A model generated the notes under the pieces. It did no database searches. It was not told the origin of the DNA and worked only from the letters and a program-made list of their open reading frames with translations. A stretch of DNA of 64,000 bases from Enterobacter asburiae (lineage in GTDB: Bacteria; Pseudomonadota; Gammaproteobacteria; Enterobacterales; Enterobacteriaceae): the NCBI GenBank assembly GCA_011754535.1, contig JAAQVN010000001.1, forward strand, positions 496,001 through 560,000, in the 5' to 3' direction. Below, piece by piece: positions 1-64,000 of the stretch. Each line of letters starts with the position of its first letter. The first letter of the stretch is position 1. The translations under genes were made by a program, and so were the position numbers.

Positions 1-16
1 TTCCGGAGCCATTCAC

Positions 17-40
17 AAAAAAAGCCCCCGGGCAGGGGGC
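17..40 (-). terminator. Intrinsic terminator of yjfY
   Basis: Read leftwards, a GC-only hairpin (GCCCCC at 24-29 pairing with GGGGGC at 35-40) is followed by a run of seven T. It lies 58 bases after the yjfY stop and fits a rho-independent terminator for that gene. Confidence 0.75.
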
Positions 41-97
41 AACGTCAACTATGGCTATGTTCTCGTTGTTGGCTTTCCTGGTGCTAGCGTTAAGGCA

Positions 98-373
98 TTA
101 CCGGTAGATATCTGCACTGGCGTGCATATTGCCGTTGCTGCCGGGCTCACGGGTTAACATCACATGGTAATAGGTTGCGCCCTGGGCATCGGTCTCTTCA
201 TTTAGTGCCTGATCTGCTTCGCTTTCAGTGGCGAAATTATGATTGATATAGATTACGCCTAAGCTGTGCACATCATCCATGTTTCTGGCCTGCCGGCCGT
301 CTATTTTGATGGCTGCCATCGCGTTTGCACTGAGCAAAAGCGCAGCCATTATGGCTAATGCGATTTTTTTCAT
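98..373 (-). CDS. yjfY: YjfY-like DUF1471 periplasmic protein
   Basis: A 91-residue protein of the DUF1471 (YhcN/BhsA/McbA) family, small secreted proteins often linked to stress and biofilm responses; no precise biochemical role is known. The first 21 residues form a clear Sec signal peptide ending AMA|A. The mature part carries the family pattern GVIYINHNFATESEA and a C-terminal ADIYR. It is divergent from the rpsF operon, as yjfY is in E. coli, which supports the symbol. It appears monocistronic, with its own terminator downstream. Confidence 0.85.
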   Translation of the reverse strand: MKKIALAIMAALLLSANAMAAIKIDGRQARNMDDVHSLGVIYINHNFATESEADQALNEETDAQGATYYHVMLTREPGSNGNMHASADIYR

Positions 374-1109
<736 letters not shown>

Positions 1110-1115
1110 TTTCTG

Positions 1116-1662
<547 letters not shown>

Positions 1663-1691
1663 TCGGGCACGGTCCATTAATACGACTTTAA

Positions 1692-2153
<462 letters not shown>

Positions 2154-2175
2154 TTTTACTCTGCTCGCGTCGAAG

Positions 2176-2206
2176 CGCCGGCCTTGTGCCGGCGTTTTGC
2201 TTTTTT
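2176..2206 (+). terminator. Intrinsic terminator of the rpsF-rplI operon
   Basis: CGCCGGC (2176-2182) pairs with GCCGGCG (2188-2194) around a five-base loop. A T-rich tract follows to 2206, the textbook form of a rho-independent terminator. Confidence 0.9.
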
Positions 2207-2304
2207 AAGGCTACCGACCATTCTCTTTTTATCTTGTATGGTAGCTATTCCTGACGCATTCTCAGATAATAAAATGAAACGCAATTTTATTTATGAGATT
2301 TGTC

Positions 2305-3234
2305 ATGGATACCGCTCTGCCCACGCCCGTCTTTGCCCGTCGAAATGTGGCCTATGCCTGCGCCACGCTCTGCTGTTTACTCTGGGGAAGCTCGTACCCG
2401 GCCATTAAAAATGGTTATGAACTCTTTCAGATTGCGACCGATGACATCCCATCCAAAGTTGTTTTTGCCGGATACCGCTTTCTGTTTGCCGGTGCGCTGC
2501 TGCTGCTGTTTGCTCTGGCCCAGCGAAAACCGATTGGCAGGCTCACGCCCACGCAGTTTGGCCAGCTCACGATCCTCGGACTGACCCAGACGACAATCCA
2601 GTACACCTTCTTCTATGTAGGGCTTGCCTACACGACGGGGGTGAATGGCTCAATCATGAACGCCACCGGCACCTTCTTCAGCGTGCTGCTGGCGCACTTT
2701 ATCTATCACAACGACAAACTCAGCTATAACAAAACGCTGGGCTGTATTCTCGGGTTTGCCGGGGTGATGCTGGTGAACTTCCACAGTGGGTTAAGCGATT
2801 TCCAGTTTGTCTGGAAAGGCGACGGCTTCGTGGTGCTGGCGGCCTTTATTCTCTCTGCCGCCACGCTTTACGGGAAACGTATTTCCCAGACCGTCGACCC
2901 AACGGTGATGACCGGCTGGCAGCTGGCGATAGGCGGGGCTGCGCTGGTTGCAGGAGGCTATGCCACGGGCGGGACGCTGGAAGTGCACAGCATGAAGGCT
3001 GTCGCGGTGCTGGGGTATCTGACGCTGCTCTCATCCGTGGCGTTCGCCCTGTGGAGCGCACTGCTGAAAGTGAACCGGGTGAGCATGATTGCCCCGTTCA
3101 ACTTTGTCATTCCGGTTGCAGGGACGGTGCTTTCCGCAATCTTTCTCGGCGAAAATATTCTGGATATCAAATATGCGATTGCGCTGGCGCTGGTCTGCTC
3201 GGGGATCTGGTGGGTGAATAAACGGAGTGCCTGA
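2305..3234 (+). CDS. DMT superfamily (EamA) transporter
   Basis: An inner-membrane carrier of the drug/metabolite transporter superfamily with two EamA repeats, about 309 residues, and ten predicted membrane segments. The first repeat begins AYACATLCCLLWGSSYPA; the C-terminal repeat ends ALVCSGIWWVNKRSA. An in-frame ATG lies 12 bases upstream at 2293. I prefer 2305 because GAGA stands six bases before it and nothing like a Shine-Dalgarno precedes 2293. The substrate is unknown. E. coli K-12 has other genes at this place, so this is a lineage-specific backbone gene. Confidence 0.85.
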   Translation: MDTALPTPVFARRNVAYACATLCCLLWGSSYPAIKNGYELFQIATDDIPSKVVFAGYRFLFAGALLLLFALAQRKPIGRLTPTQFGQLTILGLTQTTIQYTFFYVGLAYTTGVNGSIMNATGTFFSVLLAHFIYHNDKLSYNKTLGCILGFAGVMLVNFHSGLSDFQFVWKGDGFVVLAAFILSAATLYGKRISQTVDPTVMTGWQLAIGGAALVAGGYATGGTLEVHSMKAVAVLGYLTLLSSVAFALWSALLKVNRVSMIAPFNFVIPVAGTVLSAIFLGENILDIKYAIALALVCSGIWWVNKRSA

Positions 3235-3242
3235 GAACAAAA

Positions 3243-3279
3243 GTGCCGGGTGGCGGCTTCGCCTTACCCGGCCTATGCC
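3243..3279. repeat. REP element
   Basis: GCCGGGTGGCGGCTTCGCC followed by TTACCCGGCCTA is the standard enterobacterial REP (palindromic unit) pattern. It lies in the convergent gap between the DMT transporter gene and ytfB. Confidence 0.8.
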
Positions 3280-3280
3280 A

Positions 3281-3925
3281 TTAACGTGCTCTGATGAAAC
3301 TACCGTCCGGCTGGCGGGTAAACAGTACCTGCTGCCCATTTCCGGTATCAATCGTCAGCCCGGTGACCACGCCGCTGGCATTCTGGCGAATCTGCACCAT
3401 CTGGCCATTCTGCAGGTTACTGAGCGGCTTACCTGCACCTTCAACCTTAGCCATGGCATACACGTCGGTTGGCGGCAGGTTGTGGTCGCGGAAAAGCTGT
3501 GCCAGCGTTTTGCCCGGCTCCACGCGATAGGAACGCCACTGCTGCTCAATGCCGGTAGGCTGCTGGGTTTGCGGCCCAGACGGGGCCGCGGCCTGCTCCT
3601 GCGGCTGTTCATCCTGAACGGGTTCAGGTTCAACCGGCGCGACCTGGCCTGGATCGTTAGACGGGGTCACCAGCTGTGTCTGCATGGGCTGCGCGTCAGG
3701 CTGCGGCCGCGTTTGCGACTGAATATCCAGCTGTGCATTGCGGGTGACAGGCGCGGTATCGACATCATCACCGCCGGAAGGAAGCAGGAAGCCCACGATG
3801 ACCATCAGCGCACCAATGATGATCCCCCTGCGGTGCAGAGGAGGCAGCGGGTCCATAATGCGAAAATTGTCCGGCGCCTGCCAGATTTTCGCCAGGGTAG
3901 GTTTCAGTTCAAATCGCCCGGGCAT
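3281..3925 (-). CDS. ytfB: Cell-division-associated OapA-family protein YtfB
   Basis: A 214-residue inner-membrane protein. An N-terminal OapA_N segment of about 33 cytoplasmic residues precedes one membrane helix (GIIIGALMVIVGFLLP). A proline/glutamine-rich periplasmic linker at about residues 50-128 follows, then a C-terminal OapA LysM-like domain beginning YRVEPGKTLAQLFRDHNL. In E. coli YtfB is a division-site protein with glycan-binding ability, and its overproduction causes filamentation. It is divergent from fklB, as in E. coli. Confidence 0.92.
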   Translation of the reverse strand: MPGRFELKPTLAKIWQAPDNFRIMDPLPPLHRRGIIIGALMVIVGFLLPSGGDDVDTAPVTRNAQLDIQSQTRPQPDAQPMQTQLVTPSNDPGQVAPVEPEPVQDEQPQEQAAAPSGPQTQQPTGIEQQWRSYRVEPGKTLAQLFRDHNLPPTDVYAMAKVEGAGKPLSNLQNGQMVQIRQNASGVVTGLTIDTGNGQQVLFTRQPDGSFIRAR

Positions 3926-4158
3926 GGCTCTCCTCCTGCTCCGCGTCTTTTATATCCTGTGCTTCGAAGTATAGTTCGCTAACTGCCTGAACGACGTAAC
4001 AAACCCGACTTCCGTGACATCAGTTCGGGATTAATCCTGGTTGCCTCTATTGTTTCTGTTTCGTCGCGGTTTGTCACCCTAACTTAAGACAAAGTTTTAC
4101 CCATAAGGGCATGGCTGATATGCTGCCCGCTACTTTAAATGTGATGGAAGGAAAACCC

Positions 4159-4779
4159 ATGACCACCCCGACTTTTGACACTATCGAAGCGCAGGCAAGT
4201 TACGGTATCGGCTTGCAGGTAGGACAGCAGCTGAGCGAATCCGGCCTGGAAGGTCTGTTACCTGAAGCGCTGGTGGCGGGTATCGCTGACGCGCTGGAAG
4301 GTAAACAGCCTGCCGTTCCGGTTGACGTTGTGCACCGTGCGCTGCGTGAAATTCACGAACGTGCTGACGCCGTGCGTCGCGCGCGTTTCGAAGAGATGGC
4401 AGCCGAAGGCGTGAAATATCTGGAAGAGAACCGCGAGCGTGAAGGCGTGAACAGCACCGAGTCTGGCCTGCAGTTCCGCGTGATCAACCAGGGCGACGGC
4501 GCTATCCCGGCGCGTACCGACCATGTTCGCGTTCACTACACCGGTAAACTGATCGACGGTACCGTGTTCGACAGCTCCGTGGCGCGCGGCGAACCGGCTG
4601 AATTCCCGGTCAACGGCGTTATCGCGGGTTGGATCGAAGCCCTGACCCTGATGCCAGTCGGTTCCAAATGGGAACTGACCATCCCACACAACCTGGCCTA
4701 CGGCGAGCGTGGCGCTGGCGCGTCCATTCCGCCATTCAGCACCCTGGTATTTGAAGTCGAACTGCTGGAAATCCTGTAA
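4159..4779 (+). CDS. fklB: FKBP-type peptidyl-prolyl isomerase FklB (FKBP22)
   Basis: A 206-residue homodimeric prolyl isomerase. An N-terminal dimerisation domain (FKBP_N, residues 1-90) precedes a C-terminal FKBP domain that starts with [18 protein letters not shown] and ends FEVELLEIL. The start [12 protein letters not shown] is chosen over an upstream in-frame ATG at 4111. GGAAGGA stands seven bases before 4159, and the resulting length equals E. coli FklB. No signal peptide is seen, which agrees with a cytoplasmic chaperone. Confidence 0.96.
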
Positions 4780-5090
4780 TCGACTTTTCTTATTTCCTCT
4801 CTCCGCTCGGGGAGAGGAAATAGTGATAAAACCTATAGTTACGACAGAATCAATATTTTATCTTGCAAACGAAACTGTTGCGTGTATTTTTGTGAGCTGT
4901 TTCGCGCTGTATGAGTGATATGACACTCACTTTCAACATATTATTAACATAATATCTAAATCATAGTATTCATCCCGCCGATTCTTACCTAATATCGATA
5001 AACCCTTACAAAGGGACCGTCATTTATTTGACGTTTTTAAAGGCCAGAAGAGCCTTAACAACACAGACAGGCATAAACAGGAAAAATTAC
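4780..5090. other. fklB-cycA intergenic region
   Basis: No gene is seen. A 14-bp hairpin at 4791-4822 (TATTTCCTCTC pairing with GAGAGGAAATA) lacks a T tract and resembles other interspersed CTCTCC/GGAGAG hairpins in this window. An inverted repeat, TGAGTG at 4912-4917 and CACTCA at 4924-4929, lies in the AT-rich part that should carry the cycA promoter. In E. coli and Salmonella the cycA leader is repressed by the sRNA GcvB; the pairing site was not verified here. Confidence 0.5.
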
Positions 5091-6500
5091 ATGGTAGATC
5101 AGGTCAAAGTCGCCGCTGCAGAAGAGGCGACGTCTGAACAGTCGCTACGGCGCAATCTCACAAACCGTCATATACAGCTTATCGCCATTGGCGGTGCCAT
5201 CGGCACCGGGCTGTTTATGGGATCGGGCAAAACCATCAGTCTTGCCGGGCCGTCGATCATTTTCGTTTATATGATCATCGGTTTTATGCTCTTCTTCGTG
5301 ATGCGTGCAATGGGTGAATTGCTGCTCTCGAACCTCGAATACAAATCCTTCAGTGACTTCGCGTCTGACCTGCTCGGGCCATGGGCGGGCTATTTTACCG
5401 GGTGGACCTACTGGTTCTGCTGGGTAGTCACCGGAATGGCGGACGTCGTGGCGATTACCGCCTACGCGCAGTTCTGGTTCCCGGGGCTGTCGGACTGGGT
5501 CGCCTCGCTGGCGGTGATTATTCTGCTGCTGAGCCTCAACCTCGCCACCGTGAAAATGTTCGGTGAGATGGAGTTCTGGTTCGCGATGATCAAGATCGTC
5601 GCTATCGTGGGGCTGATTGTTGTGGGCCTGGTGATGGTATTGACGCACTTCCAGTCGCCAACGGGCGTTCAGGCGTCCTTTACCCATCTGTGGAACGACG
5701 GCGGCTGGTTCCCGAAAGGCATCAGCGGTTTCTTTGCTGGCTTCCAGATTGCGGTGTTTGCGTTTGTAGGGATTGAGCTGGTGGGGACTACGGCTGCGGA
5801 AACCAAAGACCCGGAGAAATCCCTGCCGCGTGCCATCAACTCTATTCCGCTGCGCATTATTATGTTCTACGTCTTCGCGCTGATCATTATTATGTCCGTG
5901 ACGCCGTGGAGCTCCGTGGTGCCCAGCAAGAGCCCGTTCGTTGAGCTGTTCGTGCTGGTAGGGCTGCCCGCTGCCGCTAGCCTGATTAACTTCGTGGTAC
6001 TGACCTCAGCGGCATCGTCTGCGAACAGCGGCGTGTTCTCCACCAGCCGTATGCTATTTGGTCTGGCGCAGGAGGGCGTGGCGCCGAGCGCCTTTGCGAA
6101 ACTGTCTAAACGTGCGGTGCCGGCGAAAGGGCTGACCTTCTCCTGCATGTGCCTGTTGGGGGGCGTGGTGATGCTCTACGTGAACCCAAGCGTGATTGGC
6201 GCGTTCACTATGATCACCACGGTCTCGGCAATCCTGTTCATGTTCGTCTGGACCATTATCCTGTGCTCGTACCTGGTGTACCGCAAACAGCGTCCACACC
6301 TGCATGAGAAATCGATCTACAAGATGCCGCTGGGCAAGCTGATGTGCTGGGTGTGCATGGCGTTCTTCGTGTTCGTTCTGGTGCTGCTGACGCTGGAAGA
6401 TGATACCCGTCAGGCGCTGATCGTCACGCCGCTGTGGTTTATCGCGCTGGGGCTGGGCTGGCTGTTTATCGGCAAGAAACGTATGGCTGGCATAAGATAA
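5091..6500 (+). CDS. cycA: D-serine/D-alanine/glycine:H+ symporter
   Basis: A 469-residue amino acid permease of the APC superfamily with twelve membrane segments, near-identical to E. coli CycA. It takes up glycine, D-alanine, D-serine and D-cycloserine. The APC signature IQLIAIGGAIGTGLFMGSGK follows an N-terminal cytoplasmic tail. The open frame reaches upstream to 5028, but the ATG at 5091 (MVDQVKV) matches the family start. An intrinsic terminator follows directly. Confidence 0.97.
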   Translation: MVDQVKVAAAEEATSEQSLRRNLTNRHIQLIAIGGAIGTGLFMGSGKTISLAGPSIIFVYMIIGFMLFFVMRAMGELLLSNLEYKSFSDFASDLLGPWAGYFTGWTYWFCWVVTGMADVVAITAYAQFWFPGLSDWVASLAVIILLLSLNLATVKMFGEMEFWFAMIKIVAIVGLIVVGLVMVLTHFQSPTGVQASFTHLWNDGGWFPKGISGFFAGFQIAVFAFVGIELVGTTAAETKDPEKSLPRAINSIPLRIIMFYVFALIIIMSVTPWSSVVPSKSPFVELFVLVGLPAAASLINFVVLTSAASSANSGVFSTSRMLFGLAQEGVAPSAFAKLSKRAVPAKGLTFSCMCLLGGVVMLYVNPSVIGAFTMITTVSAILFMFVWTIILCSYLVYRKQRPHLHEKSIYKMPLGKLMCWVCMAFFVFVLVLLTLEDDTRQALIVTPLWFIALGLGWLFIGKKRMAGIR

Positions 6501-6504
6501 AAGC

Positions 6505-6537
6505 AAAACGGCAACTTCGGTTGCCGTTTTTAGTTTT
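6505..6537 (+). terminator. Intrinsic terminator of cycA
   Basis: AAAACGGCAAC (6505-6515) pairs with GTTGCCGTTTT (6520-6530) across a stable TTCG tetraloop. T-rich sequence follows. Confidence 0.92.
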
Positions 6538-6539
6538 TG

Positions 6540-7030
6540 CACCCTCTTCCCGTGGCCTGAGGGATCCCCACAAAATAATGTTTGCATGGACGACCCCCTC
6601 TCCCTTGAGGGAGAGGGCTGGGGTGAGGGGGAACATACGGCTCTGGTGGTCATTCCGTTCACTTTATGTTCCTTGCTACTCTGTAAGGACATGGCCGGTG
6701 AACGTGCCAGGGCGGCTCAGTCGCCACCTCCCTGGCGACCCGGGCTCCCGGCGGTAAATCGCCGCTTCGCGGTGCCTTCGGCTTATTCCTTCCGGCTTGT
6801 CGGGGACGGGCGGAGGTAACATCCCTGTAAAGCCCGCCCTCTCGGCGCATCCATGCGCCTCGCCCCGGCCGGAAGGCAAACGCCTCAGCGATTTACAGCC
6901 GGACCATAGCATCGCTGAAGGCCTTAAATCGTTCTGAAACAACATTATTGCTTCTGCTTAAAAATTACTGGGGATTCCTCAGCCCAGTGGGAGAGGGCCG
7001 GAGTGAGGGCATCAGGCCGCAGCGGCCTTT
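6540..7030. repeat. Highly structured intergenic repeat mosaic
   Basis: No credible gene fits this 490-base gap. Two copies of the pattern GGGAGAGGGCYGGRGTGAGGG (near 6610-6630 and 6990-7010) flank a segment of about 340 bases full of GC-rich hairpins. Examples are GCCAGGG/CCCTGGC and GGCGCATCCATGCGCC. A compact hairpin at 7015-7027 with a T run abuts the ytfE stop. The layout resembles interspersed repeats I associate with Enterobacter and Klebsiella genomes; the family name and copy number cannot be determined here. Confidence 0.55.
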
Positions 7031-7031
7031 T

Positions 7032-7694
7032 TTATTCCCCCGCCAATGCCCGCGGGAACAGAACGTTATTCTCAAGACTGATGTGTTCCATCAGGTCGTC
7101 AATCATCTCGTTAATGCCGTTGTACATCGCTTTCCAGGTGGTGCACGCTTCCGGCGGCGGCGTGACGTTGTTAGTGGTGTGTTTGATCACGTCCAGAAGT
7201 TCGCCCGCATCATCATGTTCGCTTTCCATCACGCTGATGGGCCCCATCGCCTGGCTGCCCATTCCCTGTTTAATCATCGGGAAGAGGATCTGCTCTTCTT
7301 TCATCATGTGGCTGGAAAGCTCTTCGTGCAGCATGGTCAGGTATTTTGCCAGACCGCGCGGTACGGAAGGCTTGTCGGCGTGGACGCGCTCAACTTTCGT
7401 CGCCTGCAGGATCAGCTCAGGCAGCTGCTCACGGTGGCGGTCGTGGTAACACACAATGATATGGTCGATGATTTCCGCGAGCGGGGCGGTGCGCCAGTCT
7501 TTGTCGACAGGCTGTTCGGCCAGAAGTGCCAGTTCCGCTTCGATAACCTCCACGTTCAGCTCTTTACGCGAGGCCGCTCGCGCCAGGGTCTGCTTACCGC
7601 CGCAGCAGTAATCCATATCGTATTTACGGAACAGCGCAGAAGCGCGAGGGATGGAGAGCGCCAGCTCGCCAAGGGGTTGGTCGCGAAAGGCCAT
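7032..7694 (-). CDS. ytfE: Iron-sulfur cluster repair di-iron protein YtfE (RIC)
   Basis: A 220-residue cytoplasmic protein that repairs iron-sulfur clusters damaged by nitric oxide and oxidants. Residues 1-60 form the ScdA_N domain with the conserved YCCGG cysteine pair. The rest is a hemerythrin-like four-helix bundle with the expected histidine and glutamate ligands (for example [12 protein letters not shown] and [10 protein letters not shown]). It differs from E. coli YtfE at only a few positions. A perfectly placed NsrR box lies upstream, so nitric oxide induction is expected. Confidence 0.97.
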
Positions 7695-7720
7695 AGCAGT
7701 TACCTCGTCATCAAGAATAT

Positions 7721-7743
7721 AAGATGCATATTAAATGCATCTT
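7721..7743 (-). promoter_or_regulatory. NsrR binding site upstream of ytfE
   Basis: An 11-1-11 inverted repeat: AAGATGCATAT, one base, then AAATGCATCTT. This agrees with the established NsrR consensus of two ATGCAT-containing half sites. It stands 27 bases upstream of the ytfE start codon, where NsrR blocks transcription until nitric oxide damages its cluster. Confidence 0.88.
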
Positions 7744-7871
7744 TATGGTGGCGCTATAACCCTTTAGAGGGAAGGGAAAAAGTGCGACGGGGATCACAAA
7801 AAATGTCCCGTTTAACTCCCTGAATGGACTTAGGAAAGTGGTTTAGAAACTTTTTAAAGGTGGAGAAACAG

Positions 7872-7898
7872 TAAACAACCCGCCGCGCGTGCCGATAG
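7872..7898 (+). promoter_or_regulatory. FliA (sigma 28) class 3 flagellar promoter
   Basis: TAAACAAC at -35 and GCCGATAG at -10 are separated by exactly 11 bases, close to the enterobacterial FliA consensus TAAAGTTT-N11-GCCGATAA. The predicted start of transcription is about 33 bases before the chemoreceptor ATG at 7938. Confidence 0.85.
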
Positions 7899-7937
7899 AT
7901 ACTCGTCAGAGAAACCTGCATATAACAAAGGCAACGT

Positions 7938-9587
7938 ATGTTTAAACGTATAAAAGTCATTACTCTTCTTATTTCGGTGCTGCTTGTGCTCGGCATCATG
8001 CAAGTGATTTCCGCGGGTATTTTTATTAACGCGCTGAATAACGATAAAGACAACTTCACCGTGTCGCAGCTCTCCAGTAAAAACGTCGCGGAGTTTACCG
8101 ATGCGTGGATCAGCCTGAATCAGGCGCGGGTGACGCTGAACCGCGGGATGCTGCGCCTGCAAAGCAGCATGGCCTCTCAGATTAACGGTGGGCAGCTCAA
8201 TGAGCTGGTCAACACGGCGAAGAATCTGCTGGCCGATGCGCAAGCCCATTACGATAAATACTACGCCCTGCCGAATACGCCGGGGCTGGATGAGAATCTG
8301 GCCAAGCGTCTCGAAGAGCAGTACCGCATTTACTCCTCCACACTGACGCAAATGAACGTCCTGCTGAGCCAGGGCAATCTGGAAGAGATGTTCAAGCAGA
8401 ACGCGGAGCATAAACAGACCGCGATGCAGGCGGTTTACCGCGAGTGGCGCGAAGCGCAGGCAACGCTTACCGATAAAGGCATCCAGGATAATGAAAGCGA
8501 CTACAAACGCATCCTGTGGATCCTCTCTGCGGTGATGCTGCTGGTGATTGTGGTGATTGTATCCAGCTGGATCGCTATGCGCCGCGTGCTACTGCTGCCT
8601 CTGGAAGAGGTGATTAACCATATTCGCGCCATTGCGGCGGGGGATTTAACCCAGCCGATTCAGGCTGAAGGTAAGAATGAAATGGCTATTCTGGCGCGCA
8701 ACGTTCAGGAGATGCAAACCTCGCTGGCGAACACCGTGGGCGTGGTGCGTGAAGGTGCGGATACCATCTACACCGGCGCCGGTGAAATTTCTGCCGGGAG
8801 TAACGACCTCTCTTCCCGTACCGAGCAGCAGGCCGCGTCTCTGGAAGAAACGGCAGCCAGCATGGAACAGCTGACGGCCACCGTGAAGCAGAACGCCGAT
8901 AACGCGCGTCAGGCTTCCCGTCTGGCGCTGGATGCCTCCTCAACGGCGAAGAAGGGTGGAAATGTAGTAGAAGGCGTCGTGCGTACGATGGATGAAATCG
9001 CGACCAGTTCCAGCAAAATCGCGCAAATTACCAACGTGATCGACGGTATTGCCTTCCAGACCAATATTCTGGCACTGAACGCGGCGGTGGAAGCGGCGCG
9101 CGCGGGCGAACAGGGCCGTGGCTTTGCGGTAGTCGCAGGGGAAGTTCGAACGCTTGCCCAGCGCAGCGCACAGGCGGCGAAAGAGATTAAGGCGCTGATC
9201 GATGATTCCGGCGAGCGCGTCAACGCAGGCTCGCAGTTGGTGAATGAAGCGGGCGCGACGATGGCGGAGATCGTCAACGCGGTCACCCGCGTGACCGACA
9301 TCATGGGCGAAATTGCCTCTGCCTCTGACGAGCAGAGCCGCGGTATCGACCAGGTGGGCCAGGCGGTCGCCGAGATGGACCGCGTGACCCAGCAGAACGC
9401 CTCGCTGGTGGAAGAGTCTGCGGCTGCTGCGGCCGCGCTGGAAGATCAGGCTGCACGCCTGAACGAAGCGGTGGCGGTGTTCAAAATCACCCGCAACCAG
9501 GCGGTCAAAGCGGCACCGGTGAAAACCTATGTGCCAAAAGCGCAGCCCGCAGCGGCGGCGTCAGAAGGGAACTGGGAAACGTTTTAA
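7938..9587 (+). CDS. Tsr-like methyl-accepting chemotaxis protein
   Basis: A 549-residue chemoreceptor. A membrane helix (residues 7-30), a periplasmic four-helix ligand domain (about 35-185), a second helix (about 190-212) and a HAMP domain are followed by methylation helices around the signalling tip IDGIAFQTNILALNAAVEAA. It ends in NWETF, the tether that CheR and CheB bind in Tar and Tsr. Arginines at 64 and 69 match the Tsr residues that hold the amino acid backbone; the position of Tsr Thr156 is not conserved. It probably senses an amino-acid-like ligand different from serine. A sigma 28 promoter upstream places it in the flagellar regulon. E. coli has no receptor gene between ytfE and ytfF. 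Confidence 0.93.
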   Translation: MFKRIKVITLLISVLLVLGIMQVISAGIFINALNNDKDNFTVSQLSSKNVAEFTDAWISLNQARVTLNRGMLRLQSSMASQINGGQLNELVNTAKNLLADAQAHYDKYYALPNTPGLDENLAKRLEEQYRIYSSTLTQMNVLLSQGNLEEMFKQNAEHKQTAMQAVYREWREAQATLTDKGIQDNESDYKRILWILSAVMLLVIVVIVSSWIAMRRVLLLPLEEVINHIRAIAAGDLTQPIQAEGKNEMAILARNVQEMQTSLANTVGVVREGADTIYTGAGEISAGSNDLSSRTEQQAASLEETAASMEQLTATVKQNADNARQASRLALDASSTAKKGGNVVEGVVRTMDEIATSSSKIAQITNVIDGIAFQTNILALNAAVEAARAGEQGRGFAVVAGEVRTLAQRSAQAAKEIKALIDDSGERVNAGSQLVNEAGATMAEIVNAVTRVTDIMGEIASASDEQSRGIDQVGQAVAEMDRVTQQNASLVEESAAAAAALEDQAARLNEAVAVFKITRNQAVKAAPVKTYVPKAQPAAAASEGNWETF

Positions 9588-9591
9588 GGAC

Positions 9592-9664
9592 TTGCCCGGT
9601 GGCGGCTACGCCTTACCGGGCCTACGGTTTTGTAGGCCCTGCAAGCGCAGCGCCGCCGGGCAAT
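9592..9664. repeat. REP pair (BIME)
   Basis: One REP unit (GCCCGGTGGCGGCTACGCC ... TTACCGGGCCTACGG) is followed by an inverted partner ending GCGCCGCCGGGCAAT, forming a bacterial interspersed mosaic element. It lies between the convergent chemoreceptor and ytfF genes. Confidence 0.8.
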
Positions 9665-9666
9665 GC

Positions 9667-10632
9667 TCACATCTCCGACGCCGGAACGACCCTTGGTTTT
9701 TCCGGCTTCGCTCTCACCGCAATCACCACCCCCACGACCAGCAATAATATTCCACAGGCCGTTAACAGCGGCGGTACGCTCTGGCGCATCAGGAAGGTAT
9801 AAAGCAGCCCCGCAAGGGTTTCGAAGACAATCAGCGGCCCTAAAATCACCGTCGGCAGTTTCTGGCTGGCAATGTTCCAGCACAGCGCACCCACCCAGGA
9901 GCACAGCACCGCAATCGCAACCATTAAGCCAATAAACACCCACGGCCTCGGCCCGAAGGGCTGGGCGAAGTCTGGCTGTTGATAGCCTAACCAGAGGCAC
10001 GCGCCGACATACCCCACCAGTGATACGGGCAAGGTGACCAGCGCCTGCGCCGTTGCCCACATCATCGGGTGCTTGTCCGGGTTTTCCCGCAGCCAGCGCG
10101 CATTGCGCAGGGCGTACCAGGCCCAGCACGCTACCGAGACGAACGCTAAAACGATCCCCGAACCGTAACGCCATAAGCTGAAATCGCCCAGCCCGTGGCG
10201 CAGCTCGGCGATATTGACGCACACCAGTCCCACTGCGGTGCACATCAGCGCCGGCGCCATTTTTGACCACGCCAGCCTGCCGTCCCGGTGGCTATAGAGC
10301 AGATTCGCGAAGATGGGGATGACCACCGGCAGCGTGCCAATAATCATGGTGGAAACCGGCGCACCGGTACGCTGAATGGCGCTTGCCAGACAGACGTAAT
10401 AGATCAGGTTACCCATCATGGTCAGCGCCAGCGCGGTACCCCAGTCCTGACGGCTGAGCTGACGCAAGCGCGCGCGTCCCAGCCACGCCAGGGGCAGGGC
10501 AATCAGCCCCAGCGCCAGGTAACGTCCGGTCGACTGCAGTATGGCCGGATACTCGGGTACGATCAGCGGGCCGACAAAAATCAGCCCCCACATCATCCCT
10601 GCCAGCAGGGCATACAACACGCCACTAATCAT
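9667..10632 (-). CDS. ytfF: DMT-family inner-membrane transporter YtfF
   Basis: A 321-residue EamA/DMT carrier with ten predicted membrane segments. It closely matches E. coli YtfF, starting MISGVLYALLAGMMWGL and containing the conserved stretch MMWATAQALVTLPVSL. The substrate is not established. Several older shadow frames overlap it but carry no family resemblance. The AraC-type gene behind it is transcribed in the same direction after a 75-base gap. Confidence 0.93.
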   Translation of the reverse strand: MISGVLYALLAGMMWGLIFVGPLIVPEYPAILQSTGRYLALGLIALPLAWLGRARLRQLSRQDWGTALALTMMGNLIYYVCLASAIQRTGAPVSTMIIGTLPVVIPIFANLLYSHRDGRLAWSKMAPALMCTAVGLVCVNIAELRHGLGDFSLWRYGSGIVLAFVSVACWAWYALRNARWLRENPDKHPMMWATAQALVTLPVSLVGYVGACLWLGYQQPDFAQPFGPRPWVFIGLMVAIAVLCSWVGALCWNIASQKLPTVILGPLIVFETLAGLLYTFLMRQSVPPLLTACGILLLVVGVVIAVRAKPEKPRVVPASEM

Positions 10633-10707
10633 TTTTCCATCCTGTTTGATTCACGTTGCACTCAGTGTAGGAGGGACAAATACGCACGTATTGTATGAGA
10701 TTGCGCT

Positions 10708-11532
10708 TTAGCGCCGGGTGACCTGCTTCTGGTAGCGAACGGGAGTAATGCCGTAGCGGCGGGTAAACGCGCGGGTTAAATGCGACTGGTCGCTCAGCCC
10801 GGTTGCGGCGGCGACCTCAGCTGCGGGCATGCCGTGGGTGAGGAACGCTTTGGCGCGCCACAGGCGGATGGCCATCAGCATCTGGTGCGGCGTAACGTGG
10901 AAATGGGCTTTGAACTGGCGCTGGAAATGGTACGGGCTGAGCGAGACAACGTTCGCCAGCTCGTCCAGCGTCAGGGCGTGCATATAGTTGTCGTGCAGAT
11001 ACTCGCGCACGCGTTCGAACCGGTGTGCACCTTCCTGAACTACCGGCGCGTGATGGGCTAACGGCTGAAAGGTCTCAATCAAATCCAGCAATAAGCCTTT
11101 TTGCGCCAGCGGGTCGTCCGTATGCCACAGGCCGTAAATCAGCCTGCCGATTTGCTGCGAGCGCAGCGGGTCATAGCGGGTTACGTCGCTGAACCACCAG
11201 TGGCGCATGCCGGTTACCTCGTCCAGCAGGTCAGGCTCGATGTAAACCATCCGGTAGCGCCAGCCGTCTTCAGTGGCGGATTCCCCGGTATGGATCTCGT
11301 CCGGGTTCATGGTAACAACGGATTTTTCAGGTGCGAGATGCTGGGTGCCGCGATAGCGAAAGCGTTCGGCACCGGTTTCAATCGTGCCGATCCCGAAGGC
11401 TTCATGGGTGTGAGGCTCAAAGGCGTAGTCAGAGATATGCGCGTGATAGAGTTCAAGGCCCGGCAGCTGCGCCAGGTGGCGAAAGCGCGCGCTGTCTCTC
11501 TCATCAATAAATTGTTCCGGTACGCCTTGCAC
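10708..11532 (-). CDS. AraC-family transcriptional regulator
   Basis: A 274-residue regulator with an N-terminal AraC-binding cupin (HAHISDYAFEPHTHEAFGIGTIE region) and two C-terminal helix-turn-helix motifs in about residues 175-272 (LDELANVVSLSPYHFQRQF and VAAATGLSDQSHLTRAF). The open frame begins at an ATG at 11547, but the perfect AGGAGG overlaps its first codons. That Shine-Dalgarno is spaced six bases from a GTG at 11532, so GTG is the likely start. It lies upstream of ytfF in the same orientation and may control it. The effector is unknown. Confidence 0.85.
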   Translation of the reverse strand: MQGVPEQFIDERDSARFRHLAQLPGLELYHAHISDYAFEPHTHEAFGIGTIETGAERFRYRGTQHLAPEKSVVTMNPDEIHTGESATEDGWRYRMVYIEPDLLDEVTGMRHWWFSDVTRYDPLRSQQIGRLIYGLWHTDDPLAQKGLLLDLIETFQPLAHHAPVVQEGAHRFERVREYLHDNYMHALTLDELANVVSLSPYHFQRQFKAHFHVTPHQMLMAIRLWRAKAFLTHGMPAAEVAAATGLSDQSHLTRAFTRRYGITPVRYQKQVTRR

Positions 11533-11613
11533 GGTGAGCCTCCTCATGGGTCATCGTTTCATTATCAGAGATGACCCGAGGGGATGCCACAAAAAATAAC
11601 CAATCCGTAACAA

Positions 11614-12462
11614 TTACAGAATGGCTTTGACGCTCTCCGCCAGCGGCGTGGTTGGACGGCCAATCAGCTTGCTGAGGGTACGGCTGTCGTCAAACAGACC
11701 GCCTTTGGACGCGCCCACATCGGAGTCCGCGAGCATATCTGCCAGCCCGGCAGGCAAGCCGACGCTTTTCAGCGCGGCGGCGAAATCTGCCTCGCTGAGA
11801 TTCTGATAGGTTACCGGCTTTCCGCTCTGCTTGCTGAGCTCCGCCGCCAGCTCGCTCAGCGTCCAGCCGTGGTCGCCTGCCAGTTCGTATACTTTGCCCG
11901 CATGACCCTCTTCAGCGATGACTTTGGCGGCCGCCGCTGCATAGTCTGCACGGGTCGCAGAGGCAATTTTGCCTTCGCCTGCGGCACCGATAAACACGCC
12001 GTGTTCCAGCGCGGGCGGCGCGCTCGCCAGGTAGTTTTCGGTATACCAGCCGTTGCGCAGCAGGGCATGAGGAATGCCGGACGCCGCCAGCGCTTTTTCC
12101 GTCGCGACGTGTTCAACGTGCAGACCCAGTGGTGATTTGTCCGCATGCAGCAGGCTGGTGTAGGCGATAAATTTCACGCCTGCCGTTTTGGCGGCGTTAA
12201 TGACGTTCTGGTGCTGGGTTGCGCGCTGGCCTACTTCGCTGGAAGAGATCAGCAGCAGCTTATCCACACCGCTCAGCGCGGCGGTGAAGGCGGCTTCGTC
12301 GGTGTAATCCGCCTGACGAACCACAATGCCCTGCTGGCTCAACGCTTCAGCTTTCGCCGGGTTACGCACGATAGCCACAATCTGGCTGGCCGGTACGGTA
12401 TTTAACAGCTGCTCGATAACGAGATGGCCAAGCTGGCCAGTAGCGCCGGTAATCGCGATCAT
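11614..12462 (-). CDS. qorB: NADPH:quinone oxidoreductase 2
   Basis: A 282-residue NmrA-type short-chain dehydrogenase-like protein with an N-terminal Rossmann motif GATGQLGHL. E. coli QorB (YtfG) reduces quinones with NADPH. The start at 12462 (MIAITGATG) is set by the family and by GGAGA seven bases upstream. That ribosome binding site is exactly where a Tn7-like transposon has inserted (TCTCC duplication at 12469-12473). The coding sequence and Shine-Dalgarno are intact, but the native promoter and QorR operator are now 23 kb away. Expression therefore depends on whatever reads out of the transposon's left end. Confidence 0.95.
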   Translation of the reverse strand: MIAITGATGQLGHLVIEQLLNTVPASQIVAIVRNPAKAEALSQQGIVVRQADYTDEAAFTAALSGVDKLLLISSSEVGQRATQHQNVINAAKTAGVKFIAYTSLLHADKSPLGLHVEHVATEKALAASGIPHALLRNGWYTENYLASAPPALEHGVFIGAAGEGKIASATRADYAAAAAKVIAEEGHAGKVYELAGDHGWTLSELAAELSKQSGKPVTYQNLSEADFAAALKSVGLPAGLADMLADSDVGASKGGLFDDSRTLSKLIGRPTTPLAESVKAIL

Positions 12463-12468
12463 GATGAA

Positions 12469-12473
12469 TCTCC
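12469..12473. repeat. Left copy of the 5-bp target site duplication
   Basis: TCTCC directly abuts the left transposon end; the same five bases abut the right end at 35364-35368. Tn7-family transposition makes 5-bp duplications. Confidence 0.92.
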
Positions 12474-12533
12474 TGTGTAGGGACAATAAAGTTGTAAATT
12501 TAAAATGAAAAATGACATTAAAGTTGTATCGCT
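12474..12533 (+). repeat. Left transposon end with two TnsB-type sites
   Basis: After the terminal 8 bp, one 20-bp site occupies 12482-12501 (GACAATAAAGTTGTAAATTT) and a second 12514-12533 (GACATTAAAGTTGTATCGCT). Both share the core found three times at the right end and in Tn7, where TnsB binds. Confidence 0.85.
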
Positions 12534-12718
12534 ATACGGATATAGTTCTTATTTTTCATAAGCTTAGTATTAAGATTAATCTAAACTCTCGATTAATAAA
12601 TCAGCTTTACTGTTTGGAGTCTAACCAGCAACTGATGGCTACAGGGTATGAGATACCTTTGCCAACGTGTAGCGTGCATAGCAAACGTTCTAATTCAATC
12701 TTTGATGGACATGCCTCG

Positions 12719-13009
12719 TCACCATTTTTCCCGTCTGGCCGGAGAAGATTCATATTCGTTTTTCACTTCAGTTATTGGGGCGGAGTGTTGTGTTGAAGAT
12801 AAGGTAAGTCCAACCCCTAACACACAAAAAATTCTAAACAAACGCTCGAAACTGGCGCTGGTAGGATTGGATTCAAGTCGGGCATAGGCCTGCTGTGTAA
12901 CCCCTAATCGTTGAGAAATCTCTTTCTGTGTTAGCCCATTTTCTTTGCGAAAAGCAATCAACATTGGACGTAACTGATTAAGGTGTTTTATTGGGTAAGT
13001 CGTATTCAT
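12719..13009 (-). CDS. XRE-family (HipB-like) DNA-binding protein
   Basis: A 96-residue protein with a central helix-turn-helix of the XRE/HipB type (LTQKEISQRLGVTQQAYARLES, about residues 25-46). HipB proteins are antitoxins and autorepressors paired with HipA kinases, but no hipA-like gene follows; only 185 bases separate the stop from the transposon end. It may be an orphan antitoxin or a plain regulator. A perfect 17-bp inverted repeat 48 bases upstream is a likely operator. Confidence 0.8.
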   Translation of the reverse strand: MNTTYPIKHLNQLRPMLIAFRKENGLTQKEISQRLGVTQQAYARLESNPTSASFERLFRIFCVLGVGLTLSSTQHSAPITEVKNEYESSPARREKW

Positions 13010-13056
13010 TTAAGATAACCGCTGCGCTTGCGTCTAATACTTGCATCTGTAAATAC

Positions 13057-13110
13057 ATTTAACAACGTATAGGGTGTTAAAACAAGAATACAGCCTATAC
13101 GTTGTTAAAT
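13057..13110 (-). promoter_or_regulatory. 17-bp perfect inverted repeat upstream of the XRE gene
   Basis: ATTTAACAACGTATAGG (13057-13073) is repeated in perfect inversion at 13094-13110 with a 20-base spacer. Its position just before the XRE gene suggests a pair of operator half sites for autorepression; a large cruciform is the alternative. Confidence 0.65.
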
Positions 13111-13162
13111 GAGTATAAGATCTGATTATGGCGTATTGCAAATAAAGAGGCGACCGAACTGA

Positions 13163-13375
13163 ACGTGGAAACGTTTTACCTTCTCTGTTACGGATCTGCT
13201 GGTGGATAGAGGGGCTTTTGAGTTTGCCGATATCCTCATATCTTACAACGACCGGGCTGCAAAATTTATGCAGGTGTCCCTGTATAGTCATGGCATGAAG
13301 GATGCGCGGAGGCGAGCTTTCAAAGTCATCTACGCAGATTCAAAGTTTGAACCAGCAGCATCTTCATATTTTTAG
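13163..13375 (+). pseudogene. Possible gene remnant of unknown family
   Basis: Seventy codons stay open from a point after an in-frame stop at 13160 to TAG at 13373-13375. There is no ATG until codon 38. The translation has ordinary protein composition (for example LVDRGAFEFADILISYNDRAA), unlike a random frame, and could be the 3' end of a lost gene. I do not recognise it. Confidence 0.25.
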
Positions 13376-13864
13376 GCCAATAAAAACATATGTCATGTGA
13401 CACAATTGACTGCGCGCAACCCTACATCTGTCACCCGCATCATTTCCCCTTCCGTCATCATTTGTAGACTGATAATAAGCAGCCATATACCAACGGTATT
13501 AAATTATAGGATGTTTGTTTCGCGGTGATCCAATTTTTTGCTTATTTACGAATTACCGGAAGTGTACTACGGTGAGGAAATAAGCAAAGAGGCAATATTT
13601 ACCCCTGCGAGTCGGGTCACGGCAGTGAGGTACAACACAACATATAAACAAAATTGCAGATGGTGGTACACCACATCCTGCGTTTTCTTGCCGCAGCGCG
13701 GCGGTGGGGGGATTAGAAGATCCGGCACCAGGGGTTTTCGGATCTTCGCGGAGGAAGAACGGTATTTGTGCTACTGAAGCATTTAAATATGCACATTATG
13801 AACAAATTGTCACTAATGCATTGCCAGCAACAATAATAATAAAATGATGCTTACCTGGCAGCAA

Positions 13865-14365
13865 TCACCGACGGGGAATGTTTTTGCACAACAACAGCGG
13901 AATGCCGTTCTGCCGGATCAGATAACTCCCGTCGCTCTGCTCCCGGAACTGGTAGATATAATCCACATTTTCAGTGTTTACGGAAAAAGGCAGCAGGTGA
14001 CTGAATGTTTCATGGATATCCTTTGACTGGAATGAGGTTTTATTGCCGGTAAAACGAACATGATAGTCTTCACCTGTTACCTCATACGTAATACCGGAGA
14101 CCAGCTTGACCGGTGTCTGTTCACCTGCAGGTGAGGTATAGTCTCCGCTAATCTGAATGCTGCCTTTTTCCCGGTACAGATAGAGCATCACTTTAGCATT
14201 GAGCCGGTTCTTATTAACCTGGCTGTCAAACGCCGCCATACAGTGGATTACTCTCCCTTCAGAACTCTTTTTTAACTTCAGCAGATGATAAACGGAATAA
14301 CACAATACCAGCAGGCTGAGAGTGCACACTGTTATTCTGATAACCGTAGATAGCCTGAACTGCAT
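13865..14365 (-). CDS. FidL-like inner-membrane protein
   Basis: A 166-residue protein with one N-terminal membrane helix (ITVCTLSLLVLCYSVYHLL) and a periplasmic region. In overall form it resembles FidL, encoded next to the regulator MarT and adhesin MisL on Salmonella pathogenicity island 3. Its function is not known; members of this group follow ToxR-like regulators. The start overlaps the upstream regulator gene by 34 bases, so the two are translated as one operon. Confidence 0.7.
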   Translation of the reverse strand: MQFRLSTVIRITVCTLSLLVLCYSVYHLLKLKKSSEGRVIHCMAAFDSQVNKNRLNAKVMLYLYREKGSIQISGDYTSPAGEQTPVKLVSGITYEVTGEDYHVRFTGNKTSFQSKDIHETFSHLLPFSVNTENVDYIYQFREQSDGSYLIRQNGIPLLLCKNIPRR

Positions 14366-15132
14366 ATTCTTTCAGCCTCATTTTTCCCGTTACATGAAAG
14401 ATAAAACACGCTGTGTTGATTACGGTACGGCGTAATATATCGTTGTGGTACTTGGCTACAATTAGCCGTGATACCCGGCCATATTCTCAGAAGTTGTTCA
14501 ATTTTTATAGCGGACAAAGTTTGCCGTTTATTAAGGTAAACCTGACACCCTTTTTGCGCGCCTGCATAATTATATTCAGCTGTGAAATCATCGTAGGGGG
14601 CCGTACCATATCTTAAGGATGCTACACTAAACGTCACTAATGCAAGGAGAATGAAGACTGCCGTAACCGGGATGGTCAGACGGGACAGCAGAGTTGGAAC
14701 AATCTCCCTCGACATTAAAGTTTTACTGCCGTCACTGTTTGATTCAGGAATTTTTTTATCCAGAGCCGAAACGGCACTGTCAGTAGAGACCCTGACTGTT
14801 ACCGTCATGGTTTCATTAAACCGGAACCCCTGTCTGGGTACGGTAATGATAAAATCGTCATCACTTTCAGCTATCTTGCGGAAGGCCTTACGGGCCAGGA
14901 GTATATTCTGGTACAGGGTATTAGGTGCGACGTCCTTATACGCCTCACCCCAGCCAGCCTTATACAGTTCAGCCTGGCGGACAATATTTCCCTCCGCATC
15001 CAGCAGCGCCTCAAGGCAACGGGCGCAGGGCTCGTTCAGTATTTTCGAGAGATCTGGATGAACCAGACTGGCCAGTTCATTTTGCCCGCTGTGAAAGACT
15101 ACCCTGCCGTCGATCAAATACGTTTTCTTCAT
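14332..15132 (-). CDS. MarT/ToxR-like membrane transcriptional regulator
   Basis: An N-terminal winged-helix domain of the OmpR/ToxR type (about residues 30-105, ending with the wing VPRQGFRFNE) is followed by a linker, one membrane helix (LTIPVTAVFILLALVTFSV) and a periplasmic part of about 95 residues with three or more cysteines. This is the layout of ToxR, CadC and Salmonella MarT, which activates misL from the membrane. The open frame extends to 15318. I prefer the ATG at 15132 (MKKTYLIDG), about 266 residues; an ATG at 15183 is also possible. It overlaps the FidL-like gene and is divergent from the adhesin side, which it probably controls. Confidence 0.75.
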   Translation of the reverse strand: MKKTYLIDGRVVFHSGQNELASLVHPDLSKILNEPCARCLEALLDAEGNIVRQAELYKAGWGEAYKDVAPNTLYQNILLARKAFRKIAESDDDFIITVPRQGFRFNETMTVTVRVSTDSAVSALDKKIPESNSDGSKTLMSREIVPTLLSRLTIPVTAVFILLALVTFSVASLRYGTAPYDDFTAEYNYAGAQKGCQVYLNKRQTLSAIKIEQLLRIWPGITANCSQVPQRYITPYRNQHSVFYLSCNGKNEAERICSSGYLRLSE

Positions 15133-15703
15133 GACTCCCTGCCTGCTGACTGCCTGCCCAAATCTTAGCTTTCCCCGATTCATGGTGCCAGAAATTATTT
15201 CATAACTCTTAAGTGGCTTCAAAAGGGATGGGTAATTTATGTGTAAATTCAGTCGCTTATTTGTTTGTGATCTTAAGTGAAATCTTAACTGTCTTAATTG
15301 AAGTGATGATCCCTTCACCCGTACCGGGCAGATGTTAATATCCGGTCAGACAGAAAAACCCTGGTCACTGCCGGAAAACCCGCTTTACAAGAAGGGAAGG
15401 ACATGAACCTTAAGTAGTAAACACTTTAAAAAAGAAATAATAAGCATAAAAAACTTCATTAAAAAGCAAAGGTTTTTTATTAATTTCATCAATCAAAATA
15501 TTAATAATTCAGGATAAGTATCTGATTATTGTTTATTCTATGGTGTTATTATCTGGTTTTTATTTTTTTATTGGTTTTTTGTTTTTATCAAATTGATTGG
15601 TTTGATATTAGGTTTCGTCTGAAACTATTATGCTGACATGATTCCAACAGTTCGCTGACAGTTATTGCAGAAATGCAGAGCCGGAATATGGAGATATTTA
15701 TTC
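15133..15703. other. AT-rich divergent control region of the adhesin island
   Basis: About 570 bases with no gene separate the MarT-like gene from the second winged-helix gene. The segment 15410-15620 is very AT-rich with long A and T runs, typical of H-NS-silenced promoter DNA in horizontally acquired islands. Promoters for both directions should lie here. Confidence 0.5.
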
Positions 15704-16147
15704 GTGAGAAAATTTGGTTATATTCTGGGAGATGATCGTAATGGTGTGATGGTTCTGCGGGAAAACCGGGTGCTTATCCCCCTTAATAGTCAGAAATTAA
15801 ATCAGAAACATATTTATCTGAGACAGACCATGTTCCGATTACTGGAGTTTCTGCTTGAGAGAGGAAGGTCCGGCCTTCTGCGTGATGAAATCATCATGAG
15901 AGCCGTGTGGGAGGCATATGGGCTGAAATCCTCAGGGCCACGCTTATGGCAGGTCATGAACGAATTAAAGAAAAGGCTCGTCGGTCTTGGTGTCGATGAG
16001 GATTTTATTATGCGTGTGGAAGGGCGGGGCTATATGGTGAATACCGCAGGTTATGAACCTGTTTACATCCGTGCCTCATATGATCGCTTGAGTCGGTTTA
16101 TATTTTCCCGTCAACAGGCTACCGATATGGTCAAGTCAGTAAAATAA
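15704..16147 (+). CDS. Soluble winged-helix regulator
   Basis: About 147 residues, almost all a Trans_reg_C winged-helix domain. The family layout is recognisable: a short beta sheet (GYILGDDRNGVMVL), the recognition region LRQTMFRLLEFLLERGRSGLL, and the C-terminal wing VEGRGYMVN. No membrane helix is present, unlike the MarT-like protein. The frame runs back to a TTG at 15665; the GTG at 15704 with GGAGA nine bases upstream is the better start. It stands 65 bases before the giant adhesin gene and probably regulates it. Confidence 0.7.
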   Translation: MRKFGYILGDDRNGVMVLRENRVLIPLNSQKLNQKHIYLRQTMFRLLEFLLERGRSGLLRDEIIMRAVWEAYGLKSSGPRLWQVMNELKKRLVGLGVDEDFIMRVEGRGYMVNTAGYEPVYIRASYDRLSRFIFSRQQATDMVKSVK

Positions 16148-16212
16148 CTGTAGACCTGTAGTTTTAACTACTTTACGTAAAACTAATTACGCCCAGGGCG
16201 TAAGGATCTTAT

Positions 16213-19200
16213 ATGAACGCAATTTATAAAGTGATATTTAACAGAGCGACGGGACAGCCTGTCGTTGTTTCAGAACTGGGTAAAGGTAAAATCAAAAGTT
16301 CCACTAGTAAGTCTATTAAGACGGCTGTTATGTTAATGGCTGCGGCAATTTCCATGCCGTCCTTTGCAACCAATTGCGATCCCACTACTCTTATTTGTAA
16401 ACTTAATAGTTCTTGGTCTGTAATCAATAATTATCAAAAAGGAACTGCATTCATTTCTGACGGTAATAGCTGGGCGGTCAGTGGTGTGGACTTATGGTCT
16501 GGCGCCGGGAAAAGTTATAATTTATATAACAATTTAGATGAAGTAATTAATGCTGGTTATTCAGTGACCTCTTCTGGTGCAATCATTCAACCGGGTGGTT
16601 TAATTACAACGAATTTTAGCTTGAGCACTCCAGGTCAAAAATCTGTAAGTGTGTTTGACCCAATAACACAAGCATATACTTCCATCAAAGTTTATGATTC
16701 AAACTCTTTTTCTGAAAAAAATTCTTACGATTTTGGAGTAGCCACTCCATTTATGGTTCCGAATGTAAACGTGTATGTGGATACTAGATTAGTTGATGTT
16801 AGTAATGGCCATGCAGAAATATCATTGAATAACGATACGTATGCTATTGGTGAATTGAGGAACAGCCATCTAATTAATATCGATGGTCAGAACAATACAG
16901 CATCCGCAACTTTGACTTCTAAAAATAAATTCTTGATGAATCAAGCATTAGAATGGTTGCAAGAAGGAAGTTCGACGGCATTTACTGCAAAGATTAATTC
17001 TTATAAAGGAAATGTTCAGGCTTTCGATGGTAGCAATCATACTGTCAATAATTTGGGCGATTTTAAGAAATATAATGATTGGTTAGTTAAACAAGTTCAG
17101 TTAGGTAATTTAGAATATAAAGATTATGATTCTGAACTAAAAAATGCTTACAATGAAAAAGAAGAGAATTATATTTATTCGATATATCCTAATGGAAGCT
17201 CTTATAATGCATATGGTGACGCGGAGGGTTCGATTATTCATGCCTCGGGAGCTAATGCTTTAGCAAAGATCTCCAGTACCGGTGAGCTCTTTGTTAGTAG
17301 TGGTTCAGCAAATACCATGAAAGTTTTTCAGGCAGAAAATAACGCAACGATTATTAATGATGGCATAGTAATAGGTTCTGGCAGGTTGGTTGACATAACT
17401 TCTGGTGCTTCATTTATTAATAATGGGACTTTGTCTCTGGGTGGGACTAGTGGAACAAAAGTAATTGCCAGAGGGCTTTCAGCATTTCCTGTTTATGTAA
17501 CTGATGCAGGCAGTTCATTTATAAATCATGGTGATTATAATATCGACGCTCGTGCTCTGTACGAAAATAAATCTAGTAACGCTACTACCAATGGCGTTAC
17601 TTTGCTTAATGGGGCTCAAGCTATAAATTATGGAAATATTAATAGTGGTTATTGGGGGAATACAACTCTGCCGGATGAACAGTCCGGTAGTATTCGCTCA
17701 ATTTTAGTCAGAGATGACTCGACATTTTTAAATGATACTAACGGCCATATTCAATTGGGCACAGGAGAGGATGGCCTCACTCACGATTATCTGGGGTCCG
17801 GCAGTATAGCTGTAGAGGTTAGGGATAAAGGCAAAGCAATAAATGCAGGAACTATTACGCTCCGTTCTACCGCTGATGGGGTTATTGGGCTTTATGCTAC
17901 GGGTAATGCTATTACACTTATTAACAGTGGTCTCATTGAAGTGAATTCCGATGGTAATGGTGGAAAATATATTCCTGCTCAAAGTGTTGGCCTTTATTCT
18001 GAGGGGCGGGCGGGCGGTGTTATAGATAATACGGGAACTATTGTTCTGAACGGCGCAAACAATGTCGGCGTAAAGGCTAAGGGGGGAGCGCAAGCTTCTT
18101 CTTCTGGGCTTATCACAGTAAATGCAGCGAGTGGCCAGAATACTCTTAATAACTATGGTGCATGGGTTGAGGGGGTGGGGTCAGTAGTAAATATCGCAGG
18201 TAAAGTTAACTTGAACGGTGATGGTGCCATCGGCGTGCACGCCCGCGACAGTGGTACTATTAACCTGACGAATAATGCCGTCATTACTTTTGTCTCCGGC
18301 AAAAAGCAGATTGGCTATTTTGTTTACGGCGCAGGCGCACAAATCATCAACAGCAGCAGCAGCGTGCAGGATGTGACATCGGATAACTCAGTCTTAATGC
18401 GCCTTGACGGTGGGGCCACTTTTACCGGCAGCGCTACCCAAGGATCCCGGATGGTTGCTTCTGGTCAGGATTCGGTGATTCTAACGGCGACGGGCAAAGG
18501 CACTTCGGTAAGTACCGGTACCTTGGCTCTGGACATTGCCGGGAAGGGGGCGACTGGTGTGCTGGTCGAAGGTGGCGCAACGGGTGTAATTGATGCAGGC
18601 ACAAACTTGCTGCTGAATAATGCCAGCGCCATTGCGGCTATCGCCGACGGAGATGGACACGATATTAGCGGTAAATTTACCAGTAACGAAACCAGTACAA
18701 GACTGAACTCTTCAGCGAACCTGTCCTCAACAAAAGATCAGGTCATCGGCTATATTGCCCGTAACGGGGCCACCCTTGAAAATTCCGGGAATATTCATTT
18801 TTCTGGAAAAAATACAATAGGACTGGAGGTCCGCGATGGTTCCACAGGGACCAACAGCGGCAGCATCACCGTCCAGAATGGTGGGAAAGGTCTGGTTGCC
18901 AGTTCAATCAACCAAAGCACGACAATTAATAATACAGGGGACCTTACACTTAAAGGCGGGAATGATGCTGAACGTACCACGGGAATCCAGGCCTCCGGCA
19001 ACGCTGTTACTGTCAACATGACCGCTGGTACCATCAGGCTCGAAGGCCAGGGGGCTATCGGCGTGGAAGTGACTGATGGTGCCTCTGTGAACCTAGCGGG
19101 TACCGCGTTGCCTGTGTTTGCGGACTCGGCTACCGGCGTCAGCAATCAGATCGCATTCCTGATTTCAGGTGCAGGTTCCACGCTTAATGCCCAGACGACG

Positions 19201-22200
19201 GCCGTGATGGATGCTAATGGAAAGGGTTCCACACTGTTCAGAATCGAGGATGGCGCTTCCCAACAGGGGGTACTGTCTTACAACGTGTCCGGTGAAGATG
19301 GTCGTGGGATCTGGGCCACAGGCGCAGGCACGCTGGTGAACACCGCTGCAGGCAGTCATCTGTCCATTCAGGGGACCGGTGCAAAGGGGATATATGCTGC
19401 AGGTGGTGCCAGCGCAACGTTGTCACAGGGCGTGACTGCGGATCTCACCGGCTCCGGGGCTGTAGTCGGTGTTGTTGACGGAAATGAGTACGACCTTGCT
19501 GGTAGTGTAACCAAAAGCAATACCGGCACGACGCTCACGAACGAGGCCGATATTACCTCCGGGCTCGCCGGTGCTACGGCATTTATCTCGCAGAACCAGG
19601 GCATGCTGGTTAACAAGGGGAATATCGATCTGACCACCGGCACCGGCAATACCGGAATAAAGGTCATCAGCGGACAGTTCGATAATCAGGCCAGTGATAT
19701 TACCGTCAGCGGCGTCGCTGTGGACGTCGAAGGGGCAAACTCGAGCGTACTCAGCACCGGGGGGCGCATTATCGCCACTGATGGTGAGGCTGCTATCCGC
19801 CTGAGTCAGGGAGCCTCCCTGGACTTAGTGGGTAGCGGAATGGGCGTGGTTGAAGGCCGGGGCACGGCGCACGGCGTGTTGCTCGATACCGGTGCCGCAG
19901 GCCTTATCGTCAACGGCGCGCGAATTGATGTAAACGCTGTGGGTGCTAGCGGAAACGGAATTGAAAACCGGGCAGAGATTGCCGGTATTCAGCTGAACAA
20001 CACCACTATCAATGTGCAGGACGGTAAAGGCGTCCGGACATCAGCCACGCTGGCTCAACAGAACAGCGGCACGATTAACGTGGCAGGAAACGGGACGGGA
20101 CTCGCTTTCATGGCTGCGGACGGCGGCATGACCAGTAACAACCTGGATTTATCCAGCTCTTCTGGCCTGACCGTTAATCTCCTTGGCAAAGGCGGGGCCG
20201 GTATTCTGGCCAACACGGCAGACGGTGCAATGGTGAAAACTGCGGTCAACGTGAATGTGACAGGGGCCGACGGCGGTTCCGCACTGGTGGTGAATAATCA
20301 CGCGAACCGGGTTGAACAAACTGGTGTTCTGCGCTCTGCGTCAACCACTTCGGCGGTAGTCGATGCCACGAAGGTCGGCACATTTATCAATACCGGTGCC
20401 ATCATCGCGGCCACAGACACCTCGCTGGCTATGGCCTTTGATGACGGTGTCGATACCGTCATGCGCAATGGATACGGAGGCGTTATCCAGGGGGTTATTG
20501 CACTCAATAACGGCAATAACAGCCTCTACCTCGATGACGCCAGTACGCTGACCGGTACCGCCACTCTGGGGAACGGAAACAACCGCGTCACCCTGACCGA
20601 TACGGCCCGTGCGGACAGCGTGATTGCCGGTAGCGGTGACAACACCTTTACGGTGAAAGGCAAAGGAGCCGTCTTTAATCTCCTCGACGGGGGCACAGGC
20701 AGCAACGACGACCTGGTGTTCGATGCCGCTGTGTACCGTCTGGCCAGTGCGTCAACGCTTCAGAATTTTGAGCGTGTGGCCCTCAAAAATAACTCGCTCC
20801 TGACCCTCGGGGAAGCGCTGGTGCTGACCGACGGGGGGATCGGGGCCGGTGCTGTCGACATCGAACGTGGCAGCGAGCTGGCGGTGAAGCCTTCTGTCAC
20901 GGGAGATTTCACTTTTGACCCGACGCTTACCGGTCAGGGCCTGGTATCGGTCAGCCTCGATTCTTCGCAGTCGGATTTTGCTTTCACCGGCAATACAGGA
21001 AGTGATTTCGCGGGCACCCTGAAACTGGGCACCAGTCATTTCCAGCTGGAAGGCGATAACACGTCTTCACTGACGCAGGCCTCCCTGGTCACCGGGAGTG
21101 AAAGTGTGGTCACGGTCGGTACGGGCGAGCAGCAGCTCGGCGGCCTGTCCTTTGACGGGGGTACCGTTCAGTTCGGAGCTGTTATGCCAGGCGATATCAT
21201 TGCGGACAATCATATCACCACCTCTGCCGTTGGCACGCTCGATATCGGTGGCAAGGGTACGGTTCAGGTCACACTGGGTGGCGGGGTGATTAACCATGTT
21301 CCTGCCAGCCTCAGTAAAAAATCGCTGATGGAGCAGGATGATGCCACCACGCTGGTCCAGCTTGCCGGTGCAGAAGGGGCGGTCAAAGGAACGGGTGGTC
21401 AGCTTAATCTGGTAGATGAAGACGGCAACCTGATCAGCGATGTGCAGCACCTGGACATCGTTCAGGACGGCAACACCGTCGCGAAAGGGACCTGGGATTA
21501 CCAGATGGTAAGCAGCTCCGACGGTATCACCAGCGACGGGCTGTATATCGCCTACGGTCTGAAAGAAGTCGAGCTGATGGGGACGGGCGACAACGCCCTG
21601 ACGCTTGCGGTTGGGCCTGATGCTCAGGGGCTGCAGACCGATCTGCGCGTGAAGGTGACCGGCAATGGCGATCTGTCGGTTGATACCGGCAGCGGACAAA
21701 CTGTGAGCCTGTCGAATGGCGGTAATGATTACACAGGTGCTACCAGTGTAATCAGTGGAACGCTGCGTCTTGATGCCGACAACACTCTGGGGCTGACTTC
21801 AGTCGTGAATGTCGCGGCTGGCTCTGTGCTGGATATAAACGGTTCACGCCAGACATCGGGTGCGCTCAATACTGAGATTGGCAGTCAGGTCATGCTTGAC
21901 GCAGGCAGTCATTTGACGCTCACCCACGCACAGCGTGAGGCTGGCATTAATGATGCCGGGTCCATCGCCGGTGACACCCTTATTGGGGCGGGTGAGCTGG
22001 AGGTGCTGTCCGGTGAACTTCACGTCGATGGTGCTAATACCGACTATACCGGGAATGTTGCCCTGAACGGAGGCGCAAAAACCATGCTTAACGATGTGGC
22101 GGGCCTGGGTAACAGCGGAACGGTCACGATGACGTCAGCTAACGACATCCTGACGCTGAACGACGGTGTCTCTGGTGCGCTGGCGAAAACGCTGGCAGGA

Positions 22201-24120
22201 AACGGGGGGGTCGTACTTAAGGACGGTGCAGATATCACCCTGGCAGCGGATAACAGCGGATTCTCGGGCCTCTTTACGGTGGACAGTGGCGCAAAACTTA
22301 CTGCTCAGGGGCCTGAGCAGACCGGTAAGGCCGACATTGAGAACCACGGTAGCCTAGTGCTGAACAATGTGACCGCCTGGACGGTAGAAAACCACATCAC
22401 CGGTACAGGGGACCTAGTGAAAAATGGCCGGGGTAACGTGACGCTGACGCAGTCCGCCGCGCAATACACCGGTAATACAGATGTTCATCTCGGCATACTC
22501 ACCCTGGGGGATGTGGACAATGCGGTTTCACTGGCTTCATCCGCTGTAAACGTAGCTCATGGCGCTGTCTTTGGGGGATACGGCAGTACGGCAGGCGATG
22601 TTAACAACCAGGGCACGTTTGTGCTGGGAGAGTATGGCCTCGTGGATGTAACTTCACTGCAGTTCACTGTGGGCGGTAACCTGACGAACGCCAGTTCGGT
22701 TTTGATTGGTCAGTCGGGGGGCAATGCCGGAAATACGCTCCAGGTGAGCGGTGACTATGTTGGCAACAACGGCACTATCCACTTTAACACCGTGCTGGGT
22801 GATGACAGCTCGGCAACCGATCGGATGGTAATTGGTGGTTCTACCAGCGGCAATACCACTGTCAGCGTTACAAATGCGGGCGGAAGTGGCGCTGCCACCC
22901 TTCACGGGATTGAGCTGATTACGGTAGGCGGTAAGTCCGAGGGGGAATTTACGCAGTCCGGACGAATTGTGGCCGGGGCTTACGATTATCGTCTGACGCG
23001 TGGGCAGGGCAGTAATAGCGGGAACTGGTATCTGGTGAGCCGGGATACCACCCCGGTCGATCCGGTAATTCCGGACCCGGGTCCAGGAACAGGCCCGGAT
23101 ACAGGCCCAGGAACGGATCCGGACACGGGCACCCAGCCTAAGCCTGACTGGATTCGTCCTGAAGCGAGTTTGTACGGGGTGAATATGGCAGCTGCGAATA
23201 CGCTATTCACACACCGACTCCACGATCGTCTGGGGGAGACCCATTACGTTGACGCTCTCACCGCAGAGAAAAAGGTCACCAGCATGTGGCTGCGTAACGT
23301 TGGTGGACATACCCGCTCGAAAGACAGCAGCGGACAGATGAATACCCAGTCGAACCGGTATGTGATGCAGATGGGCGGTGATATTGCGCAATGGAGTAGC
23401 GACGGTGAAAACCGCTATCACCTAGGCGTGATGGCGGGCTATGCAAACCAGAAGAGCAACGCGCGTAACCACCTCAACGGTAACAAGGCCGATAGCAGTA
23501 TTAACGGGTACAGCCTAGGTCTTTATGGCACCTGGTTGCAGGATAACGAGGCGAAAACCGGAGCATGGGTGGACACCTGGCTGTTGTACAACTGGTTTGA
23601 CAATACTGTAAGTGGAAAATCTGCCGGCAGTGAAAGCTACAAATCAAAAGGGTTCACCGCATCGGTCGAAGGGGGGTACACCTGGAAACTGGGTGAACGT
23701 GATGAACGTACGGCTTACTACATTCAACCGAAAGCGCAGGCAATCTGGATGGGTGTGAAGGCTGATGATCTGACTGAAAGCAACGGTACCCGGGTCACCG
23801 GTGAAGGGGACGGGAATATTCAGACCCGCCTGGGCGCGCGTGCCTTCATTAAAGGACACAGCACGCTGGATGACGGAAAAGAACGAACCTTTGAGCCGTT
23901 TATTGAAGCTAACTGGATCCATAACACTGAGACGTTCGGTGCCACCCTTAACGGCGTACGGGTGAATCAGGACGGTACCCGCAACATTGGCGAGCTGAAG
24001 GTCGGCGTGGACGGCCAGCTGAGCCGCAATGTCAACCTGTGGGGTAACGTTGCCCAACAGGTAGGAGACAAAGGCTACAGCGACAGCAGTGCCATGCTGG
24101 GTCTGAAGGTGAGCTTCTAA
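16213..24120 (+). CDS. Giant type V autotransporter adhesin (2635 residues)
   Basis: A classical autotransporter. Residues 1-24 form the extended signal peptide region (MNAIYKVIFNRATGQPVVVS), followed by a hydrophobic core and a cleavage site near SFA|TN at 52. The passenger (53 to about 2280) is rich in G, N, T and S with beta-helix-like repeats. A proline/aspartate linker follows (about 2282-2310), then a 12-strand beta-barrel domain (about 2325-2635) ending in phenylalanine. Family resemblance is to the MisL/ShdA/AIDA adhesins. Two units of about 175 residues (near 665-840 and 940-1115) are internal copies. The first 650 residues are coded by AT-rich DNA and the rest by GC-richer DNA, so the gene looks mosaic. 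AAGGA upstream supports the ATG. Confidence 0.93.
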   Translation: MNAIYKVIFNRATGQPVVVSELGKGKIKSSTSKSIKTAVMLMAAAISMPSFATNCDPTTLICKLNSSWSVINNYQKGTAFISDGNSWAVSGVDLWSGAGKSYNLYNNLDEVINAGYSVTSSGAIIQPGGLITTNFSLSTPGQKSVSVFDPITQAYTSIKVYDSNSFSEKNSYDFGVATPFMVPNVNVYVDTRLVDVSNGHAEISLNNDTYAIGELRNSHLINIDGQNNTASATLTSKNKFLMNQALEWLQEGSSTAFTAKINSYKGNVQAFDGSNHTVNNLGDFKKYNDWLVKQVQLGNLEYKDYDSELKNAYNEKEENYIYSIYPNGSSYNAYGDAEGSIIHASGANALAKISSTGELFVSSGSANTMKVFQAENNATIINDGIVIGSGRLVDITSGASFINNGTLSLGGTSGTKVIARGLSAFPVYVTDAGSSFINHGDYNIDARALYENKSSNATTNGVTLLNGAQAINYGNINSGYWGNTTLPDEQSGSIRSILVRDDSTFLNDTNGHIQLGTGEDGLTHDYLGSGSIAVEVRDKGKAINAGTITLRSTADGVIGLYATGNAITLINSGLIEVNSDGNGGKYIPAQSVGLYSEGRAGGVIDNTGTIVLNGANNVGVKAKGGAQASSSGLITVNAASGQNTLNNYGAWVEGVGSVVNIAGKVNLNGDGAIGVHARDSGTINLTNNAVITFVSGKKQIGYFVYGAGAQIINSSSSVQDVTSDNSVLMRLDGGATFTGSATQGSRMVASGQDSVILTATGKGTSVSTGTLALDIAGKGATGVLVEGGATGVIDAGTNLLLNNASAIAAIADGDGHDISGKFTSNETSTRLNSSANLSSTKDQVIGYIARNGATLENSGNIHFSGKNTIGLEVRDGSTGTNSGSITVQNGGKGLVASSINQSTTINNTGDLTLKGGNDAERTTGIQASGNAVTVNMTAGTIRLEGQGAIGVEVTDGASVNLAGTALPVFADSATGVSNQIAFLISGAGSTLNAQTTAVMDANGKGSTLFRIEDGASQQGVLSYNVSGEDGRGIWATGAGTLVNTAAGSHLSIQGTGAKGIYAAGGASATLSQGVTADLTGSGAVVGVVDGNEYDLAGSVTKSNTGTTLTNEADITSGLAGATAFISQNQGMLVNKGNIDLTTGTGNTGIKVISGQFDNQASDITVSGVAVDVEGANSSVLSTGGRIIATDGEAAIRLSQGASLDLVGSGMGVVEGRGTAHGVLLDTGAAGLIVNGARIDVNAVGASGNGIENRAEIAGIQLNNTTINVQDGKGVRTSATLAQQNSGTINVAGNGTGLAFMAADGGMTSNNLDLSSSSGLTVNLLGKGGAGILANTADGAMVKTAVNVNVTGADGGSALVVNNHANRVEQTGVLRSASTTSAVVDATKVGTFINTGAIIAATDTSLAMAFDDGVDTVMRNGYGGVIQGVIALNNGNNSLYLDDASTLTGTATLGNGNNRVTLTDTARADSVIAGSGDNTFTVKGKGAVFNLLDGGTGSNDDLVFDAAVYRLASASTLQNFERVALKNNSLLTLGEALVLTDGGIGAGAVDIERGSELAVKPSVTGDFTFDPTLTGQGLVSVSLDSSQSDFAFTGNTGSDFAGTLKLGTSHFQLEGDNTSSLTQASLVTGSESVVTVGTGEQQLGGLSFDGGTVQFGAVMPGDIIADNHITTSAVGTLDIGGKGTVQVTLGGGVINHVPASLSKKSLMEQDDATTLVQLAGAEGAVKGTGGQLNLVDEDGNLISDVQHLDIVQDGNTVAKGTWDYQMVSSSDGITSDGLYIAYGLKEVELMGTGDNALTLAVGPDAQGLQTDLRVKVTGNGDLSVDTGSGQTVSLSNGGNDYTGATSVISGTLRLDADNTLGLTSVVNVAAGSVLDINGSRQTSGALNTEIGSQVMLDAGSHLTLTHAQREAGINDAGSIAGDTLIGAGELEVLSGELHVDGANTDYTGNVALNGGAKTMLNDVAGLGNSGTVTMTSANDILTLNDGVSGALAKTLAGNGGVVLKDGADITLAADNSGFSGLFTVDSGAKLTAQGPEQTGKADIENHGSLVLNNVTAWTVENHITGTGDLVKNGRGNVTLTQSAAQYTGNTDVHLGILTLGDVDNAVSLASSAVNVAHGAVFGGYGSTAGDVNNQGTFVLGEYGLVDVTSLQFTVGGNLTNASSVLIGQSGGNAGNTLQVSGDYVGNNGTIHFNTVLGDDSSATDRMVIGGSTSGNTTVSVTNAGGSGAATLHGIELITVGGKSEGEFTQSGRIVAGAYDYRLTRGQGSNSGNWYLVSRDTTPVDPVIPDPGPGTGPDTGPGTDPDTGTQPKPDWIRPEASLYGVNMAAANTLFTHRLHDRLGETHYVDALTAEKKVTSMWLRNVGGHTRSKDSSGQMNTQSNRYVMQMGGDIAQWSSDGENRYHLGVMAGYANQKSNARNHLNGNKADSSINGYSLGLYGTWLQDNEAKTGAWVDTWLLYNWFDNTVSGKSAGSESYKSKGFTASVEGGYTWKLGERDERTAYYIQPKAQAIWMGVKADDLTESNGTRVTGEGDGNIQTRLGARAFIKGHSTLDDGKERTFEPFIEANWIHNTETFGATLNGVRVNQDGTRNIGELKVGVDGQLSRNVNLWGNVAQQVGDKGYSDSSAMLGLKVSF
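18208..18735 (+). repeat. Passenger repeat unit A
   Basis: Encodes about 175 residues running from GDGAIGVHARDSGTINL through QIGYFVYGAGAQIIN, VLMRLDGGATF and GKGATGVLVEGG to STRLNSSANLS. The same order of motifs recurs in unit B downstream. Confidence 0.6.
19034..19561 (+). repeat. Passenger repeat unit B
   Basis: Matches unit A motif for motif: GQGAIGVEVTDGASVNL, QIAFLISGAGSTLNA, TLFRIEDGAS, GTGAKGIYAAGG, then TTLTNEADIT. The copies have diverged, so the duplication is old or was acquired in this form. Confidence 0.6.
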
Positions 24121-24187
24121 ACATAATCCGGGCAGGCCGCAGGGAAGGCCTGCCCTCTACAACCTTATTTAAAGGAAGAGCTAAAGA

Positions 24188-24769
24188 ATGAGAGAGCAAA
24201 CCCGTCAGTTTTTTACGTTTTATATGATCATTATGGCACTGTCCGTGGTGCTGCTGGGAGGATGTGATATGAAGAAAAAAGGAAATGACGTTGCGTATGT
24301 TGACCTGGCAGCGGTCTTGTCAATGTCGGGACTGGCGCATCAGGAAAAGGAGCGCATGGATTTGGTTATTGATGCGCTGAAAAAGGCCGAAACCGAAGCC
24401 GGGAAACTTTATGAAAAGATGGACAAAGACCAAAGAGAAAAAGCGCGCCAGGCCGATCAGATTATGCTTCGTCGCGTGCTGACTGACGCAGGGCAGTCTG
24501 CCAGAAACAGCATCCTGGAGGAGGCCCGTCAGGCGGTAGAGAAAGTCAGACAAGAGGAAGGGCTGCGTATCGTGATGGACGGCTCCCTGATCCTTGCCTC
24601 GGCAGACGATACCAATTTAACGGTTAATGTCACAGAAGTGCTTAAGGATGTTAAAGCAGACTTTGGCCCTCTGCCTTCCATCTCTGTCACCAGTCCGAAG
24701 TCTGAACCTTCAGCTGTGACCAAAGAAAATAAGGACGCCACCATTAAAAAAAATAATACCTCAAAATAA
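24188..24769 (+). CDS. Skp/OmpH-like lipoprotein (first copy)
   Basis: A 193-residue protein with a lipoprotein signal ending in the lipobox LLGGC (Cys27). It has an OmpH/Skp-type start of the mature part (VAYVDLAAVLSMSGLA) and a charged coiled-coil middle (about residues 55-125). Skp proteins are periplasmic chaperones for outer-membrane proteins. A lipid-anchored relative encoded 67 bases behind a giant autotransporter could assist its passage, which is inference. AGGAAGAG lies before the ATG. Confidence 0.75.
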   Translation: MREQTRQFFTFYMIIMALSVVLLGGCDMKKKGNDVAYVDLAAVLSMSGLAHQEKERMDLVIDALKKAETEAGKLYEKMDKDQREKARQADQIMLRRVLTDAGQSARNSILEEARQAVEKVRQEEGLRIVMDGSLILASADDTNLTVNVTEVLKDVKADFGPLPSISVTSPKSEPSAVTKENKDATIKKNNTSK

Positions 24770-24828
24770 TTCAGGGAGAGGCAGCCCACTGAAAGGGCTG
24801 CCTTACAGGAACTAAGCAGGGATATCAG

Positions 24829-25449
24829 ATGAGAATATTATTCATTGGAGCCGATACTTTCTGGGCGGAAGGTATCAGATATCTTCTAGAAGAAGCATAT
24901 TCAGAAAGTGTGAAGCTTGTTTCAGTGCAGAGTTCATATAGCCATGTGAATCAGGCTGATATTTTTTTCGGTAAATATGATTTTATCTTTATAGATATGA
25001 TGAGTTACGTCCCCGCGCTCTACTGGAACTTATACTCGGTATTAAATAACGCAAGTGAAAAAATTGCTTTTATTCAACCAGTAAATTCAACCAGCATTGA
25101 CGTGCATAGCAGTCTGATATCTAAATCCATAACGATATCAAAGCATATGGCGATTGAAATGTTGAAGATTAAACTTATGTCCTACTGTGCCTGTGAGGAG
25201 AAGAATTTAATACCCCATAGTCATTATCATTCAAGTTTTAAACGTCCGAAAGCGATTATGAATGCTTTCGAACTTGAAGTGATTAGGTCTATCTCCTCTG
25301 GAGATAGGGTAAAAAATGTCGCCAGACGAATGAATAAAAGCGATAAAACAATATATCAATTACTATCAAGGATAAAGTTGAGGATGGGAATGAAAAATAA
25401 ACACGAGTTTCTTGTCTTTCTATCAACATTTAACTCTTATAAAAATTAG
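24829..25449 (+). CDS. LuxR-type regulator with receiver-like N-terminus
   Basis: A 206-residue protein. The N-terminal half has the look of a degenerate response-regulator receiver (RILFIGADTFWAEGI start, Asp56 in FIFIDMMSY). The C-terminus (about 145-200) is a LuxR/GerE helix-turn-helix (FELEVIRSISSGDRVKNVA... KTIYQLLSRIKLRMG). It sits between the two Skp-like genes in the same direction. Similar small LuxR proteins control fimbrial and adhesin operons, so a role in adhesin control is likely. Confidence 0.7.
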   Translation: MRILFIGADTFWAEGIRYLLEEAYSESVKLVSVQSSYSHVNQADIFFGKYDFIFIDMMSYVPALYWNLYSVLNNASEKIAFIQPVNSTSIDVHSSLISKSITISKHMAIEMLKIKLMSYCACEEKNLIPHSHYHSSFKRPKAIMNAFELEVIRSISSGDRVKNVARRMNKSDKTIYQLLSRIKLRMGMKNKHEFLVFLSTFNSYKN

Positions 25450-25564
25450 CGGTAACTCCTCATAATTTATTGTTTTTCCATTTAAGAAAAATTAATCAAC
25501 ACCACAAGAAATAAGTCAGAACAATAAATTTTTCATCGTCTTGAAATTAAAGGGCAACTAAGAT

Positions 25565-26089
25565 ATGACAAAAGTCAAATATTTAATCTCGTGTATATCA
25601 TCAGCAATTTTTTCGGTTATGTTACTTAGCGGGTGTGATACAGGTGGAGATAAAAAGAAGGTTGGATATATTGACATGAAGGTTGTACTGGCGAAGTCAG
25701 GATTGGCGCGTCAAGAGAGGATATATCTTGAGCATATTGAAAAGTTGCTTAAAGATACTGATAACAAAGCAAAAAATTTGTATGCCACCATTGATGCTAG
25801 AACAGTGAATGTACATCGAGAAGCTGACCAACTGATGTTGTATGAACTGTTGAAGACGGCTCGTCAATCTGCAAGAAATATGGTTATTCAGAAGATTATT
25901 ATGGCTGCGGAGAAGATAAGTGAAAATAATGGCCTGCAGTTTAAACACTATGGTTCGCTGGTCCTCATTTCAGAAGAATATGTAGATTTAACAGAACAGG
26001 TTATTGAAGAACTTAAAGACACCACGGTTAACTTTGGATCTTTACCCAGGCTGTTTAGACAATTTCCTGACAATATAGAAGAAAGTTAG
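25565..26089 (+). CDS. Skp/OmpH-like lipoprotein (second copy)
   Basis: A 174-residue paralogue of the gene at 24188, with lipobox MLLSGC (Cys24) and the matching segments VGYIDMKVVLAKSGLARQE and ADQLMLYELLKTARQSARN. It is coded by much more AT-rich DNA than the first copy, so the two probably were not made by a recent local duplication. The role is as uncertain as for the first copy. Confidence 0.72.
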   Translation: MTKVKYLISCISSAIFSVMLLSGCDTGGDKKKVGYIDMKVVLAKSGLARQERIYLEHIEKLLKDTDNKAKNLYATIDARTVNVHREADQLMLYELLKTARQSARNMVIQKIIMAAEKISENNGLQFKHYGSLVLISEEYVDLTEQVIEELKDTTVNFGSLPRLFRQFPDNIEES

Positions 26090-26196
26090 CCCTTGGCAGC
26101 AGGAGTCATAAGCATTATGTAAATATCCCTTTAATTTATGAGGTGGGACAAGGCGTTACATTCCTTAGCAGTTTTCATGCTTAACAATAAGAAATA

Positions 26197-26688
26197 ATGA
26201 AAAATAAAATACTGGTCAGTGCCTGCCTGATGGGCCTTAAAGTCCGTTATAACGGAAAAGAGAAAGCGTTGATGACTCATCATCTTGAACGCTGGCAACA
26301 GGAGCAGCGCTTGTTGCTTCACTGCCATGAGCTAGCTGCCGGGCTACCTGTTCCGAGACCCCCTGCTGAGATTGTGTCTGCTGATGGTAAAGACGTAATG
26401 TGTGGACAAGCCAGAATAATTGAAAATACTGGAAGGGATGTTACGGAGCATTATCAACTTGCAGCTTGGCTGGCTCTTCGGACAGCACAAGAAGCAGGGT
26501 GCACTGCCGCATTGTTAACTGATGGTAGTCCAACGTGCGGGAGTCAGTTTATCTATAACGGTTGTTTTAGTAATCAGCGTAAATCGGGCATGGGAGTGGC
26601 GGCATCACTGCTCTCCGAGCATGGCATCGTGGTATTTTCAGAAACTCAGGTTGCAGAGCTTGTAAGCTGGATTGAAGAACGGGAATGA
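26197..26688 (+). CDS. DUF523 family protein
   Basis: A 163-residue cysteine-containing protein of the DUF523 family, recognised from the start ILVSACLMGLKVRYNG and the central LLTDGSPTCGSQFIYNG with GMGVAASLL. No function is established for the family; the conserved cysteines suggest metal or cluster binding. It is a common passenger of enterobacterial accessory DNA and has no clear functional link to the adhesin genes. Confidence 0.75.
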   Translation: MKNKILVSACLMGLKVRYNGKEKALMTHHLERWQQEQRLLLHCHELAAGLPVPRPPAEIVSADGKDVMCGQARIIENTGRDVTEHYQLAAWLALRTAQEAGCTAALLTDGSPTCGSQFIYNGCFSNQRKSGMGVAASLLSEHGIVVFSETQVAELVSWIEERE

Positions 26689-26835
26689 GCGGTTCTCCAC
26701 TATTAACGCCGAATGTGACAGGTCCTCTCTTCGCTCAAAACGGCCATATCAAATGAATGTATGACTGGATTGATTAGCGAGGTTCTGGGCAACAAAAAGG
26801 GGGCAGTTGGTTATATGGCAGATGTGAAGGGCTGG

Positions 26836-27500
26836 TGACCTGCCCCCAGTATTAGATACAACCATCAGTTAGTAATGTCGGTTTGTTTACCTTCACATTT
26901 TCCATTCCGCCACCGTGCTGCAAACTCTGATGGCGTCTGATAATTGAGTGCCGAATGTGGACGACACTCGTTATAATCCTGCCGCCAGTCATTAATGATT
27001 TTCCTTGCGTGCACGATATAACTGAACCAGTGCTCGTTCAGACATTCATCGCGAAATCGTCCGTTAAAGGTCTCAATAAATCCGTTCTGCGTTGGCTTGC
27101 CCGGCTGAATTAGGCGCAACTCAACACCATGCTCAAAGGCCCATTGATCCAGTGCGCGACAAGTGAACTCCAGCCCCTGGTCAGTGCTTATCGTCGCCGG
27201 ATAGTCTCGAAACCGTGCAATGCTGCCCCGAATACGCGTGACTTGAGCGCCTGAAATCCCGAATGCGGTAGTAATTGTCAGACACTCCTTCATGAAGTCG
27301 TCCACACAGGTCAGGCACTTGATCCTGCGACCGGTGGCCAGCGCGTCCATGACGAAATCCATCGACCAGGTCAGTTTAGGCACCGCCGGGCGGAGCAGCG
27401 GCAGACGTTCCGTTCCCAGTCCTTTACGACGTCGTCCGGGTTTTACGCCCAGCCCGCTGAGATGATAAAGGCGGTACTGGCATACGCATCCGCAAACTGT
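26836..27500 (-). mobile_element. IS3-family (IS407-like) remnant
   Basis: A terminal repeat TGACCTGCCCCCA begins at 26836. The orfB reading frame extends from 26865 to about 27478 and contains the three DDE residues: D in WSMDFV, D in STDQGLEF and E in GFIETFNG. Upstream residues [21 protein letters not shown] are still in frame before 27383. The 5' half of orfB, orfA and the other end are missing, so the element is dead. Confidence 0.8.
26865..27478 (-). pseudogene. Truncated IS3-family transposase OrfB
   Basis: Carries the C-terminal rve integrase core of an IS3/IS407-group transposase, ending [18 protein letters not shown]. The longest frame with a usable start begins at a GTG at 27383, but homology continues about 30 codons farther. 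Without the N-terminal helix-turn-helix and the OrfA partner it cannot be active alone. Confidence 0.78.
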
Positions 27501-27700
27501 TCCTCACATCTCAGGGACTGATATTGCCAGTTTTACGCGATTCGCGAGGCAATATGCACGTGATCTTCCCCATCCCTTGGCGGTGATTGTCGGCACGTCA
27601 CCATCGACCAAGGGCATCAAAGCCTGGCTATTTCGGGATGGCAGGTACCAGGAGGCAGTGTATACAGTATCCTTGTCGCGGCCTTAACGGGCCGGATTCA

Positions 27701-28245
27701 TCAAAGCTCTTTATGTCTCATCAACTCAAATAGCTCTGCCTGAAAAAGTGCACCACCCAGAGCATTATGACTGGGTCTTCCTCTGGCAGATAAACGCTGT
27801 GTCATAATTGATGATTAGGTTTCAGACCACGTGCAGCCTGTTGCTCCCATAAAGTAAGCCTTGATATCTAATACACTGAAAGCAAAAATATTTTTATCCG
27901 TATACTTATGGAGGTAGTAATTGATAAATGACCAGTCAAAAGGGGTATTCAATCCCGTAAATACCGGCTTCTGGCTTGCCTCAAGGTGAGATGTGAGCCA
28001 CGTGGATAACTGTTTTGCATAGCGTCTGCTGGGTCTATGCCGGTGGTGGCCAGTTCCTGTAGGTCAAATCCCGTCACGGCCAGCGCCTCGGGATAAAAGC
28101 CAGTGCAGTCAGGCTTCAACTCGGCATAGAAACACACGTCGGGCGCATGCATCAGACAGGCCCCAATGGAAAGCATACTAAATAATCCCGGAACCGGGCC
28201 GGATGCTTCAATAGCCACTGAAACAAAAATCTCGTCTGCATTCAT
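27701..28245 (-). pseudogene. Decayed 3'-5' exonuclease (DEDD family)
   Basis: The start MNADEIFVSVAIEASGP matches exonuclease motif I, but the first catalytic aspartate is alanine (VAIEA in place of VDIEA). After PADAMQ, near 28015, the reading shifts frame. The other frame continues with STWLTSHLEASQKPVFTG and FDWSFINYYLHKYTDK, meets a TAA at 27815-27817, and runs on to ELFELMRHKEL at 27701. There are thus three independent lesions, so the gene is clearly dead. Confidence 0.8.
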
Positions 28246-28636
28246 AATCACTCCTGCGATAGAGAGCACTGATATTCGATTTGAAAAAGAAAAAGATACG
28301 CTATTATTATTTGTAAGTATCCCATTTTTAGTTTAAGGCACTAGCTAATGTTTGACTACCTATTATACTGAAGGATATTAAATTAATTAGTCTCAGTATT
28401 CGCTATGCCTGCCAGCAAGCAAAAGTTTTTATTGATTTGCATTATGTATAAAAGTTAACTATCTACTTTCAGAACCAGGCAGAACGTACATTCTACCGAT
28501 TCTAGGAGTTGCAGAATACTTTCACTCAGCAATCCGATAGCCTGAAACTGAATGAATTAAAACAGGTTTTTCTCTTGCTATTTACCTGTGAGTTAATATC
28601 TATCTTATAGTTTTTAAGATGTCGAATTAACAAAAT
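28246..28636. other. AT-rich spacer between cargo and transposition genes
   Basis: About 390 bases with no open frame of interest, following the second tniQ gene. No terminator hairpin with a clear T tract was seen. This is the natural boundary between the transposition module and the cargo. Confidence 0.45.
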
Positions 28637-29653
28637 CTATATTCTTGACTTAGTGCCTGATGAACGCCTTATATTTTGAGGGAAAAGAGAACGTTTTTTT
28701 ATAGGGCATGTTTCAAATTTACAATTACTGCATGAATCCATGCTCCTGAAAATATGTATATGTTCAACAATTTGGTTGGTGTTAATAATGCCGCATGGTA
28801 TGGATGTCTTGACAGCATTTTCTATCCAGAATGATTTAAATGGGGGAAAGTTTTCTTCAAAAAAACACCTGATTATTCTGGTAAGGATAGGGTCTGTTGA
28901 AAGATAGCTTCGACGATACTGTTGTATCGTTTTTTGTGGGCTTCGGTCTTTCCTTACTGACATTTTTGGAAATTCTCCCGGAAATGAAAGGATGAACTTC
29001 TTAATTTCTTTCTTTAAACAATCTGCGATGTATATAAATTCCCCGTTGTCATATGGCAGTGTATTGTATCCGTTTGTCGATATGTACAGGGGGGGAATGT
29101 TTTCCTTTATGGGACCAACAACACTGAGTACACTGTAAGACCCTACAGGATGCTTCCCCCTGAGTATGGTTTTTAACATTTCACAGGGTTTTTCATCAAA
29201 TGTCATTGATGCAATCGTTAAAGGTTTATTATGCGTTATGCATTTTTCAGAATATTGATAATGCCATGATGATTTAAAATAACCATATCCATTTTCCTTA
29301 ATGGACTGTAGTATGCAATCCATACAGTATTTTATATGAGAGATTTTATCTATACCTCCCTTGCGAGGACCCTTTACATAAAGGTTTTTTAAATCTGACA
29401 TATATTCTGTCGGATCGGAAAACATTTTCATACTCTTACTGGCTTGCCATGAGTTTCTGATTAATAAAAGAAAATCATGGTCATTATAACACTTAAAAAA
29501 CTTGGATATATTCTTATTGAGATGGATGGTTTTTCTCCAGCGAGAATTATGACCTGTTACATCTGCATATTGCTCCACACCGTTTATCAGACAAACTCTG
29601 AAGATGAAACTGTGCAGGGTTTCATCTGAATGGTAAGCTATCTTTACTGACAT
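28637..29653 (-). CDS. TniQ-family target-selection protein (second copy)
   Basis: A 338-residue protein with the TniQ start (HSDETLHSFIFRVCLINGV) and the TniQ zinc-finger pattern C-x2-C-x24-C-x2-H (Cys110, Cys113, Cys138, His141), containing SSWHYQYSEKC. A second cysteine cluster (CSNCKFETCP) lies near the C-terminus. TniQ/TnsD proteins recruit TnsC to a chosen DNA site. GAGAAG six bases before the ATG at 29653 favours it over 29668. The protein is shorter than Tn7 TnsD (about 508 residues), so its DNA-binding tail differs. Confidence 0.8.
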   Translation of the reverse strand: MSVKIAYHSDETLHSFIFRVCLINGVEQYADVTGHNSRWRKTIHLNKNISKFFKCYNDHDFLLLIRNSWQASKSMKMFSDPTEYMSDLKNLYVKGPRKGGIDKISHIKYCMDCILQSIKENGYGYFKSSWHYQYSEKCITHNKPLTIASMTFDEKPCEMLKTILRGKHPVGSYSVLSVVGPIKENIPPLYISTNGYNTLPYDNGEFIYIADCLKKEIKKFILSFPGEFPKMSVRKDRSPQKTIQQYRRSYLSTDPILTRIIRCFFEENFPPFKSFWIENAVKTSIPCGIINTNQIVEHIHIFRSMDSCSNCKFETCPIKKRSLFPQNIRRSSGTKSRI

Positions 29654-29785
29654 ATGGGCTTCTCGCATAAAAATATGACATGATAAAAGAGTTCAAGCAT
29701 ACAATAGGAAATGATTCGTTGGCAGCTTTTATTCATATTATGAGTGGTATGCAATAAAATTTTTGAGGAAGTTAATTTTTACAAC

Positions 29786-30649
29786 TCAAACGAGTTCAAA
29801 CTGATTTAAACAATAGAGTAACAGCAGGTACTGGGTGGGCGATTGTGGTGAAGTGCCGTACAATAATGTTTTCCAGAAGGAAATGTTATTTTTTAGTGAA
29901 GGGAACAAGTTTTTACTTGAGTGATCAAGATTTTCTGCTAGATCGTATAGTTTCTTGAATACGGATATGTCTAACTCACCGGTTGGATTTTTTGACAGTA
30001 CAGACTTTATAAATAGCTTAACAAGGGATGAATGACGGTTACTGATAAATTCTGGTGAAGAACTGCATATAAGTTCGAGAATTTGTGAAGAAAACCTAGC
30101 GAATCTATAGTCATCCTCACTGCAGAGAGAGATCCTTTTTCTTTGATGGAGTAGTTTATAGGAATTGATGCCTGATAATCTTGGATACACTATAGAGTTC
30201 AGTCTTACTTTATGACGATTGCAAGTCGTTACTCCTGCGATCTGATGCTGTCGGTGCCAGTACGCAACCCCGAAATGCCTGACATCATGATATGTACAAA
30301 CAGGGCAGTGTTTAAGCGGAGCAGGATGATCTTCCGCATAGGTGGATAATTTACAGAGAGTGTGTAAATTCATGGCTGAAATTGTCAGGTCTTCAAGCTG
30401 CTTTCTGTAGTCTGGCATTGCCCATGCGTAGAGCGGAAGAAGTGTCTGCCGTGTCCAGAGTTCCTGCCCTGACTCAATAGTTTTTTCAGACAATACATTT
30501 AGTGATGTGTTGAGGTAAGGATGTACTGAATGTGTTTTATTATTAAAGAACACCGAAAAAAACTGATTAGCGGTCATGCCATACACTTCCTGTGTTCTCA
30601 CACATCGGCTGTACAGTGTCTCTTCGGGAAGAGCCTGAAGAAGCAGCAT
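29786..30649 (-). CDS. TniQ-family target-selection protein (first copy)
   Basis: A 287-residue TniQ protein starting with LPEETLYSRCVRTQEVYG. Its zinc ligands Cys115, Cys118, Cys143 and His146 have the same spacing as in the neighbouring second copy. It follows tnsC after 44 bases in the same operon. Only the N-terminal TniQ domain plus a short helical tail is present, much like the compact TniQ of other Tn7 relatives. It is expected to link TnsC to a target, alone or together with the second copy. Confidence 0.85.
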   Translation of the reverse strand: MLLLQALPEETLYSRCVRTQEVYGMTANQFFSVFFNNKTHSVHPYLNTSLNVLSEKTIESGQELWTRQTLLPLYAWAMPDYRKQLEDLTISAMNLHTLCKLSTYAEDHPAPLKHCPVCTYHDVRHFGVAYWHRQHQIAGVTTCNRHKVRLNSIVYPRLSGINSYKLLHQRKRISLCSEDDYRFARFSSQILELICSSSPEFISNRHSSLVKLFIKSVLSKNPTGELDISVFKKLYDLAENLDHSSKNLFPSLKNNISFWKTLLYGTSPQSPTQYLLLLYCLNQFELV

Positions 30650-30693
30650 ATGTCACCCAATCGTATACTGATGATTTGATAATTATACAGCAT

Positions 30694-32136
30694 TTAATCA
30701 AAGACAGGCGCTATACACAGTAATCCGTACGCAGACAAATGAGCTAAGCTTTTGTTTTCATTTGCAAGTGTTCGGAATGCTGAGGTGTATTTAACCTGGG
30801 ACATGTTTTCTTCAAATGCGTTCATTACCTTCATAGTCTTTTCTGCCAGTTCACTGTGCTGAGGGCGACTCAGATCCCCAAAAACAATGATTGAAGAGGC
30901 CATCTTCTTGTTCACCTTTCCGGTTACTACGGCTACGTTTTTATCATTGCGTACACTTGCTGGTACTGATTTGGATGGGGGAGGTGTAACAGTGATTTGA
31001 GTGCCAGTAAACTCTTCTGAACTGGCTGATAGCCTCGGTACCGCTGAACGTAGTACGGCTTTGTTAATGACCTCATTACCGCTTCCTATCACCATCATTT
31101 GTGCCCTTCTGTAAATCATTTGCGCAACGGACATATTGCCTTTCGAGAGCAAAAAAAGTGTCTCATTGAGTTCCTGTGTTAACGGTGTTTCAACGTTAGT
31201 CCACTGTAGCGGCCAAAGATAGTGGATAAAAGATTGCCAGTCTGTTGTGTTGAAACCCGGAGGGGAAATGTTCATAAATCCCCCCGATTCAGCTCTCCTT
31301 GCGATCCTGAGTTTTTTTGAAAGTGTCTCTTCAAAGGGATGATTACCGCAAAATACGAGTGACACTCCCAGTGAATCAACAATTTCATGAAGAAAATCAA
31401 TCAAGGTTGATTCTCCACCTGTTCTGGAGAATTTAAGTCTTTGCATTTCATCAATCACCAGTACGCCAAGAAATGCAGCTTTGATTCTTTGTGCGATCTG
31501 CCTTGCCAGACCACCATTTCTGCTTGCTGGTTTCGTTGGCTCAAGTCCCATTACATTATCAAGTATGAGAAGAATGGATTCGCAGAGTTCACGAACGCTG
31601 GCATTGTAAGGGCAGTTTACCTTCACCCAGATAACCTGGTCGGAAACCCCGGGGTAAACGCCATTATATTGGGTATGTTGAATGACCTGAGGAAAGTGAC
31701 CAAGAACCTGTTCGAGCATGGTCGTTTTTCCGGAACCACTGATACCCACGATGGTTAAAGTATCGGCGTTAGGGTGAAAATAGCCATCTACGGTTTCAAT
31801 ATCCGGACACTCATCACCATAGTAGTGAAGGTATTGCTGAGTACTGCGTTTTAGCGGGTTTCGAGGGGCGTATCCGTCTCTGATGATTCTGGTCAAATAT
31901 TTATAGCATTCAATGTAGTTAGTCTGTGGGCAACGGAAGTGTTTAATGCGGTCAACGTAATGTTCCCTGACTGACGCTGATTCATTCCAGCGTATAAAAT
32001 CATCCAGTGGAGGAAAGTTACTCATGGCCATTAAAATCTCTGTATCATCCAGCAAGGGTGGTAATGCTTCGATTAACGGGTTTCCCCTATGCTCCGGAAG
32101 TATGGCTTCAGTATATCGTGCAAAGACTTTTCTCAT
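30694..32136 (-). CDS. tnsC: TnsC-like AAA+ transposition regulator
   Basis: A 480-residue ATPase. The Walker A motif GISGSGKTT is at residues 131-139 and the Walker B LVIDEMQ at 226-232, the latter typical of TnsC/TniB proteins. TnsC polymerises on target DNA and passes the signal from TniQ to the TnsA-TnsB transposase. The gene overlaps tnsB by the ATGA junction at 32133-32136. It is somewhat shorter than Tn7 TnsC (555 residues). Confidence 0.9.
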   Translation of the reverse strand: MRKVFARYTEAILPEHRGNPLIEALPPLLDDTEILMAMSNFPPLDDFIRWNESASVREHYVDRIKHFRCPQTNYIECYKYLTRIIRDGYAPRNPLKRSTQQYLHYYGDECPDIETVDGYFHPNADTLTIVGISGSGKTTMLEQVLGHFPQVIQHTQYNGVYPGVSDQVIWVKVNCPYNASVRELCESILLILDNVMGLEPTKPASRNGGLARQIAQRIKAAFLGVLVIDEMQRLKFSRTGGESTLIDFLHEIVDSLGVSLVFCGNHPFEETLSKKLRIARRAESGGFMNISPPGFNTTDWQSFIHYLWPLQWTNVETPLTQELNETLFLLSKGNMSVAQMIYRRAQMMVIGSGNEVINKAVLRSAVPRLSASSEEFTGTQITVTPPPSKSVPASVRNDKNVAVVTGKVNKKMASSIIVFGDLSRPQHSELAEKTMKVMNAFEENMSQVKYTSAFRTLANENKSLAHLSAYGLLCIAPVFD

Positions 32137-34265
32137 TTTTTTTCACCCTTTATATCATTTTGATTGTTTTTTGTGGCCAGCCATTTTTCCTTTTCTTTTG
32201 GACCAGGAAGCAGGGTGATGTTTTCTAATGGCAACTGATGCGTACTATGAACCTTTTCTACCGGTAAAGCCGCGTTTTTCCTTAGTTCTTCTCTTTTGTT
32301 TTCCGTTATGTTCTTTGTCCTGGTGCTATTGTGTGGTTTCAGTGTATTCAGTCTTTGCAGGCCTGTTTCTTGAAGTGTTTCAGAGAATTCTTTTACAATA
32401 TAAGATGACGCAGTGACCGGGGACTTTTCACTACGCAGATCAACCCAGTCGGCGAGGGTGTCAGCATCAAGATGTGGCATACCCTTCAGGATATTACGTT
32501 TTTCGAGCAGAGCATGGCGGGTAAACGGTTTGTTTTTATCAAGCCGGACATAGATGAAGTCCACACAGTTGTCGTCGATACGGGCTTCGCAACTCGATTG
32601 ACCGAAAACACGTGCTACCGAGGCAAGATCCTCCTCGCATTCATAATAGAGATTGTTGTACTGCAGCCCGCCGGGAGTAATGCTTACCCGCTCTGGAGGC
32701 AAAAGCCTAGAAATGACTTCATCCTCCATAATTGTGCGGGCGCTGAATCTGCTGTTTTTCAGACTAATCAGCCAGCTATTCAAGGGGGATATATTAAGGT
32801 CGTGTTCTATCAGGAGTGGATTAATGTAGGCGAGTTCTTTGAAGATGGCCTGGTTGTGCTCCAGAATGGCGAGAATAATCGTTTTTGTCACCTCCTGCAG
32901 CGTCAGGCACGCTCTTGAGGTCGGTACAGGTTCACCTTTCACAATAAGCCCGCCTCTTGTTGATCCGAGAAGGGGGTGAATTGCCTCCCTGTTCAAAATA
33001 CCAAATCGCCTTTCAACGATACTTTTTTTGTCAGCCCTATAGCCGGGAGCAAATTCCAGCGTTGTTATTGGAGTGACGACATCCTGCGGTTTGAGGCCGA
33101 TCATTTCACCGTTGTCACAAACCAGTTTTACCGGCACGTGAGAGCAGGGCCAATCCCTTTCGGAGATGTTAATACCAAATAACCTGCAAAACTCTTTCTT
33201 GGGCATGAAACAGTTGGCCAGTGCCTGTCGGGCTGCCCGCCAGGATGCATGGTAAAGAGAAACATGAACGCCGGTTACCATTCTGGTCGCCCGGTCTACA
33301 ACGGTATATATTGTTGGTCTGCCAATAACATTAGTTTTGTTCAGGCTGGAAACCAGATGAACATCTGCGACAGTTGCATCAATCTCAAAAACATCTCCAG
33401 GCAGGGTACTTGTGTTTGCTGTGGAGCCAAGGCGAGCTCGTTTGTTAAGCATAAAATTAGATTTAGTTGATCGTGCACGTATCCTTTTCTCCTGAGGAAT
33501 GCGTTTTTTCCCCCAGTATCTGAATTGCCTGAGTGAGGGGATGCAGGGAGCCTTATTTGCTGCTCGGGAAACCTCGATTTCATCGCGGAAAAAGTCTTTC
33601 AGATATTCTTCATAAGTACGGGCTAAAGAAAAGCCACCGACCTTCAGATAATATTTTTTTATTGTCCTGATAATATTTTTTTTGTCTTCGTTTTTCAGTA
33701 TATAAGTGCTGGCGCGTTGCATCGGTAAAACACGATTTTTCTTTTTTTTGCCCAGCGGGATTGTGTCCGGATTGCGTTCTTTGCCGGGGGCGCCGCTACG
33801 GGAATAGGCTGGAAGTAATGCATAAATATTTTGGCCGTACCGCCAGTATCGTGCCAGAAGTAGTCTCAGATGCTGGGGGTTTACACCGGCATTTGAAGCA
33901 TGGCGTGTTAAGATGGGTGAACGCAGAGACGAAGTAAAATCATAGAGAAAATTGCCCTCCTGGATAATGGGTAAAATTAAATTGTAATTTTCATCTCTTT
34001 TATTTTTGCTTTTCTGATCGAGGCTGTCTTCATCAACCAGCATGTATAGCGGAAGGGCATAGGTGGTGCGAATGACTATGCGGGTTTTAACAAGAAGTAT
34101 GAACCGCCGGAGAGAAAAAAAGAATGGCTTGTTTGCTCGGTTGTCCTGAAGTTCGAACAGAATGATGGTATCCGTATCACTATATATGCCGAGTATGCGG
34201 TATAAACCGGTCTTCAGCACATCTGTGTCATTTGTTGTCCAGACACTATTCAGGGTTATTTCCAT
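32133..34265 (-). CDS. tnsB: TnsB-like DDE transposase
   Basis: A 710-residue transposase (Tn7 TnsB has 702). The central rve domain has the catalytic triad Asp296 (DVFEIDATVAD), Asp384 (LVCDNGE) and Glu418 (SIVERRFG). N-terminal helix-turn-helix regions should bind the repeated 20-bp sites in both ends. It joins the 3' ends to the target while TnsA cuts the 5' ends. It overlaps tnsA by 10 bases and tnsC by four, showing translational coupling. Confidence 0.92.
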   Translation of the reverse strand: MEITLNSVWTTNDTDVLKTGLYRILGIYSDTDTIILFELQDNRANKPFFFSLRRFILLVKTRIVIRTTYALPLYMLVDEDSLDQKSKNKRDENYNLILPIIQEGNFLYDFTSSLRSPILTRHASNAGVNPQHLRLLLARYWRYGQNIYALLPAYSRSGAPGKERNPDTIPLGKKKKNRVLPMQRASTYILKNEDKKNIIRTIKKYYLKVGGFSLARTYEEYLKDFFRDEIEVSRAANKAPCIPSLRQFRYWGKKRIPQEKRIRARSTKSNFMLNKRARLGSTANTSTLPGDVFEIDATVADVHLVSSLNKTNVIGRPTIYTVVDRATRMVTGVHVSLYHASWRAARQALANCFMPKKEFCRLFGINISERDWPCSHVPVKLVCDNGEMIGLKPQDVVTPITTLEFAPGYRADKKSIVERRFGILNREAIHPLLGSTRGGLIVKGEPVPTSRACLTLQEVTKTIILAILEHNQAIFKELAYINPLLIEHDLNISPLNSWLISLKNSRFSARTIMEDEVISRLLPPERVSITPGGLQYNNLYYECEEDLASVARVFGQSSCEARIDDNCVDFIYVRLDKNKPFTRHALLEKRNILKGMPHLDADTLADWVDLRSEKSPVTASSYIVKEFSETLQETGLQRLNTLKPHNSTRTKNITENKREELRKNAALPVEKVHSTHQLPLENITLLPGPKEKEKWLATKNNQNDIKGEKK

Positions 34266-35089
34266 TGCTCAGATACCTTATGGTCACAGGTGTTGCTCAG
34301 CACACGTAACACTCCAAGTTCAAGTATAGGCGTGGTTAAATCAACCTGGATGAATTTTCGGGCAATGAGTATCTGGATAACCGTCATAATATCGCCGTAT
34401 TCGACATTAAATTTCCTGGCAAGAGAAGAACATACCGCTTCCATTATGTAGTCTCCCGGCAGTAACGCGGATGCCACTTCCTGACAGGGTAAATGCCCAT
34501 GACAAGTGTTATCCATTCTTATTGCTGATGTCGCCCACGAGATATTTTTACTTATGATTCGATTGAGTTCTGAGCCAATATAGACTTTAAATTCGATATC
34601 ATGTAGAGCCCAAAAAAGACGCTCAATCTCTAGCTTTTCAGCAACACGTAGAGTAGGCACCCCATCGGGTTTCACTGCAAATGCCTTATATTTTATTCCG
34701 CCGCCAGGCTCTTTGACGGTCAGGAGAAAATCGGTAGTCATTACATAAAGAACCGGGGGGCCACTTACGCCTATGACAACAGGGTGTTTCACAGCAATGT
34801 GACTGGCAATTTTTTCTGTAAGATTCAGGGGGAATAAGGGGAACTGTTCACGAATATCAATAACTGAATCATTAAATTCAGCCTGATAGAAGAAGTCACT
34901 TTCAATAATGGACATTAAGTGATGCGCACGCATGGTTTTTAGACCAAATACAACCGAACGATTGCCATGAGATTTTACATCCTGAACTCTTAACCAGGGC
35001 TGATAGTCCTGCATATGCCCGGACCCCACGCCTTTACTCAGAGCCTGCTCATAATCCTGATAGGACTTAAGCCTCCTTCCTCTGCTCAT
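34256..35089 (-). CDS. tnsA: TnsA-like endonuclease
   Basis: A 277-residue protein, close to Tn7 TnsA (273). The restriction-endonuclease-like site is visible as Glu63 (IIESDFF), Asp120 (VMTTDFL) and Lys140 (FAVKP). TnsA cuts the non-transferred strands, so transposition is cut-and-paste, without cointegrates. The open frame extends to a TTG at 35221, but the ATG at 35089 (MSRGRRLKSY) gives the family length and places the glutamate at the same number as in Tn7. It is the first gene of the operon next to the right end. Confidence 0.9.
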   Translation of the reverse strand: MSRGRRLKSYQDYEQALSKGVGSGHMQDYQPWLRVQDVKSHGNRSVVFGLKTMRAHHLMSIIESDFFYQAEFNDSVIDIREQFPLFPLNLTEKIASHIAVKHPVVIGVSGPPVLYVMTTDFLLTVKEPGGGIKYKAFAVKPDGVPTLRVAEKLEIERLFWALHDIEFKVYIGSELNRIISKNISWATSAIRMDNTCHGHLPCQEVASALLPGDYIMEAVCSSLARKFNVEYGDIMTVIQILIARKFIQVDLTTPILELGVLRVLSNTCDHKVSEQWK

Positions 35090-35282
35090 GATCTGTATTA
35101 CCGCTATGTAAGTCAGCTGTACGCTGCGTTCAGTGAACGTAACCCGAATCTGAAGCATTGACCTTACAGCTACAGTATCCAAGGATCCTCTTGCTTTACA
35201 GGTGATAGGGACGAGCAACAAGTAGAAATCAAATGAATGAGTTGTAAGTAGGCTGCAGCATTCGGACGATATTGATGTACTT

Positions 35283-35363
35283 AAGTATACAACTTTAATG
35301 TCATTTTGCGAGGTTAGCGGTACAACTTTAATGTTAGCGGTATAACTTTATTGTCACATCACA
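35283..35363 (-). repeat. Right transposon end with three TnsB-type sites
   Basis: Three 20-bp sites in one orientation lie at 35336-35355, 35316-35335 and 35283-35302. The outer two touch each other and a 13-base gap separates the third. The terminal 8 bp close with CACA. Tn7 also packs its right-end sites more tightly than its left. They sit in front of tnsA and may let TnsB repress its own operon. Confidence 0.88.
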
Positions 35364-35368
35364 TCTCC
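35364..35368. repeat. Right copy of the 5-bp target site duplication
   Basis: TCTCC, identical to 12469-12473. On the lower strand it reads GGAGA, the Shine-Dalgarno of qorB before insertion. Confidence 0.92.
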
Positions 35369-35412
35369 TTCGTGTTTGTCTGGTGTTGTGGCACACTAGC
35401 ACCATAGCTAAC

Positions 35413-35434
35413 TTTTAGTAAGTACGTACAAAAA
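35413..35434. promoter_or_regulatory. Candidate QorR operator
   Basis: A 22-bp imperfect palindrome (18 of 22 positions symmetric) starts TTTTAGTAAGTAC and ends GTACAAAAA. It lies just before the ytfH start codon in what was the shared qorB/ytfH control region. HxlR-family regulators bind such sites in divergent promoters and commonly repress themselves and the neighbouring gene. Confidence 0.45.
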
Positions 35435-35441
35435 GGTAAGT

Positions 35442-35828
35442 ATGAAAACAACGATACCAACGCTCAGCGAACAAATGCGCGATGGCAATCTTTTCGCGGA
35501 ACAGTGCCCTTCACGGGAGGTGCTCAAGCACGTTACCAGCCGCTGGGGGGTACTGATTCTGCTGGCCCTGCAGGAGGGAACGCACCGCTTCAGCGATCTG
35601 CGCCGTAAAATGGGTGGGGTGAGCGAAAAGATGCTGTCCCAGTCGCTTCAGGCGCTGGAGCAGGACGGATTTGTCGATCGCGTGTCGTATCCGGTCGTGC
35701 CGCCTCATGTCGAGTATAGCCTGACGCCGATGGGGATTGAGGTCAGTGAGAAAGTGGCCGCGCTGGCAGACTGGATTGAGGTCAATACGCCGAAGGTGAT
35801 GGCGAATCGGGATGAGCGTGCGGCGTAA
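35442..35828 (+). CDS. ytfH: HxlR-family redox-responsive regulator QorR (YtfH)
   Basis: A 128-residue winged-helix regulator of the HxlR group, with Cys22 (FAEQCPSREVL) in the place used by redox-sensing relatives. The domain SRWGVLILLALQEGTHRFSDLRR is diagnostic. In E. coli it is divergent from qorB across a short shared promoter. Here 73 bases of that region remain upstream after the duplication, and the transposon separates it from qorB. It probably still regulates itself but can no longer regulate qorB in cis. Confidence 0.93.
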   Translation: MKTTIPTLSEQMRDGNLFAEQCPSREVLKHVTSRWGVLILLALQEGTHRFSDLRRKMGGVSEKMLSQSLQALEQDGFVDRVSYPVVPPHVEYSLTPMGIEVSEKVAALADWIEVNTPKVMANRDERAA

Positions 35829-35885
35829 AAGCCGGGTATGTGAGGCCTGATGTCCCTCTCCCACAAGGAGAGGGAACAAACACCA

Positions 35886-35916
35886 AAAACGGCAACGTGC
35901 GTTGCCGTTTTGCTTT
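35886..35916. terminator. Bidirectional terminator between ytfH and cpdB
   Basis: AAAACGGCAAC (35886-35896) pairs with GTTGCCGTTTT (35901-35911), with T-rich sequence on the right and A-rich sequence on the left. It lies between convergent genes and can serve both. A CTCTCC/GGAGAG hairpin repeat at about 35850-35875 precedes it. Confidence 0.85.
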
Positions 35917-37859
35917 TACCTGCTCAAATCCACCTGATAAATCGCGAACCCGATATCATCCGTCGCAACCTTCTTCATCGGATACTGCGCCTTGTCCTTA
36001 ATGAACCTGGCCGCCTTATCGGACGGTGACGTTTCAAAGCGGATATCCAGTTTTGTCTCGCTATGAATCGGCGCAAGACGCCAGTTGTTATCCACCGCCG
36101 GGTGAATTTGGCCCGCCTTCTTCGACTCTGCGCCGATCCACGCCGCCAATACCGAGCGGTTTTCGTCCGGTGACGCAAAAGCGATGTGGCTATCCCCCGT
36201 ACCGGCAAACTTACCGCCGTAGGCGCGATAGTTATTTGTCACCACCAGGAAGGTGGCATTCGGGTCGATCGCCTTGCCGTTGAAGGTCAGGTTTTTAATG
36301 CGCTCCGCCTGCGGATTAATGGTCTGGCACTCGCCGTCATATTTCGCCGGCTGGGTGACGTCAATCTGGTAATTCACGCCGTCGATCACGTCGAAGTTGT
36401 AGGTGCGGAAGCCGTCCCAGTTAATCAGCGACTGCGGTTTGCTGCTTGTCGGATCGATCTGGTTAAACTGTCCGGCGGAGCACTCCAGCCACTCTTTCAC
36501 CTCCTTTCCTGTGGCTTTAACCACCACCAGCGTGTTCGGGTAGAGATAGAGATCGGCGGCGTTACGGAAGGTCAGCTGGCCCTTTTCGACTTCAACATAG
36601 CTTGCCGGGTCATTCTTACGCCCGCCCACTTTGAATGGCGCAGCGGCAGACAGGACCGGCAGTTTTGCCAGATCCGGATCGCCCTGCACAAAGTGTTCGG
36701 CATAGGCTTTCTGCGCCATGTTGACCACCTGAACGGTTGGGTCGTCCTGCACCAGCGCCAGGAAGCTGTACATATTGTCGGCGGATTTGCCGATCGGCTT
36801 GCTGACGAATTCGCGGGTGGCGTCGTGATCGTGCTTCAGCACGTCGACCAGTTTTTTATCTTCAGCCGCCAGAGATTTTTTAGCCGCAGCGTCGTAAATC
36901 GGGCGCGCTTCGGCTTTTGACTGCGTCACCTTCCAGCTGCCGCCGTCGTTATTCAGCACCAGGTCCACCACGCCAAGATGGTCGCCCCACATGCCCGGCA
37001 TCACCGACGGCACGCCGTTGAGCGTCCCTTTCTCAATATCAGCCCCTTTGATACTGGCAAAATCTTTGCCCGGGAAGACGGCGTGGGCGTGGCCGAACAG
37101 GATCGCGTCAACGCCCGGAACTTCACTCAGATAATAAACGGAGTTTTCAGCCATGGCCTGGTACGGGTCGGCGGAGAGACCCGAGTGGGCGACAACCACG
37201 ACCAGATCCGCGCCTTTTTCGCGCATTTCCGGCACGTATTTGCGCGCGGTTTCGGTAATGTCGTTAACGGTCACTTTACCGTCGAGATTGGCTTTATCCC
37301 AGGTCATGATCTGCGGCGGTACGAAGCCGATATAGCCGATTTTCAGCGTCTGCTTTTTACCGTCCTGATCGACAACGTCAGTCTCTTTTATCAGGTAAGG
37401 GGTAAAGAGCGGTTTCCGGGTCTTAACATCAATGATATTGGCGTTAACGTACGGGAATTTCGCGCCGGCCAGCGCATCGAGCAGGTATGTCAGGCCGTAG
37501 TTGAATTCATGGTTGCCCAGGTTACCGACGGCATAATCCAGCGTGTTCATCGCTTTATAAACCGGATGGATCTCGCCTTTCTTAAGGCCTTTCGCCGCCA
37601 TGTAATCGCCGAGCGGGCTGCCCTGAATGAGATCGCCGTTGTCCACCAGCACGCTATTTTTTACTTCACCGCGCGCGGCGTTAATCAAACTTGCTGTGCG
37701 TACCAGTCCGAATTTTTCCGTAGGGGTATCTTTGTAGTAATCGAAGTCCATCATATTGCTGTGCAGATCGGTCGTTTCCAGAATACGCAGATCTACCGTC
37801 GCCGCCTGTACGCTTGCTGCAACCAGCGTTGCCAGGAGCGTTGCACTAAACTTAATCAT
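35916..37859 (-). CDS. cpdB: 2',3'-cyclic-nucleotide 2'-phosphodiesterase / 3'-nucleotidase
   Basis: A 647-residue periplasmic enzyme that hydrolyses 2',3'-cyclic nucleotides and then 3'-nucleotides. Residues 1-19 form a signal peptide (ASVQAA). The metallophosphatase motifs follow in order: [34 protein letters not shown] and GHAH. The 5'-nucleotidase C-terminal domain follows, with [14 protein letters not shown]. The frame extends upstream to 37973, but the ATG at 37859 gives the E. coli length and a signal peptide at the N-terminus. Confidence 0.96.
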
Positions 37860-38049
37860 CAGAGGAGTCCTTTTTTCGATGCAGACCACAAAAGAGTATG
37901 TATCTATCGCTTGTTGCTTACAGAAATGTGAATCCTGACAGAAAAAAGCGTCCTGAAACCGGAATTGCTTCACAGATAGCGGAATTGTTCACATTACGAT
38001 ATAACTAAAACAAAGAGTTAACCTCACTGCGTTAACAAAGAGGTGGAGA

Positions 38050-38790
38050 ATGCTAGATAAAATTTGTCAGCTCGCACGGGATGCGGGAGATGCCATCATG
38101 CAGGTGTATGACGGTAGTAAACCTATGGAGGTGGTCAGCAAAGCCGACGACTCTCCGGTCACGGCGGCGGATATTGCGGCGCATAAGGTGATCCTGAAAG
38201 GATTACAGGCTCTAACGCCGGAGATCCCCGTTCTGTCTGAAGAAGCGCCGCAAAGCTGGGATGAGCGCCAGCACTGGCAGCGCTACTGGCTGGTCGATCC
38301 TCTGGACGGGACAAAAGAGTTCATCAAGCGCAACGGTGAGTTCACCGTCAATATCGCCCTGATTGAGAAGGGCAAAGCGGTGCTCGGCGTGGTCTACGCG
38401 CCGGTGATGAACGTGATGTACAGCGCCGCAGAAGGCAAGGCCTGGAAAGAGGAGTGCGGCGTACGGAAGCAGATCCAGGTGCGCGATGCGCGTCCACCGC
38501 TGGTGGTGATCAGCCGCTCGCACAGCGACAGCGAGCTGCAGGAGTACCTGCAACAGCTGGGTGAACACCAGACTACCTCGATTGGCTCGTCGCTGAAATT
38601 CTGCCTGGTGGCGGAAGGTCAGGCGCAGCTGTATCCGCGCTTTGGGCCAACCAACGTCTGGGATACTGCGGCAGGTCACGCCGTGGCTGCGGCCGCCGGG
38701 GCGCACGTTCATGACTGGCAGGGCAAGCCGCTGGACTACACCCCGCGCGAATCCTTCCTCAACCCCGGCTTCCGCGTCTCTATTTATTGA
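38050..38790 (+). CDS. cysQ: 3'(2'),5'-bisphosphate nucleotidase CysQ
   Basis: A 246-residue inositol-monophosphatase-family enzyme that removes the 3' phosphate of PAP, a by-product of sulfate assimilation, and of PAPS. The metal-binding motif DPLDGTKEF lies near residue 83 and [10 protein letters not shown] near 205. Length and sequence match E. coli CysQ. It is divergent from cpdB and overlaps the convergent ytfJ by seven bases. AGGTGG precedes the ATG. Confidence 0.96.
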
Positions 38791-39341
38791 GCCAGCAGCT
38801 TATGCAGCAGGTCGACAACCTGCTGCACCTCTTCCTGGGTTAACGCCCCGTCTTTCACCCACTGTACGCGACCGTTCTTGTTCAGCACGACAATCGCAGA
38901 GCTCTCTTCCTCCAGTTGCCAGGCCTTACGGGTTACGCCGTTGCTGTCGACGATAAACTGCGACCACGGATAGAGCTTTTTATTGCTCTCAAGGCTCGAG
39001 CGCACAAACATCCCGGAGCCCGGAATAGCGTCATCGGTGTTCACGATCGTGGTGGTCTGGTAGCGGTCGTGAGGGAATTTTGCGGCCTTGATCGCTTCCA
39101 CCAGGTTGGCATTTTTCTCTTTTGCGGATGTACGACCGGCAATATGTTGTACAACTCTCACTTTGCCCGCGAGCTGCGCGCTATTCCAGGCTTTATAGCT
39201 AAACTTATCATTGTCGAGAATCAATTCTCCCCGGTCTGCAATGCCGACTGGCGGTACACGTTGTCCTTTTTCAATGTTGTGAGCGCAAGCCCACAGGGGC
39301 AGCAGCAGGCAGGCTGCTGCAAGGATGTTACGTAGGGTCAT
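38784..39341 (-). CDS. ytfJ: Periplasmic YtfJ-family protein
   Basis: A 185-residue protein with a signal peptide of about 20 residues ([10 protein letters not shown]) and a thioredoxin-like fold typical of the YtfJ family. Unlike true thioredoxins it has no CxxC. Function is not established. It is convergent with cysQ and overlaps it by seven bases. E. coli ytfI, which lies beside it in K-12, is absent here. Confidence 0.92.
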
Positions 39342-39665
39342 GGCGTTTCCTTATTGTTTGCAGGTGATCCGACCACTTGGTCATACGCTTTTAATCATAA
39401 GTGCGATCAATGTGGTTTTCCCGCAATCCCGATGCCAGTTTGCGGGCGAACGCACATATCCATGAAAAAACGACGGCTTATACTGCTCTCTATCACGCTT
39501 TGCAAAGATTATTCTGAATAATTGTAATCAAACGGTAAATAAACTTATGCACACTGGGTAACACCGTAGTTCTGGTCTATAGTCATTGGGCATCAAAATT
39601 TGCGCTCAGGACAGTCGGGCCGATTGTGGCACCGCAAGAGCGTATGATTCGCAGGAGATACAAGA
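39342..39665. other. ytfJ-ytfK divergent intergenic region
   Basis: A 324-base gap with no gene. It should carry promoters for both neighbours; I could not identify a clear operator. The ytfK Shine-Dalgarno is AGGAG at 39653-39657. Confidence 0.4.
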
Positions 39666-39872
39666 ATGAAAATTTTCCAACGCTACAACCCGCTTCAGGT
39701 GGCGAAGTACGTGAAGATCCTGTTCCGTGGACGGTTGTACATCAAGGATGTTGGCGCTTTTGAGTTTGATAAGGGCAAGATCCTTGTCCCAAAAGTGAAG
39801 GACAAACAGCACCTGTCTGTGATGTCCGAAGTCAACCGTCAGGTTATGCGTCTGCAAACTGAGATGGCTTAA
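39666..39872 (+). CDS. ytfK: SpoT-stimulating stress protein YtfK
   Basis: A 68-residue basic protein nearly identical to E. coli YtfK (starts [20 protein letters not shown]). In E. coli YtfK acts with SpoT to promote (p)ppGpp accumulation during phosphate or fatty-acid starvation. It is monocistronic, with a terminator directly downstream. Confidence 0.95.
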
Positions 39873-39902
39873 CCAACGTGCTATGCAGTAAGTAGTTAGA
39901 AA

Positions 39903-39932
39903 AACGGCTCCCGATGGGAGCCGTTGATGTTT
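39903..39932. terminator. Terminator between ytfK and ytfL
   Basis: AACGGCTCCC (39903-39912) pairs with GGGAGCCGTT (39916-39925). A preceding A run allows function in the leftward direction for ytfL as well as rightward for ytfK. Confidence 0.8.
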
Positions 39933-39948
39933 GTGGGAGGCAGGAACG

Positions 39949-41286
39949 TTACGCCGACACTTTCTCTTCCGCGTCCGGCAGCTTCGGCACCAGCACGGTC
40001 GGCTTGTTGTCGATGCGCGTCACCAGTAACTGGTCGATGCGGTAGTTATCAATATCCACCACCTCAAACTTGTAGCCGGAGAACTTCACCGAGTCGGTAC
40101 GTTTCGGGATTTTACGCAGCATAAACATCATAAAGCCGCCGATGGTCTCGTAGTTGCCGGACTGCGGGAACTCGTCGATATCCAGCACGCGCATCACGTC
40201 TTCAATTGGTGTGCCGCCATCAATCAGCCATGAATTATCGTCACGCTGGACAATCTGCTCTTCCAGACCCTGGCCTACCAGGTCGCCCATCAGCGTGGTC
40301 ATCACGTCGTTCAGGGTGATAATGCCCACCACCAGCGCGTATTCGTTCATGATCACCGCGAAGTCTTCCCCGGCGGTTTTGAAACTTTCCAGCGCTTCTG
40401 AGAGCGTCAGGGTGTCCGGCACAATCAGGGTATTGCGGATCTGTACGCCGCTGTTAAGCGCGAGGCTCTGGTTTGCCAGCACGCGGTTCAGCAGGTCTTT
40501 AGAGTCGACATAACCGATGATGTGGTCGATATCTTCATTACAGACCAGGAACTTGGAGTGCGGATGCTGCGCCACTTTGTTCTTCAGGCTCTGCTCATCT
40601 TCATGTAAATCGAACCAGATAATGTTTTCACGGCCCGTCATGGAAGAGGGCACGGTACGGGATTCCAGTTCAAACACGTTCTCAATCAGCTCGTGTTCCT
40701 GCTTACGCAGCACCCCGGCCAGCGCGCCGGCTTCCACCACCGCATAAATATCGTCAGAGGTGATGTCGTCTTTACGCACCATCGGTAGCTTAAAGATGCG
40801 GAAAATCACGTTCGCCAGGCCGTTGAAGAACCACACCAGCGGACGAAACACGTACAGACAGAAGCGCATCGGGTTGATGATACGCAAAGCCACAGCTTCT
40901 GGCGCAATCATACCGATGCGTTTCGGGGTCAGGTCTGCAAAAAGGATGAACAGGCCGGTTACCAGCGAGAAGGAGAGAATAAAGCTCAGCTGTTCGGCAA
41001 GCTCAGCGGACATGTACTTCACAAAGAGGCTATAAAACGCCGGAGAAAACGCTGCATCCCCTACGATACCGCCGAGGATGGCGACTGCGTTCAGGCCAAT
41101 CTGCACCACGGTAAAGAACATACCGGGGTTTTCCTGCATTTTCAGGATGCGGGTGGCATTGATGTTGCCTTCATCGGCAAGCAGCTTAAGTTTGATTTTA
41201 CGGGACGCGGCCAGCGAGATCTCAGATATCGAGAAAAATGCACTGACGGCAATCAGACAAAGTATTACTAAAATACTGTTTAACAT
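39949..41286 (-). CDS. paeA: Polyamine exporter PaeA (YtfL)
   Basis: A 445-residue inner-membrane protein of the CNNM/CorC group. The N-terminal DUF21 membrane domain covers about residues 1-195, followed by two CBS domains (about 205-335) and a C-terminal CorC/HlyC transporter-associated domain (about 345-430, IDGGTPIEDVMRVLDIDEFP). In E. coli and Salmonella PaeA exports cadaverine and putrescine and supports survival in stationary phase. Its upstream region is where the effector cassette and the catabolic cluster have been added; in E. coli msrA follows directly. Confidence 0.94.
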   Translation of the reverse strand: MLNSILVILCLIAVSAFFSISEISLAASRKIKLKLLADEGNINATRILKMQENPGMFFTVVQIGLNAVAILGGIVGDAAFSPAFYSLFVKYMSAELAEQLSFILSFSLVTGLFILFADLTPKRIGMIAPEAVALRIINPMRFCLYVFRPLVWFFNGLANVIFRIFKLPMVRKDDITSDDIYAVVEAGALAGVLRKQEHELIENVFELESRTVPSSMTGRENIIWFDLHEDEQSLKNKVAQHPHSKFLVCNEDIDHIIGYVDSKDLLNRVLANQSLALNSGVQIRNTLIVPDTLTLSEALESFKTAGEDFAVIMNEYALVVGIITLNDVMTTLMGDLVGQGLEEQIVQRDDNSWLIDGGTPIEDVMRVLDIDEFPQSGNYETIGGFMMFMLRKIPKRTDSVKFSGYKFEVVDIDNYRIDQLLVTRIDNKPTVLVPKLPDAEEKVSA

Positions 41287-42045
41287 AGTTTATCCGGCTT
41301 CACGCCAGATCCTCAGAAGGGGAGTTGATACCATTTGTGTGAAAACACGTAGAACGTCAGCTCGTAGCGTTGAGCCGATTATTTCAGCGGTAGTATAGCG
41401 TAAAGAGATGTAAACCTGCCAGAGGTCACGTTTTTGGCACTTAAGTATCGATAAGTGTTGTACTTGGGATTTGATGAGAACCATTTTCATTTAAAGAGGG
41501 TTTTCATGCAATCTTTACCGGATCTTTATCCAATCTTTATACAGCGAAATGTGCATTTTTTTGGTCTGGACGGCTTCCTCTCAACGCTCTTTTATGTGGC
41601 TATGTAGCAGTGTCGATTAGTTGGAAAACTAATCCGAGTCAGTCTTAGGACCCAGGACAAAAAAGTGGCTTAGCGCCGAGCCGTAGAACTCTCTGAGTTT
41701 TTTATAAGGCACTTCCTGCTAATGGCGAATACGAAAAATGCTCCTAAGGGCCAGGGATAAGCCAACAATAGATCGTTAATGTCGATCATTAAGACCAACC
41801 GTGTGGAATCGGGGCTGCATGTGCCAGCCAGCGTATATGGTGCTCGATCAATCTCAATAACTGTTTGTACTGGCACGAGGTCGCGAAAGTAGCCATTTTT
41901 TAAGGGCAACTAAATGATATCTCAGTACTTTCTGTTTTATGTATTTGTGGCAAAAACGTGAGGTCAATAGCTCAACCTCTGTACAAAACCGCAATGTTAA
42001 TGTGAGAATTAGAGTCAAAAAAAAACAACACGAGTACAGGACGTT
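41287..42045. other. ytfL upstream region and left border of the effector cassette
   Basis: A 759-base gap. The first 160 bases should contain the ytfL promoter and the left copy of a 43-bp direct repeat (41397-41439). From about 41500 the sequence is AT-richer and holds only short frames without recognisable family. Confidence 0.45.
41397..41439 (+). repeat. Direct repeat flanking the effector cassette, left copy
   Basis: The 43 bases beginning AGCGTAAAGAGATGTAAACC and ending TTTTTGGCA are repeated at 44859-44900 with only two substitutions and one base missing. The copies enclose the PAAR effector genes. Confidence 0.85.
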
Positions 42046-42756
42046 ATGACCAAAAAGATTCATTTTTATGCACCTGGTACAAACGATTACATCAGCCCAA
42101 CTTTACTTTTTTCAGTTGCCCGGATGACAGTAAATGATGACGGGGTTCAGTGGTTAGAGACTCAGTGGGTTGGCGGTGGCGATGTTCAGGGGATGGCTCT
42201 TTACACTTCGATTGTTGATGCGGCAATTGCTGCTGAAGTACTGAATCAGGCAGAAACCCCGTCGGAATGGAAGGTTTACCCATTCTCTGATCTGAACATT
42301 ACAGAAATGATGATCAACACGAAAGCGCATAAGTCACATTATGGCATGATGCTTGTGTTTGGGTTCTCAATCGACGATTTCAGAAACCTAATACTGCAAT
42401 CTGATCTATACCGAACTCTGCAATTCCCTGAATCATTCCCTATCGGTGACGGCTTAGATCCCATCACAAACAAGGTAATCCTGAAATTCGATGAATCCCT
42501 GTTCGACGGGATGAATGGTTACTGGCATGAAGAGTTTCCCAGCTACTGTGAATCAATGGAGATCCTGAACTCTCAACCTCTCGATCTCATCAAAGAACAC
42601 GCTCGTAATGCTGTATCAACGGCACTTGTCACCGCAATACCGATGATCAGCCCTGCAACGCAATACTGTGTATCCACCTATTCCATCGAAAAGCAAATGT
42701 GGATCGTATCTTCTCTGGCAGTGAATGGTTCTAAACCTGCTAACAAACTTCATTAA
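42046..42756 (+). CDS. Uncharacterised protein before PAAR effector (possible adaptor)
   Basis: A 236-residue protein that I do not recognise. It has no signal peptide and no membrane helix. Notable parts are the start KIHFYAPGTNDYISPTLLF and a Trp/Met-containing core. Its stop is 10 bases before the effector start, so both are translated from one transcript. Genes placed just before PAAR effectors often encode loading chaperones or adaptors; this one does not resemble EagR (DUF1795) or DUF4123 proteins by eye. Function is inferred from position only. Confidence 0.65.
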   Translation: MTKKIHFYAPGTNDYISPTLLFSVARMTVNDDGVQWLETQWVGGGDVQGMALYTSIVDAAIAAEVLNQAETPSEWKVYPFSDLNITEMMINTKAHKSHYGMMLVFGFSIDDFRNLILQSDLYRTLQFPESFPIGDGLDPITNKVILKFDESLFDGMNGYWHEEFPSYCESMEILNSQPLDLIKEHARNAVSTALVTAIPMISPATQYCVSTYSIEKQMWIVSSLAVNGSKPANKLH

Positions 42757-42766
42757 GGATGATTCT

Positions 42767-44176
42767 ATGGCTACTGGTCATTTTCTGAGGATTGGCGACA
42801 AGACAACGTGCGGCGGTAGTATTCTTTCAGGTTCCCCAAATCACAGCTTTGGAGGGATTGCAACCGCGAGAAATGGCGATTCTGTCTCTTGTGGTAAAGA
42901 TGGCAAGGTATACCATATCGCAGGTGGTATCCCCACTTACTCGATTCATGGAGTTGCCGCAGCAGGTACTTTGCATAGCCGTAGTACATGCCCCTGTAAC
43001 GCAAGTTTCATTTCGTCATTCCCAAATGCTTCCTATTGGGTCGAGGAAAAGAAAGCAGTTAAGGCTATCCCTGTAGTTACTGCTGCCCCTTTAGCTGTTC
43101 CTGTACCAACAAAAGCGGAAGAACCCGTACAGCACGCCCAGACAGCTAAAAAACCACATAAGGAAGAAACTAAACGTGAACCAGTAGATGCTGGCTTTTG
43201 TGTACTTCCTTACGGTGCTGAAACTGGAGCCTATGAAAGCTATCTGTTCGAAAGTGAACCGCCAGCAGGAACACGCGAACTTTACCGTTCACTTAATGGA
43301 GAAGGTAAGGAATACAAAGCTGGTTCTATCCTACTTGTTGTTGATCCAGAAAAACAGGACAGTGATCAGATCGCACATATGCAGGTCGCTAAACAACGTA
43401 TTGATACAGCATTAGAACCGCTTACGCATAAAGAGGCTAACTTCTTACACGATCACTATGCAACAATAGCTAACTTTAGCAACATCGCCGATAAAGGAAT
43501 AGGGCTTGCTGCTGAACCTGTTGGGAAGTATTTCGAAAATATAGAGAAAATCCTGAAAGAAATTCAGGAAACGTACAAGAATACATACATGACAAGAGGG
43601 GCTTTGATTGGTGAACAGTTCTATGTAAGACGTGCTCAACTATTCAAGGAACTTGATCATGTACTTAAAGTCGGCTTCCTTAATAAAGGTATGAAACTTG
43701 GTGAGTACAACAACTTAAAAAGTGCTCTTGGTTTATCAACTAAATCGATAACTCATAAATGGAATGAAACGGGAATAAGTGATATTGATGGCTACGCTAC
43801 ACATATAGAGCGAGCGGCAAAATATGTAGCAGCTATGCGATATGTTGGTTATGTCGGGATCGGCTTTAGTGCTTTGCATTCTATCAATGAAATAAATGAG
43901 GCTTGTTCTGTTGGTCGTGAAAGCGAATGTACTAAAAAGAAATACACGGAAATAGGTAGCTTTGTAGGGGGGCTTGCTGGTAGTTATGCTGGCGGTGCTA
44001 CTGGTGTTGGCCTCTGCTCTGTCATTTTGGGGGCTTTAATAATAGAAGTTGCCGGAGCAGGTGCATTAGCTTGTGGTGTAATTCTTGGTACTGGTGGGGG
44101 GTATGTAGGCGGAGAGTATCTCTCAGACAAAGGCGAAGAATATGGTGAAATAATTTATAACACAGTAGGAAAATGA
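42767..44176 (+). CDS. PAAR-domain type VI secretion effector with membrane-active C-terminus
   Basis: A 469-residue protein. Residues 1-90 form a PAAR tip domain (starts MATGHFLRIGDKTTCGGSIL, with repeated G-x-G turns and SIHGVAAAGT). A lysine/proline-rich linker follows (about 105-140), then a helical middle. The C-terminus (about 365-455) is glycine-rich and hydrophobic, with several possible membrane hairpins. PAAR proteins sharpen the type VI spike and carry toxins. The hydrophobic end and the membrane-protein neighbour suggest a pore former. The ATG at 42767 with AAGGAT six bases upstream is preferred over 42725. No other type VI genes are in the window, so it is an orphan cassette. Confidence 0.8.
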   Translation: MATGHFLRIGDKTTCGGSILSGSPNHSFGGIATARNGDSVSCGKDGKVYHIAGGIPTYSIHGVAAAGTLHSRSTCPCNASFISSFPNASYWVEEKKAVKAIPVVTAAPLAVPVPTKAEEPVQHAQTAKKPHKEETKREPVDAGFCVLPYGAETGAYESYLFESEPPAGTRELYRSLNGEGKEYKAGSILLVVDPEKQDSDQIAHMQVAKQRIDTALEPLTHKEANFLHDHYATIANFSNIADKGIGLAAEPVGKYFENIEKILKEIQETYKNTYMTRGALIGEQFYVRRAQLFKELDHVLKVGFLNKGMKLGEYNNLKSALGLSTKSITHKWNETGISDIDGYATHIERAAKYVAAMRYVGYVGIGFSALHSINEINEACSVGRESECTKKKYTEIGSFVGGLAGSYAGGATGVGLCSVILGALIIEVAGAGALACGVILGTGGGYVGGEYLSDKGEEYGEIIYNTVGK

Positions 44177-44556
44177 TGAAAATTGTATCTGCTATCATAT
44201 TCATATTGTTTGTTTTATCGACAATTGTAGCATGTGCATATTCGGTGACGAAGAATAAACAACATCTTTTATTGTGCGATCTTTTTAAAGAACGATTTGG
44301 ATACGTACCCGCAGGTATAATCCTTGCACAAGCAGGGGGGATATTCTTAGCTTTTCAAAAAGATATGTACTTCATCTTCCCATTTGCTTTTAAAAAGGGA
44401 AGTTTTCCTGTGAGGAATATGAACCCCGAACATTATGATTTCATCAAAAATTTACCTGGCGAGGAAGTATCGTGGCTAAAAATTAAGTTCACTTTATTCT
44501 TAATAATGATTGTTCTGTTTTGTACAACCATCATAACATCTTACTTATTACTCTAA
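44173..44556 (+). CDS. Small membrane protein, likely immunity to the PAAR effector
   Basis: A 127-residue protein with hydrophobic helices at about residues 3-22 and 105-126 and a region of about 80 residues between them. It overlaps the effector stop (ATGATGA junction), the typical position of an immunity gene. An inner-membrane location fits protection against a pore-forming toxin. No family was recognised. Confidence 0.7.
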   Translation: MMKIVSAIIFILFVLSTIVACAYSVTKNKQHLLLCDLFKERFGYVPAGIILAQAGGIFLAFQKDMYFIFPFAFKKGSFPVRNMNPEHYDFIKNLPGEEVSWLKIKFTLFLIMIVLFCTTIITSYLLL

Positions 44557-44567
44557 GTCTTTTTTAT

Positions 44568-44592
44568 AAAGCCGCTAAAGCGGCTTTTCTTG
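44568..44592 (+). terminator. Terminator of the effector cassette
   Basis: AAAGCCGCT (44568-44576) pairs with AGCGGCTTT (44579-44587), followed by T-rich bases. It lies 12 bases after the immunity gene. Confidence 0.8.
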
Positions 44593-44942
44593 TACGTGAA
44601 TACAAAGCGATTAGGTTACTGGTTTTTAGAGCACAAAATAATCAAATCTCAGTCCTCCCGATTTTGGCAAAAAACCTTAAGTAATCTTTTAATCAGGAAA
44701 AAGTACAGTTTGTTTTTTTCCACCTGATTTAAAATCTCGTTCACCTGATCAGCTTCTACCCCGCCGACAAAATGCCGTGTAATCAGATCTCAGTACTGAA
44801 CTTTCCACTAACCCTGTATTGACTGAAAAATGATCGATCAAGAATCTCATTTAGGTAGAGCGTAAAGAGATGTAAATCTGCCAGAGGTCACATTTTGGCA
44901 TAAAAACAGACCGGACAGCGGGGTGCTGCCCGGTACGCGAGG
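44593..44942. other. Right border of the effector cassette
   Basis: About 350 bases without a gene. It contains the right copy of the flanking repeat at 44859-44900 and abuts the end of the transporter gene. Confidence 0.45.
44859..44900 (+). repeat. Direct repeat flanking the effector cassette, right copy
   Basis: AGCGTAAAGAGATGTAAATC to TTTTGGCA, matching 41397-41439. The left copy lies in the ytfL upstream region, so this one probably marks the far side of an insertion or duplication. Confidence 0.85.
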
Positions 44943-46490
44943 TTATTTCACGGGAGATAAGCTGGCGCTTCCCACCGTCCGTCGTGTGGCATCGCCTCCC
45001 CACACCTGGTCATACTCATAACCCGTCAACTGCTTGATTATCAGGCGGGTTCTGGCGTCGCAGTCGCGGTAATCTCCGCCCAATTTCCGGCGGGCAATCT
45101 CCTTGAGCAGCAGCTTATGCGTCTCGCGGGTGAGCTTAAATTTGTAGGTGGTAAAGAAGCTCACCGCCAGAAGGGCTGCCGTTGCGAAGATCATCAGGCC
45201 GATAATTGCCTCCAGCGCGCTTTCTGGCTGTGCGCCGCTGCCCTTCACGAAGCCGGACTCCTGCAGCACAAGGCCAATAATCATGATGGCAATTGCCACG
45301 GTGCTTTTGCGGGTCAGAACCATCACGCCGGCAAAAATCCCTTCGCGGCGCTGCTGCGTCACCATCTCGTCGATATCCGGAATAAAGCTGTAGATGTTCC
45401 ACGGAATATAGTAGAGGCCAGAGCGGGAAGCGCCCAGCAGGATAAAGACCGCCGAGAACAGCAGCGTCGGCACCTGCGTTTTGGTGAGGTAGACCGTAAA
45501 CAGGAATACCAGCACGCAGAAGATACAGCCGTAGGAGAGGCGCAGAGCGGCTGAAGGGGTAACATTCAGCCGGTTCAGCAGTAGCATAAACCCGTACGTG
45601 CCGGGTACCGAGGCGAAGGCCGCAATGCTCAACCAGCCGGATACCGCAGCCGCATCCTGGCTCAGACAGTACACGACGTAATAAGTAAACACCGAACCGA
45701 ATACGTCCATCGCCGTAAACGAAAAGATATAAATAATAATATGCAGGCGGAACGCGCGAATGCGGAATGAGGAAAAGAGATCCAGTACCAGATATTTCAG
45801 GTGATTAAGTATTCCGCTGCTGCGCTGGTTATCCACCTTAAAATCGGATTCCTGCTGCACATCTTTGGCTTCCCAGGTGGTGTACCAGGTAATAAATACC
45901 GCGATGCAAAATACGCAGGAAAATATCAGCCCGGTGAGGGTATAGGTAAACGGATTATCTTTCCCCGTGAACTGCATGATCACGCCCGGGACGGAAACCG
46001 CAAGGAAACCACCCAGTTGGGAGCAGATCATACGCACGCCGGAGAGGCGGCTACGCTCTTCATAGCGGTTTGTCATTTCCGCCGCCAGCGTCTCCCAGGG
46101 CACCAGCACCATCGCCGACAGCAATTCGATCGAGAGATAGGTTCCCAGGTAATACCAGTAGCCCATATCCGTCAGCCACAGCAGGGCATACAAAAACATT
46201 AATGGGGAGCTGAGTAATAAAAAGAAGCGGCGACGGCCAAATTTACGGCCGAGCCAGGTATTGCCGAAATTATCGGTGATATAGCCCATAATCGGGCTTA
46301 AGAGTGCATCAATGACGCGGGCAATCGCGAATATCGAACCCGCTTCAATAACCGAGAGTCCGCAATAGGTGGTGTAAAAAAATAGCAGCCAGGTGCCGAT
46401 AATGGCGAAAGCGCCTCCGCCAAACAGATCGGTTACGCCGTAGCCAAGCGCTACGCCATAACCAACTCTACGTTCAGTTGGTTTGACCAT
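44943..46490 (-). CDS. GPH/MFS-type sugar:cation symporter
   Basis: A 515-residue membrane carrier with about twelve helices. It has the glycoside-pentoside-hexuronide family look: YGVTDLFGGGAFAIIGTWLLFFYTTYCGLS at the start (written as family pattern, positions 15-45), an R-K-F-G-R-R-R loop, and IMGYITDNFG. Such carriers import glycosides, uronides or oligosaccharides with Na+ or H+. It is the last gene of a leftward cluster of Gfo/Idh/MocA dehydrogenases, 78 bases after the preceding one, so it probably imports their substrate. Confidence 0.85.
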   Translation of the reverse strand: MVKPTERRVGYGVALGYGVTDLFGGGAFAIIGTWLLFFYTTYCGLSVIEAGSIFAIARVIDALLSPIMGYITDNFGNTWLGRKFGRRRFFLLLSSPLMFLYALLWLTDMGYWYYLGTYLSIELLSAMVLVPWETLAAEMTNRYEERSRLSGVRMICSQLGGFLAVSVPGVIMQFTGKDNPFTYTLTGLIFSCVFCIAVFITWYTTWEAKDVQQESDFKVDNQRSSGILNHLKYLVLDLFSSFRIRAFRLHIIIYIFSFTAMDVFGSVFTYYVVYCLSQDAAAVSGWLSIAAFASVPGTYGFMLLLNRLNVTPSAALRLSYGCIFCVLVFLFTVYLTKTQVPTLLFSAVFILLGASRSGLYYIPWNIYSFIPDIDEMVTQQRREGIFAGVMVLTRKSTVAIAIMIIGLVLQESGFVKGSGAQPESALEAIIGLMIFATAALLAVSFFTTYKFKLTRETHKLLLKEIARRKLGGDYRDCDARTRLIIKQLTGYEYDQVWGGDATRRTVGSASLSPVK

Positions 46491-46568
46491 AATAATATCC
46501 AGTGTAGGGTAATGATTAACCTGTTTTCAGGTCGTATTTTTATTTACTGCTGGACGACACATTACGTT

Positions 46569-47591
46569 CTAATTATTGATATCTATCCATTGTCTCAATT
46601 GAGATGAGCGATAAAGGGCCTCCACAAGCGCGAGTGATTTTCCGGCAGAATGGATATCGGTGTAGTCCGTTTCTCCCGAGTGATTAATGGCGTGATAAAA
46701 ACGGCGGATCGCCTGCTGATGTCCCAGCCCCCAGTAGCTTTTGACCGAGCCGTCAGGGGAGTCATCGCTCACCAGCCTGCGACGCTCGCCGGGGGTGATG
46801 CGCCAGAGCACGTTGTCATTCAATAACAGCGAACCCCGTTCGCAGTGGATTTCCAGCCAGAGAGGGGAATCCACGGTATTGCAGTTGCTGGCATAAAACA
46901 GGCCGCGCGCGCCGTTGGCAAAGTGCAGCGTCGCCATTGCGCTGTCTTCCCCTTCGGTGACGTCCGCCAGTTCACCGCTATCCACCACGCCTTTCAAACG
47001 CGTCACGCCGCCGGTGAACCACTGCATCAGGTCAAGGGTATGGATCGCCTGGTTGATCAGCAGGCTGCCGCCTTCCGTTGCCAGCCGTCCACGCCACGGG
47101 CTTTCGGTGTAATACGCCCCCGAGCGTGACCACGTCAGCACCGCTTTCATACTGAGCATCTTCCCCAGTTCGCCATCGTTCAGCGCCTGACGGATGCGCA
47201 GGCTGGTGGGGTTGAGCCGGTTCTGATAGCAAACGCCAAGCAGGCCTGGAGCCTGCTCAACGGCGCGGGCGATATCGTCGAGCTCGCTGCTGTTCATCCC
47301 TACCGGTTTTTCGCAGAACACATGCTTCCCGGCAGAGAGTGCATCCAGGATCATACGTTTATGTTCGAAATGCGGCGTGCAGATATGGACCACGTCGATG
47401 GCATCATTCCGCAGCATTTCCCGGTAATCCTGATAAAAACGGCACTGGTAATCCATCGCCAGCTTCAGTCCTTTGACGCTGTCGATGTCTACCAGCGCGC
47501 GCAGCGCGACGTTGGGGATCTGGCGTAAGGCGTTCACATGGCAGCCGTGAATCGCGCCGGCGCCGATAACCGCCGTGTTCAGGATCGTCAT
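46569..47591 (-). CDS. Gfo/Idh/MocA-family oxidoreductase (fourth in cluster)
   Basis: A 340-residue NAD(P)-dependent dehydrogenase with the Rossmann start AVIGAGAIHGCHVNAL, the catalytic-lysine motif CEKPVGM and the C-terminal GFO_IDH_MocA sheet (GGSLLINQAIHTLDLMQWF). Substrates in this superfamily are sugars, inositols and glycosides; this one is unknown. It follows the third dehydrogenase after 12 bases. Confidence 0.88.
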   Translation of the reverse strand: MTILNTAVIGAGAIHGCHVNALRQIPNVALRALVDIDSVKGLKLAMDYQCRFYQDYREMLRNDAIDVVHICTPHFEHKRMILDALSAGKHVFCEKPVGMNSSELDDIARAVEQAPGLLGVCYQNRLNPTSLRIRQALNDGELGKMLSMKAVLTWSRSGAYYTESPWRGRLATEGGSLLINQAIHTLDLMQWFTGGVTRLKGVVDSGELADVTEGEDSAMATLHFANGARGLFYASNCNTVDSPLWLEIHCERGSLLLNDNVLWRITPGERRRLVSDDSPDGSVKSYWGLGHQQAIRRFYHAINHSGETDYTDIHSAGKSLALVEALYRSSQLRQWIDINN

Positions 47592-47603
47592 CGTTACCTC
47601 CCG

Positions 47604-48671
47604 TTATGCCGTCGCGTTGGTCAGCATCTGTGCCTTCACGCAGAGCTCCGCCGCCTTGAAGGCGTGCGACTGCGTCATGGCGTTTTCGGTACGGTGCAGG
47701 CAGTCGAGGATCAGTTCACCAAAGAACGGGAACCCGACCTGCCCAGCCACCGGATAACGGAATTCCCCCTCTTTATTGACCAGGTAAACCACGTCCTGCT
47801 CGCCGCGGGTGAGATCGACATATTTACGGATTTCGATATAGCCTTCGGTGCCGAGCAGCGTCAGGCGGCCGTCGCCCCAGGTTGAGAGCCCGTCCGGGGT
47901 GAACCAGTCGCAGCGGAAATAGCCGCTGGCGCCGTTTTCTCCTTTCAGCATGGCATCGCCAAAATCTTCAAATGCCGGGTACTGCGGGTGTTTAACGTTG
48001 CGAACCTGGCTTGCCACCACGGAGGCCTCGCTGTTTCCGGTGTAAAACAGGAATTGCTCAATCTGGTGGCTGCCGATATCGCACAGAATGCCGCCGAAGT
48101 AACGACGATCGTAGAACCAGTCCGGGCGACCGGTGCCTTCCCGGTGCGGGCCGGTTCCCAGGGTTTGCACGACGCGGCCAATCGCGCCCTGCTGCACCAG
48201 CTGTCCGGCAAAAACCGCACTCTCTACGTGCAGGCGTTCGCTGTAGTACACCGCGTATTTCTTCCCGGTTTTCTCCACCATCGCTTTAGCGTCGGCCAGC
48301 TGTTCAAGCGTGGTGAGCGGTGCTTTATCCGTGAAGTAGTCCTTGCCCTCCGCCATTGCTTTCAGCCCCAGCGCGCAGCGTTCGGACGGGATGGCCGCAC
48401 CCGCAACCAGACGCACCTCGTCGTCGTTGAGTATCACCTCCAGCGACTGCGCCACTTTTGCCTGCGGGTACTGCTGGATAAATTTATCCACTTTGGCCGG
48501 ATCGGGGTCGTACACCCACTTCAGCGTGGCGCCAGCTTCAATCAGGCCGTTACTCATCCCGTAGATATGGCCGTGGTCGAGCGCGGCGGCGGCAAACACA
48601 AACTCTCCTTCCCTGACAACGGGCTGCGGTTTGCCCACCGGGGCGTAGTTCATTCCGTCATTTTTGTTCAT
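47604..48671 (-). CDS. Gfo/Idh/MocA-family oxidoreductase (third in cluster)
   Basis: A 355-residue family member. The dinucleotide fold is less typical (FVFAAAALDHGHIYGMSNGL), the lysine motif is TDKAPLTT in place of EKP, and the segment GGILCDIGSHQIEQFLFY corresponds to the substrate-site histidine region. It starts within the stop of the preceding gene (ATGA at 48668-48671). Because it differs most from its neighbours it probably performs a different step. Confidence 0.88.
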   Translation of the reverse strand: MNKNDGMNYAPVGKPQPVVREGEFVFAAAALDHGHIYGMSNGLIEAGATLKWVYDPDPAKVDKFIQQYPQAKVAQSLEVILNDDEVRLVAGAAIPSERCALGLKAMAEGKDYFTDKAPLTTLEQLADAKAMVEKTGKKYAVYYSERLHVESAVFAGQLVQQGAIGRVVQTLGTGPHREGTGRPDWFYDRRYFGGILCDIGSHQIEQFLFYTGNSEASVVASQVRNVKHPQYPAFEDFGDAMLKGENGASGYFRCDWFTPDGLSTWGDGRLTLLGTEGYIEIRKYVDLTRGEQDVVYLVNKEGEFRYPVAGQVGFPFFGELILDCLHRTENAMTQSHAFKAAELCVKAQMLTNATA

Positions 48672-49850
48672 GCTGATACTCCTCGATCCAGATCTTTACC
48701 CAGAGGGATAGCGCCCACTTCGCTGAAGTTGGCGACGCTTGCAGATTTTTCATAAAAACGGGGGGCGAGGGCGTTGGTCCCGCCGGTGCGATAAAACGGG
48801 TCATCACGCTGAATCGGCAGCGAAACTACGCTCCGGGTAATGGCGGATTTATAGATCGCGGTAATCAGCTCCAGCGAGCGTTTGCCCTGTAACCCATCCA
48901 CTAACGGCGCCGTGCCGTGCTCGATGGCATAAAGCAGATCGTTAATCTGCCCGGCGTGCAGCGTCCATTCGAGTTTTCGGGTGTCGTGAAAAACGGCGTT
49001 GAGCTGCGCTTCTCGCGACAGGTCGTTAGTTTCCTGCGGGAAGCCATTATCGGCACTGACGCTGGCGAAGGCCTGCCACGGCGCGGAGATGCGCGCCTTA
49101 TCGCCCTGAATGACGATCTTCTGATCTTCCCCGTGGTGCACAACGGAGGCGGTAAGCTGCGCGAGCGCGCCGCCGGGGTATTTGAAAATTGCCGCGCTGA
49201 GGTCTTCCACTTCGGCGTTGTCGTGCGCCACGTTGGTCATCATCGCCACCACCTCTGACGGGAAGCCGAGCATCCACTGAAAGGCGTCGATATGGTGTAC
49301 CGCGTGGTTCAGGGTGCAGCCGCCGCCCTCTTTTTCCCAGGTGCCGCCACCACAGGTCGTAGTAGCAGTGTCCGCGCCACCAGAGCGAATCCACCTGCGC
49401 GTGGCAAATCTTCCCGGCGAGCCCCGATTCCAGCGCGGCTTTTAAGCGCCAGAAGGCATCGGTAAAACGGTTCTGGGCAATGATGGAGAGCGTCTTGCCG
49501 CTGGCCTTTTGTGCGGCGATCATCGCGTCGCACTCCTCCAGCGAGGCGGCCATCGGTTTTTCGCACAGCACGTGGCAACCCGCGTGCAGGGCATCAATGC
49601 TGATTTCTGCATGGACGTAAGGCGGGGTACATACGTCGACGATGTGGATATCCGCCTCTGACGCCAGCATCTGCTGGTGGCTTTCATACACGCGCGCATC
49701 CGTCAGGCCGTAGCGCGTTTTTTTCTCGTGGGCTTTTTCCGGGTAGATATCGACCAGCGCGACGATCCGGCAGCGCTGACCAAACTGCAAATAGCCCTGA
49801 ATATGGTTATGGGAGATATTCCCTGTTCCCACGATGGCGACATTTAACAT
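48668..49850 (-). pseudogene. Frameshifted Gfo/Idh/MocA oxidoreductase (second in cluster)
   Basis: The first part, from 49850, reads NVAIVGTGNISHNHIQGYLQF, CEKPMAAS and CYYDLWWR, then leaves frame near 49345. The second frame carries on with EKEGGG, NHAVHHIDAFQWMLGFPSEV and continues to 48668. Joining them gives about 394 residues of a normal family protein. The shift equals one extra or two missing bases. Either the gene is inactive or the base call is wrong; flanking genes are intact. Confidence 0.82.
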
Positions 49851-49866
49851 CGTTTTATCTCCGAAG

Positions 49867-51018
49867 TTACCAGGTGCCAGAGGCGTCCAGCGTGACGCTG
49901 GCGGTCTCTTTAGCTACTGAGGTGCTGATACGCTGTTGAAGCAGGCGCAGATACTGTTTCTCGTTGAGCGGCAGGTCGACCCAGTCGTCTGTCCAGGTGG
50001 AGAGGTGCATGGCGTTGGAGAGCGTCAGCCCGCGGATCCCCTCCAGACCCGGCGCAATCAGCGGCTCGCCGCGAAGGATGGCGGCACAGAAGTTGGCGGT
50101 AATAACGTGATGATCGCTGCATTCCGGGGCGACGGGGAGCGTCACCTCCCAGCATTCAGGTTCACCGAAGCCGTTTTGCCAGCGGGCGTTGAAGGCGGTT
50201 TCGGACTCACGCAGCCGCCAGTAGCGCAGCTTGCCCTCTTCAACGACCACCTTGCCGCGGTCGCCGACGATTTCCAGCCGGTTGGTACCCGGCGTTTCCG
50301 CCACGGTGGTGATAAACACGCCGGTCGCGCCGTTGGCATACTCAGCGTAGGCGGTGACCTCGTCTTCCACTTCGATATCGCGATGCTTGCCGAACTGACA
50401 GAACGCGCGCAGGCGGACCGGCATCCCCACCAGCCACTGCCAGAGATCGAGCTGATGCGGGTCCTGGTTGAGCAGCACGCCGCCGCCTTCTCCTTTCCAG
50501 GTGGCGCGCCAGCCGCCGGAGTTGTAGTAGCTCTGCGAGCGATACCAGTTGGTGATGATCCAGTTGGAGCGGCGGATCTCACCCAGCTCGCCGCTGTCGA
50601 TAAGATCTTTCACCTTCTGGTAAAGCGGATTCGGGCGCTGGTTGTACATGATGCCAAACATCACGTCGCACTCCCGGGCGCAGGCGTTCATCTCCTGCAC
50701 CTGCGCCGTATATACGCCTGCCGGTTTTTCACACAGGGTGTGGATACCGTTGCGCATCGCCAGCATCGACAGGCGCGGATGCTCGTAGTGCGGCGTCGCG
50801 ACAATCACCGCGTCGATAAGCCCGCTCTGGAGCATCTCCTGCGCGTCGCTGAATAACGGGAGGGTGCCGACCAGTTGGCGAATAGCCGGGTGCTTTTCAA
50901 CGGCATTATCGCAAACTGCCGTCAGGCAGGCGTCGCTGACCGTACCCGCCAGTAAATAGCGTGCGTGGACCGTACCGATATTACCTATTCCAATAATGCC
51001 AAAACGTACCTTCTCCAT
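49867..51018 (-). CDS. Gfo/Idh/MocA-family oxidoreductase (first in cluster)
   Basis: A 383-residue dehydrogenase: Rossmann motif GIIGIGNIGTVHARYL, lysine motif LCEKPAGVYT, and GGGVLLNQDPHQLDLWQWL near the substrate site. The open frame reaches 51159, but the ATG at 51018 begins exactly at the fold, with AAGGTG before it. It is the first gene of the leftward operon and is divergent from the LacI-type regulator gene. Confidence 0.9.
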   Translation of the reverse strand: MEKVRFGIIGIGNIGTVHARYLLAGTVSDACLTAVCDNAVEKHPAIRQLVGTLPLFSDAQEMLQSGLIDAVIVATPHYEHPRLSMLAMRNGIHTLCEKPAGVYTAQVQEMNACARECDVMFGIMYNQRPNPLYQKVKDLIDSGELGEIRRSNWIITNWYRSQSYYNSGGWRATWKGEGGGVLLNQDPHQLDLWQWLVGMPVRLRAFCQFGKHRDIEVEDEVTAYAEYANGATGVFITTVAETPGTNRLEIVGDRGKVVVEEGKLRYWRLRESETAFNARWQNGFGEPECWEVTLPVAPECSDHHVITANFCAAILRGEPLIAPGLEGIRGLTLSNAMHLSTWTDDWVDLPLNEKQYLRLLQQRISTSVAKETASVTLDASGTW

Positions 51019-51093
51019 GTCACACCTTAATTTCTGTTGAAAAGAAGTGATGACCGGAAAATAGGAAAGGCGAGCCGCAGCGACAATGTGTTT

Positions 51094-51111
51094 TTGTGAG
51101 AATACTCGCAA
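51094..51111. promoter_or_regulatory. Candidate LacI-family operator 1
   Basis: TTGTGAG-AATA-CTCGCAA, an 18-bp near-perfect palindrome (six of seven arm positions match), lies in the divergent gap between the regulator and the dehydrogenase operon. Confidence 0.45.
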
Positions 51112-51170
51112 GGTGGTTAAGTAATCTCCAGGCTTTTTGAAATTTGGTTTTAAAATCAAAAGGCTGTTTC

Positions 51171-51184
51171 TGCAAATATTTGCA
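51171..51184. promoter_or_regulatory. Candidate LacI-family operator 2
   Basis: TGCAAATATTTGCA, a perfect 14-bp palindrome, lies 28 bases before the regulator start codon, a common place for autorepression. Confidence 0.45.
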
Positions 51185-51211
51185 AAAACTGAATGAGAGC
51201 GAGGTCACACT

Positions 51212-52270
51212 ATGCCCGGCAGGTTAAAAATGGAGGAAATTGCGGCCCTGACGGGCTTTTCCGTCAGCACGGTTTCGCGGGTGTTAAGCGGCAAATCGTA
51301 TACCAGCGATAAAGCCCGGGAGGCGATCGTTCGCACCGCACGAGAATTAGGCGTACTGGAGTCAATGGCGAGCGGAAGGCTATTAATTAACGGTATCGCT
51401 GTTTTTGCACCAGAAAGAACCTTTCAGGGACGCGGGGATATTTTTTATCTGGAAGTGACGAAAGGGATTGCTGAAGCCTGCGCGCGGCACAACGTGTGGG
51501 TCAGCTGCTGTGGATTAGAAGAGCAGCACGCCGATGTGAAGTTATTTATGGAAAAGGCCAGCCAGAAGAATATCAACGCGATAATTATTATTGGGACTGA
51601 TGATTCCACCATATTTAAACTCGCCAGCACGCTGAATAAGCCCTGCGTATTAATTAATTCCGTTGACCGGGATCGGGAGCTGGATGCCGTTTCGCCCGAT
51701 CACCGGGCGATTGGCTTTACCGCCATGCAGTATCTTTTTGAGCAGGGACATCGGCGGGTACTCACGCTCACCTGCCTGCGGCGAGAAACGCTGTATGCGC
51801 GTCTGGACGGCATTAAAGAGGCGTACCGCCATTTTCACGTGGCCTTTGATCCCCAGCGAGATTTGCTGGTGACGGAGTGGTTTACCGCAGAGGAGGCCGA
51901 GCGGGCGCTGGATGCGTGGCTGATGAATCATGACAGATCCCAGTGGCCGGAGGTTATTTTCCCGAACAGCACCAGCATGGTGGAGGGGGTAGTCAGGGCG
52001 TTAACCCGCCACGGGCTGCGCATTCCGGAAGACATTTCGCTGATTACGACCGATTTTGCATGGAACCTGGCGCACCGTCTGGAAAAACCGGTCACGGGCG
52101 TGACGGTGCCCTGTCGCGAGCTGGGGATTGAAGCCGTACACCTGCTGCAAACGCGGCTCAACCGGCCGCAGGTGCCGGTCTTTAACCTGCTGCTGCAGGG
52201 GAAGGTAATGGACTACGGTTCGGTCAGTAACGCCACGCGCCACGCGGCTCGCGTGGCGCTGGAACGCTAA
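51212..52270 (+). CDS. LacI-family transcriptional regulator
   Basis: A 352-residue regulator. The N-terminal helix-turn-helix is typical (MEEIAALTGFSVSTVSRVLSG, residues 7-27), with the hinge region around 50-60 and a periplasmic-binding-protein-like ligand domain up to about 335. It is divergent from the dehydrogenase/transporter operon and is the natural repressor of it, with the pathway substrate or an intermediate as inducer. GAGG seven bases before 51212 supports the start. The stop abuts msrA. Confidence 0.9.
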   Translation: MPGRLKMEEIAALTGFSVSTVSRVLSGKSYTSDKAREAIVRTARELGVLESMASGRLLINGIAVFAPERTFQGRGDIFYLEVTKGIAEACARHNVWVSCCGLEEQHADVKLFMEKASQKNINAIIIIGTDDSTIFKLASTLNKPCVLINSVDRDRELDAVSPDHRAIGFTAMQYLFEQGHRRVLTLTCLRRETLYARLDGIKEAYRHFHVAFDPQRDLLVTEWFTAEEAERALDAWLMNHDRSQWPEVIFPNSTSMVEGVVRALTRHGLRIPEDISLITTDFAWNLAHRLEKPVTGVTVPCRELGIEAVHLLQTRLNRPQVPVFNLLLQGKVMDYGSVSNATRHAARVALER

Positions 52271-52912
52271 TCAGGCCAGCTGTGGCGGCAGACAGACGCC
52301 GATGCCCCCGATACCGCAGTAGCCGTACGGATTTTTGTGCAGGTACTGCTGGTGATCGTCCTCGGCATAGTAGAACGGTTTCGCGGCGGCGATCTCTGTC
52401 GTCACGTCGCGCGTATCACCCGCTTCACGCATGGCCTGCTGGAAACGCTCAAGACTGGCGCGCGCGGCGGTATCCTGCTCAGGCGTGAGCGGATAAATCG
52501 CCGAGCGGTACTGCGTGCCGTGGTCGTTGCCCTGACGCATGCCCTGGGCCGGGTCGTGGTTTTCCCAGAAGACCTGCAGGAGCTGTTCGTAGCTAATGAC
52601 CGCAGGGTCATACACCACGCGGACCGCTTCCGCATGCCCGGTTTCGCCGGAGCAGACTTCGCGGTAGGTTGGGTTCGGCGTGTAACCGCCCGTGTAGCCG
52701 GCCGCGGTGCTGTACACGCCGGGCAACTGCCAGAAGAGGCGCTCAACGCCCCAGAAGCAGCCCATGGCGAACAGGGCGATTTCCATTCCATCCGGCACGT
52801 TGGTCATTGAATGGTTGTTGACGGTGTGTAAGGTTGCCACAGGCATAGGGGTGTTGCGTCCCGGTAATGCATCAGCTTGTGAAACCAGATGCTTTTTGTC
52901 GAATAAACTCAC
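52271..52912 (-). CDS. msrA: Peptide methionine sulfoxide reductase A
   Basis: A 213-residue MsrA that reduces the S-epimer of methionine sulfoxide in proteins and free amino acid, with thioredoxin as electron donor. The catalytic cysteine is Cys52 in GCFWG. Resolving cysteines are in the C-terminal [12 protein letters not shown] region. The N-terminal extension is as in the E. coli protein (212 residues). It is divergent from tamA, as in E. coli. Confidence 0.96.
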
Positions 52913-53135
52913 GATGGGGCCTCCCGGGGTGCGATGTTTCGGTTAAGGTTGTCACGAAGCGTTTAATTGAACACAATAAATGCGCTGAATGAGACTAGAT
53001 TTAATCATAAGAAATATTTGGGTGTTACACCCGTTTTCAACCCACGATTTGGGTTTTTGGCTACCAGGCCGTATTTTGCCGCACAGCGGCGCTTCATTTG
53101 CTTCCAGGGTGGAAAAGGGATATTCAGGAGAAAAC

Positions 53136-54869
53136 GTGACAAAAATCCGCCAGTTATGTTTAGTCAGTGTGTTGCTGACAAGCGGGGTTGCCAGCGCGGC
53201 GAATGTCCGTTTGCAGGTTGAGGGGTTATCCGGGGCGCTGGAAAAAAACGTGCGTGCGCAGCTGTCGACTATCCAGAGTGATGAGGTGACGCCGGACCGG
53301 CGTTTTCGTGCGCGCGTGGATGATGCGATCCGTGAAGGGCTAAAAGCGCTGGGGTATTACGAACCCACCATTGATTTCGATCTCCGCCCGCCGCCAAAGA
53401 AGGGGCGTCAGGTGCTTATTGCCCGCGTCTCACCGGGTGAGCCGGTGCTGATCGGTGGCACGAACGTCATCCTGCGCGGCGGCGCGCGTACCGACCGGGA
53501 TTACCTGGATCTGCTCAGCACGCGGCCAAAAGTCGGCACCGTGCTCAATCACGGCGACTACGACCACTTCAAAAAAGAGCTGACGAGCGTCTCCCTGCGC
53601 AAGGGCTACTTCGACAGCCAGTTCAATAAAAGCCAGCTGGGCATTGCGCTGGATCGACGTCAGGCCTTCTGGGATATCGATTATGACAGCGGGGAACGCT
53701 ACCGCTTTGGTGATGTAACGTTTGAAGGTTCGCAAATTCGTGAAGAGTACCTGCAAAACCTCGTGCCGTTTAAAAAAGGGGATTACTACCAGTCGAGCGA
53801 CCTGGCGGAGCTGAACCGTCGTCTTTCTGCTACCGGCTGGTTTAACTCCGTGGTTGTCGCACCGGAATTTGATAAGTCTCGCAAAACCAAGGTGTTGCCG
53901 CTGCATGGCGTTGTCTCGCCGCGCACCGAGAACACCATTGAGACCGGTGTTGGCTACTCGACAGACGTCGGCCCGCGCGTGAAGGCCACCTGGAAAAAGC
54001 CGTGGATGAACTCCTACGGCCACAGCCTGACCACCAGCGCCAGCATTTCCGCCCCGGAACAGCAGCTTGATTTCAGCTACAAAATGCCGCTGCTGAAAAA
54101 CCCGCTTGAGCAGTACTATCTGGTCCAGGGGGGCTTTAAGCGTACCGACCTGAACGATACGGAGTCCGACTCCACCACGCTCGCGGTTTCCCGCTTCTGG
54201 GATCTCTCCAGCGGCTGGCAGCGCGCCATTAACCTGCGCTGGAGCCTGGACCACTTTACCCAGGCTAACGTCACCAACACCACCATGCTGCTCTATCCTG
54301 GGGTGATGATCAGCCGCACCCGCTCGCGCGGTGGCCTGATGCCAACCTGGGGGGATTCACAGCGTTACTCTATCGACTACTCCAATACGATGTGGGGCTC
54401 TGACGTCGACTTCACTGTGGTGCAGGCGCAAAACGTCTGGATCCGCACGCTGTATGACAAACACCGCTTTGTCATGCGCGGCAATCTCGGCTGGATTGAA
54501 ACGGGCGATTTCGAGCGCGTTCCGCCGGACCTGCGCTTCTTCGCCGGGGGCGACCGCAGCATTCGCGGGTATAAGTACAAATCGATCTCGCCTGAAAACG
54601 AAAAAGGCCAGCTGACCGGGGCATCAAAACTGGCGACCGGATCGCTGGAGTATCAGTACAACGTCAGCGGCAAGTGGTGGGGCGCCATGTTTGTTGACGG
54701 TGGTGAAGCGGTGAACGATATCCGCCGCAGCGATTTCAAAACCGGCGCGGGCGTGGGCGTACGCTGGCAATCACCCGTCGGGCCCATCAAGCTCGATTTC
54801 GCCGTGCCTGTCGGCGACAAAGACGAACACGGATTACAGTTTTACATCGGTCTGGGGCCTGAATTATGA
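53136..54869 (+). CDS. tamA: Translocation and assembly module outer-membrane subunit TamA
   Basis: A 577-residue Omp85 protein: signal peptide ([11 protein letters not shown]), three POTRA domains (about residues 22-265) and a 16-strand barrel ending FYIGLGPEL. With TamB it helps insert autotransporters and some other beta-barrels and connects both membranes. The open frame reaches 52989, but GTG at 53136 with AGGAG six bases upstream gives the E. coli length and an N-terminal signal peptide. The barrel contains the family loop motif [11 protein letters not shown]. Confidence 0.96.
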
Positions 54870-57800
54870 GTTTATGGAAGAAAATAAGCCTCGGGGTGCT
54901 GATTTTTATCGTGCTGCTGCTCGGTACGGTGGCGTTTCTGGTAGGAACGACGACCGGGCTGCATCTGCTGTTTAACGCTGCGAACCGCTGGGTGCCGGGG
55001 CTGGAGATTGGTCAGGTGACGGGCGGCTGGCGCGATCTGCGTCTGAAGAACATCCGCTACGAGCAACCTGGCGTGGCGGTCAACGCCGGGGAATTCCATC
55101 TCGCGGTGAAGCTGGGATGCCTTCGGGACAGTAAGCTCTGCGTGAACGATCTGTCGCTAAAAGACGTCAACGTGGCGATAGACTCAAAGAAGATGCCGCC
55201 GTCTGCGCCGGCTGAGGAAGAGGACGGCGGCCCGCTGAATCTCTCCACGCCGTACCCGATTGCGCTTTATCGGGTGGCGCTGGATAACGTCAATATCAAA
55301 ATCGACGACACCACCGTGTCCGTCATGGACTTCACCTCCGGCCTGCGCTGGCAGGAGAAAAACCTCACCCTGACGCCAACCTCACTGCAGGGGTTGCTGA
55401 TCGCGCTGCCGAAAGTGGCGGACGTGGCGCAGGAGGAGATCGTCGAGCCGAAGATCCAGAACCCGCAGCCGGAAGAGAAGCCGCTGGGCGAAACGCTGAA
55501 AGATCTCTTCTCGAAGCCTGTTCTGCCGGAAATGACCGACGTGCATCTGCCGCTGAACCTCAACATTGAGGAGTTCAAAGGCGAACAGCTGCGCCTGACC
55601 GGCGATACCGACCTGACGGTCTATAACATGCTGCTGAAAGTCAGCAGCATTGACGGCAACATGAAGCTCGACGCGCTGGATATCGACACCAACCAGGGCT
55701 CGGTGAACGCGTCAGGCAACGCCCTGCTGCGCGACAACTGGCCGGTGGATATCACCCTCAACAGCTCGCTTAATATTGAACCGCTGAAGGGCGAAAAAGT
55801 GAAGGTTAAAGTGGGCGGGGCGCTGCGCGAAAAGCTGGACGTCGGGGTGAATCTCTCCGGCCCGGTAGACATGGTCCTGCGTGCGCAAACCCAGCTGGCG
55901 GAAGCCGGGCTGCCGCTCAATCTTGAGGTGGTCAGCAAGCAGCTTTACTGGCCGTTTACCGGCGAAAAACAGTATCAGGCCGATGACCTGAAGCTGAAGC
56001 TGAGCGGCAAGATGACCGACTACACGCTCTCGTTCCGCACCGCGGTGAAGGGGCAGGACGTCCCGCCCGCAACTATCACGCTGGATGCAAAAGGCAACGA
56101 ACAGCAGGTTAACCTCGACAAGCTGACCGTCGCGGCGCTGGAAGGTAAGACCGAGCTGACCGCGCTGCTCGACTGGCAGCAGGCGATCAGCTGGCGCGGC
56201 GAACTGAAGCTGAAGGGGATCAACACCGCCAAAGAGGTGCCGGACTGGCCGTCGAAGCTCGATGGTTTGATTAAAACCCGCGGCAGCCTCTACGGCGGTA
56301 CGTGGCAGATGGACGTGCCGGAAATCAAGCTCACCGGGAACGTGAAGCAGAACAAGGTGAACGTTGAAGGCTCGGTGAAAGGCAACAGTTACCTGCAGTG
56401 GGTGATTCCAGGGCTGCACGTGGCGCTGGGCCGCAACACGGCGGATATCAAAGGCGAACTGGGGGTGAAGGATCTCAATCTGGATGCCACCATCGACGCG
56501 CCGAATCTGGATAACGCTCTGCCGGGTCTGGGCGGTACGGCGAAAGGGCTCGTGAAAGTGCGCGGCACCGTGGAGGCGCCACAGCTGCTGGCGGACATTA
56601 CCGCCAATAACCTGCGCTGGCAGGAACTGAGCGTCGCCCGCGTCCGCGTGGAAGGGGATGTGAAATCCACCGATCAAATCGGCGGCAACCTGAACCTGCG
56701 CGTGGAGCGCATTTCCCAGCCGGACGTCAACATTAGCCTGGTGACTCTGGACGCCAAAGGGAACGAGAAGCAGCACGATCTCCAGCTGCGTGTGCAGGGC
56801 GAACCGGTTTCCGGCCAGCTTCACCTGACCGGCAGCTTCGATCGCAAAGAAGCGCGCTGGAAAGGGACGCTGGACAACACCCGCTTCAACACCCCGGTGG
56901 GTCCGCTGGCGCTGTCGCGCTCTATTGCGCTGGACTACCGTAACGCCGAGCAGAAGATCAGCATCGGGCCACACTGCTGGACCAACCCGAATGCGGAGCT
57001 GTGCGTGCCGCAGACCATTGATGCGGGCGCGGAAGGGCGCGCGCAGATCAACCTCAACCGTTTCGATCTGGCGATGCTTAAACCGTTTATGCCGGATACC
57101 ACGCAGGCAAGCGGCGTCTTCAGCGGGAAAGCCGATGTCGCCTGGGACACCACCAAAGAGGGGCTGCCACAGGGCAGCGTTACGCTCTCCGGCCGCAACG
57201 TGAAGGTGACGCAGGAGGTGAACGACGCGCCGCTGCCGGTGGCCTTCGATACCCTGAACGTCAGCGCGGACCTGCATAACAACCGTGCGGAGCTGGGATG
57301 GCTTATCCGACTGACCAACAACGGGCAGATGGACGGGCAGATACAGATCACCGATCCGCAGGGACGGCGCAATCTGGGCGGTAACGTCAATATTCGGAAC
57401 TTCAACCTGGCGATGGTGAACCCGATTTTCGCCCGCGGGGAAAAAGCCGAGGGCATGGTGAATGCCAATCTGCGTCTGGCTGGCGACGCGCAAAGCCCTC
57501 AGCTGTTCGGCCAGCTGCGGCTCAGCGGTGTGGATATCGACGGTAACTTCATGCCGTTTGATATGCAGCCCAGCCAGATCGCGATGAACTTCAACGGCAT
57601 GAGCTCGACGCTGAGCGGCTCGGTATTAACTCAGCAGGGGCAAATTAACCTGAGCGGCGACGCGGACTGGAGCCAGCTCGACAACTGGCGAGCCCGTATT
57701 GCTGCGAAAGGCAGTAAGGTGCGCATCACTGTACCGCCAATGGTGCGCCTGGACGTCTCGCCGGACGTGGTCTTTGAAGCGACGCCAAGCCTCTTCACCC

Positions 57801-58642
57801 TGGATGGCCGCGTGGACGTGCCGTGGGCGCGCATCGTGGTTCACGAGGTACCGGAAAGCGCGGTCGGCGTCTCCAGTGATGAAGTTATGCTCAATGAAAA
57901 TCTGAAACCTGCCGAAGAGAAGAGCGCTGGCATACCGATTAATAGTAACCTTATCGTGCACGTGGGGAATAACGTGCGGTTGGATGCGTTTGGGCTGAAG
58001 GCGAGGCTCACGGGCGACCTGAAAGTGGCGCAGGATAAGCAAGGGCTTGGCCTGAACGGGCAGATCAATATCCCTGAAGGGCGTTTCCACGCCTATGGTC
58101 AGGATCTGATTGTCCGCAAAGGCGAGCTGCTGTTCTCCGGTCCACCGGATCAACCATTGTTGAACATCGAAGCGATTCGTAACCCGGAAGCGACGGAAAA
58201 CGACGTCATTGCTGGCGTACGCGTTACCGGCTCTGCCGACGAACCGAAGGCGGAGATCTTCTCTGACCCGGCGATGTCGCAGCAGGAAGCTCTCTCTTAC
58301 CTGCTGCGCGGACAAGGCCTGGACAGCGGTCAGAGCGACAGCGCGGCGATGACCTCAATGTTGGTCGGCCTGGGGGTTGCACAAAGTGGGCAGGTTGTGG
58401 GTAAAATCGGCGAGACGTTCGGCGTAAGCAATCTGGCGCTGGACACCCAGGGCGTGGGTGACTCCTCGCAGGTGGTGGTCAGCGGCTATGTACTGCCGGG
58501 TCTGCAGGTAAAATATGGTGTGGGGATCTTTGACTCACTGGCAACACTCACGTTACGCTATCGCCTGATGCCTAAGCTATATCTGGAAGCAGTGTCCGGC
58601 GTAGACCAGGCACTTGATCTGCTCTATCAGTTTGAGTTTTAG
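54866..58642 (+). CDS. tamB: Translocation and assembly module inner-membrane subunit TamB
   Basis: A 1258-residue AsmA-like protein: one N-terminal membrane anchor (about residues 7-27), a very long beta-taco periplasmic body that spans to the outer membrane and carries lipid-binding grooves, and the C-terminal DUF490/TamB domain ending LLYQFEF. E. coli TamB has 1259 residues. The gene overlaps tamA by the ATGA junction. TamB family proteins move phospholipids to the outer membrane in addition to assisting TamA. Confidence 0.96.
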
Positions 58643-58644
58643 CA

Positions 58645-58989
58645 ATGCGAATATTTGTCTACGGCAGTTTACGAACCAGGCAAGGCAACAGTCACTGGAT
58701 GACCAATGCCCAGCTACTGGGGAATTACAATATCGAGAACTACCAGTTGTACAGCCTGGGCCACTATCCAGGCGCGGTTCCCGGCGAAGGAACAGTACAG
58801 GGTGAAGTTTATCGTATTGATAACGCGACACTTGCCGAACTTGATGCCTTGCGCACCAGGGGCGGTGAATACGCTCGCCAGTTGATCCAGACGCCGTACG
58901 GAAGCGCGTGGATGTATGTCTACCAGCGTCCGGTCGACGGGTTAACGCGGATTGTAAGCGGTAACTGGTTAGACAGAGACCAGTACTGA
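58645..58989 (+). CDS. ytfP: Gamma-glutamylcyclotransferase-family protein YtfP
   Basis: A 114-residue protein of the GGCT/AIG2 fold, starting MRIFVYGSLRTRQGN, where the Y-G-S-L loop forms the substrate pocket. E. coli YtfP has 113 residues and no proven reaction. It starts two bases after the tamB stop and closes the tamA-tamB-ytfP operon. Confidence 0.93.
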   Translation: MRIFVYGSLRTRQGNSHWMTNAQLLGNYNIENYQLYSLGHYPGAVPGEGTVQGEVYRIDNATLAELDALRTRGGEYARQLIQTPYGSAWMYVYQRPVDGLTRIVSGNWLDRDQY

Positions 58990-58995
58990 AAAACG

Positions 58996-59027
58996 ACAAC
59001 GCCACCGTAAGGTGGCGTTGTTTTTTG
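58996..59027. terminator. Terminator between ytfP and ppa
   Basis: ACAACGCCACC (58996-59006) pairs with GGTGGCGTTGT (59011-59021) around a GTAA loop. A T run follows to the right, and an A run lies to the left. It probably serves both convergent genes. Confidence 0.88.
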
Positions 59028-59043
59028 TGTCTGGCAGTAAGAA

Positions 59044-59574
59044 TTACTTCTTAGCAGCGCGTTCGAAGGAGGCGATGATTTCTGCTTTCGCCGCTTCTGC
59101 GTTGTCCCAGCCGTCAACCTTAACCCATTTGCCTTTTTCGAGGTCTTTGTAGTGCTCGAAGAAGTGGGCGATCTGCGCTTTCAGCAGCTCTGGCAGGTCG
59201 TTCACATCTTTAATGTGATCGTACTCTTTGCTCAGCTTGGTGTGCGGTACCGCAACCAGCTTCGCATCTTCACCCGCTTCGTCAGTCATTTTCAGCACGC
59301 CAACAGGACGGCAGCGAATGACTGAGCCTGGCTGCAGTGGGTATGGCGTTGGGACCAGCACGTCAACCGGGTCACCGTCCAGAGACAGGGTGTGGTTGAT
59401 GTAGCCGTAGTTGCACGGATAGAACATTGCGGTAGACATGAAACGGTCAACGAACAGCGCACCGGTGTCTTTGTCGATTTCGTATTTGATTGGATCTGCG
59501 TTGGCCGGGATTTCGATAACAACGTAGATGTCTTCTGGCAGTTCTTTACCCGCAGGGACGTTGAGTAAGCTCAT
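59044..59574 (-). CDS. ppa: Inorganic pyrophosphatase
   Basis: A 176-residue family I pyrophosphatase that hydrolyses PPi with Mg2+, an essential cytoplasmic enzyme. The metal-binding signature DGDPVDVLV is present near residue 65. The start at 59574 ([10 protein letters not shown]) matches E. coli; the frame extends upstream to 59625 without support. Confidence 0.97.
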
Positions 59575-59737
59575 GTCGGTGTCCTTAAAAATGGATGGTA
59601 AACAAGTGGCAGGTATTATAGCCAACTCACGCCGAATGTCTCCGCCTGTTTTCGCTTTCTCTCCCCGCTAGCCCCACTTTTCAGACCGTTTCCATGACAG
59701 AAATATCCATAAACTCAGCCGCATTTTTAATGGTGAA

Positions 59738-59753
59738 ATGAAAGCGATTACAA
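59738..59753. promoter_or_regulatory. GalR/GalS-like operator upstream of ytfQ
   Basis: ATGAAAGCGATTACAA fits the GalR-type pattern TG-x-AA-N-CG-N-TT-N-CA at all central positions. It lies 130 bases before ytfQ, which encodes a galactofuranose-binding protein, so control by a galactose-responsive repressor is plausible. Confidence 0.55.
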
Positions 59754-59791
59754 ACTTGTGATTAACGTTTTATTCACTTTTCTGAAGTGTG

Positions 59792-59812
59792 ATGTAACGC
59801 AATTCGTTACAT
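59792..59812. promoter_or_regulatory. Perfect 8-5-8 palindrome upstream of ytfQ
   Basis: ATGTAACG and CGTTACAT are separated by five bases, 71 bases before the ytfQ start. It is clearly different from the GalR-like site and may be the operator of another regulator. Confidence 0.5.
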
Positions 59813-59883
59813 ATTTCATTGGCTATAGTCATTTCGCAGAACATCTTTTAACCAACAATAAACACCCCTACGAGGACGCTCAT

Positions 59884-60840
59884 ATGTGGAAGCGCTTACT
59901 TCTTGTCACAGCAGTTTCGGCAGCCATGTCGTCTATGGCGATGGCCGCTCCCTTAACCGTAGGTTTCTCGCAAGTTGGCTCTGAATCCGGCTGGCGTGCG
60001 GCAGAAACCAACGTTGCGAAAAGCGAGGCTCAGAAACGCGGTATCACCCTGAAAATCGCCGATGGTCAGCAAAAACAAGAGAATCAGATCAAAGCCGTAC
60101 GCTCCTTTATCGCCCAGGGCGTGGATGCCATCTTTATTGCACCAGTGGTGGCGACCGGCTGGGAACCCGTCCTGAAGGAAGCGAAAGACGCTGAAATTCC
60201 GGTCTTCCTGCTCGACCGTTCCATCGACGTCAAAGACAAATCTCTCTATATGACCACCGTCACCGCTAATAACGTGCTTGAAGGGCAGTTAATTGGCGAC
60301 TGGCTGATTAAACAGGTCGACGGCAAGCCGTGTAACGTCGTTGAGCTGCAGGGCACCGTCGGTGCCAGCGTGGCCATCGACCGTAAGAAAGGGTTTGCTG
60401 AGGCCATTGCCAAAGCGCCAAACATCAAGATTATCCGCTCCCAGTCCGGCGACTTTACCCGCAGTAAGGGTAAAGAGGTCATGGAGAGCTTTATCAAGGC
60501 TGAAAACAACGGCAAGAACATCTGCATGGTTTACGCCCACAACGATGACATGGCGATCGGCGCAATTCAGGCCATTAAAGAAGCGGGCCTGAAGCCGGGC
60601 AAAGACATCCTCACCGGCTCTATCGACGGCGTGCCGGACATCTATAAAGCAATGATCGATGGTGAAGCCAACGCCAGCGTGGAGCTTACGCCAAACATGG
60701 CGGGCCCGGCATTCGACGCGCTGGAGAAATTCAAGAAAGACGGCACGATGCCTGAGAAGGTGACCGTCACCAAGTCCACGCTCTACCTGCCGGATACGGC
60801 GAAAGAAGAGTTAGAGAAGAAGAAAAATATGGGCTACTGA
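59884..60840 (+). CDS. ytfQ: Galactofuranose-binding periplasmic protein YtfQ
   Basis: A 318-residue solute-binding protein with a signal peptide (AMSSMAMA|A) and the type 1 periplasmic-binding fold starting LTVGFSQVGSESGWR. E. coli YtfQ binds galactose in its furanose form. Start chosen at 59884 (MWKRLLLV) by family length and signal peptide; the open frame reaches 59758. It is the first gene of the ABC importer operon ytfQ-ytfR-ytfT-yjfF. Confidence 0.95.
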   Translation: MWKRLLLVTAVSAAMSSMAMAAPLTVGFSQVGSESGWRAAETNVAKSEAQKRGITLKIADGQQKQENQIKAVRSFIAQGVDAIFIAPVVATGWEPVLKEAKDAEIPVFLLDRSIDVKDKSLYMTTVTANNVLEGQLIGDWLIKQVDGKPCNVVELQGTVGASVAIDRKKGFAEAIAKAPNIKIIRSQSGDFTRSKGKEVMESFIKAENNGKNICMVYAHNDDMAIGAIQAIKEAGLKPGKDILTGSIDGVPDIYKAMIDGEANASVELTPNMAGPAFDALEKFKKDGTMPEKVTVTKSTLYLPDTAKEELEKKKNMGY

Positions 60841-60850
60841 TCCAGTGAAA

Positions 60851-60884
60851 TTGCCGGGTGGCGCTGCGCTTACCCGGCCTACGG
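60851..60884. repeat. REP element between ytfQ and ytfR
   Basis: GCCGGGTGGCGCTGCGC followed by TTACCCGGCCTACGG is a REP unit placed inside an operon, directly after the binding-protein gene. In comparable sugar operons such REPs stabilise the upstream mRNA so that the binding protein is made in excess. Confidence 0.82.
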
Positions 60885-60905
60885 GAACGTGGCGGGGACG
60901 TGAAT

Positions 60906-62408
60906 ATGAAAACTGAACAACACCAGGAAATCCTCCGCACAGAGGGCTTAAGCAAATTCTTCCCTGGCGTAAAGGCGCTGGATAACGTCGATTTTAGCCT
61001 GCGGCGCGGTGAGATCATGGCGCTGCTGGGCGAGAACGGCGCGGGCAAATCAACGCTGATTAAATCTCTGACCGGCGTGTATCAAGCCGATCGCGGCACC
61101 ATCTGGCTGGAAGGTAACGCCATTTCGCCAAAAAATACCGCCCATGCCCAGCAGCTGGGGATCGGGACGGTTTACCAGGAAGTGAACCTGCTGCCGAATA
61201 TGTCGGTGGCGGATAACCTGTTTATTGGCCGCGAGCCACGCCGCTTTGGCCTGCTGCGCCGCAAAGAGATGGAGGCGCGGGCCACGCAACTGATGGAGTC
61301 GTACGGCTTCTCCCTCGACGTTCGCGAGCCGCTGAACCGCTTTTCCGTGGCGATGCAGCAGATCGTCGCCATCTGTCGGGCGATCGATCTCTCGGCAAAG
61401 GTGCTGATCCTCGACGAACCCACCGCCAGCCTCGATACCCAGGAAGTGGAGATGCTCTTTACCCTGATGCGCCAGCTGCGCGATCGGGGCGTGAGCCTGA
61501 TCTTCGTTACGCACTTCCTCGATCAGGTGTATGAGGTGAGCGATCGCATTACGGTGCTGCGCAACGGCAGCTTTGTCGGCTGCCGCGAAACCCGCGAGCT
61601 CCCGCAGATAGAGCTGGTGAAAATGATGTTGGGCCGTGAGCTGGAAACTAACGCCCTTCAGCGCGCAGGGCGCACGCTGCTGAGCGAGAAGCCGGTCGCC
61701 GCGTTCAGCGATTACGGTAAAAAAGGGGTGATCTCGCCGTTTAACCTTGAAGTGCGGCCCGGTGAAATTGTCGGACTGGCGGGCCTGTTAGGCTCAGGAC
61801 GAACCGAAACCGCCGAGGTGATCTTCGGGATCAAGCCAGCGGACAGCGGCAGCGCGATGATCAAAGGCAAACCGCAAACCCTGCGATCGCCGCATCAGGC
61901 GTCGTGTCTGGGCGTCGGCTTCTGCCCGGAAGACCGGAAAACGGACGGAATTATTGCCGCCGCCTCGGTGCGCGAAAATATCATCCTGGCCCTGCAGGCG
62001 CAGCGCGGCTGGCTACGCCCGATCCCCCGTAAAGAGCAAAACGCGATCGCCGAGCGCTTTATACGCCAGCTCGGCATCCGCACCCCGAGCGCGGAACAGC
62101 CGATTGAGTTCCTCTCCGGCGGTAACCAGCAGAAGGTGCTGCTCTCCCGCTGGCTGCTGACCAAACCCCAGTTCCTGATCCTCGACGAGCCGACGCGCGG
62201 TATCGACGTGGGCGCGCACGCCGAAATTATCCGGCTTATCGAAACGCTCTGTGCGGACGGGCTGGCCCTGCTGGTTATTTCGTCCGAGCTGGAAGAGCTG
62301 GTGGGCTATGCCGATCGCGTCATTATCATGCGCGATCGCAAACAGGTGGCAGAGATCCCGCTGGATAAGCTGTCCGTTCCGGCAATCATGAATGCCATCG
62401 CGGCGTAA
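60906..62408 (+). CDS. ytfR: Galactofuranose ABC importer ATPase YtfR
   Basis: A 500-residue double ATPase of the sugar-importer type. The first nucleotide-binding domain has Walker A GENGAGKST and DEPTASLD; the second has the degenerate GLLGSGRTE with signature LSGGNQQKVLLSRWL and DEPTRGIDVG. This asymmetry is normal for the family. The start at 60906 (MKTEQHQEILRTEG) matches E. coli; an upstream frame through the REP element is not coding. Confidence 0.95.
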   Translation: MKTEQHQEILRTEGLSKFFPGVKALDNVDFSLRRGEIMALLGENGAGKSTLIKSLTGVYQADRGTIWLEGNAISPKNTAHAQQLGIGTVYQEVNLLPNMSVADNLFIGREPRRFGLLRRKEMEARATQLMESYGFSLDVREPLNRFSVAMQQIVAICRAIDLSAKVLILDEPTASLDTQEVEMLFTLMRQLRDRGVSLIFVTHFLDQVYEVSDRITVLRNGSFVGCRETRELPQIELVKMMLGRELETNALQRAGRTLLSEKPVAAFSDYGKKGVISPFNLEVRPGEIVGLAGLLGSGRTETAEVIFGIKPADSGSAMIKGKPQTLRSPHQASCLGVGFCPEDRKTDGIIAAASVRENIILALQAQRGWLRPIPRKEQNAIAERFIRQLGIRTPSAEQPIEFLSGGNQQKVLLSRWLLTKPQFLILDEPTRGIDVGAHAEIIRLIETLCADGLALLVISSELEELVGYADRVIIMRDRKQVAEIPLDKLSVPAIMNAIAA

Positions 62409-62418
62409 GGAGTGAATC

Positions 62419-63444
62419 GTGATGTCCCGTTCGCTTTCGCAAACCGGTGAGTCAAAGCGCCGCTTTAGCTGGCCAACCGGCACGCCGCAAATTGCGGCGC
62501 TGCTGGTCGTGCTGCTGGTAGATAGCCTTGTCGCACCGCATTTCTTCCAGATCGTCGTGCAGGATGGCCGCCTGTTTGGCAGCCCGATCGATATTTTAAA
62601 CCGTGCTGCGCCCGTGGCGCTGCTGGCGATTGGGATGACGCTGGTGATCGCCACCGGCGGGATTGACCTCTCCGTCGGCGCGGTAATGGCAATCGCCGGC
62701 GCTACCGCTGCCTCCATGACCGTGGCCGGACACAGCCTGCCGGTGGTACTGCTGGCGGCATTGGGCACCGGGGTGCTGGCCGGACTATGGAACGGCATTC
62801 TGGTCGCGGTGCTGAAAATTCAGCCCTTTGTCGCCACCCTTATCTTAATGGTGGCCGGACGCGGGGTGGCGCAGCTGATTACCTCCGGACAGATTGTCAC
62901 CTTTAACTCGCCGAGCCTGGCGTGGATCGGCAGCGGCAACCTCCTGTTCTTCCCGACACCGGTGATCGTTGCGCTGGTCACGTTAGTGGTGTTCTGGCTC
63001 TTCACCCGCAAAACGGCTCTCGGCATGTTCATTGAGGCGGTGGGGATCAACATTCGCGCCGCGCGCAACGCCGGGGTCAACACCCGGCTGATGGTGATGC
63101 TGACCTACGTGCTGAGCGGCGTGTGTGCCGCCATCGCCGGGGTCATCGTCGCGGCAGATATCCGCGGGGCCGATGCCAACAACGCCGGGCTCTGGCTGGA
63201 GCTGGACGCGATCCTCGCGGTGGTGATCGGCGGCGGGTCGCTAATGGGCGGGCGTTTTAACCTGCTGCTCTCGGTGATTGGCGCGCTGATCATTCAGGGC
63301 ATGAACACCGGGATCCTGCTTTCGGGGTTCCAGCCGGAACTCAACCAGGTGGTAAAAGCGGTGGTCGTGCTTTGCGTGCTGATCGTCCAGTCGCCGCGCT
63401 TTGTCAGCATCATTAAGGGGATCCGTGGCCATGATAAAACGTAA
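62419..63444 (+). CDS. ytfT: Galactofuranose ABC importer permease YtfT
   Basis: A 341-residue permease of the BPD_transp_2 (RbsC-like) family, with about nine membrane helices and the motif GMTLVIATGGIDLSVGAVMAI. AAGGAG lies six bases before a GTG at 62419 and nine before an adjoining ATG at 62422; either start gives nearly the same protein. It pairs with YjfF in the complex. Confidence 0.94.
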   Translation: MMSRSLSQTGESKRRFSWPTGTPQIAALLVVLLVDSLVAPHFFQIVVQDGRLFGSPIDILNRAAPVALLAIGMTLVIATGGIDLSVGAVMAIAGATAASMTVAGHSLPVVLLAALGTGVLAGLWNGILVAVLKIQPFVATLILMVAGRGVAQLITSGQIVTFNSPSLAWIGSGNLLFFPTPVIVALVTLVVFWLFTRKTALGMFIEAVGINIRAARNAGVNTRLMVMLTYVLSGVCAAIAGVIVAADIRGADANNAGLWLELDAILAVVIGGGSLMGGRFNLLLSVIGALIIQGMNTGILLSGFQPELNQVVKAVVVLCVLIVQSPRFVSIIKGIRGHDKT

Positions 63445-64000
63445 TTTACCGTTAACGATCACGCTGGGCGTGTTTGTGCTGGGGTATCTCTACTGCCTCA
63501 CTCAATTCCCCGGTTTTGCCTCGACGCGCGTGATCTGCAATATCCTGACCGATAACGCCTTTTTAGGCATCATCGCGGTCGGGATGACCTTTGTGATCCT
63601 CTCCGGCGGGATCGATCTCTCCGTCGGCTCGGTGATCGCGTTTACGGGCGTATTCCTCGCGAAGGCGATCGGCTTCTGGGGCATCTCTCCGCTGGTGGCG
63701 TTTCCGCTGGTGCTGGCGATGGGCTGCGCGTTTGGCGCTTTTATGGGGCTGCTGATCGACGCGTTAAAAATCCCGGCGTTTATCATTACCCTCGCGGGAA
63801 TGTTCTTCCTGCGCGGGGTGAGCTATCTGGTGTCGGAAGAGTCGATTCCGATTAACCATCCGGTGTATGACACGCTCTCCAGCCTGGCGTGGAAAATTCC
63901 CGGCGGCGGTCGCCTCAGCGCAATGGGGCTGCTGATGCTGGGCGTGGTAGTGATTGGCATCTTCCTCGCTCACCGCACCCGGTTCGGCAATCAGGTTTAC
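63431..64000 (+). CDS. yjfF: Galactofuranose ABC importer permease YjfF (3' end outside window)
   Basis: The first 190 residues of the second RbsC-like permease, starting MIKRNLPLTITLGVF and containing FVILSGGIDLSVGSVIAF. The start overlaps the end of ytfT by 14 bases. The window ends inside the gene, so about 140 residues are missing from view. Confidence 0.93.
   Translation, partial: MIKRNLPLTITLGVFVLGYLYCLTQFPGFASTRVICNILTDNAFLGIIAVGMTFVILSGGIDLSVGSVIAFTGVFLAKAIGFWGISPLVAFPLVLAMGCAFGAFMGLLIDALKIPAFIITLAGMFFLRGVSYLVSEESIPINHPVYDTLSSLAWKIPGGGRLSAMGLLMLGVVVIGIFLAHRTRFGNQVY

Follow-up and report, generated by a model that had tools for sequence, protein, structure and literature searches.

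How does a Tn7-like transposon choose its landing place when its TnsD-type protein has lost the C-terminal, DNA-reading region? The question is raised by an element between qorB and ytfH in the window, i.e., the whole 64,000-nucleotide stretch of Enterobacter asburiae DNA analyzed here. We read it as probably a Tn7-like cut-and-paste element that split from the yhiN family and homes to the divergent qorB-ytfH gap via a pair of TniQ proteins. It is a useful case for how Tn7-like elements choose a landing place, because the lineage seems to have switched targets after losing part of its old target-reading protein.

Element ends and empty sites

The element spans 12474..35363 (22,890 bp from left to right end). 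Its left terminus TGTGTAGGGACAATAAAG begins at 12474, and its right terminus TGTGATGTGACAATAAAG (minus strand) finishes at 35363. With up to two mismatches allowed, the window contained only two matches to TGTGNNNNGACAATAAAG, i.e., both element ends, each of them exact. In 100 shuffles the mean number of matches was 0.35, and 5 shuffles had two or more. A TnsB-like 15-mer, GACATTAAAGTTGTA, occurred seven times (up to two mismatches) versus 0.11 expected. Five copies are at the ends (12482, 12514, 35288, 35321 and 35341) and two more at 14711 and 25673. In the left end (12474..12528, plus strand), TnsB-type sites at 12482-12496 and 12514-12528 are spaced by 32 bp; in the right end (35288..35363, minus strand), sites at 35341-35355, 35321-35335 and 35288-35302 have spacings of 20 and 33 bp. 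TCTCC flanks the element at 12469..12473 and, as read in the sequence, at 35364..35368. TGT/ACA ends, repeated TnsB sites and a 5-bp duplication are thus all present, as in Tn7-like elements.

The first TCTCC copy is the complement of GGAGA, the qorB ribosome binding site, and relatives have one copy. qorB (11614..12462, minus strand) retains its frame and this site, which is kept on the qorB side because of the 5-bp duplication. By re-creating it, the duplication would let both reading frame and translation signal survive. The native upstream region of qorB is now 23 kb distant. On the other side lies ytfH (35442..35828, plus strand), an HxlR-type regulator gene (Pfam HxlR).

Among 40 genomes of the host genus, 38 matched the ytfH-side flank, including the one from which the window comes. 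From the other 37 matching genomes, 29 were obtained as loci and constitute the set read for empty sites. All 29 Enterobacter loci were continuous across the site, without the element. Flanks overlapped by 5 bp, i.e., one target copy, in 24/29 as aligned and in 29/29 after extension to the flank ends; the letters TCTCC stand at the empty site in 24 loci, and the remaining five differ in sequence. By a strict pattern the gap length was 77 in 26 loci and 76 in two, with one locus unparsed. The window flanks, rejoined with a single TCTCC, also gave 77, i.e., 84 bp between the ATG codons of qorB and ytfH. G320 and G322, two of the 37 other genomes, have the gap occupied by an unrelated operon, which we take to be Scs.

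A preliminary description of this DNA had proposed a complete Tn7-like element with TGTG ends carrying a Tn7-type core, perfect TCTCC flanks, boundaries fixed to the base and empty sites of about 84 bp in the qorB-ytfH gap of relatives. The matching ends, the repeated TnsB-type sites, the duplication and the continuous empty loci bear out each of these points. We regard it as almost certain that the element is complete and that the qorB-ytfH gap is its attachment site.

Transposition proteins and cargo

tnsA (34256..35089, minus strand) encodes 277 aa from an ATG, with a Pfam TnsA-like N-terminal match and a C-terminal model below cut-off. Its start is most likely this ATG at 35089 rather than a TTG at 35221, because the alignments of relatives begin there. 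In the numbering of the 321-aa ORF, E107, D164 and K184 align to the catalytic E63, D114 and K132 of Tn7 TnsA. TnsB (32133..34265, minus strand, 710 aa) matched no Pfam family and is 53% identical to the protein of an E. coli yhiN element; D296, D384 and E418 align to the catalytic D273, D361 and E396 of Tn7. tnsC (30694..32136, minus strand, 480 aa) encodes an AAA ATPase (Pfam AAA_22/TniB) with Walker motifs at G131-K137 and D229-E230. These residues are invariant across 43, 43 and 32 aligned rows for TnsA, TnsB and TnsC, respectively, Tn7 included and some rows being identical to each other. The residues show tnsABC as a predicted intact machinery, as described beforehand, with a TnsA and TnsB heteromeric transposase and a TnsC ATPase accompanied by TniQ-family proteins.

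tniQ1 (29786..30649, minus strand) encodes 287 aa with a Pfam TniQ match. Aligned with TnsD proteins of 517-526 aa, it comprises the TnsD core and lacks the C-terminal TnsD/HTH region, and its structure model matched Tn7 TnsD(1-318) with a TM of 0.76 over almost the full length. All 14 short TniQ1-type rows have 282-291 aa and terminate where the extension of the long TnsD starts. TnsD-like ORFs in 23 other loci measured 517-526 aa in 15 cases; the remaining ones had 494, 488, 488, 476, 318, 263, 215 and 110 aa, some of the shorter being cut at contig or piece ends and both 488-aa ORFs matching TnsB too. Two TnsD proteins of about 520 aa from yhiN elements were examined and gave C-terminal TnsD/HTH matches. 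Alignment and model together show TniQ1 as a TnsD reduced to its core by loss of the C-terminal region. tniQ2 (28637..29668, minus strand), a second TniQ gene for 343 aa with a Pfam TniQ match slightly below cut-off, has the additional invariant cysteines C217, C313, C316 and C321, and its product is basic (pI 9.4, net charge +20). Two intact tniQ genes had been described; both are present, but tniQ1 is intact only as a core.

The cargo contains a type Va (AIDA/MisL-like) autotransporter adhesin of 2635 aa (16213..24120, plus strand; ESPR, AC_1 and a TIGR01414 barrel at 392.8 bits). At 13865..16147 are o166 and two ToxR/CadC-like wHTH proteins (14332-15318, minus; 15665-16147, plus); Pfam Trans_reg_C matched both regulators and not o166. 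Two OmpH-like proteins (below the Pfam cut-off), a LuxR-type regulator and a 2-thiouracil desulfurase family protein occupy 24188..26688 (plus strand). A transposase fragment with an integrase core (26865..27383, minus strand; Pfam rve_3, rve) is presumably IS3-type. At 27475..28321 lies the relic of a CBASS-type operon tail, 88% identical to E. coli DNA and called Effector/Exonuclease by PADLOC. It comprises the C-terminal 70 residues of Cap3 and a 3'-5' exonuclease whose frame is broken; for the matching E. coli operon we assume the names Cap2, Cap3 and CBASS. An HTH regulator gene at 12722..13009 (minus strand, Pfam HTH_3) is 56% identical to one adjoining the same E. coli operon. The cargo had been taken for an adhesin island in place of defence genes: the adhesin with its regulators stands, whereas the truncated CBASS-type remnant and the HTH gene qualify the second half of that statement.

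A recurrent site and its origin

A Buttiauxella element of 24,364 bp, with different cargo, lies in the qorB-ytfH gap in the same orientation, and its TnsB is 73% identical to that of the Enterobacter element. Empty Buttiauxella sites were found in 10/10 loci read. As 7/10 carry TCTCCTGTGGG, two targets fit: CCTGT, if one junction has lost 3 nt, or TCTCC, if the loss of 3 nt was at the opposite junction. The insertion points in the two genera are at most 3 bp apart, and in each genus the qorB start codon is about 10-15 bp away. Because the Buttiauxella relative lies in this gap in the same orientation and no more than 3 bp off, the gap is shown, by two cases at the DNA level, to be a recurrent attachment site. 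We found no earlier report of qorB-ytfH as a Tn7-family attachment site in the open-access literature (subscription papers being mostly outside this search), in agreement with the preliminary description. Instead of a gene end, the new site is intergenic, a conserved gap separating two divergent genes.

The two qorB elements have only TnsABC, TniQ1, TniQ2 and the ends in common; the sole further ORF match covers 20 residues (E 0.001). ORF comparison of the pair revealed no common third selector gene, and the two share no non-coding stretch apart from the ends.

A single old insertion passed vertically to both genera might account for the TnsB identity being near that of the host QorB proteins (74%). 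It is very improbable, given the empty sites in 29/29 Enterobacter and 10/10 Buttiauxella loci, the lack of common cargo genes and insertion points that may differ by 3 bp. Independent chance landings through a low-specificity, plasmid-type pathway are hardly credible: relatives at 53% do occur elsewhere, i.e., on plasmids and at three chromosomal places without yhiN, but that two insertions should agree in orientation and fall within 3 bp of each other in genomes of about 5 Mb would have a chance probability of roughly one in a million.

The nearest kin of the qorB elements are the yhiN-homing (Tn6230-type) elements, found in the E. coli tib and sil islands, Vibrio, Yersinia, Shewanella and Photobacterium, with close kin on plasmid R478. 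They resemble the qorB elements in TnsABC order, ACAATAAAG-type ends and the 5-bp duplication (ATTGC in the tib island, read by eye), and TnsB identity to yhiN-side loci is 31-54% (up to 55% across part of one). Several have a second protein related to TniQ2, situated farther along, and the nearest E. coli relative, the tib island, carries the autotransporter adhesin TibA as cargo. In the TnsB tree (36 distinct rows; the program issued a long-branch warning) the two qorB elements are sisters (support 100/97) and adjoin the E. coli yhiN/sil clade (100/100 jointly), within the yhiN-inserted set. By transposase phylogeny the pair thus belongs to the Tn6230-type family.

Its insertion differs. A YhiN ORF adjoins tnsA in 29 of 50 compared loci and ytfH does so in two (the window and L002), some of the 50 being overlapping pieces of a single genome and some having no flank. 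Whereas yhiN elements sit at the yhiN 3' end with a TnsD of about 520 aa including its C-terminal domain, the qorB element lies between qorB and ytfH with the 287-aa core; the sole yhiN match of its genome is at 4.53 Mb, and the only TnsB match lies inside the window. Because the qorB pair nests among yhiN elements, the attachment site has apparently changed. Very probably the lineage split from the yhiN-homing family and switched its site together with TnsD truncation. Two related clades, yhiN versus qorB-ytfH, would then differ in their guide proteins while keeping the transposase. For the yhiN family, the table excerpted from a review lists the molecular details as unknown (PMC11406308).

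Similarity to Tn7 lies in the TnsABC catalytic residues and the TGTG...GACAATAAAG ends, as in locus L017, while TnsB identity is only 29%. Tn7 itself relies on full TnsD for homing to glmS and also uses TnsE, as given in the same review's excerpt (PMC11406308). Here the insertion is at qorB-ytfH and TnsD has no C-terminal region. Among the family matches from general Pfam and NCBIfam scans, none was named TnsE.

Recognition of the target

A conserved block of the ytfH-qorB gap (35385..35441), 17-73 bp past the duplication on the right-end side, is the proposed recognition region. Enterobacter-Buttiauxella identity is 0.88 in this block versus 0.66 in qorB codons 1-60 and 0.76 in ytfH codons. 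Within the genome a 26-base core of the block is unique, and 0.81 of the block is conserved in the E. coli qorB-ytfH gap. The TnsD footprint on attTn7 covers approximately +23 to +58. Close-set TnsB sites are found at the ytfH-facing end and widely spaced ones at the left end; as worded in a review excerpt, the end with overlapping TnsB sites appears nearest to the recognised sequence (PMC11406308). Since the right end with its close-set sites faces ytfH and the conserved block lies beyond, the qorB ribosome binding site, named earlier as the site, stands as the landing place and is probably not the sequence recognised.

We propose that cutting and joining of the ends would be the task of TnsA and TnsB, with TnsC linking them to the target. 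TniQ1 would serve as adaptor to TnsC, because its C-terminal DNA-reading region was lost. TniQ2, alone or paired with TniQ1, would recognise the conserved block that lies on the ytfH side, at about 17-73 bp from where the element inserts, which would explain why the right end faces ytfH. TniQ2 with TniQ1 appears as the probable reader, because no other gene is shared and neither cas genes nor a third selector were found. TniQ2 as the reader proper is a tentative proposal, a little short of an even prospect; the occurrence of its relatives in several yhiN elements weighs somewhat against it.

Reading from the other side, with the first qorB codons recognised and the left end proximal to the attachment site, is unlikely. 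It would fit the proximity of the insertion to the start of qorB in either genus and the variation among Tn7-like elements in the side that is read, as excerpted from a review (PMC11406308). However, of the two flanks it is qorB codons 1-60 that show the lower conservation, the left-end TnsB sites are widely spaced, and yhiN relatives have their tnsA-side end next to yhiN.

RNA-guided homing by an element-borne guide and host Cascade is extremely improbable. PADLOC matched TniQ2 weakly to TniQ models of type I-F, with 5e-6 as the best E. Type I-F3 elements have Cascade and a CRISPR array, whereas a Pfam scan of 17 element ORFs found no cas families and repeats were checked in three sub-regions. 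The qorB elements share no non-coding stretch apart from their ends, and no guide-like match was seen: exact matches between the element and its target flanks reach at most 13 nt, as in 20 shuffles (11-14).

The target reader could also be a host factor. The small TniQ pair, without reading DNA itself, might bind YtfH or another host factor at its operator and recruit TnsC there. We know of no case of host-protein docking by a Tn7-like element. Homing without a TnsD DNA-binding domain or RNA, via the YtfH repressor on its operator, would be host-transcription-factor-guided transposition; we consider it improbable. Consistent with it, neither TniQ protein has a large C-terminal extension, the pair shares no extra selector gene, and the landing gap adjoins a regulator gene. 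A small TniQ is also, in an excerpt of a survey, the hallmark of elements using an additional target selector (PMC10293859). Against it, binding of YtfH to the block is an assumption, and the basic TniQ2 could itself bind DNA.

Returning to the TniQ pair as reader, two TniQ-family genes and tnsC also occur in the Tn7017 branch and other dual TniQ-TnsD elements. According to the survey excerpts, Cascade is mostly missing from the Tn7017 branch, and in dual loci one protein usually exceeds 400 aa (PMC10293859); both qorB-element proteins are small in comparison. In Tn6022 at comM, TniQ is partnered by TnsF according to the same excerpts (PMC10293859), which we read as a partner taking the place of a long DNA-reading extension in TniQ itself, whereas the qorB elements share no third selector. 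The small size of both TniQ proteins makes them amenable to structural work, and for programmable insertion, where small TniQ adaptors are relied upon, the element would be a CRISPR-free example from nature. Further short-TniQ1 protein clusters are found in Enterobacter mori, Enterobacter sp. BIDMC 26, SGAir0187, E. bugandensis, E. ludwigii and Salmonella, and Yokenella has a TniQ2 relative.

Borders of the element and its empty site

The element measures 22,890 bp. It begins at 12474 with TGTGTAGGGACAATAAAG and ends at 35363 with minus-strand TGTGATGTGACAATAAAG; both flanks carry TCTCC. Ends and flanking TCTCC bear out the preliminary description of a complete Tn7-like transposon with fixed borders. 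TnsB-type sites are located at 12482 and 12514 in the left end (32 bp spacing) and at 35341, 35321 and 35288 in the right end (20 and 33 bp spacing). The TnsB-type 15-mer occurred seven times in the window at ≤2 mismatches, compared with 0.11 expected, and five of these were at the ends. A TnsB-like site with one mismatch also lies at 14711–14725, within the cargo region and distant from both ends.

We aligned 43 TnsA, 43 TnsB and 32 TnsC rows, with Tn7 among them and some rows identical. D296, D384 and E418 of TnsB, E107, D164 and K184 of TnsA, and the Walker residues of TnsC were invariant, i.e., tnsABC are intact with their catalytic residues, as described before. The probable start codon of tnsA is the ATG at 35089.

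Of 40 genomes sampled from the host genus, for which the names of the nearest protein matches indicate Enterobacter, 38 including that of the window matched the ytfH-side flank, and 29 of the 37 others were obtained as loci for reading the empty site. This check, proposed in the preliminary description, found a continuous qorB–ytfH site in all 29. The flanks overlapped by 5 bp in 24/29 loci as aligned and in 29/29 after extension to the flank ends; TCTCC itself was present in 24/29. With a strict pattern, the gap was 77 bases in 26 loci, 76 in two and not parsed in one, and the window flanks joined via a single TCTCC gave 77 with the same pattern. In two of the remaining eight flank-matching genomes an unrelated operon occupies the gap. 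These are loci L060 (genome G320, ~1170–4950) and L061 (G322, ~1400–5790), which hold a different islet there, and ~90 bp of the ytfH upstream region recurs as a second copy next to qorB. The islet had no tns match and, by eye, resembles an scs copper-tolerance operon.

The TCTCC duplication retains GGAGA ahead of the qorB ATG. The native qorB upstream region remains with ytfH and the left end showed no outward-facing consensus promoter, which suggests that qorB expression is probably altered.

A second insertion in Buttiauxella and the yhiN relatives

A relative of the element was found in Buttiauxella massiliensis (L002), with ytfH beside the tnsA end and qorB beside the opposite end. It spans 24,364 bp in the same orientation and shares 73% (TnsB), 72% (TnsC), 72% (TnsA), 57% (TniQ1) and 46% (TniQ2) identity with the window's element. 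Only TnsABC, TniQ1, TniQ2 and the ends are common to both; the cargo differs. Cargo of the Buttiauxella element (L068/L069) includes ORFs of 381 and 382 aa, presumably MetK-like and cyclopropane-fatty-acid-synthase-like, respectively.

Twelve Buttiauxella genomes were searched and 11 matched, including the carrier; the site was empty in all ten other loci read, seven of which read TCTCCTGTGGG. The occupied copy has CCTGT at the ytfH side; at the qorB side it reads TCTCC and then TGTAGAG. This is consistent with CCTGT as the target and loss of one of two abutting TGT triplets, or with TCTCC as the target and loss of three bases at the other side. Under either reading, the Enterobacter and Buttiauxella insertions are ≤3 bp apart. 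Inheritance of both elements by vertical descent is unlikely because the relatives read have empty sites. Recurrence of the site rests on two DNA-level insertions, and no third was found in 295, 392 and 334 family, 61 genus and 394 order genomes (overlapping draws).

An ORF for YhiN (HI0933-like; Pfam check of three) adjoins tnsA in 29 of 50 compared loci, some of which are overlapping pieces of one genome. These yhiN-side loci include E. coli strains carrying tib or sil cargo. Two papers use the name Tn6230 for a yhiN-targeting Tn7-like element (PMC11406308, PMC10121019), and a sequencing study reports that the pco/sil element moved into the interval between yhiN and yhiM of a laboratory E. 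coli (PMC8417528). In a TnsB tree of 36 distinct rows, for which the program warned of long branches, the two qorB elements were sisters (100/97), next to a clade with the E. coli yhiN/sil elements (100/100). Further yhiN-inserted elements branch outside both groups, and this points to yhiN as probably the older site.

Three nearly identical sil-type relatives (L101, L102 and L103; TnsB 53% to the window's) occupy scattered chromosomal positions that lack yhiN. By eye, these lie next to a transporter-like gene, within a prophage-like region and inside an ATPase-like gene, as though a second pathway of lower specificity operated. A remoter Tn7-like relative in the same genus (L104, genome G311; TnsB 39%) encodes a 476 aa TnsD-like protein and has neither yhiN nor ytfH next to tnsA.

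Guide proteins and target recognition

The guide proteins appear to have changed along with the attachment site. TnsD-like ORFs in 23 other loci were 517–526 aa in 15 cases and otherwise 494, 488, 488, 476, 318, 263, 215 and 110 aa, some of the shorter ones being cut by contig or piece ends. In two full-length TnsD that we checked, a TnsD-family region comes after the TniQ core. The homologue encoded in the window and those of 13 database clusters measure 282–291 aa and end where this region begins, and the structure model of TniQ1 spans Tn7 TnsD(1–318) over almost its full length (TM 0.76).

Several yhiN elements encode a second protein related to TniQ2; where this protein adjoins TnsD, the identity is 25–33%. 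TniQ2 retains the zinc residues of TniQ and carries four additional invariant cysteines (C217, C313, C316, C321). The top eight Foldseek matches of its model were all TniQ or TnsD, none reaching E 0.001. TniQ2-like stretches were also present farther along in loci L009, L014 and L015; the available stretches of L003, L012 and L013 showed none. The presence of TniQ2 alone is therefore no marker of the qorB site.

On the ytfH side, gap bases 17–73 beyond the duplication (35385..35441) form a conserved block, with an identity of 0.88 between Enterobacter and Buttiauxella versus 0.66 for qorB codons 1–60 and 0.76 for ytfH codons 1–60. Across 41 sequences, one from E. coli included, 37 of 57 block positions were invariant, and a 26-base core was unique in the host genome at ≤3 mismatches. 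The distance of the block also suits the known TnsD footprint. Conservation must at least partly be due to the host, because empty genomes share the block; it marks a stable landmark available to a reader but does not show that the block is read. The right end, with its close-set TnsB sites, faces the block side; according to a review, the end with overlapping TnsB sites appears to lie nearest the recognised sequence (PMC11406308). As the likeliest scheme, we tentatively propose that TniQ1 would couple to TnsC and that TniQ2, alone or together with TniQ1, would read the ytfH-side block. The boldest reading, a TniQ docking on host YtfH itself, seems improbable to us. Both schemes are testable in laboratory E. 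coli.

Cargo and a defence relic

The preliminary description had named an adhesin island instead of defence genes. The island was confirmed by an autotransporter of 2635 aa that has an extended signal peptide, an autochaperone and a barrel; the exclusion of defence genes did not hold, as a CBASS-type operon relic is also present (27475–28321). It consists of the C-terminal 70 residues of Cap3 and an exonuclease whose frame is broken, and lies beside an integrase-core transposase fragment located between the adhesin-side cargo and tniQ2. The relic is 88% identical to E. coli DNA with a nucleotidyltransferase and a HesA/MoeB/ThiF protein as neighbours there. Near the left end, an HTH gene (12722–13009) is 56% identical to the HTH adjoining the same E. 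coli operon. Relic and HTH match together suggest that defence genes were probably once part of the element, as they are of many Tn7-like elements (PMC8649781). Other cargo comprises two Trans_reg_C regulators, a LuxR-type regulator, two OmpH-like proteins and a 2-thiouracil desulfurase family protein.
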